Below, piece by piece: positions 1 through 64,000 of a stretch of 64,000 bases of DNA (the first letter of the stretch is position 1; each line of letters begins with the position of its first letter). The position numbers were made by a program, and so were the translations under genes. This DNA comes from Roseomonas xinghualingensis (GTDB lineage Bacteria; Pseudomonadota; Alphaproteobacteria; Acetobacterales; Acetobacteraceae), in assembly GCF_025791835.1 (NCBI RefSeq), contig NZ_JAOXLP010000001.1, forward strand, positions 124,001-188,000. The letters are read 5' to 3'. A model generated the notes under the pieces. That model saw only the letters and a program-made list of their open reading frames with translations, was not told the origin of the DNA and did not search any database.

Positions 1-2
1 AC

Positions 3-248
3 TGGGCCGGCATCGCGGGCGTGCTCTATGTCGCCCTTGCCGCCACTACGGTGGGCTATGGGATCTGGGGGTTCCTGATGAGCCGATATCCCGCCACCAC
101 CGTCGCGCCCTTCGCCCTGCTGGTGCCCATCACCGGCGCCGCCTCCGCCGCCCTTGTCATGGGGGAGAGCTTCGGCCCGGTCCGGCTGGCCGGCATGGTG
201 CTGGTCCTGGCCGGGCTGGGCGTCACTGTCCTGCCAAGGCGGCGCTGA
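3..248 (+). CDS. EamA/DMT-family transporter, C-terminal fragment
   Basis: The reading frame is already open at the window edge and ends at a TGA at 246-248, so only about the last 81 residues are visible. They form two to three hydrophobic helices (about residues 6-22, 29-48 and 55-75 of the fragment) with the pattern usual in the last repeat of drug/metabolite exporters, including an [14 protein letters not shown] segment and a [11 protein letters not shown] loop before the final helix. A likely inner-membrane exporter of small metabolites; the substrate cannot be read from sequence. It lies 50 bp upstream of trpB on the same strand. A GTG at 21 is only an internal codon. Confidence 0.75.
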
Positions 249-298
249 CCTGCCCATGGCCCCTCCCCGGAGTGGCCCGGGAGCGGTATGACAGCCTC

Positions 299-1516
299 AT
301 GAGCAACGCCCTCCCCAACTCCCTCCGCATGGGTCCGGACAGCCGGGGCCGTTTCGGTGACTTCGGTGGCCGTTTCGTCGCCGAGACGCTGATGCCCAAC
401 ATCCAGGAGGTGCAGGAGGCCTATGAGGCGGCCCGGAAGGACCCTGAGTTCGAGAAGGAGTGGCGACGCCTCCTCAAGGATTATGTCGGCCGTCCCTCCC
501 CGCTCTGGTTCGCGGAGCGGCTGACCAGCCATCTCGGCGGTGCCAAGGTGTATCTGAAGCGCGAGGAGCTGAACCACACCGGCGCGCACAAGATCAACGC
601 GGTGATCGCGCAGATCATGCTCGCGAAGCGCATGGGCAAGAAGCATGTGATTGCGGAAACCGGGGCGGGCCAGCATGGCGTGGCCACCGCGACCGCCTGC
701 GCGCTTTTCGACCTGAAATGCACGGTCTTCATGGGCGCGACTGATGTGGAGCGGCAGAAGCCGAACGTGTTCCGCATGAAGCTGCTGGGCGCCGAGTTGA
801 ATGCCGTGACCTCCGGCGCGGCCACGCTGAAGGACGCGATGAACGAGGCGCTCCGCTACTGGGTCGCCCATGTCCATGACACCTACTACTGCATCGGCAC
901 CGTTGCCGGCCCCGCGCCCTATCCGCAGATGGTGCGCGACTTCCAGTGCGTGATTGGCGACGAGACGAAGGAGCAGTGCCTGGCCGTTGAGGGCCGGCTG
1001 CCGGATGTCGTGGTCTGCGCGGTGGGTGGCGGTTCCTCCGCCATGGGTATCTTCCACCCCTTCCTGGACGATGCCGAGGTCAAGCTGGTGGGCGTGGAAG
1101 CCGCCGGGCACGGCATCGAGACCGGCGCCCATGCGGCGGCCATCAATGGTGGCACGCCAGGCGTGCTGCATGGCAACAAGACCTATCTGCTGCAGGACCG
1201 GAACGGGCAGATCCAGGAGGCGCATTCCATCTCCGCGGGGCTGGACTATCCCGGCATCGGCCCGGAGCATTCCTGGCTGCATGAGATCGGGCGCGTGGAA
1301 TACACGGCGGCCACGGACCAGGAGGCGCTGGACGCCTTCCAGCTCTGCTCGAAGCTTGAAGGCATCATCCCGGCCCTGGAATCCGCCCATGGACTTGCCG
1401 AGGTGATCAAGCGGGCGCCCACCATGCCGAAGGACAGCATCATCGTGCTCAATCTCTCCGGCCGGGGGGACAAGGATATCTTCACCGTCGCGCACCACAT
1501 GGGGGTTTCCCTGTGA
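299..1516 (+). CDS. trpB: Tryptophan synthase beta chain
   Basis: Condenses indole with L-serine to give tryptophan, using PLP, in a cytoplasmic alpha2-beta2 complex with TrpA. The 405-residue length is normal. The N-terminus has the family motif [17 protein letters not shown] (about 17-33), the PLP-binding lysine is Lys98 in [15 protein letters not shown] lies at about 122-127, and the phosphate-binding GGGS loop is at about 243-246. I chose ATG 299 because it matches the usual family N-terminus; an in-frame GTG at 272 would add nine residues. The stop overlaps the trpA start (GTGA), so the two are translationally coupled. trpF is not upstream, unlike in many alphaproteobacteria. Confidence 0.97.
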
Positions 1517-2331
1517 GCCGTATCGCCGCCCGCTTCGCGAAGCTGAAGGCCGAGGGCCGTGGGGCCCTCATGCCCTTCCTTGAGGCCTATGACCCCGATC
1601 CCACCACCTCCATGGCTATCCTGCGGGGCATGCCGGGCGCGGGGGCGGATCTGATCGAGATCGGCGTTCCTTTCACCGATCCGGCCGCCGATGGCCCCAC
1701 CGTGCAGAAGGCCGGGCAGCGCGCGCTGAAGGCCGGGGGCAGCCTGGCCGGCGCGCTCGCCATGGTGCGCGACTTCCGCCGGGACGATGACGAGACCCCG
1801 CTGGTGCTGATGGGCTACCTGAACCCCATCATTGCCTATGGGCCTGAGCGGTTCTGCGAGGATTGCCGTTCCAGCGGGGTGGATGGCCTCATCATCGTGG
1901 ACATGCCGCCCGAGGAGGCGGATGAGGTGCAGCCCTATGCCCATGGGCTGGACATGATCCGCCTGGTGGCCCCTACCACGCTGGAAAACCGCCTTCCCAC
2001 CGTTCTGAACGGTGCCAGCGGCTTCATCTACTATGTGTCCATCACCGGCATCACCGGCACGCGCTCGGCGGATGCCACGGATCTGGCCGCCGCCATTCCC
2101 CGCATCCGCGCCATGACCGACCTGCCGGTTGCCATCGGTTTCGGCGTTCGCACGCCGCAGCAGGCCGCCGAGGCCGTGCGGGTGGCCGATGGCGCCGTCG
2201 TCGCCTCCTCCCTGATCGAGATCCTGGCCGGTACGCTGGATTCCGAAGGCCGCGCCACCAAGGGCACGGTGCGGGCTGTGCTGGATGGTGTGCGGGCCCT
2301 GGCAGAAGGTGTCCGCAGCGCCCGTGAATGA
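1513..2331 (+). CDS. trpA: Tryptophan synthase alpha chain
   Basis: Cleaves indole-3-glycerol phosphate to indole and glyceraldehyde 3-phosphate and channels the indole to TrpB. It has 272 residues, a standard length for this TIM-barrel family. The catalytic Glu49 (DLIEIG) and Asp60 (in [10 protein letters not shown]) fall at the same positions as in the E. coli enzyme. The phosphate-binding loops [10 protein letters not shown] (about 176-185) and [11 protein letters not shown] (about 212-222) are intact. It starts with GTG overlapping the trpB stop. In many alphaproteobacteria accD follows directly; here accD is about 7 kb downstream. Confidence 0.97.
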
Positions 2332-2337
2332 GGCGCG

Positions 2338-2380
2338 GAGGCCGGGACGAGGACACCCCGGCCTCGGATGGATTCCATCC
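2338..2380 (+). terminator. Hairpins after trpA, possible terminator
   Basis: A 9-bp GC-rich stem (2338-2346 with 2357-2365) starts just after the trpA stop, followed by a smaller GGATGG/CCATCC inverted repeat (2366-2380). There is no clear T tract, so this is either a weak intrinsic terminator or a stabilising 3' hairpin. Confidence 0.35.
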
Positions 2381-2395
2381 CATAGAACTTAACCT

Positions 2396-2425
2396 TTGAT
2401 AAGGTCGTTACGGATACGGTATGGT
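2396..2425 (+). promoter_or_regulatory. Possible sigma-70 promoter upstream of the Pro/Ala-rich protein
   Basis: TTGATA at 2396-2401 and TATGGT at 2420-2425, separated by 18 bp, lie in the most AT-rich part of the trpA to 2561 gap. Transcription would start near 2432, leaving a leader of about 130 nt. Inferred from consensus only. Confidence 0.3.
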
Positions 2426-2560
2426 CGCATGGGCCATGCTGCGCCCGCTGCTATCGACCAGAGCCTTTCGCACTGCCCTGCCATCGGGCCCTGAAGCTCG
2501 GCCAAGGGTGAAAGGCGCGTCGGTTCCAGGCCCTGTGCGCGCGCATCCGGTGAGGCGCAG

Positions 2561-4780
2561 ATGACCGCTCACCCGCCCTCGGACGAGGTTCGGGACGCCC
2601 TTATGGGGGCATGGGGCGTCGAGGTTTTTTCGGATTGCTGGCTGCCGGAGAACACGGATCATCCTCCGGCGAAGATCCACTTCGTCCTGCTGCATCAGGC
2701 CCGCGGCATCGCGTTGATCGATCTGGAGCCGGATGTGGTGCCGGATGCCGTCCCCCGCTTCCTGGCGCAGTACCGCCAGCTCTTCCCCGAGGTGAGCAAG
2801 GCGCCTCCTGTCGTCTATCGCTCCCTTTCAGCCCCTGATCTCTGGCGGCTGACGACAGTCCTCGACGAGGCTTTCGCCAACGAGCCGCCTCTGGACCCCG
2901 ACGACGCCTCCCTGGACCTTCACAAGGTGTCCTGGATGGGGATGGCCTACCAGACTCTCTCCCCGGGACCCGACCCGCCATCTTCCGAGGCCAAGGAGGC
3001 GGAAGGCCGCGAGCCGGAAGACATTGAGCCGGAGGTGCAGGAAAGCAGGACCACGGAAGCTCGGGCGGAAGACGAAGAGCCTGGGCCGGCCCGGCCGGTC
3101 AGCCTGCCGCTCGGCCATGGGACGCCTAACCTTCCGCCATCCTATTGGGCCACACGCATGATGTCCCGGCTTCTTGCGGGGTTGGTCCTCGCGAGTGGCG
3201 CGGCCTCGCTGGGTTATTTTGCCCTGCTCCACGGCCTGCATATCGCCGAGCCATCGTCCCCGGCGCCCGCACGCGCCGCGCTTACCTGGCCTGCGCCGGG
3301 TCCGAATGTCGCGTCCGGTCCGGGCACTGCGTCGGATGCCGGGTTCGCAAACCCTGGCGCCCTGCCCCCGCCCTTCCCCTCCAGCAGTTCTCCCACACCA
3401 TCGGACGGTGGCAGCCCCGTCCTCGCGGCCATTTCCGCCGAGCCCGAGGAAAGCCCCGAGGCGGCCGCCCCGGCCATGGCCGCCAGCCAGGCCACCGACA
3501 CCATCCTCAATATTCAGGGGAACGCGCCGGAAGCGGAGCGGGGATCCGTGCCGGAAACTGGGTCGGAAGCCGGGCTGGACCCGGCGATGGGGCTTTCGCC
3601 GGAGCCGGATGGGGACCCTCTCCCCCCACTGCCCGACGCACCGGCCGCGCCCGTTCCGCATGAGGTGGCGGAGACTGGCCCGCCAGCGGAAGCTGCTTTC
3701 CCGCCACCAGCCCCGAGCGCGGTCCCGCCACTCCAGATGGCGCCCGCGCCGGCCGCGCTGCCGGAGCCTATCCTTGCCCCGCCCGTCACGGCGGAACCGT
3801 CCGGCCCTGTTTGGGTGCTCCCGGAGGCAGGGGCTGCGCCCCTGCCTGCCTCCATGCTGGCAGAAGCGGTGCCCGTGCCCGACGCGCGCGATCCGCCCGG
3901 ATCTTCCGCCCTGGCGCCAACGGAGCCTGCGCCGCCCGCCGCCATCATGGTCCAGGCAGCGCCTGTCCTGATCCCGCCCTCCGCGCCGGCGGAAGCAGCG
4001 GTCGCACCTGTCCTGGCCTATCCTGCCCAGGCCTTGGCGCTTCCGGAGCCGGAGCCAGCCGCACCCGAGCCGGCTCCGCCCGTGCAGGCATCACCCCCGG
4101 CCGCACCATTCGAAGCGGCTGCGAGCCAGCCGGCACCAGGCATCCCGGCGGTGCCATCGTCCACCGCCATGGCAGAGCAAGGGCATACGCCCGACACGGC
4201 CGGTGCGACGGTCATGGCCCAGGCCGCGGAGCCCGCACGGGCCGAGCCACCGGCTCCACCCACCCTGGTGGCGGCGCAGGTCCCCGTATTCACCGCCGAA
4301 CATCCGGCCCCGGCGCCTCCGCCCTCCCATGCCATGGCCGAAGCGCCATCCCCTGCATCCAGCCCGATGCCAGCCGTGGCGCCGCCTGCCCTGGAGGGAT
4401 CAGGCCCGGCTATCGCTGCCTTGCCCGTTCCATCTCCGGCGCCCGTCGCCCCGCCGCCTCCTGCGCCCGGGATGGCGCCTGAACTGCTCGAAGCGCTCGT
4501 GCGGCGGGGTGATGTGATGCTGGCGGTGGGCGACATCTCCGCCGCCAGGCTGCTTTTCGAGCGCGCCATTGCCGCCGGCAGTGCCACCGCCGCCACTGCG
4601 CTGGGGCGCACCTATGATCCGCTGGTGCTGGAGGCGCTGAACGTGCGGGGCCTCCGCGCCGACCCGGAAAAGGCAGCCTCCTGGTACCGGCGCGGCAGCG
4701 AGATGGGCGACCCCCATGCTGATTTGTTACTGCAACGACTTGCCGCCCGGAATGCCGATGGGGCAAGGCGGGGGAGATAG
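2561..4780 (+). CDS. Large Pro/Ala-rich membrane protein with C-terminal TPR/Sel1-like region
   Basis: 739 residues, family not recognised. The first ~130 residues look like a folded cytoplasmic domain (LHQARGIALIDLEPD, then FLAQYRQLFPEV). About 130-195 is acidic and low-complexity. One hydrophobic segment at about 202-226 is a likely single membrane anchor. About 230-635 is a long low-complexity stretch rich in Pro and Ala (PAP, PAA and EPA runs), probably an extended periplasmic spacer. The final ~100 residues (from MAPELLEALVRRGD) form helical repeats; AARLLFERAIAAGSATA and AASWYRRGSEMGDPHA look like TPR/Sel1 units. A GAGG motif sits about 6 bp before the ATG. The architecture suggests a cell-envelope scaffold reaching across the periplasm (inference). 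Confidence 0.7.
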   Translation: MTAHPPSDEVRDALMGAWGVEVFSDCWLPENTDHPPAKIHFVLLHQARGIALIDLEPDVVPDAVPRFLAQYRQLFPEVSKAPPVVYRSLSAPDLWRLTTVLDEAFANEPPLDPDDASLDLHKVSWMGMAYQTLSPGPDPPSSEAKEAEGREPEDIEPEVQESRTTEARAEDEEPGPARPVSLPLGHGTPNLPPSYWATRMMSRLLAGLVLASGAASLGYFALLHGLHIAEPSSPAPARAALTWPAPGPNVASGPGTASDAGFANPGALPPPFPSSSSPTPSDGGSPVLAAISAEPEESPEAAAPAMAASQATDTILNIQGNAPEAERGSVPETGSEAGLDPAMGLSPEPDGDPLPPLPDAPAAPVPHEVAETGPPAEAAFPPPAPSAVPPLQMAPAPAALPEPILAPPVTAEPSGPVWVLPEAGAAPLPASMLAEAVPVPDARDPPGSSALAPTEPAPPAAIMVQAAPVLIPPSAPAEAAVAPVLAYPAQALALPEPEPAAPEPAPPVQASPPAAPFEAAASQPAPGIPAVPSSTAMAEQGHTPDTAGATVMAQAAEPARAEPPAPPTLVAAQVPVFTAEHPAPAPPPSHAMAEAPSPASSPMPAVAPPALEGSGPAIAALPVPSPAPVAPPPPAPGMAPELLEALVRRGDVMLAVGDISAARLLFERAIAAGSATAATALGRTYDPLVLEALNVRGLRADPEKAASWYRRGSEMGDPHADLLLQRLAARNADGARRGR

Positions 4781-4818
4781 AGCCGCCGGCGGCGCGGCCT
4801 GAGGAGGGGGCGAGCTCG

Positions 4819-5868
4819 ATGAACGGCAACCTGGCGACAAGACGCGGCTTGCTGCTGGCGGGCGCGTTGGCGCTTCCCGCGCTGCGGAGCGCCCAGGCCC
4901 AGGCTCAGTTCCAGCCCCAGGGCGAGTGGCAGGGACGCCCATCCAGCCGCAATCCCGCTGCCGCGATGACGGCGCGGGCCAATGCAGGCACGGTCGGCGT
5001 GATCTCGGGTGGCGTGGACGGCACCTATGTCCGCATCGCGGCCGATCTTTCGGCTGTGCTGGACGATGGGGAACGGTTGCGCGTGCTGCCCATCATCGGC
5101 CGCGGCTCCGTACAGAACATCTCAGACATCATGTTCGTGCGCGGGGTCGATATCGGCATCGTGCAGTCCGACGCGCTCGCCTTCGTCCGCGGTCGCCGGA
5201 TGTTCCCGGGCGTGGGCCAGATGATCCAGTACATCGCCAAGCTCTATGACGAGGAGGTGCATGTCCTCGCCCGGCGCGAGATCGCGCGCCCGCAGGACCT
5301 GGCGGGCAAGCGCGTCAATGTGGACGTTGCGGGCAGCGGCACCGCCATGACCGCCTCCCTCGTCTTCGAGGCGCTGGGCATCAGGCCGGAGCTGGCGAAT
5401 GATCCGCAGGATGTCGCGCTGGACAAGCTGCGGCGCGGCGAAATCGCGGCGCTGGTCTATGTCACCGGCAAGCCGGCGCGGCTTTTCTCCGGTGTCGGCG
5501 CGGATGCGGGGCTGCATTTCCTGCCGCTGCCGATGACGCCGGAGCTGATCGAGACCTACCTGCCCGCGCGGCTGGGCCATGAGCAGTATCCCGCCCTGGT
5601 GCCGGCCGAGGCGCCCGTGGACACGCTGGCGGTGGGGGCGGTGATGGCCGTCTATGCCTGGGCGCCAGGCACGGAGCGCCACAAGAAGGTCGCCAATTTC
5701 GTCGAGGCCCTGAACGCCCGCTTCGAGAACTTCCTGCGCCCGCCGCGCCATCCGAAATGGCGCGAGGTGAATCTGGACGCGCAGGTGCCCGGCTGGGTGC
5801 GCTTCAACCCGGAGCAGGAGCAGGAGCCGGCGGCGCCACCGCCGCGCTATCAGCGTTACCGGCGCTGA
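4819..5868 (+). CDS. TAXI-family TRAP transporter solute-binding protein
   Basis: 349 residues. A short twin-arginine-like leader (TRRGLLLAGALALPAL, cleavage probably after AQA near residue 30) precedes a periplasmic binding domain with TAXI-type sequence: a GVISGGVDGTYVRIAADLS motif at about 60 and a GRGSVQNISDIMFVRGVDIGIVQSD region at about 95-119. It should capture an organic anion for a TRAP permease, but no fused or separate TRAP permease gene is visible nearby, so it is an orphan or serves a distant permease. A strong GAGGAGGGGG Shine-Dalgarno precedes the ATG. The gene lies between the Pro/Ala-rich protein and the SGNH-like gene, all on the plus strand. Confidence 0.82.
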   Translation: MNGNLATRRGLLLAGALALPALRSAQAQAQFQPQGEWQGRPSSRNPAAAMTARANAGTVGVISGGVDGTYVRIAADLSAVLDDGERLRVLPIIGRGSVQNISDIMFVRGVDIGIVQSDALAFVRGRRMFPGVGQMIQYIAKLYDEEVHVLARREIARPQDLAGKRVNVDVAGSGTAMTASLVFEALGIRPELANDPQDVALDKLRRGEIAALVYVTGKPARLFSGVGADAGLHFLPLPMTPELIETYLPARLGHEQYPALVPAEAPVDTLAVGAVMAVYAWAPGTERHKKVANFVEALNARFENFLRPPRHPKWREVNLDAQVPGWVRFNPEQEQEPAAPPPRYQRYRR

Positions 5869-5953
5869 CCGCTGGAATGGTCAGGCCCGGCAGCGCATGA
5901 TCGCGCCGTTCCTGGCCGGACACGGCCATGCATGACATCCGGGAAGGAAACAC

Positions 5954-6787
5954 ATGCCCGCATTCCACGCCGCGCGTCGGCTCGCCCTCGCCGCCGCGCT
6001 GATCCTCGGCGCGGCCAACATGGCCCAGGCCCAGCAGGCCCGCCCCAGCGTACAGACGCTGGATGAGCGCCCGGCTTCCGCGATCTACATTGGCAACAGC
6101 TTCTTCTACTATAACAACTCGATGCATGGGCATGTGACGAACCTGCTGCGCGGTGCGGGGGAATCACGTCCCTTCCGTACCAGCTCCGTCACCATCAGCG
6201 GCTCCGGCTTCGAGTGGCATGACGTGGAATCCTACTTCCGCCCGAATGCGATCGGCGCCTACAGCTTCGATGCCGACAACAACGTCGTCTTCAACAACAA
6301 CACGGCCCGGCTGTTCGACATCGCGATCATGATGGATTGCAGCCAGTGCCCGGTCCATCCGCGGCTTGGCGCGGTCTTCACCGACTATGCGAAGCGCCAC
6401 AGCGATACGGTTCGCCGCCATGGCGCGAAGCCGGTGTTCTTCATGTCCTGGGCCTATGCCGACAAGCCCGAGATGACCGCGCAACTGGCCGAGGCCTATA
6501 CCCGCGCCGGCAACGACAACAACGCGCTGGTCATTCCCGCCGGCCTTGCCTTCGCGCGCAGCATCCGAGAGCGGCCGGACCTCAACCTTTATGTCGCCGA
6601 TAAGCGTCATCCCAGCCTCGCCGGGACCTATCTCGCGGCAGCGACCACCTATGCGGCGATCTTCGGTGCCTCGCCCGAGGGCAACCGCTACACGGCGGAG
6701 CTGGACGCGGACACGGCGCGCTTCCTGCAGACCGTCGCCTGGCAGACCGTGCGGGATTACCTGGGCACGCGCCGCGCGGCGAACTGA
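5954..6787 (+). CDS. Secreted SGNH/DUF4886-like hydrolase
   Basis: 277 residues with a signal peptide (about 1-27, ending AQAQQ). YIGNSFFYYNN at about 44-54 resembles the block-I nucleophile motif of SGNH-fold hydrolases (GNS in place of GDS). ADKRHPSLAGTYLAA at about 214-228 fits block V with the catalytic Asp and His. FDIAIMMDC in the middle sits where the oxyanion-Asn strand would be. This pattern is typical of the DUF4886 branch. Probably a periplasmic esterase or acyl hydrolase; substrate unknown. GGAAGGAA lies about 5 bp before the ATG. Convergent with the next gene. Confidence 0.65.
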   Translation: MPAFHAARRLALAAALILGAANMAQAQQARPSVQTLDERPASAIYIGNSFFYYNNSMHGHVTNLLRGAGESRPFRTSSVTISGSGFEWHDVESYFRPNAIGAYSFDADNNVVFNNNTARLFDIAIMMDCSQCPVHPRLGAVFTDYAKRHSDTVRRHGAKPVFFMSWAYADKPEMTAQLAEAYTRAGNDNNALVIPAGLAFARSIRERPDLNLYVADKRHPSLAGTYLAAATTYAAIFGASPEGNRYTAELDADTARFLQTVAWQTVRDYLGTRRAAN

Positions 6788-6849
6788 AGGAACTCCGCCG
6801 CCGGACGCAGGCGCGCCCGTCTTCTTCGGGCCAGGGGTGTGCCGGCGCC

Positions 6850-6895
6850 ACAGACAAAAACAGAAGAAGGGCCGGGGATACCTTCCCCGGCTCTT
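6850..6895. terminator. Family-B hairpin between convergent genes
   Basis: Stem GCCGGGGA (6871-6878) with TCCCCGGC (6884-6891), flanked by CAGACAAAAACAGAAGAAGG on the left and CTCTTT on the right, so it could end transcription from either side. The same left flank plus hairpin recurs at 16.4, 29.8 and 39.6 kb. Confidence 0.6.
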
Positions 6896-7867
6896 TCACT
6901 CCGCCAGAGGCAGGGCAATCCTGCAGGCCAGCCCATCCGCCTCGAAGCCCAGCTGCGTCTCCCCACCCAAAGCGAAGGCCAGCGCCTCCTCGATCACCGC
7001 GCGCCCATAGCCTTTGTGGCGCCCCGCCTCTTCCGGCAGGTGCACGCCGCTTTCGCGCCAGTCGATCAGCAACCGTCGGCTCACTCCGGCGCCCTGGATG
7101 CGCCAGGACACAAAAAGCCGTCCGGTCTGCGTCGCGAGCGCCCCATGCCGTGCCGCATTGGATGCAAGTTCGTGCAGCGCCAGCGCCAGGGGCTCCGCCA
7201 CGCCGCGCGGCAGCGCCACCTCCGGGCCTTCCAGTGTCACCTGCCCGTTCACCGCGAAGGGATGGAGCGCGTCGCGCAGCATCGCTTCCAGCCTCGCGTC
7301 CTCGATGGGCAGGCCTTGCGTGCGCCCCAGCGCCGCGAGCCGGTCCCCAAAGGCCGCACTCTCCGTCCCCATCAGCGTCCGCGCGCCGATGGCCCGGACC
7401 GTCCCGAGCAACTCCGCTGTCCGGAGCTGAAGGGCTTCGGCGGGCACCCCATGCCCTGTGCTGTCGCGCTGGATGGAAAGCCAGTGTGTCACGGCCCCAT
7501 CCGCCCCGCGGATCGGCAGGATGATCCATTGCATGAGGAAGGGCTCGCCGTTGTGGCGGTAGTTCGTCGTCGCGCCGATGAAGTGCTGCCGCTCCTTCAG
7601 CTCTCGCAGCAGCCGGTCCAGTTCCGCACGATCCGTTTCCGGCCCCTGAAGGATGCGGGGCGTGTGGCCGATCAGCTCCGCGGCGTCATAGCCGGTCATC
7701 GCCTCGCAGCGGGCGTTCACGTAGCGGATGGCCGGCCCCGGCGGATCGAGCGCCGCATCGGTGACCATCACCCCCAGCCCCGCCATGTCCATGGCGGCAC
7801 CGAGCACCGCCGCGCTCAGGGCGCCGATGCTGCCGGACAGATCCGGCGCCACCGCCTCATCCATCAT
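6896..7867 (-). CDS. PAS (LOV-like)/HWE-type histidine kinase homologue lacking key residues
   Basis: 323 residues, soluble. About 25-135 is a PAS domain with LOV-like features: GHTPRILQGPETDRA at 67-81 and NYRHNGEPF at 102-110. The position of the flavin-reactive Cys in true LOV domains (GxNCRxLQ) is Pro70. The HWE/HisKA_2 dimerisation region follows (EALQLRTAELLGTVRAIG, 144-161), but where these kinases have HRVKN this protein has Leu148-Arg-Thr-Ala-Glu, so the phospho-accepting His is absent. The ATP-binding part looks intact: HELASNAARHGAL (232-244), the W-x-E motif WRE at 270-272, and GYGRAVIEEAL. It is therefore a likely pseudokinase or one that signals by another route. The start overlaps the end of cbpM by 11 bp. 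Confidence 0.8.
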   Translation of the reverse strand: MMDEAVAPDLSGSIGALSAAVLGAAMDMAGLGVMVTDAALDPPGPAIRYVNARCEAMTGYDAAELIGHTPRILQGPETDRAELDRLLRELKERQHFIGATTNYRHNGEPFLMQWIILPIRGADGAVTHWLSIQRDSTGHGVPAEALQLRTAELLGTVRAIGARTLMGTESAAFGDRLAALGRTQGLPIEDARLEAMLRDALHPFAVNGQVTLEGPEVALPRGVAEPLALALHELASNAARHGALATQTGRLFVSWRIQGAGVSRRLLIDWRESGVHLPEEAGRHKGYGRAVIEEALAFALGGETQLGFEADGLACRIALPLAE

Positions 7868-8150
7868 GGGGGCTCCTCGCCCGGTCCAGCGCCTCGGCCA
7901 GGCGCCGCAGCTGGCGCCGCGCTTGGTGCAATTGGTCCAGCAGGTGCAGCACCACGGGCATGGCGGCCTCGTTCACCTCCAGCTCCTGCTCCAACTCGAT
8001 GATCAGCCGGCAGCGGGCGACGTCGATCTCCTGGAAGACGAACTGCCCTGCCCTTTGGTCTGGGCGCACCCAGCCCTCCTTGATCCAGGCTTTCAGGCGC
8101 GTCTCGTCCAAACCCGAGACGCGCGTCAGCATGGCCTCCAGGCTGATCAT
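7857..8150 (-). CDS. cbpM: CbpM-like chaperone modulator (MerR-type fold)
   Basis: 97 residues. In E. coli CbpM binds the J-domain of the co-chaperone CbpA and restrains it. The N-terminal part (LEAMLTRVSGLDETRLKAWIKEGWVRPD) reads as a winged-helix segment with the conserved W-I-x-E-G-W-V pattern of CbpM; the C-terminal part (about 50-95) is a helical, coiled-coil-like region. I chose ATG 8150 because it overlaps the upstream cbpA stop as ATGA, giving tight translational coupling; a longer frame would run deep into cbpA. The next gene downstream overlaps by 11 bp. Confidence 0.8.
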   Translation of the reverse strand: MISLEAMLTRVSGLDETRLKAWIKEGWVRPDQRAGQFVFQEIDVARCRLIIELEQELEVNEAAMPVVLHLLDQLHQARRQLRRLAEALDRARSPHDG

Positions 8151-9112
8151 GCGCGCCTCCGCATTCCGGCGCGGGGATCCTCTGGCTTCTCCGGCTTCCA
8201 TGCCCGCAGGAACTCTTCCAATCGCTCATCCACTGTCCCGAGCACCAGCCGCAGCGTGACGATCAGGTCCCCCGCCGGGTTTCCTCCCCCCTCCGCCACG
8301 CCACGCCCGCGCAGCCGCATCTGCGTGCCGGCATCCGCACGTGGCGGGACAGTCAGCATCACTTCGCCGCGCGGCGTGGGGACCGGCACCTTCGCGCCCA
8401 GCACCGCCTCGGAGAGCGTCACCGGCAGATCCATCCGCAGGTCGCGCCCGTCGCGCTGGTAGAAGGGATGGCCTCCGACGCTCACCTCGATCAGCGCATC
8501 GCCATCCGGTGCGCCCAGCGTGCCAGGCCCCCCACGGCCGCGCAGCCGGAGCACCTGGCCATCCTCCAGCCCTGGGGGGATGCGCACGTCCAGGTCCCGC
8601 CCATCCGGCAGGGTCAGGCGCCTGGTGGCGCCGTTCACCGCATCCAGGAAATCCACCGACAGCCGGTACTGCATGTCCTGGCCACGCCGGGGACGGGGCG
8701 TGGTACGCTCTGTCCTCTGGCGGAACATGTCCAGGATGTCCTCCAGGTCCTCCGGATCCAGATCGCCCGAGGCACCGGTCCAGCCGCGCCCCGCGCCCCC
8801 GAAAGGCCCACCGGGGCCGGCGCCGTAGCGGGCGCCCTGCGCGCCCTCGGCATAATCCCGGTAAAAGCCGCGTGGCGGCACCTCCTGCCCGGCCGCGTCG
8901 ATCTCGCCCCGGTCGTAGCGCATGCGCTTCTCCGGATCCGAGAGCAGCTCATGCGCAGCATTGGCAGCCTTGAAGCGCTGCTCAGCCGTTTCGTTACCCG
9001 GATTGAGGTCCGGATGGTTCTTCTTGGCGATCTCGCGGAAGGCCTTCCGGATCTCCTCCGGGCTGGCCGTGCGGCTTACGCCAAGGGTCTTGTAGGGATC
9101 TTCGGCTGCCAT
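8147..9112 (-). CDS. cbpA: DnaJ-type co-chaperone (CbpA-like)
   Basis: 321 residues. An N-terminal J-domain (about 5-70) carries the Hsp70-stimulating HPD tripeptide at 33-35 (KKNHPDLNPGN). A Gly-rich linker follows, and then the DnaJ C-terminal substrate-binding domains (VDFLDAVNGATRRLTLPDGR; LRLRGRGGPG; GDLIVTLRLVLG). There is no CxxCxGxG zinc domain, which makes it CbpA/DjlA-like rather than DnaJ. It acts with DnaK on unfolded clients. ATG 9112 is preferred over 9151 because the J-domain begins directly after it. First gene of the cbpA-cbpM-kinase operon; divergent from accD. Confidence 0.9.
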   Translation of the reverse strand: MAAEDPYKTLGVSRTASPEEIRKAFREIAKKNHPDLNPGNETAEQRFKAANAAHELLSDPEKRMRYDRGEIDAAGQEVPPRGFYRDYAEGAQGARYGAGPGGPFGGAGRGWTGASGDLDPEDLEDILDMFRQRTERTTPRPRRGQDMQYRLSVDFLDAVNGATRRLTLPDGRDLDVRIPPGLEDGQVLRLRGRGGPGTLGAPDGDALIEVSVGGHPFYQRDGRDLRMDLPVTLSEAVLGAKVPVPTPRGEVMLTVPPRADAGTQMRLRGRGVAEGGGNPAGDLIVTLRLVLGTVDERLEEFLRAWKPEKPEDPRAGMRRRA

Positions 9113-9285
9113 GCTGGGCAGGATAACGCGCATCCCCCCGCCCAGGTCCATGGCTGCTGTGCGCGGCAGCCCCTTGCGTCAGGCGGCCCGACGCGCCTAC
9201 CTCCGCCCGGCTGGCGCCCGAGGGGCGCCTGCGGCCGGCCCGATTGGCGCGGGCCGCGCAGGATTGGGCCAGCGGATAGGGCAGG

Positions 9286-10197
9286 ATGAACTGGATCTCG
9301 GATTGGGCGCTGCCCAAGATACAGACGCTGTTCGGCACGAAGCGCGACGTGCCGGAGAACCTCTGGATCAAATGCTCCCGTTGCGAGGCGATGGTCTTCC
9401 ACCAGGACCTGGAGCGGACGCTGCATGTCTGCCCGAAATGCGGGCACCACATGCGCATCTCGGCCCAGCGGCGCCTGGACTACACCTTCGATCCGGGCTG
9501 GCAGCGCATCGAGCTGCCCCGCGCCCCGGCCGACCCGCTGCGCTTCCGTGACAGCCGCCGCTATGGCGACCGCCTGCGCGAGGCCCAGCAGAAGTCCGGC
9601 ATGGATGACGCGATCGCCGTTGCCCATGGCACCATCGAGGGCAAGCCGGCCGTCGCCGCCGCCTTCGAATTCTCCTTCATGGGCGGCTCCATGGGCGCCG
9701 GCGTGGGTGAGGGCATCGTCACCGCCGCCCGCCTGGCCGTGCTGCAGGACGCGCCGCTGATCGTCTTCACCGCCTCGGGCGGCGCCCGCATGCAGGAGGG
9801 CGCGGTTTCGCTGATGCAGATGCCGCGCACCGTGATCGCGACGCGCATGGTGAAGGAGGCGGGCCTGCCCTTCATCGTGGTGCTGTGCGACCCGACGACG
9901 GGCGGCGTGACGGCCAGCTTCGCCATGCTGGGCGACATCCAGATCGCCGAGCCGGGCGCGCTGATCGGCTTCGCCGGCGCCCGCGTGATCGAGCAGACGG
10001 TGCGCGAGAAGCTGCCCGAGGGCTTCCAGCGGGCCGAGTACCTGCTGGAGCACGGCATCCTGGACATGGTGGTGAAGCGCCAGGACATGCGCGAGACCCT
10101 GGCGCGGCTGATCGGCTTCCTGCGTCCGGCCGCCCCGCCAGCGCCGGTGGCGGAGGTCATCCCGCTGCCCGTGCCGGCCGCCACCCCGGCGGAATAG
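9286..10197 (+). CDS. accD: Acetyl-CoA carboxylase carboxyltransferase subunit beta
   Basis: Together with AccA, transfers the carboxyl group from biotin carboxyl carrier protein to acetyl-CoA, making malonyl-CoA for fatty-acid synthesis. 303 residues, normal length. The N-terminal zinc ribbon uses Cys30, Cys33, Cys49 and Cys52 (WIKCSRC, VCPKCGHH). The carboxyltransferase core has GGSMGAGVGEG, FTASGGARMQEG and LCDPTTGGVTASFAMLGD. A GGCAGG motif lies just before the ATG. It is followed 82 bp later by folC on the same strand, the usual alphaproteobacterial pair. Confidence 0.97.
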   Translation: MNWISDWALPKIQTLFGTKRDVPENLWIKCSRCEAMVFHQDLERTLHVCPKCGHHMRISAQRRLDYTFDPGWQRIELPRAPADPLRFRDSRRYGDRLREAQQKSGMDDAIAVAHGTIEGKPAVAAAFEFSFMGGSMGAGVGEGIVTAARLAVLQDAPLIVFTASGGARMQEGAVSLMQMPRTVIATRMVKEAGLPFIVVLCDPTTGGVTASFAMLGDIQIAEPGALIGFAGARVIEQTVREKLPEGFQRAEYLLEHGILDMVVKRQDMRETLARLIGFLRPAAPPAPVAEVIPLPVPAATPAE

Positions 10198-10279
10198 GCC
10201 AGCCACGATCCTCGCCCCGCGCCTTTTGCGCGGGGCGCCCCGGCCGGGGGACCGCCGGCCCGAATCCGGAATCCCGGCC

Positions 10280-11626
10280 ATGGCCGACGCCCCTTCCACC
10301 GACAGCGCTTCTCCCTGGGGCGCCCCGGCAGGCCTTCGCGCCGCGCCGGGCGCTGGCCGGTCCGAGCAGATCATCGACCGCCTGCACGCCCTGCATCCCA
10401 AGCTGATCGATCTCAGCCTCGATCGCCTGCAACGCTGCCTGGACGCGCTGGGCAATCCCGAGCGCAGCCTGCCGCCCGTGATCCATGTGGCCGGCACCAA
10501 CGGCAAGGGCAGCACCTGCGCCTTCCTGCGGGCCATCGCGGAGGCGGCCGGGCAACGTGTCCACGCCTATACCTCGCCCCATCTCGTCCGCTTCCATGAG
10601 CGCATCCGCCTGGCCGGGAAGCTGGTGGAGGAGGAGGTCCTGGCCGCCACGCTGGAGGAGGTGGAGGCCCGCAATGGGGGCGAGCCCATCACCGTCTTCG
10701 AGGTGACGACCGCCGCCGCCCTGCTTCTCTTCAGCCGCGTCCCGGCGGATGTGCTGATCCTGGAGGTGGGCCTCGGCGGCCGCTTCGACGCGACCAATGT
10801 GGTGGACCGCCCCGCCGCCTGCGCCATTGCTTCCATCTCAATGGACCATGTGGATTTCCTCGGCGACACCATCGCGGCCATCGCTCGCGAGAAGGCCGGG
10901 ATCATCAAGCCCGGCATCCCCGTGGCCACCGGCACCCAGCCGCCCGCGGCCCTGGCCGTGCTCCAGGCCGAGGCCAGCGCCAAGGGTGCCCCCCTTCTCG
11001 TCCGGGACCAGGACTGGTGGGCTGAATGGGAGGGCGATGGCCTTCTCTACCGCGATGCGGGTGGCATGCTCCGCCTTCCCCGTCCCGCCCTGCCCGGCCC
11101 TCACCAGGCCGATAATGCAGGCATTGCCATTGCCGCCCTTCGGGCCTGGGACCCTTCCTGGCTGACCGATGATGCAATTGCCGGTGGCCTCGCCAGCGCC
11201 ACCTGGCCCGCCCGCCTGCAGCGGTTGCATGGCGCCCTGGCGGCCGGCCTGCCCGCCGGATGGGAACTCTGGCTCGATGGCGGCCACAATGCCGGCGCCG
11301 GCCTTGCCCTGGCAGGGCAGCTTCGCGGCTGGTCGGACCGGCCGCTGCACCTCATCGTCGGGATGAAGAAGTCGAAGGCGATCGGCGACTTCCTCGCTCC
11401 CCTTCTGCCCCACGCCACCACCATCTGGGCTGTGGCCGAACCCGGCCAGCATCTTGCCGTGCCGCCGGAGGACATCGTCGCGGCCTCGAACGGCCTTGCC
11501 CGGCCGGGGCCGCGCGTGGCGGATGCGCTGGCGGCGATGGATGGGCCGCCGGGCCGCGTGCTGATCTGCGGGAGCCTCTACCTGGCGGGGGAAGTGCTGA
11601 AGGCGGATGGGAGCTGGCCGGACTGA
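10280..11626 (+). CDS. folC: Folylpolyglutamate synthase / dihydrofolate synthase
   Basis: Adds glutamate to dihydropteroate and then further glutamates to folates. 448 residues. The ATP-binding loop GTNGKGS is at about 72-78, the Mur-ligase motif ILEVGLGGRFDATN at about 159-172, and SISMDHVDFLGDTIAAIAREKAGIIKPG follows in two parts, as expected. The C-terminal domain has LWLDGGHNAGAG. ATG 10280 is chosen over an upstream GTG at 10226 because the upstream extension is not family-like. Probably co-transcribed with accD; its 3' end faces lapA. Confidence 0.95.
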   Translation: MADAPSTDSASPWGAPAGLRAAPGAGRSEQIIDRLHALHPKLIDLSLDRLQRCLDALGNPERSLPPVIHVAGTNGKGSTCAFLRAIAEAAGQRVHAYTSPHLVRFHERIRLAGKLVEEEVLAATLEEVEARNGGEPITVFEVTTAAALLLFSRVPADVLILEVGLGGRFDATNVVDRPAACAIASISMDHVDFLGDTIAAIAREKAGIIKPGIPVATGTQPPAALAVLQAEASAKGAPLLVRDQDWWAEWEGDGLLYRDAGGMLRLPRPALPGPHQADNAGIAIAALRAWDPSWLTDDAIAGGLASATWPARLQRLHGALAAGLPAGWELWLDGGHNAGAGLALAGQLRGWSDRPLHLIVGMKKSKAIGDFLAPLLPHATTIWAVAEPGQHLAVPPEDIVAASNGLARPGPRVADALAAMDGPPGRVLICGSLYLAGEVLKADGSWPD

Positions 11627-11631
11627 TGGCC

Positions 11632-11767
11632 CCAGGGGCTTTGCCCCTGGAACCCTGCAGGGAGGCGGCGGGCAGCCCGCGACCTGTTCCTGGGTGATAC
11701 GCCCGGGGTCATGATTCCGGGCGGCAGACATGCCCGCCTAAGCGGGCTGGGTAGATGGCCTGCGGCG
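11632..11767. repeat. Family-A mosaic palindromic repeat, divergent copy
   Basis: Fills the gap between the convergent folC and lapA. It has the CCAGGGGC/GCCCCTGG module, a GGCGGGCAGCCCGC-like module, and a central inverted repeat at 11700-11723 (arms CGCCCGG and CCGGGCG), then a GCCTGCGGCGCTAC segment shared with the 22.3 kb copy. The central arms differ in sequence from other copies but still pair. Confidence 0.6.
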
Positions 11768-12127
11768 CTACCCGATCACCCGCACGGCCCGGCTGCCTGT
11801 CCCGGAATACATTGCCTGGTCCCGCGCCAGCGTTTCCGCCTCCACGCGCTTGGCCTCCCGCGCGCGCAGTTCGTTCAGCTCAGCCTGGGCGGCTTCCCCG
11901 GCTCTGGCCCGCGCCCGCATGCGGCGGCGGGACGGCATGCCGGCGGTCCAGGCCACAAAGGCACCGAGCAGGAAGGCCAGGGCCGAGACGAGCAGCACGG
12001 CGAGTGCCAGCGGCGTCTGCCAGGTGAGGTCGAAGGGCCAGAGCCCGACCGAGACGGGCTGCATGTTCGACAGTGCGAACAGCACGATGACGAGCAGCAG
12101 CGGCCCGATCAGCAACCAGCGCCACAT
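11768..12127 (-). CDS. lapA: LapA-domain (DUF1049) membrane protein
   Basis: 119 residues. Two hydrophobic helices (about 3-20 and 42-62) are separated by a short loop with the family signature NMQPVSVGLWPF, followed by a basic, Ala/Arg-rich cytoplasmic tail predicted to be coiled-coil (about 70-105). LapA-type proteins act with LapB in controlling lipopolysaccharide synthesis in E. coli; the role here is by family only. ATG 12127 (MWRWLLIG) is the family-like start. It lies 19 bp downstream of ihfB, the usual alphaproteobacterial neighbour. Confidence 0.85.
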   Translation of the reverse strand: MWRWLLIGPLLLVIVLFALSNMQPVSVGLWPFDLTWQTPLALAVLLVSALAFLLGAFVAWTAGMPSRRRMRARARAGEAAQAELNELRAREAKRVEAETLARDQAMYSGTGSRAVRVIG

Positions 12128-12146
12128 GGGCGGTACTCCTGAAGTG

Positions 12147-12470
12147 TCAGCCGTCCGCCCGTGCGGCGGTACGGCGCGATTGCTGCAGCGGGCCACCATT
12201 CACCCGCTCCCGCAGCTCCTTGCCGGGCTTGAAATAGGGGACCGCCTTGCCGGAGACGGCAACGGACTCCCCTGTGCGCGGGTTGCGGCCCGTGCGCGCA
12301 TCCCGCTTCTTGGCGGAGAAGGCGCCGAAGCCGCGCAGCTCCACCCGGTCCCCACGCGCCAGGGCGGCGGTGATCTCCTCGAAGATCGTGGCCACGATCA
12401 ACTCCACGTCCGGCTGGCGCAGATGCGGATTGGCCGCTGCGAGGGCCGCGATGAGTTCCGACTTCGTCAT
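12147..12470 (-). CDS. ihfB: Integration host factor subunit beta
   Basis: 107 residues, DNABII family. Binds and sharply bends DNA as a heterodimer with IhfA. The N-terminus [11 protein letters not shown] and the DNA-arm sequence [11 protein letters not shown] followed by [14 protein letters not shown] are typical of IHF-beta rather than HU. ATG 12470 is preferred; a longer frame upstream is not family-like. It follows sppA by 25 bp and precedes lapA by 19 bp, so the three form a probable operon. Confidence 0.93.
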
Positions 12471-12495
12471 CCGGCGCGTGCGTCCCCGAGACCCG

Positions 12496-13533
12496 CTAAC
12501 GGTTCCAAGGCTGCCAAAGCGCCCAGGCGCCGTCAACGCCAAGTCCTTCTGAAACCACGCTTTTCAGGGCACCGCCGAAAGCGGCCCCAAAAGCCTCGCC
12601 CAACATGGCCCCGAAGGCCCTCTCCCGCAGGTCCCGCGCGCGCAGGTCGCGCACCGGCAGGTCGGCATCGATGCCATGGGCGGAGGCCAGATGGGCGCGG
12701 GCCTCCTGCTCGCCGCCGATGGCGTCCACCAGCCCGGCAGACAGGGCTTGGCGGCCGGTCATGACCCGCCCATCGGCGATGATCCGTACCTGTTCCTCCG
12801 GCATGCGGCGGCCTTCGGCGACCATGCGCACGAACTGGGAATGCAGGTCGGACACCACTGCATTCAGCGCGGCGCGGCCTTCCTCACTCAGTGGCCGGAA
12901 GGGGCTGGGCTGGTCCTTCAGCGGGCCGGAGGCGATCGTCTCGGCCCGAACGCCCAGAAGCTGCATCGCCTCATGCACGTCGAAGGATTGCAGCAGTACG
13001 CCGATCGAGCCGGTGACGCTGCCTTGCCGCGCGAAGATGCGTTCCGCCGGCATGGCGATCATGTAGCCGGCCGAGGCCGCCGTGCCGCCGAACACCGCCA
13101 CCAGCGGCTTGGCTGCCCGGAAGCGCGTCAGCGCCGCATGAAGGGATTCCCCGCCCGAGACGGTGCCGCCCGGGCTGTCCACGCGCAGGACCATGCCGCG
13201 CACCGAATCCGATTTCGCGGCACGGTCGATCGCCTCCACCAGCTTCCGGTCGTCGGTGATGGTGCCGGAGACGTTGAGCCGCAGCACATGTGGCCCGCGC
13301 AGCGCCGCGAAGGTTGTCCCCTCGGAGGCAGGCCCGGCAAAGGCAAGGGCCAGGCCGCCGAGCACGGTCAGCACCGCCAGGGCCCGCCAGATCCCCCGGC
13401 TGCGCTTCAGCCGCCGCCGGTCCAGCAGCAGATCCGCATCCAGCCCATCCGAAACGGGTGGCGCGGGCGGCGGGACGGCTGGTGAGCCGGGCTCGGAGGG
13501 AGGCGGGGCGGGCCAGGGTGGGGAAGTTGCCAT
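12496..13533 (-). CDS. sppA: Signal peptide peptidase SppA-type serine protease (S49)
   Basis: 345 residues. A Pro-rich cytoplasmic head (1-45) precedes one membrane helix (about 48-68) and the S49 domain. Catalytic Ser154 lies in [15 protein letters not shown] and the general-base Lys206 in [29 protein letters not shown] (about 116-132) forms the substrate region. This is the short, single-domain form, thought to degrade released signal peptides in the membrane. ATG 13533 is chosen over a TTG six bases upstream. Divergent from the small secreted protein at 13750. Confidence 0.92.
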
Positions 13534-13633
13534 GCCCAAGTCTATGCGCGCAGCGATCCCCCGAAGCCAAGACCAGATGACTGCGCCATTTCATCTGAAG
13601 TGGCGCTTCATTCAAAAATACATCTATTGTCGC

Positions 13634-13663
13634 GTGACATGGGACATTGTGGGGAGCTACAAT
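13634..13663 (+). promoter_or_regulatory. Possible sigma-70 promoter for the small secreted protein
   Basis: GTGACA at 13634-13639 and TACAAT at 13658-13663 are separated by 18 bp, within an unusually AT-rich patch for this genome. Transcription would start near 13670, about 80 nt before the ATG at 13750. Consensus match only. Confidence 0.45.
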
Positions 13664-13749
13664 TCCGTCCCGTCAGGGAAAGCGGACCCCTCCGCGATCC
13701 CACGCCGCCCCATGCCATGGCCCGGCTCACGCGATCGGGAAAAACGCCC

Positions 13750-14169
13750 ATGCGCCCTCTCCTGCTGGCCTTCCTCCTGGCGGCCTCTTTCCTGGGGACC
13801 GCCCCCGCCGAGGCCCAGCAGCTTCGCTCGCACTCCATTACCAATGCCGTGACGCCCCCCTCCACAGGCGAAACGGCCTGCGACGACGCCGTCGCCGCTT
13901 GGCGGGCCTGCATCGCAGTCTCGCCTAAGTCTCCCCCAGACAAGGCGCAGGCGAACACCGAGGTGGACAAGTTCGTGCGCGATGTCTTCAACGCCCGCGG
14001 CCCCCACCGCGACGACCTCGTGCGTGCCTGCGTCCGGGCCGCCCCCGGCTACCGCCAGATGGCCGAGAACGGCACCTGCGCCGCCAATATCACGGGCGCG
14101 CGCGACGACCAGGCCACGCGCATGGGCAGCCCGGCCGGGATCATCGCGGCGGAGCGGCGGGGGCGGTAG
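13750..14169 (+). CDS. Small secreted protein of unknown function
   Basis: 139 residues, family not recognised. A clear signal peptide (MRPLLLAFLLAASFLG, cleavage likely after AEA near 24) precedes a polar mature part. It contains four Cys: two in ETACDDAVAAWRACIAV (a CX9C spacing) and two more in VRACVRAAPGYRQ and NGTCAAN. Two disulphides are therefore plausible for a periplasmic or secreted helical protein. ATG 13750 is chosen because the signal peptide begins there; the frame is open back to 13600. Convergent with the M20 gene. Confidence 0.65.
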   Translation: MRPLLLAFLLAASFLGTAPAEAQQLRSHSITNAVTPPSTGETACDDAVAAWRACIAVSPKSPPDKAQANTEVDKFVRDVFNARGPHRDDLVRACVRAAPGYRQMAENGTCAANITGARDDQATRMGSPAGIIAAERRGR

Positions 14170-14177
14170 CGCTGCTG

Positions 14178-14293
14178 CCCCGGAGGCTCTGCCTCCGGAC
14201 CTCCGCCGGGGTGGCAGCGGCCACCCCGGACCCCGCGTCAGGTTTTCAGCGAAACAGTGGGATTGGTAGCGCCGCAGGCAAGCAAGCTGGGCC
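14178..14293. repeat. Family-A mosaic palindromic repeat, half copy
   Basis: Modules CCGGAGGCTCTGCCTCCGG, then GGGGTGGCAGCGGCCACCCC and GGACCCCGCG, then CAGCGAAACAG and GCGCCGCAGGC. The first ~70 nt are identical to the start of the 41.0 kb copy. The central CGCCTGAGGTC hairpin and the second half are missing. It lies between convergent genes, ending 3 bp before the M20 stop codon. Confidence 0.8.
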
Positions 14294-14296
14294 GCC

Positions 14297-15496
14297 TCAG
14301 GCCTCCATCCCCGCCGTCTTCAGCAGCGTCGCGAAGGCCAGCTGCATGTCGTGCAGCGTCTGCTTCGGCTCCACATCCACCCATTCATCCAGCGTATGTG
14401 CCCCGGCTCCGGCGCCCGCGCTGACGGCGATGCCGGGAATGCCCAGCGAGATCGGGATGCTCGCATCGGTGGAGCTGGCCACGGTCTTGGGCGCGAAGCC
14501 CAGCGCCCTGGCGGCGGCGGTCGCATTCGCCACCAGCTCGCTGTTGCGGTCGATCGCGCCGGCGGGCCGGTCACCGATCTTCTTCCACTCCACGGTCACC
14601 ACGCCCTTGGCGGTGCTGCGCGCCGTGTTCTCCGCCTCGACGGCGCGCTGCACGACGTTCTTGAAGGCGTGGTCGATGCGCTGAAGCTCCTGCGCGGAAT
14701 CCGAGCGCAGGTCCACTTCCAGCCACACCTCGTTCGGAATGGAGTTCACCGAGGTGCCGCCGCCGATCACGCTGGCGCTGAAGGTGGTGCGGGGCTCCTT
14801 CGGCACCTCGATGCGCGAGAGGCCCGCCATGGTCTCCGCCAGGGCAAAGGAGGGGCTGACGATGCCGAAATCCATGAAGCTGTGCCCGCCGGGGCCGCGG
14901 AAGGTCAGGCGGTAGCGCAGGGAGCCGGTGGCGCCGGAGACGATGGTGCCCATGCCCATCGGTCCCTCGACCGAGATGAAGGCGGCGATGCGGCCGGCAT
15001 AGCGGCCCTTGGTGAAGAGGAAGCGCACCCCACGCAGGTCGCCCAGCCCTTCCTCGCCTACATTCCCGAGGAAGAGGATGTCGTGCTTGGTCTTGATGCC
15101 CGCCGCGTCCATGGCGCGCAGGAACGCCAGGTTCATCGCCAGGCTGCGCGTGTCGTCGCCGATGCCGGGGGCATAGAGGCGCGTGCCCTCGCGCCGCACC
15201 TTCAGATCCGTGCCGGGCGGGAAGACCGTGTCCAGATGCGCGGCCACCACGATCAGCTGGCCGTTGCCGAGGCCACGCCGCAGGCCCATCACATTGCCCT
15301 CGGCGTCCATCTCGCAGTCCTCGAGACCGGCCTTGCGCAGCATTTCCAGATACGCCTTGCCGCGCTCCTCCTCCTGGAAGAAGGGCGCCGGGATCTCGGT
15401 GAGCTTGATGGTCTCCTCGACGAAGCGCTCGTGGTTGGCGGCCAGATGCCGCAGCGCTTCCTGATAGGCTGCGCTCTTCATCACCTGCTCGACCAT
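14297..15496 (-). CDS. M20-family metallopeptidase/amidohydrolase (peptidase T-like)
   Basis: 399 residues. Metal-binding pattern of M20 enzymes: His87-x-Asp89 (AAHLDTVF), Asp114 (GIGDDTRS), the base/ligand pair Glu148-Glu149 (NVGEEGLGD), Glu in ISVEGPM, and the C-terminal His in AGAHTLDEW. The dimerisation lid (about 185-295) has GPGGHSF and GGTSVNSIPN. Hydrolyses a peptide or N-acyl/amide bond; substrate unknown. Some deaminases of aromatic amines belong to this family, which is of interest beside the 3-HAO-like and arylformamidase-like genes. ATG 15496 has AGGGGA about 10 bp upstream; a longer frame would overlap the preceding gene. Confidence 0.85.
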   Translation of the reverse strand: MVEQVMKSAAYQEALRHLAANHERFVEETIKLTEIPAPFFQEEERGKAYLEMLRKAGLEDCEMDAEGNVMGLRRGLGNGQLIVVAAHLDTVFPPGTDLKVRREGTRLYAPGIGDDTRSLAMNLAFLRAMDAAGIKTKHDILFLGNVGEEGLGDLRGVRFLFTKGRYAGRIAAFISVEGPMGMGTIVSGATGSLRYRLTFRGPGGHSFMDFGIVSPSFALAETMAGLSRIEVPKEPRTTFSASVIGGGTSVNSIPNEVWLEVDLRSDSAQELQRIDHAFKNVVQRAVEAENTARSTAKGVVTVEWKKIGDRPAGAIDRNSELVANATAAARALGFAPKTVASSTDASIPISLGIPGIAVSAGAGAGAHTLDEWVDVEPKQTLHDMQLAFATLLKTAGMEA

Positions 15497-15567
15497 CGCT
15501 GCTATATTCCCCTGCGAAACGTCCTTGCCATGCGACGGCCGGGCCGCGATGTCCAGATGCCGGAGAC

Positions 15568-16410
15568 TTACAGTTCCATCATCCGCCGCGTCGCCTGATG
15601 CAGCGGGTTCCCCGGTTCCCCGAAGTCGAAGACCAGGTCGAAGTGATTCGAGCCCGGCCGGGGCGGCACCAGTTCCGCCTCGCATCCCGCCTCGCGCAAC
15701 CGCCGTGCGAAGTCCCCGGTCTGCCGCTTGAACTCGCTCGTCTCGGTATCTCCATAGGCCAGCGCCACCGGGAGCCCGGAAGGCAGCGGCAGCAGGGCCG
15801 GGCTGTTCCGGGCAGCCGACGCCTCATCCAGGGACATCCATTCGTTGATATGGGTCCGGGGAATGGGCGTCAGGTCGAAAAGGCCGGAGAGCAGCGTGGC
15901 CCCGGCCACCGGGCGATCGGGCAGGCCCAAGGCGCCCTGCCAGCCCGGCGTCAGCAGCATTGCCGCCAGATGCCCGCCCGCGCTGCTTCCCGCCACATGA
16001 ATGCACGAGGGATCGCCGCCGAAGCGCGCGATGTTCCGGTGCACCCAGGCCAGGGCGCGGCGGCATTCCTCCACGATCCGGTCCAGCGAGGCTGCAGGTG
16101 CCAGCGTGTAGTTCACCGACACCACGCAGGCCCCCGCCGCCACGAAGGCCGGGGCCATGGAGCCGGAATCCGCCGCATCCAGCGCCCGCCAGTAGCCGCC
16201 ATGGATGAAGACCAGCACCGGCGACGCCGCGCCTGACTGGGCGGGATAGACATCCAGCCGCTCCGGCCCGGTCTCGCCATAGGAATGGGTGGACCAGTCC
16301 AGCACGGCCTTCGCGGCATCGGTCCGCGCGCGGTACTCGGCCAGGATGTCCAGCACATTCGGAGTGGTGGCGCGGGCGTTGTATTCGTGGTCCAGCGTGG
16401 CGGTGTCCAT
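15568..16410 (-). CDS. Alpha/beta hydrolase, arylformamidase-like
   Basis: 280 residues. HGGYW at 70-74 is the oxyanion motif seen in kynurenine formamidases and related esterases. The nucleophile Ser143 is in AGSSAGGHLAA, and the catalytic His is in GSNHFDLVFDF near the C-terminus. Acid residue probably the Asp in AYGDTETSE. Soluble and cytoplasmic. The family includes N-formylkynurenine formamidase, which would fit the 3-hydroxyanthranilate dioxygenase-like gene 7 kb away, but carboxylesterase activity is equally possible. Same strand as, and 153 bp after, livF, with hairpins between them. Confidence 0.75.
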   Translation of the reverse strand: MDTATLDHEYNARATTPNVLDILAEYRARTDAAKAVLDWSTHSYGETGPERLDVYPAQSGAASPVLVFIHGGYWRALDAADSGSMAPAFVAAGACVVSVNYTLAPAASLDRIVEECRRALAWVHRNIARFGGDPSCIHVAGSSAGGHLAAMLLTPGWQGALGLPDRPVAGATLLSGLFDLTPIPRTHINEWMSLDEASAARNSPALLPLPSGLPVALAYGDTETSEFKRQTGDFARRLREAGCEAELVPPRPGSNHFDLVFDFGEPGNPLHQATRRMMEL

Positions 16411-16424
16411 GCGGTCCTCTTTGG

Positions 16425-16480
16425 GGAAAAAGCCGGGGGAAGTATCCCCCCAGGCCCCCTTCTATTTTTAGCCTGTAGCG
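16425..16480. terminator. Family-B hairpin repeat, minus orientation
   Basis: Read on the minus strand: CGCTACAGGCTAAAAATAGA, then AGGGGG, a GC-rich stem around a GGATACTT loop, then GGCTTTTT. T tracts lie on both sides, so it can act in both directions. Closely similar to the hairpins at 29.85 and 39.62 kb. Confidence 0.6.
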
Positions 16481-16526
16481 TCGGCGCGCGGGTGGAACCG
16501 GCGCGGCTTGTCTTGCAGAAAAAGAT

Positions 16527-16562
16527 GAGGGGCCCGGGGAGAATTCTTTCTCCCCGGCCTTC
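16527..16562 (-). terminator. Terminator hairpin of livF (family B, opposite orientation)
   Basis: A 10-bp stem (16534-16543 with 16548-16557) around a 4-nt loop begins 6 bp after the livF stop. Continuing on the minus strand, a TTTTT run follows about 10 nt beyond the stem. With the element at 16425-16480 this gives two oppositely oriented family-B units in one gap. Confidence 0.6.
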
Positions 16563-16563
16563 C

Positions 16564-17265
16564 TCAAACCCCGATCCAGGCCCGCACCCGCGCGGAATCC
16601 CGGTCCAGTTCCTCTCCGGTGCCCGTCCACACCGTGCGCCCCTTCTCCAGCACCGTGTGCCGGTCCGCGAGGCGGCGCAGCGCGGCGAGCGTCTTGTCGA
16701 TCAGCAGGATCGCCTGGCCCTCGGCCTTCAGCGCCGTGAGGGTCGCCCAGATTTCCGCGCGGATCACGGGGGCCAGCCCTTCCGTCGCCTCGTCCAGGAT
16801 CAGGAGATGCGGGTTGGTCATCAGCGCGCGGCCGATCGCCAACATCTGCTGCTCCCCGCCCGAAAGCGTGCGCGCGGATTGGCTGGCGCGCTCCTCGAGG
16901 CGGGGAAAGAGCCCGAACACGCGCTTCAACGTCCAGGGCTTTGCCGCCTTCTCCCGGTCCGCTGCCGTGGCGACGAGGTTCTCGCGCACCGTCAGCGTCG
17001 GGAAGATCTGCCGGCCTTCCGGCACCAGCCCGATGCCGCGGCGGGCCACGCCCTCCGGCGGCAGGCCGGAGACCACGGCGCCGCGGAACTCCACCCGCCC
17101 GCCGCGCGGCGGGTTCAGGCCCATGATGGCGCGCACCGTCGTGGTCTTGCCCATGCCGTTGCGGCCGAGCAGCGTCACCACCTCCCCCGGGCCGACATGC
17201 AGGTTCACGTCGAACAGCACCTGGGCCGCGCCATAGCCGGCCTGAAGCCCTTCCACCCGCAGCAT
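16564..17265 (-). CDS. livF: Branched-chain amino-acid-type ABC transporter ATP-binding protein (LivF)
   Basis: 233 residues. Walker A GRNGMGKTT at 34-42, signature LSGGEQQMLAIGRAL at about 130-144, and Walker B HLLILDEATEGL directly after. Short, with the LivF-type N-terminus (LRVEGLQAGYGAAQVLFDVNL). Powers uptake through LivH/LivM. The ATG overlaps the livG stop by one base (TGATG), so translation is coupled. Last gene of the transporter operon. The family also moves aromatic acids, urea and amides, so the substrate should be read from the neighbouring catabolic genes. Confidence 0.92.
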   Translation of the reverse strand: MLRVEGLQAGYGAAQVLFDVNLHVGPGEVVTLLGRNGMGKTTTVRAIMGLNPPRGGRVEFRGAVVSGLPPEGVARRGIGLVPEGRQIFPTLTVRENLVATAADREKAAKPWTLKRVFGLFPRLEERASQSARTLSGGEQQMLAIGRALMTNPHLLILDEATEGLAPVIRAEIWATLTALKAEGQAILLIDKTLAALRRLADRHTVLEKGRTVWTGTGEELDRDSARVRAWIGV

Positions 17266-18023
17266 CAGACCGCTTCCTCTTCCGAGAGATAGGCGGCGCG
17301 CACCTGCGGATCGTGCCGGATCCGCTCCGGCGTGCCCGAGGCGATGCAATGGCCATAGACCAGCACGGAGATACGGTCGGCGAGGCTGAACACGGCGTCC
17401 ATGTCATGCTCCACCAGAAGCATGGGGATGCGGCCCTTCAGGCCGCGCAGCACTTCGGTCATCCGCAGGCTTTCGCTGGCGCCCAGCCCGGCCATCGGCT
17501 CGTCCAGCAGAAGCATGCGCGGGCCGGTGGCCAGGGCCACGGCCAGTTCCAGCTGCTTGCGCTCGCCATGAGACAGATCGGCTACCGGAATGGCCCAGCG
17601 TGCCTTGGGCAGCCCCACCTGGTCCAGCGCGGCGCGCGCCGGTTCGCGCAGCCGCGCATCGCGGGACGCGTCGCCCCAGAAGCGGAAGCCATGGCCCGAC
17701 CGTGCCTGTACGGCGAGGGCGACATTGTCCTCCGCCGTTTCGTCTTCCAGCAGTTGCGTGATCTGGAAGGTGCGCGAAAGGCCGCGCCGTACCCGCGCGG
17801 GGGCGGAAAGCCGGGTGATCTCCTCCCCCATGAAGAGGATGCGGCCGGCATCCGGCGTGATCTCGCCCATGATCTGGCCAATGGCGGTGGTCTTCCCCGC
17901 GCCATTCGGGCCGATCAGCGCGTGCAGCTCGCCCGGCAGCACTTCCAGCGACAGGTCGTCGGTGGCCGTCAGCCCGCCGAAGCGCTTCACCAGATGCTGG
18001 ATGGAAAGGACCGGATCAGCCAT
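17265..18023 (-). CDS. livG: Branched-chain amino-acid-type ABC transporter ATP-binding protein (LivG)
   Basis: 252 residues. Walker A GPNGAGKTTAIGQ at about 38-50; the signature is LSHGERKQLELAVAL (His in place of the usual second Gly of LSGGE, common in LivG); Walker B is RMLLLDEPMAGLG. The long insert after Walker A (ARVRRGLSRTFQITQLLEDE) is typical of LivG. It overlaps livM by 8 bp upstream and livF by 1 bp downstream. ATG 18023 is chosen because the NBD begins directly after it. Confidence 0.92.
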   Translation of the reverse strand: MADPVLSIQHLVKRFGGLTATDDLSLEVLPGELHALIGPNGAGKTTAIGQIMGEITPDAGRILFMGEEITRLSAPARVRRGLSRTFQITQLLEDETAEDNVALAVQARSGHGFRFWGDASRDARLREPARAALDQVGLPKARWAIPVADLSHGERKQLELAVALATGPRMLLLDEPMAGLGASESLRMTEVLRGLKGRIPMLLVEHDMDAVFSLADRISVLVYGHCIASGTPERIRHDPQVRAAYLSEEEAV

Positions 18024-19092
18024 GGCGCGCGGGCTCCCGCGGCAATTCGCCCGATGGCAGTTCACCCAATGGCAGTTCACCGGGCGGCAGGGGCTGCGCC
18101 TCATGCGGGAGCCGCCGCCCGGCGATCCGCCGCACCGCGCCCATCAGCCCGCCGCGCGCGAAAAGCACGATGACGACGAGGATGGGGCCAAGGATGAACT
18201 GCCAGTGCTCTGTGAGGCCGGCGAGGGTGTATTCCAGCCCCACCAGCGCGGCCGCCCCCAGCACCGGGCCCAGCAGCGTGCCGAGCCCGCCCAGGATCAC
18301 CATCACCATCAGCTCGCCGGACTTGGTCCAGTGCATCATGTCGGGCGAGACGAAGCGCGCGTAGTTCACCATCAGCGCGCCCGCCATGGCCGCGCCCATG
18401 CCGGCGATGACGAAGGCCACCAGCTTGTAGGGATAGGTGCGGACCCCGATGGCGGCCATGCGCCGCTCCCCCTGCCGCACGCCAGCCAGGATGCGCCCGA
18501 AGCGGGAGCGCGCGATGCGGTCCATCAGGAAGAGCCAGAAGGCCAGCAGCCCGAGGCAGAGCCAGTAGAGCGTGGCGGGATCGCGCAGGTTCATGCCCAG
18601 CATGGGCGCCACGCGGCGGATCGCCAGCCCGTCGTCGCCGCCATAGGTCTTCAGCGAGACGAACAGGAAGAACAGCATCTGCGCAAAGGCCAGCGTGATC
18701 ATGATGAACTGCACGCCGGCGGTGCGGAGCGACAGCGCGCCGATGATGGCCGCGCCGATGCCACCGACAAGGATCGCCAGCGGCATCGTCACCAGAAGGT
18801 CGTTCGAGCCGGGGATGAAGCCGAGGAACGGCTCCTCCGAGATGTAATGCGCGTAGAGGATGCCGACGACATAGCCGCCGAGGCCGAAATAGGCGGCGTG
18901 GCCGAAGGAGACCAGCCCGCCCTGCCCCAGCAGCAGGTTCAGCGAGGAGGCGGCGATGGCATAGATCGCGATGCGCGTCGCGAGGCCCACCGTCGCCGGG
19001 CTGTCCAGCATCGGGGCCAGCACGGGGATGAAGGCGGCCAGGGCCAGGACCAGCACCACCCAGGATCGTTCGTCGCGCAGGAGATTACGCAT
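18016..19092 (-). CDS. livM: Branched-chain amino-acid-type ABC transporter permease (LivM)
   Basis: 358 residues with about nine membrane helices. SLNLLLGQGGLVSFGHAAYFG (about 51-71, in two parts) is the conserved LivM/LivH motif, and GRILAGVRQGERRMAAIGV is the cytoplasmic coupling loop. The last ~30 residues are an unusual polar tail with three GELP units, encoded by three 15-bp repeats at 18041-18085. The start overlaps the livH end by 8 bp. Confidence 0.92.
   Translation of the reverse strand: MRNLLRDERSWVVLVLALAAFIPVLAPMLDSPATVGLATRIAIYAIAASSLNLLLGQGGLVSFGHAAYFGLGGYVVGILYAHYISEEPFLGFIPGSNDLLVTMPLAILVGGIGAAIIGALSLRTAGVQFIMITLAFAQMLFFLFVSLKTYGGDDGLAIRRVAPMLGMNLRDPATLYWLCLGLLAFWLFLMDRIARSRFGRILAGVRQGERRMAAIGVRTYPYKLVAFVIAGMGAAMAGALMVNYARFVSPDMMHWTKSGELMVMVILGGLGTLLGPVLGAAALVGLEYTLAGLTEHWQFILGPILVVIVLFARGGLMGAVRRIAGRRLPHEAQPLPPGELPLGELPSGELPREPARHG
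18041..18085 (-). repeat. Three 15-bp tandem repeats in the livM 3' end
   Basis: Units beginning GGCAATTCGCC, GGCAGTTCACC and GGCAGTTCACC on the plus strand, at 15-bp intervals, encode the repeated PxGELP tail of LivM. The array is in frame and ends just before the livG start. Confidence 0.8.
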
Positions 19093-19999
19093 GAGCGGGG
19101 AACAGTCCGCGCGGCTTCACCAGCAGCACCAGCGCCATCAGAAGATAGACCCCCATGGAGGCGAGGCCGGCGCCCAGCGCATCGGCCTCCGACCCTTCCA
19201 TCACCTGCCGCAGCAGCCCCGGCACATAGGCGCGCAGGATGGTATCGACCAAACCCACCAGCACCGCGCCGAACAGCGCCCCGCGCACCGAGCCGATGCC
19301 GCCGATCACCACCACGACGAAGGTGGTGATGAGGATCTGCTCCCCCATGCCCGGCTGCACCGAGAGGATCGGCCCGGCCATCAGCCCGGCCAGCCCCGCC
19401 AGCAGCGCGCCCAGGCCGAAGACCAGCGTGTAGAGCAGCCGCACATCCACGCCGAGCGCCCGCACCATCTCCCGGTGCGTCGCGCCCGCGCGCACCAGCA
19501 TGCCGATGCGCGTGCGCTGGATCAGCAGGTACAGGCCGAGCGCGACGAGCAGCCCGACGAGGATGATGACGAGGCGGTAGATGGGATAGTCGATGCCGGG
19601 CAGCACGCGGACGAAGCCCTGCAGCGCCTCAGGCACGTTCACGAAGAGGGGTTGGCGCCCGAAGAGCAGCACCATTCCCTGGTTGAAGAAGAGGATCAGC
19701 CCGAAGGTGGCCAGCACCTGGTCCAGATGGTCCCGCGCATAGAGTCTTCGCAGCACCACATATTCCAGCAGCATTCCTATGGCCGCGGCCGCCGCCAGCC
19801 CCGCCAGCAGCGACAGAATGGCAGAGCCGGTGGCGGTGGCCGTCACCGCCGCCGCATAGGCGCCGATCATGTAGAGGGAACCATGGGCGAGGTTGATCAC
19901 GCCCATGATCCCGAACACCAGGGTCAGCCCCGCGGCCAGCAGGAACAGCGTGACGCCCAGCTGGATTCCGTTCAGCAACTGCTCCAGCAGAAGCGCCAC
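19085..19999 (-). CDS. livH: Branched-chain amino-acid-type ABC transporter permease (LivH)
   Basis: 304 residues, about eight membrane helices. FGIMGVINLAHGSLYMIGAY (about 29-48) is the defining LivH motif, and RTRIGMLVRAGATHREMVRALGVD is the EAA-like loop that contacts the ATPases. Forms the translocation path with LivM. Preceded by its binding protein (15 bp away) and overlapping livM by 8 bp. Confidence 0.92.
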   Translation of the reverse strand: MALLLEQLLNGIQLGVTLFLLAAGLTLVFGIMGVINLAHGSLYMIGAYAAAVTATATGSAILSLLAGLAAAAAIGMLLEYVVLRRLYARDHLDQVLATFGLILFFNQGMVLLFGRQPLFVNVPEALQGFVRVLPGIDYPIYRLVIILVGLLVALGLYLLIQRTRIGMLVRAGATHREMVRALGVDVRLLYTLVFGLGALLAGLAGLMAGPILSVQPGMGEQILITTFVVVVIGGIGSVRGALFGAVLVGLVDTILRAYVPGLLRQVMEGSEADALGAGLASMGVYLLMALVLLVKPRGLFPAHA

Positions 20000-20014
20000 G
20001 CGTAACTCCTCAGA

Positions 20015-21211
20015 TCAGAAGCGGCACTGGGAGGCGTAGGCATCCCCGTGATTGGTCAGCACGCGGTCCTTGGTGACGAGCGCGGGCTTGCCGCCCACAT
20101 TCTCCACCTTCAGCGCGTACCAGTCCTGCACCGGGTGGTTGTTGTTCCCGAAGCTGAACTTGCCGCGCGTGCTCTCGAAATTCGCGGGCTTCATGGCGCG
20201 GTAGAAGGCCTCGGTGTCATCCACCTTGCCGCCCGTTCCCTTCAGCGCGGCGCCGATGGCCAGCGCCGTGTCGAAGCCCTGCTGGCCGTAATAGGTCGGC
20301 AGGCGGTTGTATTTCTGCTGGAAGGCGGCGACGAAGCGCTTGCTCGCGGCATTGTCGAAGTCGCTGTTCCAGTGGCTGGTCACGTTGATGCCCACGGCTG
20401 CGTCGCCCACGGCGTTCAGCGTCGTGCTGTCCATGGAGGGCGAGGCGAGCGTCATCGGCACATTCGCCAGAAGCCCGGCCTGGATGTACTGCCGCAGGAA
20501 GGCGATGCCGAGGCCGCCCGGATGGAACTGGTACACGCCATCGGGCGAGGCCGCGCGGATCTGCGCCATCTCCGCCGCGTAATCCGTCTGGTCGAGGCGG
20601 GTATAGACCTCGCCCGCGATCTGCCCCTTGTAGAGGCGCTTGAAGCCGGTCAGCGCATCCCGCCCCGCCTGGTAGTTCGGCGCCAGGATGAACATCTTCT
20701 TCTGGCCGAGATTGGTGGCCAGCTGCCCCGCGCTCTCATGCAGGCTGTCGTTCTGCCAGGCGATGGACCAGAAGTTCTTGTGGCACTCCTTCCCCGCCAG
20801 GTTGGAGGGCGAGGCATTGGGCGAGACATAGATGCCGCCCGCATCCAGCACGTCCGGCGCCACGGCGCCGAGCACGTTGGAGAAGACGATGCCGGTGAGC
20901 AGCTTGATGCGCTCGTTCTTCAGGAAGCGCTCCGCGATCTGCTTGCCCTGGCCGGGGCGCAGCGCGTCATCCTCCACCATCACCTGCACGGCGGTGCCGC
21001 CAAGCTTGCCGCCCTCCATCTCCACCGCCAGCAGGAAGCCGTCGCGGATATCCTGGCCCAGATAGCTGCCCGGGCCGGAGAGGGAGGTGATCATCCCGAT
21101 CTTCAGCGGCGCGCCCTGGGCAATGGCCGGGCGGGCCAGGGAAGCGAGCCCCAGCGGCGCCAGCGCAAGGGCCGCGCCAGAGGCCAGGAGCCCACGGCGA
21201 TGGATGGTCAT
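20015..21211 (-). CDS. Periplasmic binding protein of the Liv-type ABC transporter
   Basis: 398 residues. The leader HRRGLLASGAALALAPLG, cleaved near AIAQG at about 32, is Tat-like. The mature part is a type-I periplasmic binding fold: LKIGMITSLSGPGSYLGQD, then AVEMEGGKLGGTAVQVMVED, and a domain starting NLGQKKMFILAPNYQAG. This branch (GEVYTRLDQTDYAAEMAQIRAASPDG-type sequence, in two parts) often binds aromatic or amide ligands rather than leucine. ATG 21211 has GGAGG 6 bp upstream; the frame stays open to 21259, but without a ribosome site. First gene of the liv operon. Confidence 0.9.
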   Translation of the reverse strand: MTIHRRGLLASGAALALAPLGLASLARPAIAQGAPLKIGMITSLSGPGSYLGQDIRDGFLLAVEMEGGKLGGTAVQVMVEDDALRPGQGKQIAERFLKNERIKLLTGIVFSNVLGAVAPDVLDAGGIYVSPNASPSNLAGKECHKNFWSIAWQNDSLHESAGQLATNLGQKKMFILAPNYQAGRDALTGFKRLYKGQIAGEVYTRLDQTDYAAEMAQIRAASPDGVYQFHPGGLGIAFLRQYIQAGLLANVPMTLASPSMDSTTLNAVGDAAVGINVTSHWNSDFDNAASKRFVAAFQQKYNRLPTYYGQQGFDTALAIGAALKGTGGKVDDTEAFYRAMKPANFESTRGKFSFGNNNHPVQDWYALKVENVGGKPALVTKDRVLTNHGDAYASQCRF

Positions 21212-21259
21212 TGGAAGCCTCCGTATCGTTTCGTTGAAGCCTAAAGCTTTTTGAGCCAT

Positions 21260-22234
21260 TCAGTCCACCCGCGCACCGGAGACGCGGACGAGCTTTTCCT
21301 TGGCCGCGAAGTCGGCGGCGATCATCGCGACCGATGCTTCCGGTGGGGCCACGTGCACCGTGTAGCCATTGGGCGTGAGATGCCGTTCCCGGATCACCGG
21401 GTCCTCCAGCGCGGCGGCGACATCCCGGTGGATGGCCGCCAGCAGGGCGGGCGGCGTTCCCGCGGGGGCGAAGAGGCCGAACCAGGTGCGCGGATCGGCC
21501 TCGCCATAGCCGGCTTCGATCAACGTCGGCACATCGGGAAGCTGCGGCAGACGCGCAGGCCGCCCGACCGCCAGGGCGCGCAGCGCGCCGGTTGCCAGGA
21601 ACTCGCGCGAGGAGGCCACGCCCGACAGCGTGGCCTGCACCTCGCCGGTGACGGTGGCGAGCACGGCCGGCGTCAGGCCGCGATAGGCCACCTGCGCGAT
21701 ATCGATGCCTTCCCGTGCCTTCAGCGCCTCGAACAGCAGATGCGGCTGGCTGCCGGGGCCATAGGAGCCGTAGTTCAGCATCCCTGGCCGCGCCCGCGCC
21801 GCGGCCACCAGCTCCGCCATGTCCCGCGTCCGCACCGAGGGATGCACCAGTACCATCTGGTGCACATCCAGCAGATAGGAGACGGGGACGAGATCCTTCA
21901 GCGGGTCATGCGGAAGCCGCGCATGCATGTGCGGATTGGATGTGATGGAGGCATCCGAGGTTATCAGCAGCACATGACCGTCAGGTTCGGCCTTCGCTAC
22001 CGCATCGGTGCCGGGGATGGTCGCGCCGCCGGGCCGGTTGTCCACCGTGACCGTCTGCTTCCAGACCGGCGAGAGACGATCCGCCAGGGCCCGCGCCAGC
22101 GCATCCAGCCCGCCGCCCGGCGGATAGGGCACGACGATCCGCACCGGCCGCTGGGGCCAGGACGCCTGGGCCCGCCCGACCGAAGGCAGGGCCAGGAACG
22201 GCATGCCCAGCAGGATGCGTCTCGTCGGGGTCAT
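21260..22234 (-). CDS. Bug/TctC-family tripartite tricarboxylate transporter binding protein
   Basis: 324 residues. The leader TRRILLGMPFLALPSVGRAQA precedes the Bug fold: WPQRPVRIVVPYPPGGGLDALAR at about 25-47 (in two parts), NRPGGATIPGTDAVAKAEPDG, then YGSYGPGSQPHLLFE. Binds a carboxylic acid in the periplasm for a TctA/TctB permease, neither of which is in the window, so it is an orphan as in many betaproteobacteria and Acetobacteraceae. It lies just upstream of the liv-type binding protein; the two may sense or import related substrates. Confidence 0.88.
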   Translation of the reverse strand: MTPTRRILLGMPFLALPSVGRAQASWPQRPVRIVVPYPPGGGLDALARALADRLSPVWKQTVTVDNRPGGATIPGTDAVAKAEPDGHVLLITSDASITSNPHMHARLPHDPLKDLVPVSYLLDVHQMVLVHPSVRTRDMAELVAAARARPGMLNYGSYGPGSQPHLLFEALKAREGIDIAQVAYRGLTPAVLATVTGEVQATLSGVASSREFLATGALRALAVGRPARLPQLPDVPTLIEAGYGEADPRTWFGLFAPAGTPPALLAAIHRDVAAALEDPVIRERHLTPNGYTVHVAPPEASVAMIAADFAAKEKLVRVSGARVD

Positions 22235-22337
22235 GGGCCGGGCCTACTCCTTAATTCCGCTGACCGGGTTCTGGATGATGCAGTTTCCAGGCCGGGTAGG
22301 AAGGGTTCTCTCATGGGGTCTGTCGTGCTGGTGGCCT

Positions 22338-22576
22338 CCAGGGGCGCTGCCCCTGGAACCTCGCCGGGGAGCCGACGGGCTCCCCGGACCCCGCGAGCTG
22401 TTTTTGGACGGTGCGCCTGAGGTCGATGACCTCAGGCGACTGACAGGTCAGTCCGCACGGCCCAGGTATTTTGCCTGCGGCGCTGCCTGATTTCACTGCT
22501 TGGCTGAAAACTGAACGCGGAGTCCGGGGTGGCCGCTGCCATCCCGGCTGAGGTCCGGAGGCAGAGCCTCCGGGGG
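22338..22576. repeat. Family-A mosaic palindromic repeat, full copy
   Basis: Ordered modules: CCAGGGGC/GCCCCTGG hairpin, GGGGAGCC/GGCTCCCC hairpin, ACCCCGCGAGCTGTTTTTGG, the central 25-bp inverted repeat at 22414-22438 (arms CGCCTGAGGTC and GACCTCAGGCG), GGTATTTTGCCTGCGGCGCT, a TCACTGCTTGGCTGAAAAC segment, GGTCCGGGGTGGCCGCTGCCA-like hairpin, and CCGGAGGCAGAGCCTCCGG. This accounts for most of the 348-bp gap between the hydrolase (22583) and the TctC-type gene; I see no gene in the remainder. Confidence 0.85.
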
Positions 22577-22582
22577 CCACCC

Positions 22583-23434
22583 TCAGAACAGATGCCGCTC
22601 CAGCCGCGCGGTGGTCGCGGCGGGCGCCTCCAGCTTCGCCAGATGCCCGACGCCGTCCTGCACCTCCATCACCGAGCCGGGGATGGCCCCCGCCAGGGCG
22701 CGGCTGACATCGGGCGGGTTCACGCGGTCCTCGCTGCCCACCAGGATCAGGGTCGATGCCGCGATGCGGGGCGCGAAATCCAGCGTGTCCGTCCCGTCGC
22801 TCGCGCGCGCCGAGCGCAGCAGCCCCTTGGCATGGGTGGCGGAGAGGCTATGGCGCACCCATTCGCCCACGCTTTCCGGCGTATCGGGGGCGACGAGGTT
22901 GCGCCAGCGTTCGCGCGCCAGGGCCATGCCGCCGCCCGAGATCGTGTCGCGCCGCATGGCGAGCATCCGGTCCCGCTCCGCCTGCGGCTTCCAGCGTTGC
23001 CCGCGCGAGGAGCCGAGCAGCGCCAGCTTCCCCACCCGGTCCGGGTATTCCGCCGCGATCACCGCCGCGATCATGGAGCCGAAGGAGGAGCCGACGAGAT
23101 GGGCGCGCCCGACGCCCAGCGCATCGAGCAGAGCCACCGCCACCCGCGCATAATCCGTGGCCTGCGGCGCCTCGGCGGCGAAATCGGCGGAGAGCCAGTA
23201 GCCCGGTGCGTTCCAGGCGATCACCCGTGCCCGCTGTGCGAGGCGCGGCAGCACGAAGCGCCAGCCCGTGCTGTTGGAGCCGATGCCATGCATGAGGAGG
23301 ATCGTCTCCGGCCCCTCCCCCGCTTCCATATAGGAGAGCCGCCCATGCTCCAGCCCGAGGGCCGCCGCATCCAGTTCCACGAAGCGTGTCTCGGGCAGCG
23401 GCGGTGCCTCGCTGCCGTCGGGATGGCGGATCAC
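22583..23434 (-). CDS. Alpha/beta hydrolase, C-C bond hydrolase-like
   Basis: 283 residues. Oxyanion motif LLMHGIGSNSTGW, nucleophile Ser in LVGSSFGSMIAA, Asp in LVGSEDRVNPPD, and His in GVGHLAKLEAP: the full MhpC/BphD-like catalytic set. Family members split ring-cleavage products or hydrolyse esters. I chose the GTG at 23434 because it overlaps the upstream dioxygenase stop as GTGA; longer frames run into that gene. The coupling suggests that it works on the dioxygenase product or the next metabolite. The family-A repeat begins 7 bp after the stop. Confidence 0.8.
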   Translation of the reverse strand: MIRHPDGSEAPPLPETRFVELDAAALGLEHGRLSYMEAGEGPETILLMHGIGSNSTGWRFVLPRLAQRARVIAWNAPGYWLSADFAAEAPQATDYARVAVALLDALGVGRAHLVGSSFGSMIAAVIAAEYPDRVGKLALLGSSRGQRWKPQAERDRMLAMRRDTISGGGMALARERWRNLVAPDTPESVGEWVRHSLSATHAKGLLRSARASDGTDTLDFAPRIAASTLILVGSEDRVNPPDVSRALAGAIPGSVMEVQDGVGHLAKLEAPAATTARLERHLF

Positions 23435-23976
23435 AGGCTCACCCAGCCCTCGGGCGGCGTCTTGCCAGGATGCAGCCTGCCGCAATGCGGGCAGGTACGC
23501 TTCTCCTCCGAGGCGTAGAACTCGGCATAGAGGGGCGGCAGATCCTTCACGATGTCCTTCACCACCAGTTCGATCCGGTGGACCTTCCCGTTGCATTCGA
23601 AGCAGTACCATTCGAAGGCGTCCTTCGCCCCTGGCGGGCGGGACCCCTCCACCACCAGCCCCACTGATCCGGCCTGGGGGCGCTGCGGCGAATGCGGTAC
23701 ATGGGCGGGCAGCAGGAAGACCTGACCCTCGCGGATCGGGATGTCTTGGATGCGGCCATCCATATGCACCTTCAGCACCATGTCGCCGCGAAGCTGGTAG
23801 AAGAATTCCTCCACCGGATCGTCGTGGAAATCGACGCGCTGGTTCGGCCCGCCCACGATCTGCACGACCGTATCGGCATCCTCGAAGAGCAGCTTGTTGC
23901 CGACCGGCGGCTTCAGCAGATGCTCGTTCTCGGCGATCCAGGCCTTGAAGTCGAAGGGCTTGCGCATGCTCTTCAT
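23431..23976 (-). CDS. nbaC: 3-hydroxyanthranilate 3,4-dioxygenase-like cupin
   Basis: 181 residues. Cupin with Fe ligands His51, Glu57 and His95 (HDDPVEEFFYQLRG; LPAHVPHSP), and the structural metal site of the bacterial enzymes: Cys125, Cys128 (YCFECNG) and Cys162, Cys165 (TCPHCG). Opens the ring of 3-hydroxyanthranilate to 2-amino-3-carboxymuconate semialdehyde. ATG 23976 overlaps the preceding aldolase-like stop as ATGA, and its own stop overlaps the hydrolase start. No kynureninase, kynurenine monooxygenase or decarboxylase (nbaD/ACMSD) is in the window, so the true substrate may be a related aminophenol acid. Confidence 0.85.
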   Translation of the reverse strand: MKSMRKPFDFKAWIAENEHLLKPPVGNKLLFEDADTVVQIVGGPNQRVDFHDDPVEEFFYQLRGDMVLKVHMDGRIQDIPIREGQVFLLPAHVPHSPQRPQAGSVGLVVEGSRPPGAKDAFEWYCFECNGKVHRIELVVKDIVKDLPPLYAEFYASEEKRTCPHCGRLHPGKTPPEGWVSL

Positions 23977-24956
23977 TCCGCCGCTTGCCGGTTGGCGAGC
24001 TTCAATCCGCAGGAAGCGAAGGCCGCCCGCGTCGCCGCGCGCTCGGCTTCTGTCAGGTTGAGCATTGGCCGCCGTACCGGCCCACTGGCCTGCCCCAGAA
24101 GCTCCATCCAGTATTTCGTATGGGCCGGTGGCTTCCCGCCTGGCTTGGTGGAGCGAATGGCCTGCCGCACCGGCGCCAGGCTGTCGAAGACGCGCCGCGC
24201 CTCCCCGGCCCGCCCGGCGAAGGCGAGGTCCGTGTATTCCCGCATCCGCGTATCCACCGCCGTCTGCAGCAAGGCGGGCGGAGAGGAACAGAGATAGAGG
24301 CGCCATCCCAGTTCCAGGATGTTGTCCAGCCACTCTTCCTCGCTGGCGGTGCTGACCAGCAGCGTGTCGCCCGCGCGGCGGGACAGCTCGGCATACATCT
24401 CGCGCGGCACGGAATACTTGATGGCCACGACGTTCGGGATTTCCGCCAGCCTCAGGCAGAGATCGGGGCTCATCAGATAGCCGCTGTCGGGATGGGACCA
24501 GAGGGCGATGCCCAGCCGCGTCCGCTCGCTGATGTGGCGGTAGTATTCGACCAGCGTCTCGTCGCGATCATGCAGGAAGTGCAGCACCGGGGCATGGACC
24601 ACGATGAAGTCCGCCCCGCATTCCTCCGCATGGGCGGCCAGTTCCAGCACCGTGTCCAGGTTCTGGTCGGAGCAGGACATGATGGTGCGCCTGCCGCAAT
24701 CCCGCGCCACCTCGGCCGCGATGGAGAAGCAGCGCTTCCGCTCCGGCACCGACATGGAGAAGAACTCGCCCTGCTTGCCGGCGACGAAGACGCCATCCAC
24801 CCCCAGCTCGGTGAACCAGTGGCGCAGATTGGCCCGGAACCCGGCCTCGTCGAGGGAAAGGTCCGCCCGGAAAGGGGTGGGCGCGGCGCACCAGATCCCC
24901 TTCAGATGGGCGCGGGCATATTCCTTGGCCTGGGCCCGCTCATGGGTTTCATGCAT
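23973..24956 (-). CDS. Dihydrodipicolinate synthase/N-acetylneuraminate lyase-family protein
   Basis: 327 residues, class-I aldolase (TIM-barrel) family. The Schiff-base lysine is Lys180 (NVVAIKYSVP), followed by the usual spacing. The GTTGE loop of true DapA is here AGKQGEFFS (about 59-67), and the conserved Tyr of YNxP is replaced in ALWSHPDSGY (about 151-160). It is therefore not a lysine-biosynthetic DapA; hydratase-aldolases of aromatic degradation belong to the same family. First gene of a three-gene overlapping set with the dioxygenase and hydrolase. ATG 24956 is chosen as the first Met before the family-like region. Confidence 0.8.
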   Translation of the reverse strand: MHETHERAQAKEYARAHLKGIWCAAPTPFRADLSLDEAGFRANLRHWFTELGVDGVFVAGKQGEFFSMSVPERKRCFSIAAEVARDCGRRTIMSCSDQNLDTVLELAAHAEECGADFIVVHAPVLHFLHDRDETLVEYYRHISERTRLGIALWSHPDSGYLMSPDLCLRLAEIPNVVAIKYSVPREMYAELSRRAGDTLLVSTASEEEWLDNILELGWRLYLCSSPPALLQTAVDTRMREYTDLAFAGRAGEARRVFDSLAPVRQAIRSTKPGGKPPAHTKYWMELLGQASGPVRRPMLNLTEAERAATRAAFASCGLKLANRQAAE

Positions 24957-25113
24957 CGTTCCGTCTCCCGATGCGCGCAGCCTATCGGCAGGGCCGTGAC
25001 CGGGGGAAGCCCATACAGGGTTGCACCCTGCCAAGGTTTGATGCCCGGCCTTCCACAGCCCAGGTGCAATTCCGCTTCCGTAGCGCTTAGATGGACCAGG
25101 TTCGGAGGATGAC

Positions 25114-26766
25114 TTGGACGCATTACGGCTGCTGATTGAACTGGCGGGGGAGGCGGCACTCCTTCTTTTTGGCCTTCACCTGGTCCAGCGCGGGGTGGAG
25201 CGTGCCTTCGGGGCGAATCTGCGCCGCGTCGTGGGTGTGGCCCTCGGCTCTCGCCTGCGCGCCTTCCTGGCCGGGCTCGGCGTCACCGCAGCGCTGCAGA
25301 GCAGCACCGCCGCGGCCCTGATGGTGGGTGGCCTGGCCGCCCAGGGCGCGCTGGGGCTGGAACCGGCGCTGGCGGCCATGCTGGGCGCCAATGTCGGCAC
25401 GGCGCTGATCGTGCAGCTGCTGTCCTTCGATGTCCGTGCCGTCTTCCCGGCCATGCTGCTGCTGGGCTGGGCGGCCTATCGCCGCACCAGCACCCGCCAG
25501 CGGGAGGCCGGGCGCGCCGTGCTGGGCCTCGGCCTCATGCTCGCCGCCCTGCACATGATGCTGGACAGCATGGCGCCGCTACAGGCCTCCCCCGCCTTCC
25601 GCGAGGTGCTGCACCTGCTGGAAGACTCGCCCCTGCTGAACCTGGTGGCGGCCACGCTCCTGGCCTGGGCGATGCATTCCTCGGTGGCCGCCGTGCTGCT
25701 GATCGGCTCCCTGGCCGGCGCGGGGGTGCTTGGCCCGCAGGCGGCGGTGGCGATGGTGGTGGGCGCCAATCTTGGCAGCGCCATCACCCCGGTGCTGGCC
25801 GCGCGCAACGACGAGCGGGACCTGTCCCGCCAGCGCCTGCCCATCGGCAATCTGGTGAACCGGCTGGCCGGCTCCCTCATCGCCCTGGCCCTGCTTGGCC
25901 CCCTCACCGACATCCTGCGCGGGCTGGACGACCATCCGGTGCGGCTGGTGGCCAATGCCCATCTGGCCTTCAACCTGATCCTCGCCTTCGCGACCCTGCC
26001 CTTCCTCGGGCCCTTCGGCCGGCTTCTCACCCGGCTGCTGCCCGCGCCACCGGCTGCCGCCAGCGCCGGGGCGCCGCGCTACCTCGATCCGGGCGCTGTC
26101 TCGATGCCGGCGGTCGCCCTGGCGAATGCGTCGCGCGAGGTACTGCGCATCGCCGATGAGGTGGAGGCCATGCTGCGCGACGCCGCCGCCGCCCTGCGCC
26201 GCGCCGATATCGACCGCGCCAAGGCCACCGCGCGCCGCGACGACGTGGTGGACAACCTGCACCGCGCCGTCCACGCCTATCTCGCCACCCTGCCGCGAGA
26301 GACGCTGAACCAGGCGGAGATCACCCGCCTGGAGGAGATCCGCGACGTCGCCATCGCACTGGAGCATATCGGCGACATGGTGGAGCGCGGCCTCGCCCGC
26401 CATGCCACCCGCGCCGCGCGCCGGGGCACGCTGCTGCCACAGGAACTGGCCGACGAGCTGGCGGCGCTGCATGAGCGGGCGATCGCCCAGCTGCGCCTCG
26501 CCATCGCGGTGTTCATGGGCGGGGATTCCGCCGCCGCCCGGCAACTGGTGATCGAGAAGGAAGCCTGGCGCCTGGCGGAGCGCGCCGCCGCCGCCCGGCT
26601 GGGCCGCAGCCCGGACGACGCCACCGCCGCCACCGCGCGGCTGGCGCTGGACGTGACGCGGGACCTGAAGGCCATCGCCGGGCATCTGGCCGGCATTGCC
26701 CATCCGCTGCTGGAGCGGGAGGGGTTGCTGCGCGTCAGCCGCCTCCGCTCCGTGCCGGCGGCCTGA
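25114..26766 (+). CDS. Na/Pi-cotransporter-family protein with C-terminal PhoU domain
   Basis: 550 residues. The N-terminal ~310 form the NptA/Na-Pi-II fold with the duplicated motif: GVTAALQSSTAAALMVGGLA (about 56-75) and AMHSSVAAVLLIGSLAGAG (about 188-206). The C-terminal ~220 (from about 335) are helical PhoU-like repeats (ANASREVLRIADEVEAMLRDA; ALEHIGDMVERGLARH). A likely inner-membrane phosphate transporter with a regulatory domain. The start is TTG 25114, supported by GGAGG at 25104-25108; no in-frame ATG fits. Alone on its strand between two minus-strand groups. Confidence 0.87.
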   Translation: MDALRLLIELAGEAALLLFGLHLVQRGVERAFGANLRRVVGVALGSRLRAFLAGLGVTAALQSSTAAALMVGGLAAQGALGLEPALAAMLGANVGTALIVQLLSFDVRAVFPAMLLLGWAAYRRTSTRQREAGRAVLGLGLMLAALHMMLDSMAPLQASPAFREVLHLLEDSPLLNLVAATLLAWAMHSSVAAVLLIGSLAGAGVLGPQAAVAMVVGANLGSAITPVLAARNDERDLSRQRLPIGNLVNRLAGSLIALALLGPLTDILRGLDDHPVRLVANAHLAFNLILAFATLPFLGPFGRLLTRLLPAPPAAASAGAPRYLDPGAVSMPAVALANASREVLRIADEVEAMLRDAAAALRRADIDRAKATARRDDVVDNLHRAVHAYLATLPRETLNQAEITRLEEIRDVAIALEHIGDMVERGLARHATRAARRGTLLPQELADELAALHERAIAQLRLAIAVFMGGDSAAARQLVIEKEAWRLAERAAAARLGRSPDDATAATARLALDVTRDLKAIAGHLAGIAHPLLEREGLLRVSRLRSVPAA

Positions 26767-26787
26767 GGATTCTTCTGGACTGACGGA

Positions 26788-26994
26788 CCGGGAGGCGCCG
26801 CCTCCCGGACCCCGCGATCTGTTTTTGGGTGGCGCGCCTGAGGTCCATGACCTCAGGCGACTGACGGATCAGCCCGCATGACCCAGAAATTTTGCTTGCG
26901 GCGCTACCGATCCCACTGTTTCGCTGCAAACTTGGCGTGGGGTCCGGGGTGGCCGTTGCCACCCCGGCGGAGGTCCGGAGGCGGAGCCTCCGGG
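26788..26994. repeat. Family-A mosaic palindromic repeat, full copy
   Basis: Starts with the CCGGGAGGCGCCGCCTCCCGG-type module, then ACCCCGCGATCTGTTTTTGG, the central inverted repeat 26835-26859 (arms CGCCTGAGGTC and GACCTCAGGCG), AAATTTTGCTTGCGGCGCTA, CCCACTGTTTCGCTGCAAAC, GGTGGCCGTTGCCACC and CCGGAGGCGGAGCCTCCGG. Same orientation as the 22.3 kb copy. It fills the gap between the convergent phosphate transporter and methyltransferase. Confidence 0.85.
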
Positions 26995-27001
26995 AACAGC
27001 C

Positions 27002-27799
27002 TCACGCACGCCCCCGCACCGCCCAGGCACGGGCGGTGAGCCGGATGCTTCCATCAGGCTCCATCGGCAGCGAGGCACGCAGCCTTTCGCGCAGCGCGGC
27101 GCGCCCTTCCTCCCCGATCGACACGCAATAGCTGGGCGCGGGTCCCTGGCCGGCCAGGAAGGGTGACCAGAAATCGTCGAAATCGCGGAAGGTGGTCGGC
27201 ACCTCAATGGCCGTTACGGCGACCTCCCGCAGCCCCGCTCCCTCGAACAAGGCGCGCAACGGACCGGGCTGGCAGAGCGGGAAGCGCGGCCACTCGTCCT
27301 TCTCCCGCACGGCGGGGTCCAGCGCGACGGCGGCGTCCCAGAAGCGGCGCATCATCTGCATGCCTTCGGCATAGTCCCAGACATAGGCAGCCACGGTCCC
27401 GCCCGGCCTTGCGGCGCGGAGCATTTCCGCCGCAGCTTTGCTCTGGTCCGGCACGAAGTTCAGCACCAGGCCGCTGACCACAGCATCGAAGCCCGCATCA
27501 GGAACCGGCAGGTCCCGGGCGTCGCCGGGGCGGAACTCGGCGCGGTTGTCCGTCACCTGCTGCCGCGCAAGCGTCAGGAAGCCCGTGGATAGATCGATGC
27601 CGAGTACGGAGGCGGGGGCGCAGCGGCCGAGGATCGCCTGGCTCAAGGCGCCGGTGCCACAACCGACATCCAGCCATCGCCCGCCGGCCGGCAGGCCGAG
27701 TCCATCGAGGAAAATGGGCGCGACCAGGCGGCTCCAGCGGCCCACGTAGCGCTCATAGGCCTCACCGGCCACCCACAGGTCACCCTGGCTGGCTGCCAT
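27002..27799 (-). CDS. Class I SAM-dependent methyltransferase
   Basis: 265 residues. Motif I WLDVGCGTGALSQAIL at about 43-58, acidic loop GIDLSTGFL, motif II GDARDLPVPDAGFDAVVSG, and motif III ARPGGTVAAYVWDYAEGMQMM in two parts. Resembles UbiE/menaquinone-type small-molecule methyltransferases. The GEAYERYVGRWSRLVAPIFL N-terminus is typical of this subgroup; substrate unknown. Convergent with the phosphate transporter and separated from the next minus-strand gene upstream by 94 bp. Confidence 0.85.
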   Translation of the reverse strand: MAASQGDLWVAGEAYERYVGRWSRLVAPIFLDGLGLPAGGRWLDVGCGTGALSQAILGRCAPASVLGIDLSTGFLTLARQQVTDNRAEFRPGDARDLPVPDAGFDAVVSGLVLNFVPDQSKAAAEMLRAARPGGTVAAYVWDYAEGMQMMRRFWDAAVALDPAVREKDEWPRFPLCQPGPLRALFEGAGLREVAVTAIEVPTTFRDFDDFWSPFLAGQGPAPSYCVSIGEEGRAALRERLRASLPMEPDGSIRLTARAWAVRGRA

Positions 27800-27893
27800 C
27801 GCGCGCCTCCCCGGAACTGGTCCCGGTCGGCGGAGTTTGGCGCCTTGCCGAAGCGCCGGTCCAGCACTGCCTGAATGGCCGGGGCAGCTTGGG

Positions 27894-28613
27894 CTACCGC
27901 AGCCGTTCCGTCCTCTCCCTCATGGCGCGCTCGGCGAGCACGCCTTCCAACAGGGCGAAGAAGTGCTTGCCGTCATTGATGAGGTAGCGGTGCGCCGCCT
28001 CCGGGTGATGCTGCAGGTTCAGCGTCATCCCGGGCGAGGCCAGCCAGATCCCCATGAAGCGCCGCAGCGCATCCACATCCATCGGATGCCGCCCGTGCAG
28101 CCAGGCGATGGAGCAGGACCGCTCCCCATGGGCCAGTTCATCCAGGTTCACGCGCATCGGCACGCGCAGGATGTTCGCCCGCAGCTCCGGCCAGCCCAGC
28201 GCCGCCGCCGCGTCCAGGTTCACCTGCGGGTTGCTCACCACCGCATTCGCGTCCCACCGCAGTGCCCAGCGCAGCGCCGCATAGCCGGCCATGGAGGAGC
28301 CGAAGAACACCACATCCGCCGGCGCGTAGCCGGCACAGACCGTGTCCACCACCGTGTCATAGGCAGCGCCCGCATCCTGCTGCAGGTAGTAGCTGTTCAG
28401 CGGATCGCGCAGCGCCAGCACATCGCCCTTCCAGCCGCGCTCCGTCGTCTCCAGCGCCGCGTAGCGCTCGCCGTTCTTATGCGTGGCGATCGTCACCAGC
28501 AGCCGGCGCGGTCCCGAAATCCCCTCCCGCACCAGATGTACATAGGGCACCCCATCCAGCGCGCGTTCATGCCGCGCCAGGATGGCACGGTACGCCTCAC
28601 TTTCCTCCGCCAC
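27894..28613 (-). CDS. Alpha/beta-hydrolase-like protein of unknown function
   Basis: 239 residues, family not firmly recognised. VVFFGSSMAGYAALRWAL (about 100-117) has the GxSxxG nucleophile elbow of alpha/beta hydrolases, and the late His in NDGKHFFALL could be catalytic. RRLLVTIATHKNGERYAALE looks like the first beta strands. The start lies 17 bp inside the upstream XRE regulator gene, so the pair is probably translated together. Function open: lipase/esterase-like or a binding protein of polysaccharide loci. Confidence 0.6.
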   Translation of the reverse strand: MAEESEAYRAILARHERALDGVPYVHLVREGISGPRRLLVTIATHKNGERYAALETTERGWKGDVLALRDPLNSYYLQQDAGAAYDTVVDTVCAGYAPADVVFFGSSMAGYAALRWALRWDANAVVSNPQVNLDAAAALGWPELRANILRVPMRVNLDELAHGERSCSIAWLHGRHPMDVDALRRFMGIWLASPGMTLNLQHHPEAAHRYLINDGKHFFALLEGVLAERAMRERTERLR

Positions 28614-28968
28614 GCGCTCCCCTCTCCAGAACCGCCATCAACTCATTCACCACGCCCGGCGGCAGGCTCCGGATCGAATCCGCCAGGCGGTTCGCAAGCT
28701 CCGTCGCCTCCGGCGGAAGCCCCGAGGTATCGAGCACAACCTTCGGCCGCGAAAGCTGCGCCAGCCGGGTCAGCTCATCCGCATCGTCCCAGATCAGGCC
28801 GAGATACTCGCAGACCTGATGCACCAGCCCCACCGAGGGCGCCCCCCGCCGCCCATGCTCCAGCGCCGAGAGATAGGCGGCGGAAACCTGCATGGCCGCC
28901 GCCATCTCGCGCAGGGTCACCCCGCGCTCCACCCGCCAGCGCCGCAGCCTTGCGCCAAACGGTGTCAC
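28597..28968 (-). CDS. XRE-family transcriptional regulator
   Basis: 123 residues. Helix-turn-helix at about 5-60: FGARLRRWRVERGVTLREMA, then MQVSAAYLSALEHGRRGAPS, with a VHQVCEYLGLIWDDADELTRLA extension. The C-terminal ~50 residues are a helical region that may carry the oligomerisation function. GTG 28968 is the most economical start: it lies 8 bp after the BKACE stop, while longer frames antisense or upstream run into that gene. It probably regulates its own operon (BKACE, regulator, hydrolase-like). Confidence 0.8.
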   Translation of the reverse strand: MTPFGARLRRWRVERGVTLREMAAAMQVSAAYLSALEHGRRGAPSVGLVHQVCEYLGLIWDDADELTRLAQLSRPKVVLDTSGLPPEATELANRLADSIRSLPPGVVNELMAVLERGARGGGK

Positions 28969-28975
28969 GGCATCA

Positions 28976-29809
28976 TCAGGCGGCGGCCGCGAGGCCCAGC
29001 ATCCGCCGCGCCTCCTCCGGCTTCGCCGGCCGCCGGCCATGCCGCGCCGCCTGTTCCACCGCCATCCGCACCAGCTCCGCATTGCCCGAGGCCAGGCGAT
29101 CGCGCGAGACGCGGATATTGTCCTCCAGCCCCGTGCGCAGGCCATGCGCCCCGCGCGCCAGTGCCCATTCCATCACCCGCGCCTGGTTCACGCCGATGCC
29201 GGCCGCCGTCCATGTGGCATCCGGCAGCACGCGGCGCAGCTCGCCCAGCATCAGGTCCAGCAGATGCTCCTCCGCCGGCATGGCGTTCTTCACGCCCATG
29301 ACGAACTGCACATGCGGGCGGGCGTTCATCAGCCCCGCCTCCACCAGCCGCTTCGCGCCATGGATATGCGATAGGTCGAAGATCTCGATCTCCGGCAGCA
29401 CGCCATGCTCCCGCATCCCCTCGGCCAGCTCCTCCACCAGCGCGGCCGGGTTCTCATAGACGATGGTGGGAAAGTTCACCGAGCCTGTGGAGAGCGAGGC
29501 CATGTCCGGCCGCAGCGGCAGGGATGAGCCGCGCGCCGAGGGATCGCGCCCACGCCCGCCCGTGGAGAACTGGATGATCATCCCGGGGCAGTGCCTGCGC
29601 ACCCCCTCCTGTACCTGGGCGAAGAGACCCGGATCGGAGGATGAGGATTCATCCGGGTTCCGCACATGGATGTGCACGAGCGACGCTCCGGCCTCATAGG
29701 CCTCATGGGTGGATTCGATCTGCTCGGCCGGGGTGACGGGCACCGCCGGATTGTCCTTCTTGCGCGGCACCGATCCGGTGATGGCCACGGCGACGACAAC
29801 TGGCTCCAC
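28976..29809 (-). CDS. BKACE/beta-keto acid cleavage enzyme (DUF849)
   Basis: 277 residues. Family members such as Kce condense a beta-keto acid with acetyl-CoA and release acetoacetate and a CoA ester, using zinc. Zinc ligands His46 and His48 (SLVHIHVRNP) and Glu229 (RTGLEDNIR) are in place; GxVNFPTIVYEN (about 109-120) and SHIHGAKRLVEAG complete the pattern. The substrate varies widely (3-keto-5-aminohexanoate, dehydrocarnitine and others) and cannot be told from sequence. GTG 29809 has GGAGAC 5 bp upstream. The XRE regulator follows directly. Confidence 0.9.
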   Translation of the reverse strand: MEPVVVAVAITGSVPRKKDNPAVPVTPAEQIESTHEAYEAGASLVHIHVRNPDESSSSDPGLFAQVQEGVRRHCPGMIIQFSTGGRGRDPSARGSSLPLRPDMASLSTGSVNFPTIVYENPAALVEELAEGMREHGVLPEIEIFDLSHIHGAKRLVEAGLMNARPHVQFVMGVKNAMPAEEHLLDLMLGELRRVLPDATWTAAGIGVNQARVMEWALARGAHGLRTGLEDNIRVSRDRLASGNAELVRMAVEQAARHGRRPAKPEEARRMLGLAAAA

Positions 29810-29847
29810 GGCGGGTCTCCTTCATGGGGGGATAGCATGCCGAGGGA

Positions 29848-29900
29848 GGAAAAGGCCGGGGGGCTCCCCCCCGGACCCCCTTCTATTCTTGTCTATAGCG
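29848..29900. terminator. Family-B hairpin repeat after the Smr gene
   Basis: Read on the minus strand: CGCTATAGACAAGAATAGAA, then GGGGG, a stem whose 6-bp core is 29856-29861 with 29869-29874, then GGCCTTTTCC. It matches the 16.4 kb unit in both hairpin and upstream flank. It would end the lutB-lutC-smr transcript before the BKACE gene. Confidence 0.6.
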
Positions 29901-29941
29901 CTGATGCGGCGATGGCGTTGGCACGCCCCAACCGGCCTTTC

Positions 29942-30475
29942 TCATCCCCTCCGCCGCCGCAGCAGCAGGTGCACGGCGCCTGTATTCGCCCGGTGCGGAT
30001 GCGCCGCACCCAGGATCAGCGGCCGCACGGAGGGCAGGTTCAGCCAGTGCGGCAGTTCCCGCCGCAGGATGCCGCCCTCGCCGCTGCCCTTGCCGGTCAC
30101 GATGGCCACGCAGCGCACGCCATCCGCATGGGCGTTGCGCAGGAAGGCGATGGTCGCGCCATGGGCCTCATCCGCGCGCCGCCCGTGCAGGTCCAGCGTT
30201 CGTTCCGGCCGGGTCTTGCCGCGCCGCAGGTCGCGCCAGCGCTTCTCGTCCATGCCGGAACCGGCCTGCCCCACCATCACGGGCGGAACCGGCACCGGGC
30301 GCCGGGGCTGTGGCACGGGCGCGGTGGCGGATGGCGGCGCGGGTTCCGGCGCGGGTGGGGGCGGCAGGGGCGGCGGCGCGGCGCGCCCCGGCAGTGCCTC
30401 CACCGCGTTCAGCGAGAGATAGGCATTCCAGAGCGCGCGCTCGGATTCCGTGATGCCGCGAGGCCGGCGCGCCAT
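29942..30475 (-). CDS. Smr-domain protein (MutS2/SmrA-type)
   Basis: 177 residues. A Pro-rich linker (about 32-62) leads into the Smr domain (about 88-175): LDLHGRRADEAH carries the LDxHG motif, and CVAIVTGKGSGEGGILRREL the GxG motif. Free-standing Smr proteins are nucleases, in some cases ribosome-linked. The ATG overlaps the lutC stop as TGATG, so it is translated with the lut genes although not functionally linked in any known system. Confidence 0.87.
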   Translation of the reverse strand: MARRPRGITESERALWNAYLSLNAVEALPGRAAPPPLPPPPAPEPAPPSATAPVPQPRRPVPVPPVMVGQAGSGMDEKRWRDLRRGKTRPERTLDLHGRRADEAHGATIAFLRNAHADGVRCVAIVTGKGSGEGGILRRELPHWLNLPSVRPLILGAAHPHRANTGAVHLLLRRRRG

Positions 30476-31269
30476 CAGTCCGCCGGGTTGGCGATCTGGC
30501 CCGGCCTGGCGACGGGCTCGCGCGCCGCCTCCGGCCGCGGGTCCGCCACTTCCGAAAGGATGCTCCGTGCGGCGGGCTCGTCCTCCACCAGCACGACATG
30601 CAGGCGGCGGGGGCCATGGGCGCCCAGCTCCAGTGTTTGCTCGATATCGGCCGAGCGCGAGGGGCCCGTCACGAACATGATGTTGCGCGGCATGAAGCCG
30701 CCGGATGGCTCGGCCCCGCCGCGCTCCGCCCGCAGCCGGTCCCAGGCCTCCTCATAGGCGCCGAGGATGGCGGAGGCGCGGATCACGGCGATCTCGGTCT
30801 CGGGCAGCAGGTTCAGCGTGGTCGGGCGCGTGGGGTCAGAAGGAAAGAGAAGGGTCCCGGTCTCAGCCACGGCGGCCCAGGCATGCTGCACCGAAACCGC
30901 GTCATCCGCCTGCGCGCGGCGCGTCTCGAATTGCAGCATCGGGCGGTCGGCCCAGGGCAGGCCGGTCAGCTCCGGATGCGGCGCCATGACGAAGCGCGGC
31001 TCCAGGTTCTGCGCCGCCAGGTAATCGGCGACGGCTGCGGGCACGGAGGCGGCATCCGGCACGCGCTCCACCGTGCCGAACTCCTTCTCCACATTCTTCA
31101 CGAAAAGGGCGATCTGCTCCGCGCGGGAGACGCGCGAGCGCGCCGGGATCAGGTGGCGCGGATGCGTCGCCAGCCGCCCGTCCAGCATCGCCCGCTGGTC
31201 GGCGGGCAGCGGCCCGCGCTTCAGCCCGCGCCGGATGGCGCCGAGGATGGCGTCCTTGCTGCTGCTCAT
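30475..31269 (-). CDS. lutC: LutC/YkgG-type protein of lactate utilisation
   Basis: 264 residues. N-terminus SKDAILGAIRRGLKRG is typical; the C-terminal half has the LUD domain (AAVAETGTLLFPSD, then MFVTGPSRSADIEQTLELGAHGP in two parts). LutABC together oxidise L-lactate to pyruvate in bacteria that lack LldD. The ATG overlaps the preceding small gene as ATGA and the stop overlaps the Smr start. Between lutB and lutC lies an extra small gene, and lutA is not present on either side. Confidence 0.9.
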   Translation of the reverse strand: MSSSKDAILGAIRRGLKRGPLPADQRAMLDGRLATHPRHLIPARSRVSRAEQIALFVKNVEKEFGTVERVPDAASVPAAVADYLAAQNLEPRFVMAPHPELTGLPWADRPMLQFETRRAQADDAVSVQHAWAAVAETGTLLFPSDPTRPTTLNLLPETEIAVIRASAILGAYEEAWDRLRAERGGAEPSGGFMPRNIMFVTGPSRSADIEQTLELGAHGPRRLHVVLVEDEPAARSILSEVADPRPEAAREPVARPGQIANPAD

Positions 31270-31625
31270 CGCGGCATCTCCGTGGAAGCATGGGGGCTCA
31301 CGCGGTGCCATGCCGCGCGGAGCGCTGCGTATTGTGCTGGCGTGCCATCCGCCAGAGCCTCGTCCCGGCTGCCCGGCAGGTCGTCGTAGTGGACCGGGAC
31401 GGAGAACTGGCTGTCCGTCAGGTCCTGCCGCTGCCCGGCGATCCGGTTGTAGAAATGCCAGGCATCGCCGATGCGCGTCTTCAGGATCTCGCCGCCGAGC
31501 AGGTCCTGCACCAGCAGCGCCGTCACGCCGCATTGGCCGAGCGCGGGATTTTCCGGCCGCCACAGCGTGCTGGTACCGGCGGACCAGGCCTGCCGGAGGA
31601 GCGGGCGCATATCGTAGGGCGTCAT
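31266..31625 (-). CDS. Small conserved protein (YunG-like), between lutB and lutC
   Basis: 119 residues, no known function. GQCGVTALLVQDLLGGEILK at about 30-49 and DAWHFYNRIAGQRQDLTDSQF at about 54-74 (in two parts) resemble proteins annotated as YunG family, with a conserved Cys32 and His56 that could form a cysteine-peptidase-like pair. Both start and stop overlap the neighbours (ATGA with lutB, ATGA with lutC), so it is fully embedded in the operon. Soluble, cytoplasmic. Confidence 0.6.
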   Translation of the reverse strand: MTPYDMRPLLRQAWSAGTSTLWRPENPALGQCGVTALLVQDLLGGEILKTRIGDAWHFYNRIAGQRQDLTDSQFSVPVHYDDLPGSRDEALADGTPAQYAALRAAWHRVSPHASTEMPR

Positions 31626-33052
31626 CGGCGCGTGCGCTGCATGGCGGTGTAGCGCGCCATGAAGGTGCCGCCCGGCTCCGGCGCCGGCAGGTCACGCCCG
31701 CCTGTCCATCCACCCGCGAGGGGCAGGCTGCGGAAGCGCCCCTTGCCGCGCCCGAGCATGGCCAGCGCGCCCATCCCCATCCGGGAAGCCGCGCGGTACC
31801 AGCCGGGCCGTTTCGCGAACCAAGCCCAGAGCTTCAGCCCGCCGCGGATGGTGGAGGGTGTCAGGTGGCGCTCGAACTCCCTCTCCCGCCAGTGCCGCAT
31901 CATCTTGGGCAGCGGGATCTTCACCGGGCAGACGCTCTCGCAGCGCCCACAGAAGGTGGAGGCGTTCGGCAGGTGTCCCGCCTTGTCCACGCCCACCAGA
32001 GAGGGCGTCAGCACCGATCCCATCGGGCCGGGATAGACCCAGCCATAGGCATGCCCGCCCGCCACGCCATAGACGGGGCAGTGGTTCATGCAGGCCGCGC
32101 AGCGGATGCAGCGCAGCATCTCGTGGAAATCCGTGCCGACCATGTTGGAGCGGCCATTGTCGATCAGCACGACATGATAGGCCTCGGGCCCGTCCAGGTC
32201 GCCCGGCCGGCGGATGCCCGTGGAGAAGGTGGTATAGACGGAGAAATCCTGCCCGGTGGCGGAACGCGCCAGCAGCCGCAGCAGCGAGGTGCAGTCCTCC
32301 AGCGTGGGCACCACCTTCTCGATGCTGGCCAGTGCGATATGCACGCGCGGCAGCGTCTGCGTCAGGTCGCCATTGCCCTCATTCGTGACGATGACGGAGG
32401 TGCCCGTCTCCGCGATCAGGAAATTCGCGCCGGTGATGCCGACATCGGCGGCCAGGAAGCGCTGCCGCAGCTCCTGCCGCGCCTCTACCATGATGTCCCG
32501 CCGGTCATGGAACACGCGGTCCTTCGGCAGGTCCTTGTGCGCCGCCCGGAAGCGCGCCTCCCAGTCCTCCCGGTTCAGGTGGAAGGCAGGGGCGATGATG
32601 TGGGAGGGCGGCTCGTCCACCAGCTGCAGGATGTATTCGCCGAGATCGGTTTCGACCGGGGTGATCCCGTTCGCCTCCAGATGCCCGTTCAGCCCGATCT
32701 CCTCGGAGATCATGGACTTGCCCTTGGTGACGGTCCGGGCGCCCTCCTCCTGGCAGATGCGGAGCACGGTCGCCCGCGCCTCGGCGGCATCGCGGCACCA
32801 ATGGACCTGCCCGCCATTGGCCCGGACATTCGCCTCGAAGACCTCGAGGTAATGATCCAGGTTCGCCAGGGTGTGGTTCTTGATGTCCCGGCCGATATCC
32901 CGCAACCGCTCGAATTCCGGCAGGGCCGCGATGGCCTGGGAGCGCTTGGAATGGAAACCCGAGCCGCCCCGCTTCAGCGCCTTCTGCAGGTTCGGATCGG
33001 CCAAGGCGCGCGCGGCGCGACGCTTGAAGTCCGGGGAGGTGAGCGCGACCAT
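31622..33052 (-). CDS. lutB: LutB/YkgF-type iron-sulfur oxidoreductase subunit
   Basis: 476 residues. The LUD domain (about 60-300) includes VTKGKSMISEEIGLN and GANFLIAETGTSVIVTNEGN in order. Two 4Fe-4S motifs follow: CIRCAACMNHCPVYG at about 313-327 and CGRCESVCPVKIP at about 365-377. Electron-carrying subunit of the lactate-utilisation complex. The C-terminal ~90 residues are an Arg-rich extension. First gene of the operon; divergent from the peptide-type binding protein at 33148. Confidence 0.92.
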   Translation of the reverse strand: MVALTSPDFKRRAARALADPNLQKALKRGGSGFHSKRSQAIAALPEFERLRDIGRDIKNHTLANLDHYLEVFEANVRANGGQVHWCRDAAEARATVLRICQEEGARTVTKGKSMISEEIGLNGHLEANGITPVETDLGEYILQLVDEPPSHIIAPAFHLNREDWEARFRAAHKDLPKDRVFHDRRDIMVEARQELRQRFLAADVGITGANFLIAETGTSVIVTNEGNGDLTQTLPRVHIALASIEKVVPTLEDCTSLLRLLARSATGQDFSVYTTFSTGIRRPGDLDGPEAYHVVLIDNGRSNMVGTDFHEMLRCIRCAACMNHCPVYGVAGGHAYGWVYPGPMGSVLTPSLVGVDKAGHLPNASTFCGRCESVCPVKIPLPKMMRHWREREFERHLTPSTIRGGLKLWAWFAKRPGWYRAASRMGMGALAMLGRGKGRFRSLPLAGGWTGGRDLPAPEPGGTFMARYTAMQRTRR

Positions 33053-33147
33053 CCCCCTTATCTAGCGCGCCGGCCTGCCTCATGAAATGGCTGGACATTG
33101 GTGCGGGAATTGCTTGTTAACGCTATCCTCCAAGCCTCCGAGATCCC

Positions 33148-34722
33148 ATGCACCGCCGTTCCCTACTCGCCGCCACCAGCATCCTGGCCGCCCCGGCCCT
33201 TCTCCCGGGCACCAGCCGGGCGCAGGCCTCCCGCGCCTCCACCCTGCGCGTGGTGCCGGAAACCCTGACGACCATCCTGGACCCGCATTTCACCACCAGC
33301 TTCACCACGCGGGATTTCGCCTATCTCGTCTTCGACACGCTGCTGGCGGTGAACGACAAATGGGAGCCGGTGCCCCAGATGGCCGAGCGCTGGGAAACCA
33401 GCCCGGACGGCATGGAATGGCGCTTCATCCTGCGGGACGGCCTGACCTTCCATGACGGCAGCCCGGTGACGGGCGAGGATTGCGCCGCCAGCCTTCGCCG
33501 CTGGGCGCAGCGCGATGCCCTGGGCAGCGTCATGCTCCGCGCCAGCGAGGCGATCGACGCGCCGGATGCGAAGACGGTGCGGATCAAGCTGAAGCAGCCC
33601 TTCGGCCTCGTGCTCCAGGCGCTTTCCAAGCCCGGCGCCATGGTGCCGATGATCATGCCGAAGCGTCTGGCGGAGACCCCGCCGAACCGGCCGGTCACCG
33701 AGCCCATCGGCTCCGGCCCCTACAGGTTCGTCGCCGCCGAGTACCGGCCGGGCGACCGCATCGTGCTGGCGCGGCATGAGGGCTACCGCCCGCGGGCCGA
33801 GGCCTCCGTCTGGGCGAGCGGCGCCAAGCGGCCGAGCTTCGAGCGCGTCGAGCTGATCGCCATGCCGGATGTCTCCGGCCAGGTCAGCGCCCTGACCACC
33901 GGGGAGGTGGACTACCTCGAGCGCCTGCCCGCCGACGTGCTGCCGATCCTGGAGCGCAACCGGCAGGTGAAGGTCCAGGTGGTGTCCTCCTATGGCTACC
34001 AGGGCATCATGCGCTTCAACCACCTGCTGCCGCCCTTCGACGACGTGCGGGTGCGCCGCGCGGTGATGATGGCGGTGGACCAGGCGGATTACCTGCCGGG
34101 CGTCGCCGGCCGCGACGAATACGCGCGCGAATGCCGTTCCATGTATGGCTGCGGCACGCCTTACGAGACCACGGCCGGCATGCCGCTGAAGCCGGACCTG
34201 GAAGGGGCGAAGCGCCTGCTGCGCGAGAGCGGCGTGGATCTTTCCAGGCCCGTGGTGATCATCCATGCCGCCGACGCCCCGGGCATCGCCTCGCTCGGCC
34301 TGGTCTCCCAGGACCTGCTGACGAAGCTCGGCTTCAATGTCGACCTGCAGAGCATGGACCTGAACACCTTCTTCGGCCGCCGCGCCCGGCAGGACGGATG
34401 GAACATGTTCCACTCCACCAACACCGTGCCGGACATGCAGACCCCGTTGCAGAACGCCTATATGGAGGCCTCCGGCGCCCCCGCCGGCTTCGCGGGCTGG
34501 CCGAAGGACGAGGAGGTTCAGGCGGGCCGCGCCGCCTTCGCCGCCGCCGGCAGCGAGGCCGAGCGCAAGGCCATTGCCGAGACGATCCACCGCCGTGTGG
34601 CGGAGCAGGCCTTCTACATGCCGCTCGGGCAGTTCGTGACCGCCTCCGCCTGGCGCGCGGAGCTCACCGATGTCCCGGCCGGCCCGGCCATGTTCCTCTG
34701 GAACATCAGGCGGGGCCGCTGA
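33148..34722 (+). CDS. Peptide/nickel-type (family 5) ABC transporter binding protein
   Basis: 524 residues. A Tat-like or Sec leader (HRRSLLAATSILAAPALL, cleavage near SRAQA) precedes the family-5 fold: LRVVPETLTTILDPHFTTSF in the first strands, WEPVPQMAERWETSPDGMEW at about 72-91, and ATSIL-type helices after. PIGSGPYRFVAAEYRPGDRI carries the family GTGPF-like motif. No permease genes lie next to it; the adenosine-deaminase-family gene overlaps its stop by one base. It either uses the transporter at 41-46 kb or serves as an orphan. Divergent from lutB. Confidence 0.9.
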   Translation: MHRRSLLAATSILAAPALLPGTSRAQASRASTLRVVPETLTTILDPHFTTSFTTRDFAYLVFDTLLAVNDKWEPVPQMAERWETSPDGMEWRFILRDGLTFHDGSPVTGEDCAASLRRWAQRDALGSVMLRASEAIDAPDAKTVRIKLKQPFGLVLQALSKPGAMVPMIMPKRLAETPPNRPVTEPIGSGPYRFVAAEYRPGDRIVLARHEGYRPRAEASVWASGAKRPSFERVELIAMPDVSGQVSALTTGEVDYLERLPADVLPILERNRQVKVQVVSSYGYQGIMRFNHLLPPFDDVRVRRAVMMAVDQADYLPGVAGRDEYARECRSMYGCGTPYETTAGMPLKPDLEGAKRLLRESGVDLSRPVVIIHAADAPGIASLGLVSQDLLTKLGFNVDLQSMDLNTFFGRRARQDGWNMFHSTNTVPDMQTPLQNAYMEASGAPAGFAGWPKDEEVQAGRAAFAAAGSEAERKAIAETIHRRVAEQAFYMPLGQFVTASAWRAELTDVPAGPAMFLWNIRRGR

Positions 34723-35813
34723 TGCTCAATTTCTCCGACTGGCTCGACCTTGTTCCCAAGGTCGAGCTGCATTGCCACATCGCCGGCGCCATGCGCGCCA
34801 CCACCCTCACGGAGATCGCTACCGCCAATGGCGTGCGCCTGCCGCGCCCGGCGGAGACGCTCTACCAGTGGCAGGACTTCTACGGCTTCCTGGAGGTGCT
34901 GCGCCTCGGTGCGCTCGCGGTAAAGCGGCGGGAGGATTTCGAGCGCGTCGCCTATGAGTGCATCGAGGACATGCACCGCCACGGCAACACGCGGCATGTC
35001 GAGATCTTCTTCAACCCGCATTACTACACGCCCAATGGCGCCACCTATCCGCTGATCGTGGAAGGGCTCGCCGCCGGGCTGGAGCGGGCGGAGCGGGATT
35101 TCGGCGTCTCCTCGCTGATGATCGCCTGCATCGACCGCAGCGTCTGCCTGCCCAGCGAATCCCTCCAGATGCTGGATTGGGTGCAGGCCCATCCGCATCC
35201 GCGCGTGGTGGGCATCGGGCTGGACGGCGCCGAGCGGGCCGGGCCGCCGCTGGTCTGGGTGGAAGCCTGGCGCCGCGCCGGCCGCATGGGCCTGCGCCGC
35301 ACCGCCCATGTCTGCGAGGACAACCAGACCCTGTTCGAGGGGCCGCCCGCCCATATCACCCATTGCCGCGACGCGCTGGGCTGCGACCGGCTGGACCATG
35401 GCTACAACATGCTGGCCGACCCCGCGGTCGTGGAGCGCATGGCGCGGGAGGGCACGCCCTTCACCATGGCCTGCTGGTCCTCGATCGTGCCGAACCGCAT
35501 CCCCCGGATCGAGCGCATCCGGCGGATGTACGAGGCCGGGCTGAACATCGTGCTGGGCACCGACGACCCGACCATGTTCAGGACCACCATGGGCCATTCC
35601 TGGCGCCAGGTTTTCAACCAGACCGGCTGGGGCGTGGCCGAGGCGCGCAGGCTCAGCCTCGCGGGCGTGGAGGCGAGCTGGCTGCCGGATGAGCGGAAGG
35701 CCACCCTGCGCGCTGGCTTCGAAGCGGCGCTGGACGCGCTGGAGCCAGCGCTGGACCCGGCGGACCGGAGGCTGGACCTGGCCGTGGAAAGGCCGCGCCC
35801 GGACTGGAACTGA
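34722..35813 (+). CDS. Adenosine deaminase-family amidohydrolase
   Basis: 363 residues, TIM-barrel metallohydrolase. Zinc ligands: HCH in KVELHCHIAGAMR (about 14-26), His in RTAHVCEDN (the HAGE motif reads HVCE, so the catalytic Glu is kept), His in DRLDHGYNML, and Asp in LGTDDPTMF. The PLxxCPxSN signature of classical adenosine deaminases is altered to FTMACWSSIVPN, so the substrate may be another purine or an unrelated aminated ring. It starts at an ATG overlapping the binding-protein stop (TGATG), implying that it processes whatever that protein captures. Convergent with phaR. Confidence 0.8.
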   Translation: MLNFSDWLDLVPKVELHCHIAGAMRATTLTEIATANGVRLPRPAETLYQWQDFYGFLEVLRLGALAVKRREDFERVAYECIEDMHRHGNTRHVEIFFNPHYYTPNGATYPLIVEGLAAGLERAERDFGVSSLMIACIDRSVCLPSESLQMLDWVQAHPHPRVVGIGLDGAERAGPPLVWVEAWRRAGRMGLRRTAHVCEDNQTLFEGPPAHITHCRDALGCDRLDHGYNMLADPAVVERMAREGTPFTMACWSSIVPNRIPRIERIRRMYEAGLNIVLGTDDPTMFRTTMGHSWRQVFNQTGWGVAEARRLSLAGVEASWLPDERKATLRAGFEAALDALEPALDPADRRLDLAVERPRPDWN

Positions 35814-35817
35814 AGCG

Positions 35818-35850
35818 CGGGTCTGGGGGGCAGCCGCCCCCCGGACCTGG
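35818..35850. terminator. Hairpin between the convergent deaminase and phaR genes
   Basis: A 10-bp stem (35821-35830 with 35837-35846; one G-T pair) around a 6-nt loop. No strong T tract follows, but its symmetric position 5-10 bp from both stops suggests a bidirectional terminator, probably a single module of the family-A type. Confidence 0.5.
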
Positions 35851-35857
35851 CTGCTGT

Positions 35858-36487
35858 TCAGGGCTGCTCCGCCTTCGCGTTCCGCCGCAGCATCGCCACT
35901 TCTTCCCTCAGCTCCCCCAGTTCCTGGCGCATCGCCTCCACCTCATCCAGCGGCTGGCTGGGCGCGGCGCCGCCGCCGGCACGCTGCGGGAAGGGTGAGA
36001 ACAGGGTCATCGCCCGTTCCAGCATCGCCAGGTTCTGCTTGCCCATCTCCTCGAAGGGCGCGAAGGCGTTGAACACGCCGCTCGCCGATCCCATCGCCTC
36101 CTGGGCTGCGCGCCGCATGCCATCCTGCTGCCGCGCGAAGGTGCCCATCGTGGCTTCCAGATAGCGCGGGACAACGGATTGCAGGCTGTCCCCGTAAAGG
36201 CCGATCAGCTGCCGCAGGAAGGGAATCGGCAGCAGGTTCTGCCCCTTGGACTCCTCCTCCACGATGATCTGCGTCAGCACGGACCGGGTGATGTCCTCAC
36301 CCGATTTGGCGTCGGAGACGGTGAAGTCCCGCCCCTGCCGCACCATCACCGCCAGATCCTCCAAAGTGACGTAGGAGGAGGTCTCGGTGTTGTAGAGCCG
36401 GCGATTGGCGTACTTCTTCACCACCACAGACGGCCGGGACGGCGTCTCGGACGCTGGGTCCTGCGGCGTGATAGGCTCGATCATCAT
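35858..36487 (-). CDS. phaR: Polyhydroxyalkanoate synthesis repressor PhaR
   Basis: 209 residues. VVVKKYANRRLYNTETSSYV (about 21-40) is the N-terminal PHB/PHA accumulation regulator DNA-binding domain, and FLRQLIGLYGDSLQSVVPRY the following dimerisation/granule-binding region. The C-terminal ~30 residues are a coiled coil (VEAMRQELGELREEVAMLRRN). PhaR senses PHA and represses phasin and PHA genes. Divergent from the phasin-like gene at 36742 with a 254-bp gap in which its operator would be expected; I could not identify one. Confidence 0.92.
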   Translation of the reverse strand: MMIEPITPQDPASETPSRPSVVVKKYANRRLYNTETSSYVTLEDLAVMVRQGRDFTVSDAKSGEDITRSVLTQIIVEEESKGQNLLPIPFLRQLIGLYGDSLQSVVPRYLEATMGTFARQQDGMRRAAQEAMGSASGVFNAFAPFEEMGKQNLAMLERAMTLFSPFPQRAGGGAAPSQPLDEVEAMRQELGELREEVAMLRRNAKAEQP

Positions 36488-36741
36488 CTCTCATCCTCCC
36501 ACGGTCGCTCTTGCACGCGGAGGCGGGTATCGCCTTGATCCCGGACCGGGAAGAGATGCTAGACCCGCCTTGCCGCGCTGCGGAAGCCGCTTCGCATCCC
36601 GGGCGCGGGTTGGCATCCGGCGGGGCGAGCCTGTCCCGCTGCGGTGGCGGAGGCTCATCGCGCGCAACCGCGTGCCGGCGGGCCGCGGCGCTATACCGGC
36701 CGTGCAAGGGCCGTGGGTTCAGGACACCAGCCGGGGAATGC

Positions 36742-37272
36742 ATGAACTCTTCCAGCAGCGCCGCACCGGAAGGCGAGGACGGGCCCGATCTGGCACGCCT
36801 GGCTTCCGACTGGATCACCCTCTGGCAGAGCGAGCTGTCCGCCCTGTCCGCCGACCCGGAGCTTGCCGCCGCCTGGTCCGCGGCCATGGCCGCCTGGGGG
36901 CGCGGATGGGCCGAATCGGCCCGCCCGGGCCCGGTGTCCGCCCTATCCTGGCCCATGGCCTGGCCCGTCCCATCCTGGCCCACTTTGCCTTCACCGGCGC
37001 CGGGCTGGCCCATCTTCCCCGGCTGGCCGCCCATGCCCTGGGCCGCGCCGAACCCACCCAAGCCGGAACCCCCGCGTGAGCCCCCGGCGCGGCCCGCGTC
37101 CCCTGCCGGCCCATCTGATCCTGGCGCTCAGCCGGGCGTGGCTGGCGACGGCCTCGATCCCCTCCGCGCCCGGCTCGACAGCCTGGAGCGCGAGCTGGCC
37201 GGGCTTCGCGCCACGCTCGCCGGAGGCAAGGGCCGAGCACGCCCGGATCCTGAGAAGCCTCGACGGCGCTGA
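36742..37272 (+). CDS. Phasin/PhaE-like PHA-associated protein with Trp-Pro-rich region
   Basis: 176 residues. The N-terminal ~50 (LARLASDWITLWQSELSALSADPELAAAWSAAMAAWGRGWA, given here only as its helical register) is amphipathic. About 68-105 is rich in Trp and Pro, with repeated W-P units separated by 2-4 residues. The C-terminal part ends with a coiled coil ([20 protein letters not shown]). Position between phaR and a PhaC-like gene and the coiled-coil tail recall PhaE/phasin partners. Its last 197 bp overlap the PhaC-like gene in another frame. ATG 36742 follows GGGGAA; the frame is open further upstream but without a better start. Confidence 0.6.
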   Translation: MNSSSSAAPEGEDGPDLARLASDWITLWQSELSALSADPELAAAWSAAMAAWGRGWAESARPGPVSALSWPMAWPVPSWPTLPSPAPGWPIFPGWPPMPWAAPNPPKPEPPREPPARPASPAGPSDPGAQPGVAGDGLDPLRARLDSLERELAGLRATLAGGKGRARPDPEKPRRR

Positions 37273-38323
37273 CCCCGAACGGCTCCGCGCCGCCGTCATC
37301 CGCCAGTTGCTGAGCGAGGATGCCGCCATGCTGCGGGGCATCCTCGCCTATCGCGACCATCCCTGGCACCGGACCCTGCCGGACCCGCCTGCCATCTGGT
37401 CGGAAGGGCCCGCCCGGCTGCTGGATCATGGCGGCCAGGGCCCCGTCGCCCTCTTCGTGCCCTCCCTGGTGAACCGCGCCACGGTGCTGGACCTGATGCC
37501 GGAGCATTCCATGCTCCGCTGGATGGCCGGCCAGGGCATCCGCACCCTGCTGCTGGACTGGGGCGCCCCAGGCCCCGCCGAGCGCGGCTTCACCCTCACC
37601 GACTGGATCGCCGGCCGGCTGGAGCGCGTCATCGCCGCCGCCACCGAGGCCACCGGGGGGGCCGTGACCCTGGTGGGCTATTGCATGGGCGGGCTGCTCA
37701 CCCTGGCCGCCGCGCTCCGCCGTCCGGACCGCGTCCGCGCCCTCGCCCTTCTCGCCACGCCCTGGGATTTCCACGCGGGCGGCCCGGAAGCCAAAGCCCG
37801 CGCCCGTTTCGCCGCCTCCCTCCTTCCCGGCCTGGAGCCGTTGATGGCCGCCACCGGCACCTTGCCCCTGGATCTGCTCCAGCTCCTTTTCGCGGGCATC
37901 GATCCCTTTGGCATCGCCCGGAAGTTCCGCGCCTTCGGCCGGCTGGACCCTGCCTCCCCCCGCGCCGCCCATTTCGTGGCGCTGGAGGATTGGCTGAATG
38001 ACGGCATCCCCCTCCCCGCGCCCGTGGCCCGCGAATGCCTGTCCGGCTGGTATGGCGCCAACACCCCGCAACTTGGCCAGTGGCGGGTGGCCGGCGCCCC
38101 GGTGGAGCCCGCCGCCTGGCGCGGCCCCGCCTTCCTCGCCATTCCGCGCGGGGACCGCATTGTTCCCCCCGAAAGCGCCCGCGCCCTTGCCGGGCAGTTG
38201 CCGGGTGCGGCGGTGCTGGACGTTCCCGCCGGCCATATCGGCATGGCCGCGGGCCTCAGGGCCGAAGCTGCCCTGTGGATTCCGTTGCGGGATTGGATCA
38301 AAACCATAGCCCGCCCCAGCTGA
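37076..38323 (+). CDS. PhaC-like polyhydroxyalkanoate synthase (alpha/beta fold)
   Basis: 415 residues, shorter than class I synthases (~590). The lipase-like box is [12 protein letters not shown] with the nucleophile at Cys203, as in PHA synthases. [17 protein letters not shown] (about 161-177), [10 protein letters not shown] (Asp near 360) and AGHIGM (His near 386) give the rest of the triad. I chose GTG 37076 because the N-terminal pattern [17 protein letters not shown] recalls related Acetobacteraceae proteins. This start makes it overlap the phasin-like gene by 197 bp. If the start is instead an internal ATG at 37328, the N-terminal helix would be lost. Confidence 0.78.
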
Positions 38324-38432
38324 TCATCGGGCCGAAGATTGCTGCACCGCACATGGGCGGGTTGCACCGCGGAGGCACCGCGCGCAGCATCGTCCCAACC
38401 AGAAACCCAAAGGATACCGAGGACCGCCTGCC

Positions 38433-39608
38433 ATGGACGACATCGTCATCGCCTCCGCCGCCCGCACCCCGGTCGGCAGCTTCAACGGGGCCTTCTCCAG
38501 CCTGCCCGCGCATCAGCTCGGCGCCGTCGCCATGAAGGCGGCCCTTGAGCGCGCGGGTGTCTCCGCCTCGGAGGTGGACGAGGTCATCCTGGGCCAGATC
38601 CTGACCGCCGCCGCCGGCCAGAACCCCGCCCGCCAGGCTGCCGTCCTCGCCGGCATCCCGGTGGAGCGCACCGCCTTCGGCATCAACCAGCTCTGCGGCT
38701 CCGGCCTCCGCTCCGTGGCGCTGGCCGCCCAGCAGATCGCCACCGGCGATGCGTCCATCGTCATGGCGGGCGGCCAGGAGAGCATGACCCAGGCGCCCCA
38801 TGCCGCGCAGCTCCGCGCCGGGCAGAAGATGGGCGACCTCGCCATGGTGGACACCATGATCAAGGATGGGCTGTGGGATGCCTTCCACGGCTATCACATG
38901 GGCAGCACGGCCGAGAACGTGGCCCAGAAGTTCCAGATCACCCGCGAGCAGCAGGACGAGTTCGCCGCCAATTCCCAGCGCAAGGCGGGCGAGGCGATGA
39001 AGGCCGGCCGCTTCCGCGACGAGATCGTCCCCGTGACCGTGAAGGGCCGTAAGGGCGACACGGTGGTGGAGAACGACGAGTACCCGAAGCCCGAGACCAC
39101 GCTGGAGATCCTCCAGAAGCTGCGCCCCGCCTTCTCCAAGGAAGGCTCCGTCACCGCCGGCAACGCCTCCGGCATCAATGACGGCGCGGCCGCCATCCTG
39201 GTGATGAAGGGCGCCGAGGCCGCGAAGCGCGGCGTCACGCCCCTGGCGCGCATCGTCTCCTGGGCGACCGCGGGCGTGGACCCCTCCATCATGGGTACCG
39301 GCCCCATCCCCGCCTCCCGTAAGGCGCTGCAGAAGGCGGGCTGGTCCATCGACGACCTCGACCTGATCGAGGCCAACGAGGCCTTCGCCGCCCAGGCCTG
39401 CGCGGTGAACAAGGACCTGGGCTGGGATCCGGCCAAGGTGAACGTGAATGGCGGCGCCATCGCCCTGGGCCATCCGATCGGTGCCTCGGGCGCGCGCGTG
39501 CTGACCACGCTTCTGTTCCAGATGAAGCGCCAGGGCGCGAAGAAGGGCCTCGCCACGCTGTGCATCGGTGGCGGCATGGGCGTCGCCATGTGCGTCGAGG
39601 CGGCCTGA
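38433..39608 (+). CDS. phaA: Acetyl-CoA acetyltransferase (beta-ketothiolase)
   Basis: 391 residues. Condenses two acetyl-CoA to acetoacetyl-CoA, the first step of PHB synthesis. The nucleophile Cys88 lies in [11 protein letters not shown], the active-site His in [12 protein letters not shown] (near 347) and the second Cys in [11 protein letters not shown] (near 377). It follows the PhaC-like gene by 109 bp on the same strand. The reductase phaB, usually next to phaA, lies 7.3 kb away. A strong hairpin terminator follows. Confidence 0.95.
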
Positions 39609-39612
39609 GCCG

Positions 39613-39660
39613 GGGGTAAAGGCCGGGGGAAGCATCCCCCGGCCCCCTTTCGTTTTTTCA
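39613..39660 (+). terminator. Intrinsic terminator of phaA (family B)
   Basis: A perfect 10-bp stem (39621-39630 with 39635-39644) around an AGCA loop is followed by CCCTTTCGTTTTTT. It is the strongest member of the family-B hairpins and shares the loop-flanking sequence with the units at 16.43 and 29.85 kb. Confidence 0.85.
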
Positions 39661-39744
39661 AGTTTGAGGCGCGCGGGGCTGCCAAGCCGCTCTATCTGTT
39701 GATTCCACGATGCCAGGGGCCTAACCCCAGCTTCGGAACTGCAG

Positions 39745-40965
39745 ATGCCTGTTGCCATGCCCGATTATGATCGCATCCTTGCCGGCCATCTTGACGCGCT
39801 TCGCGCGGAAGGCCGCTATCGCCACTTCCTGACCCTGCACCGGCAGGCCGGCGAATTCCCCAAGGCCCTGCGCGCCGATGGCCGCCCGATCACCGTCTGG
39901 TGCAGCAACGACTATCTCGGCATGGGGCAGCACCCGGCGGTGCGGGAGGCCATGATCGCTGCCATCCGCGAGGACGGCGCCGGCGCGGGCGGTACCCGCA
40001 ACATCTCCGGCACCGGCCGCCACCATGTGGCGCTGGAAGCCGAAATGGCCTCGCTGCATGGCAAGGAAGCGGCCCTCGTCTTCAACTCCGGCTTCGCGGC
40101 GAATGAGGCGACGCTTTCCACCCTGGCGAAGCTGATCCCGGGCTGCACCATCCTGTCCGATGCGGACAACCATGCCTCGATGATCGCGGGCATCCGCAAT
40201 GGCGGCGGGCCGAAGCGCATCTTCCGGCATAATGACCTGGGGCATCTCGCGGAACTCCTCGCCGGGCTTCCGCTGGAGGCGCCCAAGATCGTGGCCTTCG
40301 AATCCGTCTATTCGATGGATGGCGACATCGCCCCGATCCGCCAGATCGCCGAACTCGCCCGCGCCCATAACGCCATGACCTATATCGACGAGGTCCATGC
40401 CGTCGGCCTCTACGGCGCCGGCGGCGCGGGCGTGGCCGCGCGGGACGGCGTGGAGATCGACGTGATCGAAGGCACGCTCGGCAAGGCCTATGGCGTCGGC
40501 GGCGGCTATATCGCCGGCAGCCGCATCCTGGTGGATGCCATCCGTTCCCACGCACCGGGCTTCATCTTCTCCACCACCCTCGCCCCGGCCATCGCGGCCG
40601 GCGCCCTGGCCAGCGTGCGCCATCTCCGCGCCTCCGACGCCGAGCGCGCCGCGCATCAGGAGCGTGCCCGCACCACCCGCGCCGCCCTGCGCGCGGCGGG
40701 GCTGCCGGTGATGGAGAACCCCAGCCACATCGTGCCGGTGATGGTGGGGGACGCCGCCCTCTGCCGCGAGGCGAGCGAGTTGCTGGCGGAAGAGCACGCC
40801 ATCTACATCCAGCCGATCAACTTCCCCACCGTGCCGCGCGGCACCGAGCGCCTGCGCATCACGCCGACGCCGCTGCATGACGACGCCGCCATCACCCATC
40901 TGGTGGAGGCCCTCTCTGCGGTGTGGAGCAAGCTGGGGCTGCCCCGGCAGAAGCAGGCGGCTTAG
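39745..40965 (+). CDS. hemA: 5-aminolevulinate synthase
   Basis: 406 residues. Condenses glycine and succinyl-CoA to 5-aminolevulinate, the first step of the C4 haem pathway of alphaproteobacteria. The PLP lysine is Lys247 (GTLGKAYGV); [13 protein letters not shown] (about 52-64), [12 protein letters not shown] (about 85-96) and [11 protein letters not shown] (about 214-224, with the Asp and His that contact PLP) are conserved. The second Met (residue 5) is an alternative start. It lies after the phaA terminator, so it probably has its own promoter. Confidence 0.95.
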
Positions 40966-40973
40966 CCGGGCGG

Positions 40974-41223
40974 CCCCGGAGGCTCTGCCTCCGGACCTCC
41001 GCCGGGGTGGCAGCGGCCACCCCGGACCCCGCGTCAGGTTTCCAGCGAAACAGCGGGATCAGGCAGCGCCGTAGGCAAAACACCTGGGCCACGCGGGCTG
41101 CCATGCCAGTCGCCTGAGGTCATGGACCTCAGGCGCGCTTCAAACAATCAGATCGCGGGGTCCGGGGAGCCCGCTGGCTCCCCGGTGGAGGGGGTCTGGG
41201 GGAGGCAAAGCCTCACCCGGGGG
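40974..41223. repeat. Family-A mosaic palindromic repeat, full copy, inverted orientation
   Basis: Carries all modules in the order opposite to the 22.3 and 26.8 kb copies: CCGGAGGCTCTGCCTCCGG, GGGGTGGCAGCGGCCACCCC, CAGCGAAACAG, GCGCCGTAGGC, central inverted repeat 41111-41135 (arms CGCCTGAGGTC and GACCTCAGGCG), then CCGGGGAGCC/GGCTCCCCGG and GAGGCAAAGCCTC. It lies between hemA and the convergent ABC ATPase gene, and its right end overlaps the last ~80 bp of that gene. Confidence 0.88.
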
Positions 41224-42813
41224 CGTCCATCCCCGCCCCGGAATGCTGTCCAGCAGCGCCCGCGTGTAAGGATGCGAAGGCGCGTTGAACACCTGCGCCG
41301 TCGGCCCCTGTTCCACGATGGCGCCCTTCTGCATCACCGCCACCCGGTCGCAGATCTCGGCCGCCACGCGCAGGTCATGGGTGATGAACAGCATGGTCAG
41401 CCCCAGCCGCTTGCGGATATCCGCCAGCAGCGCCAGCACCTGCGCCTGCACCGACACATCCAGCGCCGAAACCGGCTCATCGGCGATCAGCAGCTCCGGC
41501 TCCATCGCCAGCGCGCGCGCGAGGCCGATGCGCTGCCGCTGGCCGCCCGAGAACTCATGCGGGTAGCGATCCATCGCCCCGGGATCGAGCTGCACCAGCC
41601 GCAGCAGCTCCCGCGCCCGTTCCAGCGCCGCCTCGCGCGGCGTGCCATGGGTGATCGGCCCTTCCGCGATCGCATCGCCCACCGAGCGGCGCGGGTTCAG
41701 CGAGGCATAGGGATCCTGGAACACCATCTGGATCTGCCGGCGGAAGGGCTTCCAGGCCTCGCGGCTCAGCGGCCGCAGATCAGTGCCGTGGAACAGAATT
41801 TCTCCTTCCTCCGGCCGCACCAGCCGCACCACCGCGCGGGCCAGGGTGGACTTGCCCGATCCGCTTTCGCCCACCACGCCCAGCGTCTCGCCCCGGTGCA
41901 GCACCAGATCGGCGTCATGCACCGCCTGGAAGGACTGGCCCTTTCCGAACCAGCCGCCACCGCGGTGATAGGTCTTCCGCACGCCCTTCAGTGCCAGGAT
42001 GGGCGCGCCGGGCGCCACCGGTTCGCGCGATGCCGGCGTTCCACGCGGCACGGCCGCGATCAGCGCCCGGGTGTATTCGTGCTTCGGCGCATTCAGCACC
42101 TCGGAGGCCGGGCCGCTCTCCACGATCCGGCCCCGCTGCATCACCGCCACGCGGTCCGCGATCTCGGCCACCACGCCGAAATCATGGGTGATGAACATCA
42201 CGCCGGTGCCGCGGCGCTCCTGCACCTCTCGGATCAGGCGCAGGATCTGCATCTGCGTCGTCACGTCGAGCGCGGTGGTCGGCTCGTCCGCGATCAGCAG
42301 CGCGGGCTCCAGCGCCAGCGCCATGGCGATCATCACGCGCTGCCGCTGCCCGCCCGAGAGCCGGAACGGATAGGACCTCGCGAGATGGGTCGGGTCCGGC
42401 AGGTTCACCGCCGCCAGCAGCTCCGGCACGCGCCGCGCCGCATCGCCGCCCGCGCCATGCACGCGCAGCGCCTCGGCGATCTGGTCGCCCACCCGCATCA
42501 GCGGGTTCAGCGCCGTCATCGGCTCCTGGAAGATCATCGCGAGGCGCGAGCCGCGAAGCCGCCGCATCTCCTCGGGCGATTTCGCCAGCAGATCCTGCCC
42601 CTCGAACAGGATGCGCCCGCCCTTCACCGGCAGGCCGGGCGGCAGAAGGCCCATGGCGGCATTCGCCGTCATGGACTTGCCCGAGCCGCTCTCTCCCACC
42701 ACGCAGAGGATTTCCCCAGGCGAGACGGTGAGGCTGACCTCCTCGATGGCATGGGGCCTGTCGCCGCCCGGCGGCAGACCGATGGTCAGGTTCTCGACGG
42801 AAAGAAGGCTCAC
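41140..42813 (-). CDS. Dipeptide-type ABC transporter, fused DppD-DppF ATPase
   Basis: 557 residues with two complete NBDs. First: Walker [15 protein letters not shown] at about 36-49, signature [15 protein letters not shown], Walker [13 protein letters not shown]. Second: [14 protein letters not shown] at about 316-329, signature [15 protein letters not shown], Walker [13 protein letters not shown]. Each NBD ends in the oligopeptide-type C-terminal region. The last ~25 residues (from GEALPPPDP) are encoded by the family-A repeat, which also supplies the stop codon. GTG start overlaps the DppC-type stop (GTGA). Confidence 0.92.
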
Positions 42814-43646
42814 TTCGCACCCCGCTTCCGCAGCCGCGGGTTCATCGCATCGGACAAGCCCTCACCCACCAGATTCAGCGCCAGCACCGTGATGAAGATC
42901 GCGATGCCCGGGAACACGCTCATCCACCAGGCGATGCGGATGACCGAGCGCCCCGAGCCGATCAGGAAGCCCCAGGACATCAGGTTCGGATCGCCCAGCC
43001 CCAGGAAGGAAAGCGAGCTTTCCAGCAGGATCGCGCTGGCCGTGTTGAGCGAGGCCAGAACGATGATCGGGGAGAGCGCGTTGGGCAGGATGTCCGTCAG
43101 CACGATGGCCATCGGCCGCTTGCCCAGCACTTCCGCCGCCTGCACGAATTCCCGCCCGCGCAGGCTGAGGAATTCCGCCCGCACCACGCGCGCTACCGGC
43201 GGCCAGGAGACGATGGCGATGGCCGCGACGATCGAGGTGATGGAGGGCGTGAAGATTGCCACCAGCAGGATCGCCAGCACGAAGGATGGGATGGTCTGGA
43301 AGAATTCGGTGAAGCGCATCACCGCATCGTCCACGACGCCGCCGAGATAGCCGGCCAGGGCCCCGAGCGCGACGCCGATCAGGATGGCGACGGCGGTGGA
43401 GACCGCCCCCACCAGCAGCGACACCCGCGCGCCATAGGCGATGCCGGCGGCCACGTTGCGGCCGAGGCTGTCCGACCCCAGCAGCATCCCGTCCTCCCCC
43501 GGAGGAGCGAAGGGCGGCCCCGCCATGTCCCAGGGGCTGCCAGGGAAGAGGACCGGCGCCAGGATCGCCACCGCCAGCACCAGCAGCAGCACGGCCGCGC
43601 CCACCACCGCGCCCGGGTGGCGTAGGAAACGACGGAGCAGGGCCAT
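42810..43646 (-). CDS. Dipeptide-type ABC transporter permease (DppC-like)
   Basis: 278 residues, six predicted membrane helices. LGSDSLGRNVAAGIAYGARVSL (about 57-78, in two parts) is the DppC/OppC signature, and EFVQAAEVLGKRPMAIVLTDILPN carries the EAA motif that docks the ATPase. ATG 43646 overlaps the DppB-type stop by one base (TGATG); a GTG one codon earlier is possible. A longer frame extends antisense-like into the DppB gene and is rejected. Confidence 0.9.
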   Translation of the reverse strand: MALLRRFLRHPGAVVGAAVLLLVLAVAILAPVLFPGSPWDMAGPPFAPPGEDGMLLGSDSLGRNVAAGIAYGARVSLLVGAVSTAVAILIGVALGALAGYLGGVVDDAVMRFTEFFQTIPSFVLAILLVAIFTPSITSIVAAIAIVSWPPVARVVRAEFLSLRGREFVQAAEVLGKRPMAIVLTDILPNALSPIIVLASLNTASAILLESSLSFLGLGDPNLMSWGFLIGSGRSVIRIAWWMSVFPGIAIFITVLALNLVGEGLSDAMNPRLRKRGAK

Positions 43647-44629
43647 CACGCCATCTCCACCCGCGGATCGATCAAGGCATAGAGAAGGTCGGTCAGCAGG
43701 TTGAACAGCACCACCATGACGGAGGTGATGAAGAACACGCCCATCAGCACCTGGTAATCGCGCGCCAGCAGCGCCTCGAAGGCCAGCCGCCCGATGCCGG
43801 GCCAGGCGAAGACCGTCTCCACAAGGATGGAGCCGCCCACCAGCTGCCCTGCCTGGATGCCCGCGAAGGTGATCACCGGCAGCAGCGCGTTGCGCAGCAC
43901 ATGCGCCCGCAGCACGCGCCCTTCCGGCACGCCCTTGGCGCGCGCTGTCTTCACGAAATCCTGGTCCGCCACCTCGAGCATCGTGGCGCGCGTCAGCCGC
44001 GCATAGACGGCGAGGTAGAACAGCCCCAGCGTCACCGCCGGCAGCACCAGATGCTTCGCCACGTCGAGCCAGAGCGCGAAGCCTTCCTGGTTCAGCCCCG
44101 GATCGGTCATGCCGAAGCTCGGCAGCCATTCCAGATGGACGCTGAACAGCAGAACCAGCATCAGCCCCACCCAGAAGAGCGGCGTGGCATAGAAGGCCAG
44201 GGCGATCACGGTGATGACCGAATCCGCCCAGGTTCCCACGCGCCGCGCCGCCAGCGCGCCAAGCGTGACGCCACCCGAGATGGCGATGGCGAAGGCCATC
44301 CCTGTCAGCAGCAGCGTGGCAGGCAGGCGATCGAGGATCAGCTGCGCCACGCCCACCTGCTGCCGGTGGCTGAAGCCGAGATCGAGATGCAGCACGCCCT
44401 TCAGGTAGATCCAGAGCTGCTCGATCAGCGGCCGGTCCAGCCCGAACTGCCGCCGCAGCTGCTCCATGTATTGCGGATCGGCCGAGCCGGACTGGCCCGC
44501 CATGACCATGGCCGGGTCACCCGGCGCGGCGTGGATCAGCAGGAAGTTGCAGACCACGATCGCGAGGATGACCACGACCGACTTGAGCGCCCGGCGAAGA
44601 AGGAAGCCGGGAAGACGGGACAATTCCAC
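43646..44629 (-). CDS. Dipeptide-type ABC transporter permease (DppB-like)
   Basis: 327 residues, six predicted membrane helices. LIHAAPGDPAMVMAG and RQFGLDRPLIEQLWIYLKGVLHLDLGFS (in parts) are the DppB N-terminal landmarks; ARLTRATMLEVADQDFVKTARAKG is the EAA-loop region. GTG 44629 is used as start. It follows the binding-protein gene by 13 bp and overlaps DppC by one base. Confidence 0.9.
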   Translation of the reverse strand: MELSRLPGFLLRRALKSVVVILAIVVCNFLLIHAAPGDPAMVMAGQSGSADPQYMEQLRRQFGLDRPLIEQLWIYLKGVLHLDLGFSHRQQVGVAQLILDRLPATLLLTGMAFAIAISGGVTLGALAARRVGTWADSVITVIALAFYATPLFWVGLMLVLLFSVHLEWLPSFGMTDPGLNQEGFALWLDVAKHLVLPAVTLGLFYLAVYARLTRATMLEVADQDFVKTARAKGVPEGRVLRAHVLRNALLPVITFAGIQAGQLVGGSILVETVFAWPGIGRLAFEALLARDYQVLMGVFFITSVMVVLFNLLTDLLYALIDPRVEMA

Positions 44630-44642
44630 CTAGGGGCGCCGC

Positions 44643-46229
44643 TCAGGCCAGGAACACGTCGTCGAAGCTCGCATGGTTGCCCGTGCCGAGCTGCACGGCG
44701 TTGCGCAGGCGCTTGTCCGTCACGGTCGGGTAATTGACCTCCACCACCCAGAGCAGCGGCATGTCCTCCACCAGCAGCTTCTGCACCTCGGAGAAGGCCG
44801 CCTTCCGCTCCGCCTCGTTGCCCGAGGTGCGGGCCTTGGCGAAAAGCTCGTCCACCTTCGGGTTGGAATAGCCGGCCGTGTTGGTGAACAGGATCTTCTG
44901 GATGTTGGAGGTGACGTAGCTCCGCTCCACGCCCAGCGTCGGGTCGCCGAACTGATAGAGCACGTTGGATGTCGCCTCGTAGTCCCAGTTGGCGACGCGG
45001 GATGCCCAGGTGCCGGCATCGGTCGATTCCAGCGTCACCTCGAAGCCGATCTGGCGCATGGCCTGGCGGAAATACTCGCCCATGCGGTTCCAGATCTCGC
45101 CATAGGGCGGGATGACGTATTTGAAGGAACCACGGACGCCCTGCGCATTCGCCCGCACGCCCGCCTCGTCCAGCAGCGCCTTCGCCTTGTTCATGTCGAA
45201 GGGCGCCAGCTTCACGCTGGGGTCGTGGAAGCGCGTGGTGGAGGAGATCGGGCCGGTGGCCGCCTTGCCCAGGCCAAACCACAGCCGGTTGACGATGAAG
45301 TTGCGGTCCAGCGCCATGCTCATCGCCTGCCGCACGCGCTTGTCGTCGAAGGGCTTGATGCGGTGGTTCACCTCGAACCAGAAGAGCGGCGAGAAGTATT
45401 CCCACCCCTTGGTCACCACATCCAGATTCGGCGCCTGGCGCAGCGCGGGGATGTCGAAGGGCTCGATATCCGTCGCGGTGGTCATCTGCACCTGCCCGCT
45501 CTGGATCGCGAGGCGGCGGCTCTGCCCATCCGGGATCACGCGCCACAGGATGCCATCCAGATAGGGCTGGCCGGGCTTCCAGTAGCCGTCGAAGCGTTCC
45601 ATCCGCACGAAGTTGCCGCGCTGCCACTCCACGAATTTGAAGGGGCCGGTGCCGATCGGGCGCGCATTCGCCGGGTTCGCGCGGAAATCGGTGCCGTCAT
45701 AGACATGCTTCGCCACCATCGGCAGCGCCGTCGCGTCGAAGCAGAGAAGGAAGGGCTGGAAGGCCTGCTTCAGCACGAAGCGCGCCGTGTGCGGGTCCGG
45801 CGCCGTCGCCTCCGCGATGCCCGCGATCACCCCTCGCAGACGCGGCGCGACCTCCTTGTTGAAGGACATCACGGAGAAGATGACGTCATCGGCCGTGAAG
45901 GGCCGGCCGTCATGCCACTTCACGTTCTCCTGCAGCTTGAACTCATAGACCAGCCCGTCCGGGCTCACGGTCCAGCTCTTCGCCAGCTCGGGCATCGGTT
46001 CCAGCGTGGGCGAGAACTTCAGCAGGCCCTGCGTGATCTTCGTGCCCTGGATCAGCGTCGGCGTCTGGTTGTTGATGCCGATCTGCAGGACCGGCGGCTC
46101 CGGATTCAGGATGACGTTCAGCACCCCGCCGCGCTTCGGCTGGATCCCCTGCGCCATGGCGGCCGATGCGCTGAGCAGGACCGGCGCGGATCCTAGTCCG
46201 GCGAGCAGGTGGCGGCGCGACAGATCCAT
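44643..46229 (-). CDS. Dipeptide-type ABC transporter binding protein (family 5)
   Basis: 528 residues. Tat-like leader SRRHLLAGLGSAPVLLSASAA with cleavage near AMAQG (about 27). The mature part has VLNVILNPEPPVLQIGINNQ, LEPMPELAKSWTVSPDGLVY and NPANARPIGTGPFKFVEWQ, typical of family-5 proteins; WHDGRPFTADDVIFSV is the central signature. First gene of a complete operon (binding protein-DppB-DppC-DppDF) that lies between two family-A repeats. Possible ligands include peptides, opines, glutathione and nickel chelates. Confidence 0.92.
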   Translation of the reverse strand: MDLSRRHLLAGLGSAPVLLSASAAMAQGIQPKRGGVLNVILNPEPPVLQIGINNQTPTLIQGTKITQGLLKFSPTLEPMPELAKSWTVSPDGLVYEFKLQENVKWHDGRPFTADDVIFSVMSFNKEVAPRLRGVIAGIAEATAPDPHTARFVLKQAFQPFLLCFDATALPMVAKHVYDGTDFRANPANARPIGTGPFKFVEWQRGNFVRMERFDGYWKPGQPYLDGILWRVIPDGQSRRLAIQSGQVQMTTATDIEPFDIPALRQAPNLDVVTKGWEYFSPLFWFEVNHRIKPFDDKRVRQAMSMALDRNFIVNRLWFGLGKAATGPISSTTRFHDPSVKLAPFDMNKAKALLDEAGVRANAQGVRGSFKYVIPPYGEIWNRMGEYFRQAMRQIGFEVTLESTDAGTWASRVANWDYEATSNVLYQFGDPTLGVERSYVTSNIQKILFTNTAGYSNPKVDELFAKARTSGNEAERKAAFSEVQKLLVEDMPLLWVVEVNYPTVTDKRLRNAVQLGTGNHASFDDVFLA

Positions 46230-46389
46230 CGAGCGTCTCCGTTAAAAGAACAGATTGAACGCTAGGATGGAAACGAAGCCCGGAGGAAGGGGGAGATCAG
46301 AGCCTGTTGCAGGCCAGGAAACGCCGTGGCGGGTAATCCTGCACAACAGGTGGGCATCCTGCTGCTGGCGGAGCACGGGACCCCGGGAG

Positions 46390-46516
46390 GCGCCGCAGGC
46401 CAATAGGCTGGATCAGCCAGGCTGCCATGTCAGTCGCCCGAGGCCATCAACCTCAGGCACGCTTGCAAACGAACAGATCGTGGGGTCCGGGGTGCCCGTA
46501 GCAGCCCCCGGGGACA
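46390..46516. repeat. Family-A mosaic palindromic repeat, partial and decayed
   Basis: Shares GGCTGCCATG, CAGTCGCC, the central hairpin region (46435-46459, arms now mismatched), GCACGCTTGCAAAC, and GGGGTCCGGGG with the 41.0 kb copy, in the same orientation. The left modules are missing. The remainder of the 291-bp gap between the binding protein and the 46521 gene holds no recognisable feature. Confidence 0.65.
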
Positions 46517-46520
46517 GCGG

Positions 46521-46709
46521 TCAGGCCGCCATCTTCCGCTGCACGCCATCCAGGGCGAGGGACGCCGCGGCCTGGGCCAGATGGCCCGCCGCCTCTTCCG
46601 CCCCGATCTCCAGGCAGCAGCGCTCCAGATGGGCCATCAGCTGCATCAGCGCGGCCATGTCGCGGCGGGCGTGGTCGGGCCAGAGCACGGCGGCGATCGG
46701 GGTATCCAT
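46521..46709 (-). CDS. Small protein of unknown function
   Basis: 62 residues, no family recognised. Helical, with LMQLMAHLERCCLEIG and EEAAGHLAQAAASLALD and a Cys-Cys pair at about 31-32. MDTPIAAVLW at ATG 46709 is the likely start; the frame extends to 46742. Single gene between the ABC operon and phaB, on the minus strand. It could be a regulator or a leftover; evidence rests on its tidy amphipathic pattern and isolated start. Confidence 0.4.
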   Translation of the reverse strand: MDTPIAAVLWPDHARRDMAALMQLMAHLERCCLEIGAEEAAGHLAQAAASLALDGVQRKMAA

Positions 46710-46942
46710 GGTGCGGCAGTCCTCGGTCAGGCGGGTCGGCACGGAAGGGGGCGGAGCGGCGGCGTCCTACACCGCCCGAGGCTTTGAATGCCAGAACTCG
46801 TTGCACGTTGCCCGCCCTTTCTCGCGCAATACGCGAATTCGCATTTGTGCGGTGCGATCCGGAGCAACATGCCCTTGATGCCCACCCGCCGCCGCGTCAG
46901 CCTGAGGATGGGAGATCAACGCCTCGGAAAGGGCCTTTCCAT

Positions 46943-47665
46943 ATGGCACGAATCGCACTTGTCACCGGTGGCCAGCGCGGCATCGGCGCGGCCATCAGCG
47001 AGCATCTGCAGAAGGTCGGCCGGAAGGTCGTCGCTTCCTATGCGGGCAATGATGCGGCCGCGAAAGCCTTCACCGAGCGTACCGGCATCCCGACCTACAA
47101 GTTCGACGTGTCGGACTTCGAGGCCTGCCAGTCCTCGCTGAAGCAGATCGAGGCCGAGGTCGGTCCCATCGAGATCCTGGTGAACAACGCGGGCATCACC
47201 CGCGACAACACCATGAAACGCATGGACCGCAAGATGTGGGACGACGTGATCGACACCAATCTCGGCTCCTGCTTCAACCTCTGCAAGCTGGTCTGGGATG
47301 GCATGACCTCCCGGAAATTCGGCCGGATCGTGAATATCGGCTCGATCAACGGCCAGGCGGGCCAGTACGGTCAGGTGAACTACGCCGCCGCCAAGTCCGG
47401 CATCCATGGCTTCACCAAGGCCCTCGCCCAGGAAGGGGCGCGCTTCGGCGTCACGGTCAATGCCGTCGCCCCGGGCTATGTGGACACGGAGATGGTCCGC
47501 GCCGTCCCGGAGGATGTGCTGGAGAAGATCATCGCCCGCATCCCGCGCGGCCGCCTGGGCACGGCGGAGGACATCGCCCGCGGCGTCGCCTTCCTCACCG
47601 CGGACGACGCCGATTTCATCACCGGCTCCACCCTCTCGATCAATGGCGGCCAGCACATGTACTGA
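46943..47665 (+). CDS. phaB: Acetoacetyl-CoA reductase
   Basis: 240 residues, short-chain dehydrogenase. Reduces acetoacetyl-CoA to (R)-3-hydroxybutyryl-CoA with NADPH for PHB synthesis. Cofactor motif VTGGQRGIGAA at about 7-17, NNAGI at 81-85, catalytic Ser134, Tyr147 and Lys151 (NIGSINGQ; NYAAAKSG), and the PhaB-typical C-terminus STLSINGGQHMY. ATG 46943 is chosen because the Rossmann strand starts directly after it; the frame is open upstream to 46784. Separated from phaA by hemA and an ABC operon. Confidence 0.93.
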   Translation: MARIALVTGGQRGIGAAISEHLQKVGRKVVASYAGNDAAAKAFTERTGIPTYKFDVSDFEACQSSLKQIEAEVGPIEILVNNAGITRDNTMKRMDRKMWDDVIDTNLGSCFNLCKLVWDGMTSRKFGRIVNIGSINGQAGQYGQVNYAAAKSGIHGFTKALAQEGARFGVTVNAVAPGYVDTEMVRAVPEDVLEKIIARIPRGRLGTAEDIARGVAFLTADDADFITGSTLSINGGQHMY

Positions 47666-47727
47666 GGGGGAACCTCCCTGGGCGGCCATTCGTTAACCCC
47701 GTTCCTCACACAGGAACGGAGACAGGC

Positions 47728-47967
47728 ATGACTGCTTCGAAGCACCCCAAGGGCGGCCCCAACGAGGAAGGGCTGGGCGACGGCATCCCCCGTCCGCCCT
47801 CCGACGAGGAGCGCAACCCCGGCATCGGCTCCTCCAAGGGCGTTTTCGGCCGCGGCACCGACCCGGCCGCCTTGCAGGGCGAGAACACCGATGAAGGCGA
47901 CACCGCCAACGACACCACTTCGCAGGGCGGTGTCGCGCCCGGCCAGATGGGCCGCACCAACAAGTAG
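47728..47967 (+). CDS. Small hydrophilic, probably disordered protein
   Basis: 79 residues, no family recognised. Rich in Gly, Pro, Asp, Asn and Thr with almost no hydrophobic residues (PRPPSDEERNPGIGSSKG; GENTDEGDTANDTTSQGG), so it is probably unstructured. A GGAACGGAGAC sequence precedes the ATG. It lies 62 bp after phaB on the same strand and may be co-transcribed. Such proteins are often stress- or desiccation-related; this is only a guess from composition. Confidence 0.55.
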   Translation: MTASKHPKGGPNEEGLGDGIPRPPSDEERNPGIGSSKGVFGRGTDPAALQGENTDEGDTANDTTSQGGVAPGQMGRTNK

Positions 47968-48027
47968 CGGGCCCTGCTTGCTCCAGGCGCTCCATCGCGC
48001 CAGCCTTCCGCGCCTGGAGGACCGGCG

Positions 48028-48663
48028 ATGACGGAATGCAGCCTGGTGCTGGCGAAGGCGGCGGCGGATGCGGAAGCCCGCATCGGCTCCGCCCGTCCTG
48101 CCCATCTCGCCCTGATCACCCCCATGGCCGAGGCGGGCGAGCTGATCCTGGGCGTGCCCCTGATGGATGCGGGCGGAAGCTATCGTGGGTCACTGATGAT
48201 CATCCGGACGGCCGTGCTGGACCGCTACCTCGAAGCCGAGCCCTTCCGCCGGGAGGGCGTCTGGGAAAGCCATGCGGCGTATCCGTTCCGCATCGCGCCC
48301 CTGCCCTACCGCCCGCTTCCGGATGGCCCCGCGCCCGCGCGGCCCACCCATAGCGTCGCCATCGCATTCGACGGCAAGGGCCCCGAGGCCCTCTCCCGCC
48401 GCCTTGCCGCGCGCGAGGCGCATCTCGCCCGCGCCCGCCCCGCCGCCGAGCAGGGCATTCTCACCCTGGGCGGGGCCATACTGGATGCGCCGGACGGCCG
48501 GATGATCGGCTCCGTCGCCATCACGGCCCATCCCGGCAGCGGGGCCGCCCAGGATTGGTGGGCGGCCGATCCCTATCTCACCGGCGGCGTGTGGCGCGAC
48601 ATCACCTGGCACGCCACGCGCTTCGCCCCGCTGCCCTACCACGCCTTGCCCGGCGTGGCGTGA
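48028..48663 (+). CDS. Tandem YciI-like (YCII-related) protein
   Basis: 211 residues formed by two copies of an ~95-residue YciI-like ferredoxin fold. Copy one: RPAHLALITPMAEAGELILG, MDAGGSYRGSLMII, AEPFRREGVWES, FRIAPLPYRPLP. Copy two: REAHLARARPAAEQGILTLG, LDAPDGRMIGSVAI, ADPYLTGGVWRD, TRFAPLPYHALP. The repeated RFAPLPYxxLP ends show internal duplication. Function of YciI proteins is mostly unknown. ATG 48028 follows GGAGGACCGGCG. Confidence 0.7.
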   Translation: MTECSLVLAKAAADAEARIGSARPAHLALITPMAEAGELILGVPLMDAGGSYRGSLMIIRTAVLDRYLEAEPFRREGVWESHAAYPFRIAPLPYRPLPDGPAPARPTHSVAIAFDGKGPEALSRRLAAREAHLARARPAAEQGILTLGGAILDAPDGRMIGSVAITAHPGSGAAQDWWAADPYLTGGVWRDITWHATRFAPLPYHALPGVA

Positions 48664-48667
48664 AGGC

Positions 48668-49012
48668 TCAGTCGGCCCGGTCGCCCACCACCTTGTTGGC
48701 GAGCCAGGAGACGATCCAGATGATGATCGCGCCCCAGAAGGCGCCCCAGAAGGTTACCTGCATCCCGGGCATCAGCAATGCGGTCAGCCCCAGCATCAGC
48801 GCATTCACCACCAGGGTGAACAGCCCGAGCGTCAGCACCGTCAGCGGCAGGGACAGGGTCGCCACGATCGGCCGGATCACGGCATTGACCACCCCGAAGA
48901 TGACGGCGGCGATGATCAGGTTCAGAAGGCTGGGGAAATACAGGCCGGTGATGAGATTCGCCGCGATGTAGAAGGCGAAGGCCGTGATGGCCGTTCGGAT
49001 CAGGAATCCCAC
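48668..49012 (-). CDS. Phage-holin-4-like (DUF360-type) four-helix membrane protein
   Basis: 114 residues with four membrane helices (about 5-22, 27-48, 54-74 and 88-108). The motif FGVVNAVIRPIVATLSLPLTVLTLG, read in two parts, is typical of the chromosomal family often labelled phage holin family 4. Despite the name these are house-keeping membrane proteins of unknown role. GTG 49012 has GAGGAG about 9 bp upstream; the frame continues upstream antisense to the exporter gene and is rejected. Convergent with the YciI-like gene. Confidence 0.78.
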   Translation of the reverse strand: MGFLIRTAITAFAFYIAANLITGLYFPSLLNLIIAAVIFGVVNAVIRPIVATLSLPLTVLTLGLFTLVVNALMLGLTALLMPGMQVTFWGAFWGAIIIWIVSWLANKVVGDRAD

Positions 49013-49105
49013 AGTGCTTAACTCCTCTGCCGCCGGGGCGCCGGACACCCCCGGCTGGACGCGGGGGCAACGCGCCCCCCACTCCCCGGTTTCCCCGCCC
49101 GCCGC

Positions 49106-49948
49106 ATGAGCAGCGCCACCCTCTCCGGTATCGGGGCCCTGTTGCTCTGGGCCTTCCTGGCGCTGCTCGCCCGGGGCGCCGCCGGCCTGCCTCCGTTGCA
49201 GGTCACGGCCATGGCCTTCGCCACCGCCGGCATCCTGGCGATTGCCTGGCTCGCACTCCGCGGCCAGCTCGCCGCCCTGCGCCAGCCGCCCATCGCCTGG
49301 ATCCACGGTGTCGGCGGCCTCTTTGGCTATCACGCCCTTTATTTCGCGGCCCTCGCCTGGGCCCCGCCAGTCGAGGCCAGCCTCATCAACTATCTCTGGC
49401 CGCTGCTGATCGTCCTCTTCTCCGCCCCCATCCTCGGCCTGCGCCTCGGCCCGCGCCGCCTGGCGGGGGTGGCCCTGGGCCTCGTCGGATGCGCCCTGGT
49501 GGTGGGTCCTGGCGCCTCATTCCCGCCGGGCGCCGCGCCGGGCTTCCTCTGCGCCGTCGCTGGCGCCCTTGTCTGGTCGCTCTATTCCGTCACCTCCCGC
49601 CGCCTCGCTGCCGTGCCCACGGAGGCGGTGGCGGGGTTCTGCCTCGCCTCCGGCGTATTGGCCGGCCTTGCCCACCTGGCCTTCGAAACCACGGTGGCCC
49701 CGGACGCGCGGCAGCTGCTCTCCGCCCTGCTGCTTGGTCTTGGCCCGGTTGGCGCCGCCTTCTTCCTTTGGGATGTCGGCATGAAGCGGGGCGACCCGCG
49801 CTTTCTCGGCACGCTGGCCTATGCCGTGCCGGTGGTCTCCACCCTGCTGCTCCTCCTGGCGGGGGAAGGCACGCTCGGGCCGCGCATCGCGGCGGCCGCG
49901 ACGCTGGTGGTGGGCGGGGGGTGGCTGGCTGCCTCGGCCAAAGGGTGA
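49106..49948 (+). CDS. EamA/DMT-family exporter
   Basis: 280 residues, ten predicted membrane helices in two EamA repeats. NYLWPLLIVLFSAPILGLRL is the end-of-repeat signature of the first half, and LGTLAYAVPVVSTLLLLLAGE that of the second. A WDVGMKRGDPRFLG loop precedes the last pair. Substrate unknown, probably an amino acid or other metabolite. Its 3' end faces the methyltransferase at 49983 across a family-B hairpin. Confidence 0.88.
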   Translation: MSSATLSGIGALLLWAFLALLARGAAGLPPLQVTAMAFATAGILAIAWLALRGQLAALRQPPIAWIHGVGGLFGYHALYFAALAWAPPVEASLINYLWPLLIVLFSAPILGLRLGPRRLAGVALGLVGCALVVGPGASFPPGAAPGFLCAVAGALVWSLYSVTSRRLAAVPTEAVAGFCLASGVLAGLAHLAFETTVAPDARQLLSALLLGLGPVGAAFFLWDVGMKRGDPRFLGTLAYAVPVVSTLLLLLAGEGTLGPRIAAAATLVVGGGWLAASAKG

Positions 49949-49952
49949 AGAA

Positions 49953-49984
49953 GGTCGGAGAGAAGAAATTCTCCCCGGCCTTTT
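49953..49984. terminator. Family-B hairpin between exporter and methyltransferase
   Basis: A stem of about 11 pairs (49953-49964 with 49969-49980, one mismatch and one G-T) around a GAAA tetraloop, followed by TTTT on the plus strand. It starts 5 bp after the exporter stop and reaches the methyltransferase stop. Confidence 0.7.
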
Positions 49985-50588
49985 ACGCCTTCCTCAGCAG
50001 TGCCCGGACCACCTCGGCATGGCCCTGGTGTTTCGGTCCCTCATCCAGCAGCACGGTCCCTTCCAGGCATTCCAGAAGTTCCAGCCCGGCGAAATGCTCC
50101 CGCACCAGAGCGGCGGACCATAGCAGCGCTGAGTCGCGTGGTCCGCCGGAGCGCCGCCCCTCCTGCGCCGGGGTGAAGCCCTCCAGCACCAGCAACCCGC
50201 CCGGCGACAAAGCCTCCACGGCCCGCGCCGCCACCACCGCCCGGTCCTTTGGCGGAAGATGCACGAAGATCCAGGCCACCAGGTCGAAGGCCCCCACCGG
50301 CCAGTCCCATCCGACCAGATCCGCCACCACTGTCCGGATCGAAACGCCCCGCGCATTCGCCAGTGCCGATGCCTTGGCCAGCCCCGCAGCCGACCAGTCC
50401 ACGCTCGTCACCAGCAGCCGGCGCTCCGCCAGCCACACGCCGTTGCGCCCCTCGCCATCCCCGATGGCCAGTGCCCGCATTCCCGGCCGCAGCCGCGCCG
50501 CCTGGGCCTCCAGATACAGGTTCGGCTTCGCCCCGAAGGCAAATCCGCCCGAGGCATAGCGCTCGTCCCAGGCCGCCGCGTCACTCAT
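49983..50588 (-). CDS. SAM-dependent methyltransferase, class I
   Basis: 201 residues. WDERYASGGFAFGAKPN at the start and ALAIGDGEGRNGVWLAERR (motif I, with Asp-Gly-Glu-Gly in place of the common Gly-x-Gly-x-Gly) are typical of the tellurite-resistance/thiopurine-methyltransferase-like branch. VTSVDWSAAGLAKA carries the acidic ribose-binding residue and DLVAWIFVHLPP motif II. ATG 50588 overlaps the yggS stop as ATGA, so it is translated after YggS. Possible substrates are chalcogen oxyanions or thiols. Confidence 0.82.
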   Translation of the reverse strand: MSDAAAWDERYASGGFAFGAKPNLYLEAQAARLRPGMRALAIGDGEGRNGVWLAERRLLVTSVDWSAAGLAKASALANARGVSIRTVVADLVGWDWPVGAFDLVAWIFVHLPPKDRAVVAARAVEALSPGGLLVLEGFTPAQEGRRSGGPRDSALLWSAALVREHFAGLELLECLEGTVLLDEGPKHQGHAEVVRALLRKA

Positions 50589-51286
50589 GGGGCGGGATAA
50601 GGCCGCGCCCCGAAGATCGCGCTGCCCACCCGCACCTGGGTTGAGCCGCAGGCGATGGCAGCCTCGAAATCCCCGCTCATGCCCATGGAGAGCACGGGAA
50701 GCCCTTCCTTCGCCGCCAGATCGGCCAGCCAGTCGAAATGCGGCAACGGGTCCTCGCCCTCCGGCGGGATGCACATCAGGCCGGAGACCTTCAGCCCATG
50801 CTCGTCCCGGCATTGCCGCAGGAAGGAAGAGGCCTCATCCCGCGCCACGCCGAATTTCTGTGGCTCGGCCCCGGTGTTCACCTGCACCAGCAATTCGGGC
50901 ACCCGCCCCTCCTTGCGAATCGCCTCCGCGATTGCTGCCGCCAGCTTCGGCCGGTCCAGGCTCTCGATCACATCGGCCACGCGCACCGCATCCCGTGCCT
51001 TGTTGGTCTGCAGACCGCCGATGATGTGGAGCCGAATCGCCGGATTCTCCGCGCGCAGCCCCGGGAACTTCCCGGCCGCCTCCTGCACCCGGTTCTCCCC
51101 GAACACCGCCTGCCCTGCCGCGATCGCCGCCTCCACCGCCTCCGCCGGATGCGTCTTGGAGACGGCCACCAGCGTCACCGTGGCTGGATCCCGCCCTGCG
51201 CGGCCGCAGGCTTCGGCGATCCGCGCCTTGATCCGGGCGAGGTTCGCGGCGATGGCAAGGGGATCGGACAGTGGAAGATCGGTCAT
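50585..51286 (-). CDS. yggS: YggS-family PLP homeostasis protein
   Basis: 233 residues, the normal length. Binds PLP on Lys44 (LVAVSKTHPAE); GENRVQEAAGKF, LHIIGGLQTNKA, NTGAEPQKFGV and LSMGMSGDFEAAIACGSTQVRVGSAIFG (in parts) are the family landmarks. Keeps free PLP in balance rather than catalysing a reaction. ATG 51286 shares the sequence CATG with the opposite-strand start of the ThiE-like gene. Confidence 0.93.
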   Translation of the reverse strand: MTDLPLSDPLAIAANLARIKARIAEACGRAGRDPATVTLVAVSKTHPAEAVEAAIAAGQAVFGENRVQEAAGKFPGLRAENPAIRLHIIGGLQTNKARDAVRVADVIESLDRPKLAAAIAEAIRKEGRVPELLVQVNTGAEPQKFGVARDEASSFLRQCRDEHGLKVSGLMCIPPEGEDPLPHFDWLADLAAKEGLPVLSMGMSGDFEAAIACGSTQVRVGSAIFGARPYPAP

Positions 51287-51875
51287 GCGGAGGCGGAAGC
51301 TAAGCCAGAACGACATAAGTTGGAACGCGCGCACGCGCGCGATCCCTCCCCTCTGGCTGCTCAGCGACGCCGCCCGCCTCCCGGATCCCCGCGCCGCAGC
51401 GGGCCGCCTGCCCCCCGGCAGCGCCGTCCTGGCGCGGGACCTCGCCCCGGCTCTGCTCCGCCCCCTGGCCATTCTGGCCCGCCAGCGTCGCCTGGCCTTC
51501 CTCGTCGCGGGGAAGGGCCGCGCGGCCCTGGCCTTGAAGGCTGGCCTCCACCTGCCGGATCGCCGGCCGGCCGAGCACCTTCTTCCTGTCCTCCTCGCCC
51601 GCCGCGGCCGGCATGCACCCTTCCTCTCCGTCGCGGCCCATGGCCGGGCCGGGCTGGCACGGGCGCGCCGCCTCCGCGCCGATGCCGTGATCCTCTCTCC
51701 CGTCTTCCCCACCCGCAGCCACCCTGGCGCCCGCGCCCTGGGTCCCCTGCGCTGGGCCGCCCTGGCCCGCCGGTCGGGCTGCCCCGTCATTGCCCTGGGC
51801 GGCATCACCCCCCGCAACTGCCGCCGCCTGCCCCCCTACGCCGCAGGATGGGCAGCCATCGGGGCCCTGGCCTGA
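51285..51875 (+). CDS. Thiamine phosphate synthase-like (ThiE/TenI) protein
   Basis: Up to 196 residues. PPLWLLSDAARLPDP at the start, PPGSAVLARDL, LHLPDRRPAEHL, LSVAAHGRAGLARARRLRA, DAVILSPVFPTRSHPGARA and CPVIALGGITPRNCRRL follow the ThiE/TenI TIM-barrel order, including the SPVFPTxSHPG phosphate-site motif. The classic ThiE DDR/GQ substrate motifs are poor, so it may be a TenI-type or scavenging homologue. The only in-frame ATG (51285) is only 2 bp inside the opposite yggS start and adds an unusual basic N-terminus; the real start may be a non-ATG codon near 51320. Confidence 0.7.
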   Translation: MRRRKLSQNDISWNARTRAIPPLWLLSDAARLPDPRAAAGRLPPGSAVLARDLAPALLRPLAILARQRRLAFLVAGKGRAALALKAGLHLPDRRPAEHLLPVLLARRGRHAPFLSVAAHGRAGLARARRLRADAVILSPVFPTRSHPGARALGPLRWAALARRSGCPVIALGGITPRNCRRLPPYAAGWAAIGALA

Positions 51876-52093
51876 AAGGCCCTGTGGCCGGCCGGTCACA
51901 GTGTTTCGTGGATGTCGCGCCGGGGGCTTATGGGCGATGGACGCCTCCGAAGTGCTTGAACCATAGTCTAACCGGGCTCGGCCAAGGGGGCGCATCCGCA
52001 TGGGTGGCTGTCTTCGTGGCACACCCGCCGAGGGGGGCGGGCGGGCCGCAGGTAGCGCCGGGACGGTTTCCCGGCTTGTCAGGAGGATTTGGG

Positions 52094-53365
52094 ATGCGCA
52101 AGCTTCTTCTTGGCAGCACGGCCGTTGCCGCTGCTGCCCTGTTCGCGCCGAATGGTGCCAATGCCCAGTCGCTGAGCGGTGACGCTTTCTCGGCCACTCA
52201 GGGTGCACCGGCCGCGTCGCTGCGCGGGCTCGAAGTTCGCATCGGCGGCTTCTACAAGGCGATGTACGCCTATATCGACCAGGACGGCGCCAACAGCCCG
52301 ACCGGCCGCCTGGGCTCGTCCGACTTCACGCAGGAAATCGAGTTCCACATCCTTGCCTCCGGCAAGGCCGCGAACGGCCTGCGCTACGGTGTGGCCCTCG
52401 AGGTCCAGAACGACGCCACCCGTACCGGCACCGACCGCAACTCGCTCGACTATGACGAGGCCTGGGCGTTCCTCGCCGGTTCCTGGGGCCAGGTCCGCTT
52501 CGGTGACGAGGACGGCGCCATCAGCCTGCTGCAGTCCGGCCACATCACCGGCTTCGGCGTCGGCGGCCTCGACTCGGGCGACGTGAACCAGGAGACGGTG
52601 GGCACCCGCAACCGCGGTCAGTGGAACACGCCGAACGACCTGGGTGACAACACCAAGCTGATCTACCTGTCGCCGCAGTTCGCTGGCTTCGACGCGGGCG
52701 TGAGCTTCGCGTTCAACCAGGGCGGTGGCCCGAACGACGGCTGCCCGAACAACGCGACCGGCCCCGACTCGATCGCCAGCAGCTGCGACCGCCTCGCGGC
52801 GATCGTTGGTGGCAGCACCCGCCGCCGCAACGAGGTCCAGGCCGCCCTGCGTTGGCGCGGGTCCTTCGGCCCGGTCGGCGCGGCCGCCACGGTCGGCTAC
52901 ATCGGCGCCGATGCGATCAAGAACATCGGCGGTGCCGCCGAGCGCCTGGACATGATCTGGGCCGGTGCGACGGCGACGGCTTACGGCTTCACGTTTGGCG
53001 GCTGGTACACGGGCGGCAACGCCAACGGTAACTTCGCTACGCTGACCCCGAGCCGCCCGAACAACGCGATTCGGGACGACAAGGGCATCAACGCCTACCT
53101 CGTCGGCGCCACCTACACGATTGATGCCATCACGGTCGGCGGTCACTTCGCCCAGTCCTGGTCGGCGGGCGACCAGTTCAACCCGAACACCCTCCGCCAG
53201 ACCGGTTGGTCGGTGGGCGGTAACTACCGCGTTGCTCCGGGGCTCGACTTCTTCGCCGAGTACAACAACATGGAGCGCAAGGAGACCGGCTTCACCTTCA
53301 ATAGGCCCGGTGACGGCAAGACCCAGGTGGACCTGGTTCTGGCGGGCTTCCGGGTCGCTTTCTGA
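52094..53365 (+). CDS. Outer-membrane porin
   Basis: 423 residues. Signal peptide MRKLLLGSTAVAAAALF, cleavage near ANAQ (about 25). The mature protein has alternating-hydrophobicity strands (LEVRIGGFYKAMYAYIDQD, then FTQEIEFHILASGKAANGLR, and so on) and ends in VLAGFRVAF with the C-terminal Phe needed for outer-membrane assembly. GSWGQVRFGDEDGA resembles the loop region of Gram-negative general porins. A Cys pair (DGCPN; SSCDR) may brace one loop. AGGAGG lies 7 bp before ATG 52094. Base composition is smoother and codon use more biased than in neighbours, suggesting high expression. Confidence 0.9.
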   Translation: MRKLLLGSTAVAAAALFAPNGANAQSLSGDAFSATQGAPAASLRGLEVRIGGFYKAMYAYIDQDGANSPTGRLGSSDFTQEIEFHILASGKAANGLRYGVALEVQNDATRTGTDRNSLDYDEAWAFLAGSWGQVRFGDEDGAISLLQSGHITGFGVGGLDSGDVNQETVGTRNRGQWNTPNDLGDNTKLIYLSPQFAGFDAGVSFAFNQGGGPNDGCPNNATGPDSIASSCDRLAAIVGGSTRRRNEVQAALRWRGSFGPVGAAATVGYIGADAIKNIGGAAERLDMIWAGATATAYGFTFGGWYTGGNANGNFATLTPSRPNNAIRDDKGINAYLVGATYTIDAITVGGHFAQSWSAGDQFNPNTLRQTGWSVGGNYRVAPGLDFFAEYNNMERKETGFTFNRPGDGKTQVDLVLAGFRVAF

Positions 53366-53389
53366 TCCGGCTTATGCCGAATGGAATTG

Positions 53390-53422
53390 GGGGCGGCGGG
53401 GAAACCCGCCGCCCCTTTCTTT
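53390..53422 (+). terminator. Strong intrinsic terminator of the porin gene
   Basis: An 11-bp GC stem (GGGGCGGCGGG, 53390-53400, with CCCGCCGCCCC, 53405-53415) around GAAA, followed by TTTCTTTT. Confidence 0.92.
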
Positions 53423-53511
53423 TGCTGTATTCTCTTTTGTGGCCTTCGCCTTCCCGCCGCGGCGTTTTCCCACTTGCGCCCCGGCCCGGCCGCGCCTTAC
53501 CTGCCGGCGCC

Positions 53512-54039
53512 ATGCGCCATTTCCGTCTCGCAGCCCTCGCGCTGCCCGTCCTCGTCGCCGCCTGCGGGCAAACCCGCATTGTCGAGAATGACGAATATTT
53601 CGACGACAGCAGCCGTGCCCGCGTCGCTGGCCGTCTCTCAGGCCATCAGGATGGCCTTCTGGTCCTGGGCACGGACCGCAGCCGCAACCGTGAAGCTGGC
53701 GCGGACCAGTCCGGCGCGCTCGGGGTGAACGCCTATCTGTGGCGCGCCACCCTCGACACCCTTTCCTTCATGCCGCTTTCCTCGGCCGATCCCTTCGGCG
53801 GCGTCATCATCACCGACTGGTATTCGCCCCCGGCCGCGTCCGGCGAACGCTTCCGCGCCACCGCCTATATCCTCGGCCGCCAGCTCCGCTCGGATGGCGT
53901 GCGCGTCTCTGTCTTCCGCCAGGAACTGCGCAACGGGGTCTGGATGGATGCCCCCATCTCCGCTGCCACTGGCACGGATCTGGAGGACAAGGTCCTCGCC
54001 CGTGCCCGCGAGCTGCGTAGCCAGTCCGCCTCCCTCTGA
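53512..54039 (+). CDS. DUF3576-family lipoprotein
   Basis: 175 residues. Lipoprotein signal with lipobox VAAC (Cys18). The mature part contains GVNAYLWRATLDTLSFMPLSSADPFGGVIITDWYS (in parts), the hallmark of DUF3576, a family found upstream of leuS in many alphaproteobacteria, as here. ERFRATAYILGRQLRSDGVRV and LEDKVLARARELR complete it. Probably an outer-membrane or periplasmic lipoprotein linked to envelope assembly, like lptE after leuS; function unproven. ATG 53512 is chosen for the signal peptide. Confidence 0.8.
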   Translation: MRHFRLAALALPVLVAACGQTRIVENDEYFDDSSRARVAGRLSGHQDGLLVLGTDRSRNREAGADQSGALGVNAYLWRATLDTLSFMPLSSADPFGGVIITDWYSPPAASGERFRATAYILGRQLRSDGVRVSVFRQELRNGVWMDAPISAATGTDLEDKVLARARELRSQSASL

Positions 54040-54099
54040 GGCGCTCCACAAGGCCATGGTGAGCCGGGGGCCAGTGCCCCCGGCCGTTGAGTCAGTTTT

Positions 54100-54489
54100 T
54101 CAACGCTTGTTGTAATTCGCCGCCGGAAGTGAGCGGACCTCCGACGAAGGCATGTCGAGGTTCGCGCGACCGTTCGGTTGCATGCGCAACCGGTTCAGCG
54201 GCACGCCGACATGCTTCTGGGGAAGGCCCAGCCGCTTCTCCACCTCGATCACAACCAGCGCGACACGGCCCTGCGGGTCGATGATCAGGTCCTCCACCTC
54301 ACCGATTTCCACATTGTCGGCGGTGTAGACATCACTGTCGATCAGTTCCTCTGCCAGGATATGCCCCGGCGGAACCCCTGTCGCGCCCGCCTGGGGCGTG
54401 GAAGAGGATGCAGCTGGCGCCTGCGCCAGAACAGGCGACGAAAGGGTCGCCAGGCCCGCCAGCACCACAGCAATCGGCATGAAGCGCAT
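54100..54489 (-). CDS. Secreted PRC-barrel domain protein
   Basis: 129 residues. Signal peptide to about 22 (PVLAQA), an Ala/Pro/Ser linker, then a PRC-barrel (about 45-115): AEELIDSDVYTADNVEIGEV, EDLIIDPQGRVALVVIEV, HVGVPLNRLRM. Secreted PRC-barrel proteins bind other proteins or RNA; this one is likely periplasmic. Divergent from leuS, which starts 105 bp away. Confidence 0.82.
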   Translation of the reverse strand: MRFMPIAVVLAGLATLSSPVLAQAPAASSSTPQAGATGVPPGHILAEELIDSDVYTADNVEIGEVEDLIIDPQGRVALVVIEVEKRLGLPQKHVGVPLNRLRMQPNGRANLDMPSSEVRSLPAANYNKR

Positions 54490-54594
54490 CTGGGAATTCC
54501 TCTTTGGGTTGGGGAAGGGAAATGAACCCCTGAACTACGTCAGAGTTTCCCCGCCTAAGGGCCCTTCCCACCCTGGCCAGGGGGGAATATCAGG

Positions 54595-57198
54595 ATGGAT
54601 CACCAGACAAGGCCCATATTGGCCCACGACATGACTGACGGCCCGTCCGATACCCCTGTTCGATACGATTTCACCGCCGCCGAGCCTCGCTGGCAGCAGG
54701 CCTGGCACGATCGTGGATGCTTCACCGCGCCCGATGTGCCGGACGGCAGCAGGCCGAAGTACTATGTTCTTGAAATGTTCCCGTACCCCTCGGGCAAGAT
54801 CCATATGGGGCACGTCCGGAACTACACGCTTGGTGACGTGGTGGCCCGCTACAAGCGCGCCCGCGGCCATGCGGTGATGCATCCGATGGGCTGGGACGCC
54901 TTCGGCCTTCCCGCCGAGAACGCGGCGCGCGAGCGCGGCACCCATCCCGCCACCTGGACCTATGCCAATATCGCGAACATGCGGTCCGAGCTGAAGAGCA
55001 TGGGCCTCTCGCTCGACTGGTCCCGCGAATTCGCCACCTGCGATCCGGAATATTACGGCCAGCAGCAGTCCCTCTTCCTGGACTTCATGGCGGCCGGGCT
55101 GGTGGAGCGCCGCAAGTCCTGGGTGAACTGGGACCCGGCGGACGGCACCGTGCTGGCCAATGAGCAGGTAATCGACGGCAAGGGCTGGCGCTCCGGCGCC
55201 CCGGTGGAGAAGCGCGAGCTCTCCCAGTGGTTCCTGGCCATCACCAAGTTCGCGCCCCAGCTTCTGGAGGCGCTCAACACGCTGGACCGCTGGCCGGAGC
55301 GCGTCCGCACCATGCAGGCCAACTGGATCGGCCGCAGCGAGGGCGCGCGCGTGCGCTTCCAACTCGCCGAGCCCGCCGCTGGGCTGACTGAGGTGGAGGT
55401 CTTCACGACCCGCCCGGACACGCTCTACGGCATGTCCTTCCTGGCAGTGGCCGCCGAGCACCCGCTGGCCGCCGCGGCCGCCGCGCGCGACCCCAAGGCG
55501 GCCGACTTCATCGCCGAGTGCCGCCGCCAGGGCACCAGCGAGGCCGCCATCGAGCAGGCCGAGAAGAAGGGCTTCGACACGGGCTTCCGGGTGAAGCACC
55601 CCTTCATCGAGGGTGCGAGTTTCCCCGTCTGGATCGCGAATTTCGTGCTGATGGAATACGGCACGGGCGCCCTTTTCGGCTGTCCCGCGCATGACCAGCG
55701 CGACCTGGACTTCGCCCGCAAATACGCCCTGCCCGTCCCCCCCGTGGTGCTGCCTCCGGGCGAGGACCCCGCCTCCTTCACCATCGCCAAGACGGCCTGG
55801 ACCGGCGACGGCACCCTCTTCAACTCGGAGTTCCTGGACGGCCTCGGCAGCGATGCCGGCAAGCGTGCCGCCATTGAGGCGCTGGAGAAGAAGGGGCTGG
55901 GCCAGGGCGTGGTGAACTGGCGCCTGCGCGACTGGGGCGTCTCCCGCCAGCGCTATTGGGGCTGCCCGATCCCGGTCATCCATTGCGACGACTGCGGCAT
56001 CGTCCCCGTGCCGAAGGACCAGCTTCCGGTGAAGCTGCCGGAGGATGTGGACTTCACGAAGCCCGGCAACCCGCTGGACCACCATCCCAGCTGGAAGCAC
56101 GTCGCCTGCCCGTCCTGCGGCAAGGCCGCGCGGCGCGAGACGGATACCTTCGACACCTTCGTCGACAGCTCCTGGTATTTCGCCCGCTTCTGCTCCCCGC
56201 ACGCGGCCACGCCGCTGAACCGCGCGGCCACCGACGCCTGGCTGCCGGTGGACCAGTATATCGGCGGCATCGAGCACGCGATCCTGCACCTGCTCTATTC
56301 CCGCTTCTTCACCCGCGCCCTGCACGACATGGGGCAACTGGGCACGGCCGAGCCCTTCGCCGGGCTCTTCACCCAGGGCATGGTCCAGCACGCCTCCTAC
56401 AAGGCCCCTGACGGCCGCTGGCTGGCGCCTGACGAGGTGGATGTCGCCGCCGATGGCAGCGCGACGGAAAAGGGCACGGGCACCGCGCTCATCGTCTCGC
56501 GCAACGACAAGATGTCGAAGTCCAAGCGCAACACGGTTGATCCGGGCGCGATCATCGGCCGCTACGGCGCGGACACCGCCCGCTGGTTCATCCTCTCCGA
56601 CAACCCGCCCGAGCGGGACATGGAGTGGAGCGAATCGGGTGTCGCCGGCGCCCACCGCTTCGTCCAGCGCGTCTGGCGCCTGGCCACCGGCCTGGAATCC
56701 CGCGGCGGCGACGGTGAGGCCCGCCCGCTGATGCAGGCCACCCACCGCACCATCGCGGCGGTCACGGCGGCGCTGGAGAGCTTCGCCTTCAACGTGGCCG
56801 TGGCCAAGCTGCATGAGTTCGCCAATGCCATCGAAGCCAGCCCGGCTGGCATCGAGGCGCGCCGCGAGGCGGTCGGCACCCTGGCGCGGCTCGTCGCGCC
56901 CATGATGCCGCATCTGGCCGAGGAGCTCTGGTCCATCCTCCATCCGGGCAACGCCGCCTTGGTGGCCGAGATGCCCTGGCCCGAGGCCGATCCCACCCTG
57001 CTGGTGGCCGAGAGCATGACCATCGCCGTGCAGGTGCTCGGCAAGCTGCGCGCCACGCTTTCCGTGCCGGTCGGCATCTCCGAGGCGGAGTTGCTCGCGA
57101 CGGCCGAGGCAGAGGAGAATGTGCAGCGTGCCATCGGCGGCAAGCCCATCCGGAAGCGCATCCATGTCCCAGGCCGCATCGTCAACTTTGTCGTCTGA
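54595..57198 (+). CDS. leuS: Leucine--tRNA ligase
   Basis: 867 residues, normal length for the bacterial enzyme. HIGH motif as HMGH at 70-73 ([13 protein letters not shown]), [14 protein letters not shown], the CP1 editing domain (about 230-420; [20 protein letters not shown]), and KMSKS at about 639 ([10 protein letters not shown]). The Zn-like site CDDCGIVPV and [10 protein letters not shown] is present. ATG 54595 has AGGGGGG about 9 bp upstream and is preferred; ATG 54631 ([14 protein letters not shown]) is an alternative. lptE and holA follow closely, the usual alphaproteobacterial order. Confidence 0.97.
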
Positions 57199-57199
57199 T

Positions 57200-57736
57200 A
57201 TGCGCCGCAAGGCGCTCGCCCGGCGCGGCCTTCTGGCCGGGCTGGGCACGATGCTGGCCGGCTGCGGCTTCCGCCCGCTGAATGCCCCGCCATCGGCCGA
57301 TGATTTCTCGGCCGATACCGGCCGGCAGCTCGCCGCTGTCCGAATCGGCCGGACCTATGGCCGCTCCGGCCAGCTCCTGCACCAGTCCCTGGTGCGGCGC
57401 CTCACCGCCCGCGATCCCTCGGCCCTGGCCGCGCGCTACGAACTGACTGTCAGCCTCCTGCCTGCCTTCGAGGCGCAGGGCTACCGGCGCGATGGCTCCG
57501 TATCCCGCATCCGCATGACCATGACGGCTCCCTGGACGCTCCAGACCATCGGCGTGCCGCCGAAGCCCGTTGCCGCGGGCACGTCGCGCGCATTCGATTC
57601 CTACAACATCGTGGACAACGAGTACTTCGCCTCCGTCCTCAGCAGCGAGGAAGCCGAGCGCCGCCTCGTGGACATGGTGGCGGAGGACATCGTGACGCGC
57701 CTGGCCATCACCTTCCACGAGAACCCGACGGCCTGA
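57200..57736 (+). CDS. lptE: LPS-assembly lipoprotein LptE
   Basis: 178 residues. Lipobox MLAGC with Cys22; mature CGFRPLNAP is the classical LptE start. Plugs the LptD barrel in the outer membrane and helps place LPS on the cell surface. SVSRIRMTMTAPWTL and EAERRLVDMVAEDIVTRLA are typical of the alphaproteobacterial branch. The ATG lies one base after the leuS stop; a longer frame within leuS is rejected. Confidence 0.9.
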   Translation: MRRKALARRGLLAGLGTMLAGCGFRPLNAPPSADDFSADTGRQLAAVRIGRTYGRSGQLLHQSLVRRLTARDPSALAARYELTVSLLPAFEAQGYRRDGSVSRIRMTMTAPWTLQTIGVPPKPVAAGTSRAFDSYNIVDNEYFASVLSSEEAERRLVDMVAEDIVTRLAITFHENPTA

Positions 57737-57743
57737 GCCGCGC

Positions 57744-58754
57744 ATGGCCAAGCTGGATGCGCGGCGCCTTCCCGCCTTCCTGAAGGATCCCGGCGCCGCC
57801 CGCGCCGCGCTTCTCTTCGGGGAGGATGCCGGCCTGGCCCGGGAACGCGCCGATGCGTTGCAGGAGGCCATCGCCCCTGGCAACGACCCCTTCCGCATCG
57901 CCGAACTCCCCCGCGACATCGCTGCCAAGCCCGGTGCCCTGGCCGGAGAGGCCGCCGCCATGGCCCTCACAGGCGGCCGCCGCGTCGTCCGCATCCGTGA
58001 CGCTACCGATGCTCTGGCGAACCCGTTGCGCGATGTCCTGGATGCCCCTGGCGACACCCTCATCGTCATAGAGGCCGGTGAGCTTCCCGCCCGCTCCAAG
58101 CTTCGCCAACTGGCGGAAGCCCATCCCCGCGCCGCTGCCATCCCCTGCTACCGCGAGCGCGGGGCCGAGCTCTCGGCCACCATCGCGGCCATGTTGAAGG
58201 AAGGCGGCGTCACCGCTGAGCCCGCCGCCATTGCGTGGCTCGCCGGCCGCCTGGGCGAGGACCGGCAGACTATGCGCCGCGAGATCGAGAAGCTCGCCCT
58301 CTACGCCGGGCCCGGCGGACGGCTGGCGGAGGAAGACGTCCTCGCCTGCATGGGCGATGGCTCCGCCCTGGAACTGGATGAGGCGCTGATCGCCGCCACC
58401 GCCGGTGATGTCGCCACGGCCGACCGAGCCCTGGAATCCGCCATGTCCGAGGGGGCCAACCCCGTCCAGGTCATCCGTGCCTTGCTGCGCCACGTCCAGC
58501 GCCTGCATCTGGCCTCGGTGGCGGGGATGCAGGCCCTGCAGCCGCCCGTCTTCTTCCGCAGCAAGCCCGGCTTCGAGAAGGCGCTGCGGATCTGGCGATC
58601 GGATGCGCTGGAAAGCGTCCTGGCCTCGCTCCTGGAGGCCGAGCGCCAGAGCAAGTCCGGAGGAACCGGGCGGCCCCTGCCCGATGCCGCCGTGGCCCGG
58701 TCGGCGCTTCTGACGCTGGCGCGGCAATCCGCGATCCTGTCGAAGCGACGGTAG
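57744..58754 (+). CDS. holA: DNA polymerase III subunit delta
   Basis: 336 residues. The subunit of the clamp loader that opens the sliding clamp. ALLFGEDAGLARERADALQEA at the start (a degenerate P-loop, as normal for delta), RVVRIRDATDAL, then IEAGELPARSKLRQLAE, and IAWLAGRLGEDRQTMRREIEKLALYAG (in parts) are family landmarks. It starts 7 bp after lptE. Convergent with parB. Confidence 0.93.
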   Translation: MAKLDARRLPAFLKDPGAARAALLFGEDAGLARERADALQEAIAPGNDPFRIAELPRDIAAKPGALAGEAAAMALTGGRRVVRIRDATDALANPLRDVLDAPGDTLIVIEAGELPARSKLRQLAEAHPRAAAIPCYRERGAELSATIAAMLKEGGVTAEPAAIAWLAGRLGEDRQTMRREIEKLALYAGPGGRLAEEDVLACMGDGSALELDEALIAATAGDVATADRALESAMSEGANPVQVIRALLRHVQRLHLASVAGMQALQPPVFFRSKPGFEKALRIWRSDALESVLASLLEAERQSKSGGTGRPLPDAAVARSALLTLARQSAILSKRR

Positions 58755-58759
58755 GAGCC

Positions 58760-58858
58760 CAGGGGGGCTTTTCCCCTGCACCCCACCGGAGTGGCGGAGA
58801 TCACCCGGACCTATTATCCGAGAGGATCGCGGAGCCGGGAGGCGATGCCTCCCGGACG
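58760..58858. repeat. Family-A-related hairpin modules between holA and parB
   Basis: Hairpin CAGGGG/CCCCTG (58761-58766 with 58774-58779) with a TTTT loop, then a perfect 9-bp stem 58835-58843 with 58847-58855 (CCGGGAGGC/GCCTCCCGG) that matches the first module of the 26.8 kb copy. It lies between convergent genes and probably terminates both. Confidence 0.6.
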
Positions 58859-58859
58859 G

Positions 58860-59705
58860 TCAGGCCTGAAGCAACCGCACGAGCCCATCGAGCTGATCCA
58901 GGTCGCGATAGGCGATCGTCACCTTCCCCGACTTCCCGCGATGCTCGACAGAGACCCGCAGCCCCAGCCTTTCGGACAGAGCGCGCTCCAGGGCCCGCGT
59001 CTCCGCATCCTGCTGCTGGCGCGCCGTGCGGGGCTTGTCGGCCGAGGCCGCCAGGGCTTCCGTCTGGCGCACATTCAGCCCGCGCGTCACCACCAGCTCC
59101 GCCAGCTTCACCGGGTCGGGGGCCGTCAGCAGGGCGCGCGCATGGCCGGCTGTGAGGCTGCCACGCCCCAGCATCTGGCGCACGGTGGGCGGCAGGCCCA
59201 GTAGGCGCATGGTGTTGGCCACATGGCTGCGGCTCTTGCCCACGGCACTGCCCAGGGCATCGGCCTTGAGGCCGAACTCCTCGGTCAGGCGCCGGTAGCC
59301 TTCCGCCTCCTCCAGCGCATTCAGGTCCTCGCGCTGCAGGTTCTCCACCAATCCGGCGGCCATGGCGGCGCGATCATCCATCTCGCGCACCACCACGGGA
59401 ACCTCATGCAGCCTCGCCCGCTGGGATGCCCGCCAGCGCCGCTCGCCGCCGATGATCTCATAGGCGCCGGGCTTGCCGGGCTTCGGCCGCACCAGGATCG
59501 GCTGGAGCACGCCATGCTCCTCGATGGAGGCCGCCAGCTCCGTCAGCGCCTCATCGTCCATCGGTCCGCGCGGCTGGAAGGGGCCGGGTTCCAGGGCTTC
59601 GATCGGCAGGGTCTGGGGCGCGGCCCCGGCTGCCGGCGCCGGCGCCGGATCGTCACCCAGCAGCGCGGAGAGCCCCATGCCGAGGCGGGTGGGCTTCCGG
59701 CTCAT
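58860..59705 (-). CDS. parB: Chromosome-partitioning protein ParB
   Basis: 281 residues. GMGLSALLGDD N-terminus, PFQPRGPMDDEALTELAASI, the CTP-binding/box-II motif GGERRWRASQRARL (about 88-101), and the helix-turn-helix (VGKSRSHVANTMRLLGLP). Binds parS and spreads on DNA to form the partition complex. The start overlaps the parA stop as ATGA. Confidence 0.96.
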   Translation of the reverse strand: MSRKPTRLGMGLSALLGDDPAPAPAAGAAPQTLPIEALEPGPFQPRGPMDDEALTELAASIEEHGVLQPILVRPKPGKPGAYEIIGGERRWRASQRARLHEVPVVVREMDDRAAMAAGLVENLQREDLNALEEAEGYRRLTEEFGLKADALGSAVGKSRSHVANTMRLLGLPPTVRQMLGRGSLTAGHARALLTAPDPVKLAELVVTRGLNVRQTEALAASADKPRTARQQQDAETRALERALSERLGLRVSVEHRGKSGKVTIAYRDLDQLDGLVRLLQA

Positions 59706-60553
59706 GCCGCGCCCTCCGTCTCGCCGGCTTTCTCGGCCTTCACCCTGGCCCGATCGCGCTTCAGCAGCTCGCCGGCCAGCTTGATATAGGCCTGCGCGCC
59801 CGATGAGCGGACATCGTAGAGCAGCACCGGCAACCCGTGGGAAGGCGCCTCGGAAACGCGGATATTGCGGGGGATCACCGTGTCGTACACCCGGTCCTTG
59901 AAGAAGCTCCTGACATCGCGCGCAACCAGTTCGGAGAGGTTGTTGCGGCGATCAAACATGGTCAGCACGATGCCATCCAGCGACAGCGCCGGGTTCAGGC
60001 GCTTCACCCGCTCCACCGTCCGCGCGATCTGGGACACGCCCTCCAGCGCGAAGAATTCCGTCTGCAACGGGACCAGTACCGACTGTGAAGCCACCAGGGC
60101 GTTCAGCGTCAGCAGCCCGAGCGAGGGTGGGCAGTCGATCAGCAGGTAGTCGTAGCGGGAGAGGGTTGCCTGGTCCCGCTCCAGCGCCCTGGCCAGCCGC
60201 CGCTCCCGGTCGTCCATCCCGACCATCTCGATCTCGGCGCCGGCCAGGTCGTTATCGGCCGGCAGCAGGTCGAGCCCAGGGATCTTGCTGGGCCGGATGA
60301 GATCCGCCAGCGGCTTGTCCCCGACCAGCAGCGCATAGCTGCCCGCGCCGCGCTCGTTGCGCGGGACGCCGAGGCCGGTGGAGGCATTGCCCTGCGGGTC
60401 CATGTCCAGCAGCAGCACGCGCTTGGTGGTGGAAAGGGCAGTCGCCAGATTGATGGCGGTGGTGGTCTTCCCCACCCCACCCTTCTGGTTGGCGAGCGAA
60501 ATGCGGCGCGTCCCCTGGGAGCGCGTCTGGTTGGGGCGGTCAGAGCCCGGCAC
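59702..60553 (-). CDS. parA: Chromosome-partitioning ATPase ParA/Soj
   Basis: 283 residues. Deviant Walker A KGGVGKTTTAIN at about 24-35 with the signature Lys24, Walker A' LLLDMDPQGNASTG, and Walker B LLIDCPPSLGLLTLNAL. Moves the ParB-parS complex. GTG 60553 lies 14 bp inside the rsmG end; the first ~16 residues are a short basic tail. Confidence 0.96.
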   Translation of the reverse strand: MPGSDRPNQTRSQGTRRISLANQKGGVGKTTTAINLATALSTTKRVLLLDMDPQGNASTGLGVPRNERGAGSYALLVGDKPLADLIRPSKIPGLDLLPADNDLAGAEIEMVGMDDRERRLARALERDQATLSRYDYLLIDCPPSLGLLTLNALVASQSVLVPLQTEFFALEGVSQIARTVERVKRLNPALSLDGIVLTMFDRRNNLSELVARDVRSFFKDRVYDTVIPRNIRVSEAPSHGLPVLLYDVRSSGAQAYIKLAGELLKRDRARVKAEKAGETEGAA

Positions 60554-61145
60554 GGCGAATTCCTGTCACTCGAAGGATGGTGGCGCCCGGCTCGGTCCGG
60601 CTCTCGAAGCGCTCTGTCTGCATGGTCCAATCCGCCTGCGCCGTGGCCAGTTCGGCTTCGGCGGTTCGACCCTTGGGAAACACGGCAATGCCATCCGGCG
60701 CAAGGAGCCGGGCAGCATGGCCGAGAAGAATGGTGAGCGGTGCCAGCGCGCGGGCTGTCACCAACCCCAGCGGAGGCAGTTCCACCGCCTCGATCCGGGC
60801 TGCATGGACGCTCACATGCGTCAGCCCCAGTTCCGCCGAGGCCGCCAGCAGGAAGGCGGCCTTGCGCCGATCCGATTCCACCAGATGCCAGGGGCGGCCT
60901 ATATCCGCGATGGCCAGGACCAGCCCAGGGAAACCGCCCCCGGTGCCGAGATCGGCCGCCACGGCGTCGCCCGGCGGCAGCAGGGGAAGAAGCTGGAGCG
61001 AATCGGCAATATGCCGTGCCCGGAGCTTTTCCGCATCGCGCTCGGCCACCAGGTTGATGCGGGCATTCCAGCGCAGCAGCAGCGCCAGGAAGTCATCCAG
61101 CCGCGCCTCGGTTTCACGTGAAACGATTGCAGGAGGAACTTTCAC
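60540..61145 (-). CDS. rsmG: 16S rRNA (guanine-N7)-methyltransferase RsmG
   Basis: 201 residues. Methylates G527 of 16S rRNA. Motif I is [16 protein letters not shown], followed by [15 protein letters not shown]. The N-terminus carries VSRET at residues 8-12, which is encoded by a parS-type palindrome. GTG 61145 overlaps the mnmG stop as GTGA. Confidence 0.95.
61111..61124. promoter_or_regulatory. parS site within rsmG
   Basis: GTTTCACGTGAAAC is a perfect 14-bp palindrome and matches the core of the bacterial parS consensus (TGTTTCACGTGAAACA); the outer bases are G and G in place of T and A. It lies about 560 bp upstream of the parA start, in codons 8-12 of rsmG. ParB would nucleate here. 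Confidence 0.9.
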
Positions 61146-63019
61146 CGGGCCACCACGCGTTCCGCCTGTGACCGCCGCAGATGCCCTGCCAGCGCGACCA
61201 GCGCCGCCGGCGTCACTCCGGGTATCCGCCCCGCAGAACCCAGTGTCGCCGGCCGGGCTGCTTCCAGCCGCTGCCGCATCTCGGTGGACAGCCCTGCGAT
61301 GGTGGCGAACTCCACATCCTCAGGAATGGGCATTCTCTCCTCTCGCTCCAGTGCTGCGAATTCCGCCGCCTGCCGGGAGAGATAGGGCGCGTAGAGCGCC
61401 TCCGTCTCCAGCTGCTCCCGTACCCCGCGCGGCAGGTCCCGAAGCCATGGAAACGCTTCCTCCAGCGCCGGCCCGGCAGCCGCTGGCAACGCCATCACTT
61501 CCAGCAGCGAGCGCGGCACTCCATCCTGGTTCACCGCGATCCCGGCCGAGGCCAGGGCCGAAGGCGTCGCCACCGAAGCCCTCGCCCGCGCCAGGGCATC
61601 TTCCACCGCCCGGGCGAAGGCGCGATGCCGCGCCGCCCGCGCTGAGCCCACGCAGCCCCATTCGATCCCTCGCTCCGTCAGCCGCAGTCCCGCATTGTCC
61701 GCACGCAACCGCAGCCGGTGCTCCGCGCGCGCGGTCAGCATCCGGTACGGCTCGGTCACCCCCTGGGTGACCAGGTCATCAACCAGCACCCCTGCATAGG
61801 CTTCAGTCCGCAGCAGCACGCGTGCCTCCTGCCCTCCTCCAGCCCGGTGCGCCGCGTTCAGCCCGGCCAGAAGGCCCTGGGCCGCCGCCTCTTCATACCC
61901 GGTGGTCCCGTTCACCTGCCCGGCCAGGAAGAGACGCGGCACCGCCCGCACCTCCAGGCTCGGCCGCAAGGCGCGCGGGTCCAGATGATCATATTCGATG
62001 GCGTAGCCGTGCCGCAGGATCTTCGCCCGTGAGAGGCCCGGTATGCTCGCCACCACCGCCTCCTGCACGTCGCGTGGCAGGCTGGTGGAAATGCCGTTCG
62101 GATAGACGGTGGGGTCATCCAACCCCTCCGGCTCCAGGAAGATCTGGTGCCGCTCCCGCTCCGCGAAGCGCACCACCTTGTCCTCGATGGAGGGACAATA
62201 GCGGGGACCCCTCCCCTGGATCTGGCCGCTATGCACGGGCGCCCGATCCAGATTCGCCCGGATGATCGCATGGGTTTCCGGAGTCGTGGCCGTGATGCCG
62301 CATTCCACCTGGCGGGTGGTGATCCGCTCCGTCAGCCAGGACAGGGGTTCCGGCGGATCGTCACCTGGCTGCGGTTCCACTGCCGCCCAGTCGATCGTCC
62401 GCCCATCCAGTCGGGGCGGCGTTCCGGTCTTCAGCCGCTGTACCGGCAGCCCCAGCCCCACCAGGGCAAGGGCCAGCCCTATGGCGGCCGGATCCCCGTG
62501 CCGCCCAGCCGGCTGGCGCTCCGCTCCCAGATGGATCTCGCCGCGAAGGAAGGTTCCGGCCGTCACCACCACGGCGCCGCAGCCGATCCGCGTGCCATCC
62601 CCGCTGATCACGGCATCCACGCCGCCATCCGTGCCACGCTCCAGCCCTTCCACCACCCCTTCCCGGATGGTGAGCCCCGGCGTCGCCTCCAGCAGTTCCC
62701 GCACCGCCTTCCGGTATAGCCCACGATCCGCCTGCACCCGGGGCCCGCGCACGGCAGGACCCTTGCTCCGGTTCAGCAGCTTGAAATGGATTCCGGCGGC
62801 ATCCGCCGCCCGCCCCATCAGCCCATCCAGCGCATCCACCTCGCGCACCAGATGGCCCTTCCCCACGCCACCGATCGCCGGGTTGCAGGACATCTCCCCC
62901 AGCCGGTCGGCGCTATGGGTCAGCAGCAGCGTGCGCGCACCACAGCGCGCCGCAGCGGCGGCCGCCTCTGCCCCCGCATGCCCGCCGCCGACCACCACGA
63001 CATCGAATTCGCACCCCAT
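61142..63019 (-). CDS. mnmG: tRNA uridine-5-carboxymethylaminomethyl modification enzyme MnmG
   Basis: 625 residues. With MnmE, modifies U34 of tRNAs. FAD-binding [20 protein letters not shown] at about 8-27, [20 protein letters not shown] (the catalytic-Cys region), [13 protein letters not shown], and the second family signature [19 protein letters not shown], with [19 protein letters not shown] 63019 is the family-like start; a longer frame is rejected. It follows mnmE by 31 bp. Confidence 0.96.
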
Positions 63020-63050
63020 GGCGCGGCTATACCGCCGACACGGGACCGGG

Positions 63051-64000
63051 TCACTTCCCGATGCAGAACTCGGAGAAGACACGGTCCAGAATCGCCTCGG
63101 CGCCCACCCGGCCAGTGAGGCGGCCCAGCGACCGCAGCGCCTCCCGCAACGCATCGGCCCGCAATTCGGAGAGCAGGGCGTTCTCCGCCTCCCGCAACCA
63201 GCGCAGCGTGTCCCGGATCGCCGCCCGGTGCCTTGGCCGCGTCAGCAGCGCGGAAGCCGAAACCGGCGCCAGCAGCGTCGCCTCAGTTTCCAGGCGGTCC
63301 CGCAACTGCTCCAGCCCGGCGCCGGTCCGTGCCGAAATGGGGATGGCATCTTCCGGGAAGCCATCGGGCAGTTCTCCGCCCAGATCCGACTTTCCCGCCA
63401 CCACCACGCAGTCCCGCTGTGCGATCAGCTCCAGCGTGGCGTCGTCCGGCGGCGCGTCCCATGCGAGGACGGCGATGACGATATCCGCCCCCTCCCCCCT
63501 GTGGAGTGCCCGCCTTACGCCCTCCGCCTCGATCTCGTCCCCAGCCTCGCGCAGCCCTGCCGTATCCGCGAGCACCGCCGGCAGGCCGGCCAGTACTGTC
63601 CGTGCCTCCACGATGTCCCGCGTCGTTCCCGCCCGCGCGGAGACGATCGCCGCCTCCCGGCCGACCAGCGCATTCAGCAGGGAGGATTTGCCGGCATTGG
63701 GTGCGCCGAGGATTGCTATATCCAGCCCATCCCGGATGCGCTCGGCGCCCGCATCCTCCTCCAGCCGCTCCGCCATTTCCTTGGCCAGCTCGGTGATCAT
63801 GGCGAGCACTTGGTTGTCGAGCGAACTCGGCAACCACTCGTCCTCGAACTCGATCATGGCCTCCTGGCGCGCCAGAAGGGTGGTCAGCCGCTCGGACCAC
63901 TCGCCGCAGAGATCGGCCAGCTTCCCCCCGGCCAGCCGCAGCGCCTGCCGTGCCTGGGCAACCGTTTCCGCCTCGATCAGGTCGATCACGCCCTCGGCGG
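63051..64000 (-). CDS. mnmE: tRNA modification GTPase MnmE, C-terminal part
   Basis: About 316 residues are visible; the frame runs off the window edge, so the N-terminal folate-binding part is outside. The G domain has P-loop [28 protein letters not shown] (G3 with switch II) and VVVAGKSDL where NKxD (G4) is expected, so the Asn is Gly here. It ends with the C-terminal FCIGK motif whose Cys is essential in this family. Confidence 0.95.

Follow-up and report, generated by a model that had tools for sequence, protein, structure and literature searches.

What is a large palindromic repeat doing at the ends of genes around a replication origin, and does it act there as RNA, as a mobile sequence or as a site on the DNA? 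The window, by which we mean the whole stretch of 64,000 nucleotides of Roseomonas xinghualingensis DNA that was analysed, is an origin and partition region, carrying gidA-gidB-parA-parB as identified by Pfam (Table 1). The original prediction described in it a modular palindromic repeat with copies at seven sites. This repeat is real; all seven sites were confirmed by direct reading of the sequence, BLAST agrees, and a repeat finder independently pairs most of them, among others as an inverted pair of 212 nt (22364-22575/40974-41185, 85%), a 105-nt pair (22383/26804, 87%) and a 97-nt pair (14167/40963, 94%). The element, about 240 bp long, strings palindromic modules on either side of a near-perfect dyad of 25 bp, which in most copies is followed by ACTG. 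A check for terminal inverted repeats indicates that the inner modules form an inverted pair and that the outer ends are variable. The claim that each copy is built around a central hairpin holds at the other sites but not at 14.2 kb, where the copy has no such hairpin, nor at 58.8 kb, where only related modules are found. The placing of copies at gene 3' ends, mostly between convergent genes, was right, since five of the seven sites are convergent (11.7, 14.2, 26.9, 41.1 and 58.8 kb) and two tandem (22.4 and 46.4 kb), by a simple GC3 ORF rule under which the 22.4-kb copy came out once as divergent and once as tandem. Across the family 98 copies are convergent, 71 tandem and 9 divergent, against a background of 120/497/151; copies thus prefer convergent gene ends and are rare between divergent genes.

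Table 1. Repeat copies, parts of one full copy and partition genes in the window
Feature	Position	Strand	Context or basis
Partial copy; hairpin 11700-11723, two compensated pairs and two G-T pairs	11632..11767	+	between convergent genes
Partial copy, right half, without central hairpin	14178..14293	-	between convergent genes
Full copy	22338..22576	+	between tandem genes; reading, repeat finder, BLAST
Outer left hairpin module (CCAGGGGCGCTGCCCCTGG)	22338..22356	+	direct reading
Inner left hairpin module, then ACCCCGCG closing arm	22363..22387	+	reading, folding
Central 25-bp dyad CGCCTGAGGTC-GAT-GACCTCAGGCG, then ACTGAC	22414..22438	+	reading; family alignment
Inner right hairpin module, after CGCGGAGT closing arm	22524..22547	+	reading, folding
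Outer right hairpin module (CCGGAGGCAGAGCCTCCGG)	22555..22573	+	direct reading
Full copy, single left module; central dyad 26835-26859	26788..26994	+	between convergent genes
Full copy, inverted; central dyad 41111-41135	40974..41223	-	between convergent genes
Partial copy; hairpin 46435-46459	46390..46516	-	between tandem genes
Related modules only, at parB 3' end	58760..58858	.	direct reading
parB	58860..59705	-	Pfam ParB_N, HTH_ParB, ParB_C
parA	59702..60553	-	Pfam AAA_31
gidB/rsmG	60540..61145	-	Pfam GidB
gidA/mnmG	61142..63154	-	Pfam GIDA

The repeat has many further copies beyond the window. With one copy as BLAST query we find 15 near-full copies in the window's genome, three of them in the window, as well as partial ones. 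Judged by sequence searches, the multi-copy family appears so far to be known from one genus only (Roseomonas/Pararoseomonas). The family-wide pattern matched none of 382 genomes of other genera, a count valid for that pattern alone because it fits only hairpins of the TNNGGTC type; it likewise gives no match in G003, G004, G007 and G012, the last three of which carry GGAGAGC hairpins. Among the matches listed in a scan of named genomes, 5 of 115 stretches were single matches outside the genus (in Halolactibacillus, Ciceribacter, Streptomyces, Edaphobacter and Bradyrhizobium), which we take as chance. Plasmid records yielded only fragments, 27% and 18% of one copy, in Pseudoroseomonas cervicalis and Roseomonas mucosa. 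A covariance model, with at most 150 candidates scored per genome, found one match in G003, about 1.6 Mb from parB. Hairpin sequences are lineage-specific (TGAGGTC, TCGGGTC, TCCGGTC, GGAGAGC), with pairing kept; mostly one or two variants are common per genome, and in some genomes two stem variants stand side by side. An ACTG (or GACT) foot accompanies 154 of 221 hairpins.

It had been proposed that structure rather than sequence is conserved, and the comparison across 12 genomes bears this out. Among 50 distinct hairpins, selected for the ACTG foot, 97.3% of cells are paired and 6 of 11 stem pairs show two-sided changes. Orientation gave 51 distinct hairpins, of which one from G012, whose foot is shifted, was omitted; the 67 of 221 hairpins without an ACTG or GACT foot were left unoriented and lie outside the wobble and pair counts. 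For the 11.7-kb hairpin the original prediction was correct that a T-A pair has become C-G, and an A-T pair has also become G-C, making two compensated pairs in all; the two G-T pairs derive from G-C and not, as had been stated, from T-A, and the loop is 2 nt rather than 3. The stems show no excess of G-T over A-C (7 against 7 in 1694 cells, small numbers). A wobble count for the closing stem in 146 copies (101 G-T, 114 A-C) was set aside as mostly noise, since the best 14-bp duplexes hardly exceed shuffled ones (10.8 vs 9.8).

The strongest feature, overlooked by the original prediction, is the distribution of the copies, which centre on the replication origin and are few at the terminus. On three near-complete chromosomes the origin-proximal half holds 156 of 175 placed copies and the terminus-proximal third only 5. 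The mean offset from parB is -0.10% of the chromosome for 82 sites in G014 (left/right 38/44; 84 sites by a wide pattern, 76 of them listed, six added separately and two without position), -0.03% for 49 sites in G004 (28/21) and +1.14% for 44 sites in G012 (20/24; one of 45, on contig C2, excluded), the G004 and G012 sets comprising exact-stem sites with NAT loops only. In G004 the search for the origin began at the centre of the copies, when the place of parB was not yet known, and parB lies 1.3 kb from the computed centre. In G014, 9 of the 82 sites fall in the terminus half and, relative to the fork, 37 copies by raw count are oriented with and 25 against. Cumulative GC skew from 20 G014 samples carried too much noise to reveal the origin; a GGGNAGGG count and then parS and parB served instead. 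Seven drafts carry at least 55 copies on their parB contigs against 10.2 expected from rounded genome sizes, an enrichment of 2.4- to 13-fold that is weakest in R. rosea (G011; 10/107, 2.4-fold); this count includes at least seven copies in the window's genome, where the listing covers 10 of 11 pattern sites, and excludes G005, G007, G008 and G009, as well as G003, which has too few matches. The parB 3' end has a hairpin copy no more than about 250 bp away in G002, G006 and G007.

A question remains, could the composition of the terminus account for this distribution? Exact-stem elements number 11 and 12 in the origin stretches of G012 and G004 and 0 and 0 in their terminus stretches, with none in 840 kb of terminus DNA from the two species. 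Yet convergent pairs per 100 kb are as frequent there (12.5/11.3 at the origin vs 13.8/12.5 at the terminus, G012/G004). Raw hairpins are more numerous at the origin (31.5/25.3 vs 12.2/10.9), whereas after subtracting an assumed four per element the values are 9.5/9.3 vs 12.2/10.9. Conservation between G012 and G004 is 0.89-0.99 in six origin samples and 0-0.23 in four others, possibly because the partner DNA is absent from the comparison; six terminus samples average about 0.65, and some are covered up to 1.00 at 91% identity and hold no listed element. More than 2.1 Mb from parB in G014, four of six samples are 0.48-0.68 covered by the G004 terminus stretch and two 0.00, with no element among those listed. 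Neither the availability of sites nor the density of hairpins nor the conservation of DNA, as sampled, accounts for the origin bias.

How, then, is the repeat best explained? As RNA, it could be a bidirectional terminator or an mRNA 3'-end stabiliser acting at convergent genes, a role with which the enrichment at such genes, the paired stem changes and strong predicted RNA folds are consistent. The folds of two copies lie far below shuffles (z -7.1, -8.2), as expected of any strongly palindromic DNA. The terminator role first suggested is not supported, given that none of the three full copies has a terminator-like call (hairpin plus T tract), against nine elsewhere in window positions 22200-41400. 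G-T pairs no more frequent than A-C, numbers being small, argue against an RNA role in general, as do terminus convergent pairs that are equally frequent and lack elements; Rfam gave no match in the window at gathering score and none at E<=1 for one copy. We regard action as RNA as unlikely. It seems to us still less credible, indeed very improbable, that the repeats mark core DNA that is old and stable, building up in the origin-near core and missing from recently acquired DNA. Pseudomonas offers a precedent, in that the "REP desert" is read in PMC3390384 as REPs tracking core genes that are themselves concentrated near the origin, and the higher G012-G004 conservation near the origin fits. 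However, this account is already strained by conserved terminus samples without a listed element, and the G012 terminus samples, 400 kb in all, contain 13 tRNA calls, which also speak against it.

A mobile origin deserves more weight, and the original prediction had named a non-autonomous mobile element among possible roles. Copies are present or absent at orthologous sites between roughly 90%-identical species, so that no single site can be essential; a solo-module remnant was seen in the same comparison. A selfish, REPIN- or MITE-like element, transferred as a folded single strand, preferentially inserted or retained in the origin-proximal part and serving no host role, would also agree with the composite inverted palindromes, the strict Watson-Crick pairing, the few common variants of each lineage and the frequent ACTG foot beside a hairpin of drifting sequence. 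A second, unrelated-looking composite repeat in G012 and G004, which had been picked as a neutral control, shares the regional bias, being origin-centred too. Against such an element, target duplication gives no signal (3.04 vs 2.95 expected, a value reached in 124 of 500 shuffles, for 46 copies with poorly defined ends), and the Y1_Tnp/RAYT domain PF01797 has no match in the window's genome, with 5 of 14 control genomes positive. Moreover, 1.7-2.0 Mb are emptied around the terminus, more than a dosage gradient alone should do. Mobility remains a serious rival, and a purely selfish element is possible but doubtful.

We give about an even chance to a composite extragenic palindromic element, of BIME/REPIN-like anatomy, working at the level of DNA in the origin-proximal part of the chromosome; the element is probably an origin-domain site. 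A trans-acting chromosome factor would read the dyad, either in duplex form or extruded as a cruciform. This may be a nucleoid-occlusion or segregation protein whose sites, like those of Noc and SlmA, are depleted at the terminus, or else a factor of DNA topology, gyrase or HU for example, in the manner of E. coli BIMEs. Selection would retain copies wherever the origin domain requires them, new ones arising from a copying process and old ones decaying through internal deletion. On this best reading, both the reader protein and the mobiliser of the repeat are putative. Several observations pull against a DNA site: one sequence-specific protein would need to tolerate two coexisting stem variants, the foot is not universal (154/221), and there remain the turnover of single sites between species, the weak G011 enrichment, the G003 match some 1.6 Mb from parB and the 9 of 82 terminus-half copies of G014. 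Given that the second family is origin-centred and that several single modules are origin-only in small-sample counts, the bias may be a property of this class of repeat and not of a single recognised dyad.

The DNA-site reading has parallels in known systems. Like REP, BIME and REPIN sequences of E. coli and Pseudomonas, the Roseomonas repeats are multi-copy extragenic palindromes in inverted composites, lying between convergent and tandem genes, with matched stem changes among variants. They differ in the frequent 3' ACTG of the central hairpin in place of a GTAG/CGTC foot, in a genome (G000) without a PF01797 match, in stems without G-T wobble excess, and in being origin-centred composites of about 240 bp with four to five hairpins. 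PMC3733652 describes GTAG and CGTC superfamilies as REP tetranucleotide tags and names Acetobacteraceae among families without CGTC repeats. MITEs are likewise short and non-coding, with inverted modules and variable presence, but the Roseomonas repeat shows no target-duplication signal (46 copies, ends poorly defined), and a search for a parental insertion sequence, limited to PF01797, gave none. Noc and SlmA sites act in nucleoid occlusion, dozens spread over the chromosome and under-represented in the terminus (PMC4726725); Roseomonas similarly has tens of palindromic sites, the terminus-proximal third of three chromosomes containing 5 of 175 placed ones. Theirs are short (a 14-bp palindrome for Noc) and have a known protein, whereas the Roseomonas dyad sits inside a large repeat. 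BIME-2 composite palindromes have been proposed to contribute to genome organisation, and gyrase cleavage sites, counting all sites and not BIME-2 alone, are enriched in Ori and depleted in Ter (PMC6379681). The Roseomonas element is also a composite palindrome, and by analogy gyrase binding is putative.

Repeated or clustered sites also define chromosome domains elsewhere, as with matS/MatP of the terminus macrodomain and parS/ParB. matS marks the opposite domain from the Roseomonas repeat, and the repeat sequence is not parS, which was sought separately. More speculatively, and with greater doubt than we attach to a selfish element, the repeats may be self-spreading address labels of the origin domain, their dyad or cruciform read by a putative alphaproteobacterial protein, either as an origin-half counterpart of matS or in division timing like that of Noc and SlmA. 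We know of no nucleoid-occlusion or origin-domain site in the group of Roseomonas, and the literature searched, mostly outside subscription journals, describes no Roseomonas repeats centred on the origin.

The usual view of palindromic repeats is that they are selfish or act as signals at local 3' ends. In Roseomonas a pairing-constrained repeat tracks the origin-terminus axis closely, its mean position lying less than 1.2% from parB on three chromosomes, and our results suggest a part for the repeats in marking or organising the origin half of the chromosome. Repeat families and chromosome domains are thereby linked in a way that can be tested directly, and the repeats could be of use in finding the origin where a genome is unfinished. 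If they are indeed address labels, the sequence of the site would have been rewritten between lineages, while its pairing and chromosomal distribution were kept.

The palindromic repeat that the original prediction described at gene 3' ends is confirmed, and on a larger scale an origin-centred class of composite palindromes is found in Roseomonas. The three full copies, the three partial copies and the modules at 58.76-58.86 kb all lie at the places claimed when the sequences are read, and a repeat finder run independently on the window recovers the family. In one orientation the element comprises an outer hairpin, an inner hairpin with arm ACCCCGCG and a short T-rich linker, then the central hairpin CGCCTGAGGTC-NNN-GACCTCAGGCG and ACTGAC, followed on the 3' side by a core of ~80 nt and by arm CGCGGGGT, which comes with another inner hairpin; an outer hairpin closes the element. 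The 4.88-Mb draft genome holds 15 near-full copies plus further pieces, 10 of the 15 sitting on the window's own 523-kb contig. The window carries the gidA-gidB-parA-parB partition operon and thus represents the region of the chromosomal origin; a parS-like site lies 16 kb past its end (contig position 204196, the window ending at 188000). Because one open reading frame ends within the inverted full copy, the C-terminal codons of this neighbouring gene may come from the repeat. A separate repeated hairpin, CGGGGAGAATTCTTTCTCCCCGG, is like the outer module found in elements of G014, one of three near-complete chromosomes compared (with G004 and G012).

Features of the origin regions (C, contig)
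Feature	Location	Source
gidA, gidB, parA, parB	window 58860-63154	Pfam
ORF ending within inverted full copy	window 41140-42813 (-)	
Hairpin CGGGGAGAATTCTTTCTCCCCGG	window 16535-16561, 49956-49982	repeat finder
Hairpin copy at most about 250 bp from parB 3' end	G002:C66 121797; G006:C7 46050; G007:C27 20370	
Second composite repeat, origin cluster	G012:C1 4104277, 4113045, 4157108, 4163927	
Second composite repeat, origin cluster	G004:C1 657570, 739290, 757035, 786104	
Synteny breaks at or beside copies	G012:C1 4108839, 4163724-4164018, 4198462 (against G004:C1)	

Of the 84 hairpin sites of G014 (chromosome of 5.47 Mb), 82 were placed; their circular mean falls 5.2 kb (0.10%) from parB, and 72 of the 82 are at most 0.99 Mb from the parS-like site. 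The 44 sites of G012 (4.33 Mb) have their mean 49 kb (1.14%) from parB and are absent from an arc of 1.67 Mb; the 49 sites of G004 (4.20 Mb), a close relative of G012 and thus not a fully independent case, are absent from one of 2.00 Mb. parS with at most one mismatch was not found in G004; a two-mismatch parS-like site lies at 736,758, within 300 kb around the copies' centre that were picked by eye in the step that computed the centre, and sampled G014 sequence totalling 400 kb held one such site, as expected from that genome's own parS. The copies of G004 are centred 1.3 kb from its parB, which was located afterwards at 778,131. Summed over the three chromosomes, counts by distance from parB in tenths of the arm are 55, 38, 31, 21, 11, 13, 1, 2, 2 and 1, with 156 sites in the origin half versus 19 in the terminus half. 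Likewise, parB contigs of seven drafts carry 55 sites versus 10.2 expected, an excess that is weakest in R. rosea (10 of 107 sites, 2.4-fold, p 0.008) and G006 (3 of 29, 4.5-fold, p 0.028). In three genomes a hairpin copy lies close to the parB 3' end (table). In samples of G014:C1, GGGNAGGG words favour one strand, and the favoured strand changes between about 0.8 and 1.6 Mb and once more near 4.5 Mb, the pattern that an origin-to-terminus polarity motif would give.

What is constrained in the element appears to be pairing, not sequence. Of 15 genomes of the genus, 12 contain relatives detected by a covariance model built from the 15 near-full copies, and these fall into lineage-specific variants. 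The window's genome has hairpin arms TGAGGTC; G014 and R. rosea have both TCGGGTC and TGAGGTC; Pararoseomonas baculiformis has mostly TCCGGTC; the single match of G003 has GGAGGTC; and G012, G004 and G007 have GGAGAGC. Conservation of structure had been suggested, and stem changes are indeed compensated. In an alignment of 50 distinct hairpins, drawn from 12 genomes, pairing holds in 97.3% of the 550 cells versus a shuffled mean of 84.2; two-sided changes occur in 6 of 11 pairs (6 being reached in 23 of 500 shuffles) and in 71 cells, with a covariation score of 0.342; none of the 500 shuffles is as high for the cell count or for the score, all shuffle statistics taking no account of relatedness. 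Sliding the partner arm out of register lowers pairing to 30-43%. The ACTG foot is invariant in this alignment because rows were selected by it; among 221 unique hairpins, 154 have ACTG or GACT directly after them.

Terminator, mRNA stabiliser and mobile element had been offered as roles, and this list is narrowed towards a DNA element. The terminator option is not supported: the three full copies carry no terminator-like call. An RNA hairpin is expected to tolerate G-U, not A-C. In 154 oriented copies (1694 cells), 1672 cells are Watson-Crick, 7 G-T, 7 A-C and 8 other; the equal G-T and A-C counts, few at 14 cells, therefore give no RNA signature. For REPs, a passage of PMC3733652 uses frequent G-T pairs to argue action as RNA.

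Could the origin bias reflect a 'REP desert', an explanation known from Pseudomonas (PMC3390384)? Several terminus windows of G012 and G014 have matches in G004. Six G012 windows inside the fetched G004 counterpart are covered 0.71, 0.35, 0.88, 0.93, 1.00 and 0.06 at ~91% identity, and two edge windows 0.53 and 0.38; twelve others are 0.00 covered, their counterpart most likely lying outside the fetched DNA. The same G004 stretch covers 0.48-0.68 of four of six G014 windows >2.1 Mb from parB (the other two, 0.00). Terminus DNA is not simply foreign, and its conserved windows weaken the 'REP desert' explanation, though they do not remove it. Between origin and terminus control stretches (G012, 200 versus 400 kb; G004, 300 versus 440 kb), elements with the exact stem number 11 versus 0 and 12 versus 0, and convergent gene pairs per 100 kb 12.5 versus 13.8 and 11.3 versus 12.5. 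For hairpins with a stem >=9 the figures are 31.5 versus 12.2 and 25.3 versus 10.9, and 9.5 versus 12.2 and 9.3 versus 10.9 after subtraction of an assumed 4 per element. Across 20 evenly spaced G014 windows hairpins show no trend with distance (rho -0.12, p 0.61), averaging 4.1 near and 2.5 far; a number of single modules turned up exclusively near the origin in smaller samples. Median convergent intergenic gaps in G012 and G004 are longer at the origin (183 and 213.5 bp) than at the terminus (74 and 64 bp).

By gene context, 205 unique copies comprise 98 convergent, 71 tandem and 9 divergent intergenic, 6 called within an ORF and 21 at a locus edge; background gene pairs at the same loci are 120 convergent, 497 tandem and 151 divergent. 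Given that some sites are common to G012 and G004 by position and others are not, copies are gained and lost while the regional pattern persists. The copy at G012 4116875 is absent in G004, where one solo module remains, G004 carries other sequence at the place of the G012 4142371 copy, the G004 761736 copy is absent in G012, and two further site pairs miss the central hairpin in one species. Some G012-G004 synteny breaks lie at or beside copies of the repeats (table), which suggests repeat-mediated rearrangement near the origin.

Two known systems have the same placement: PMC4726725 describes Noc and SlmA sites as tens of palindromes depleted from the terminus, and PMC6379681 describes E. coli gyrase cleavage sites as enriched in Ori and depleted in Ter, with BIME-2 repeats behaving as transcription-independent gyrase sites. 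The element here is like BIMEs in build, yet of the REP/BIME traits the RAYT test was negative for the element in its own genome, as was the foot-tag test for its central hairpin. Selection for a chromosome-domain function is the reading we favour, with about an even chance of being right, the main rival being biased mobility of the elements. Origin-centring is also seen in a second composite palindromic repeat of G012 and G004, whose long central stem (TGAGCGCTCCGCGAGGAGGGGG) is a different one: 4 of 9 copies lie <=45 kb from parB in G012 and 4 of 9 <=121 kb in G004, with one copy far in each, which counts against a single-site reading. Either several families serve one domain, or a single process places composites of this kind close to the origin or spares them there.
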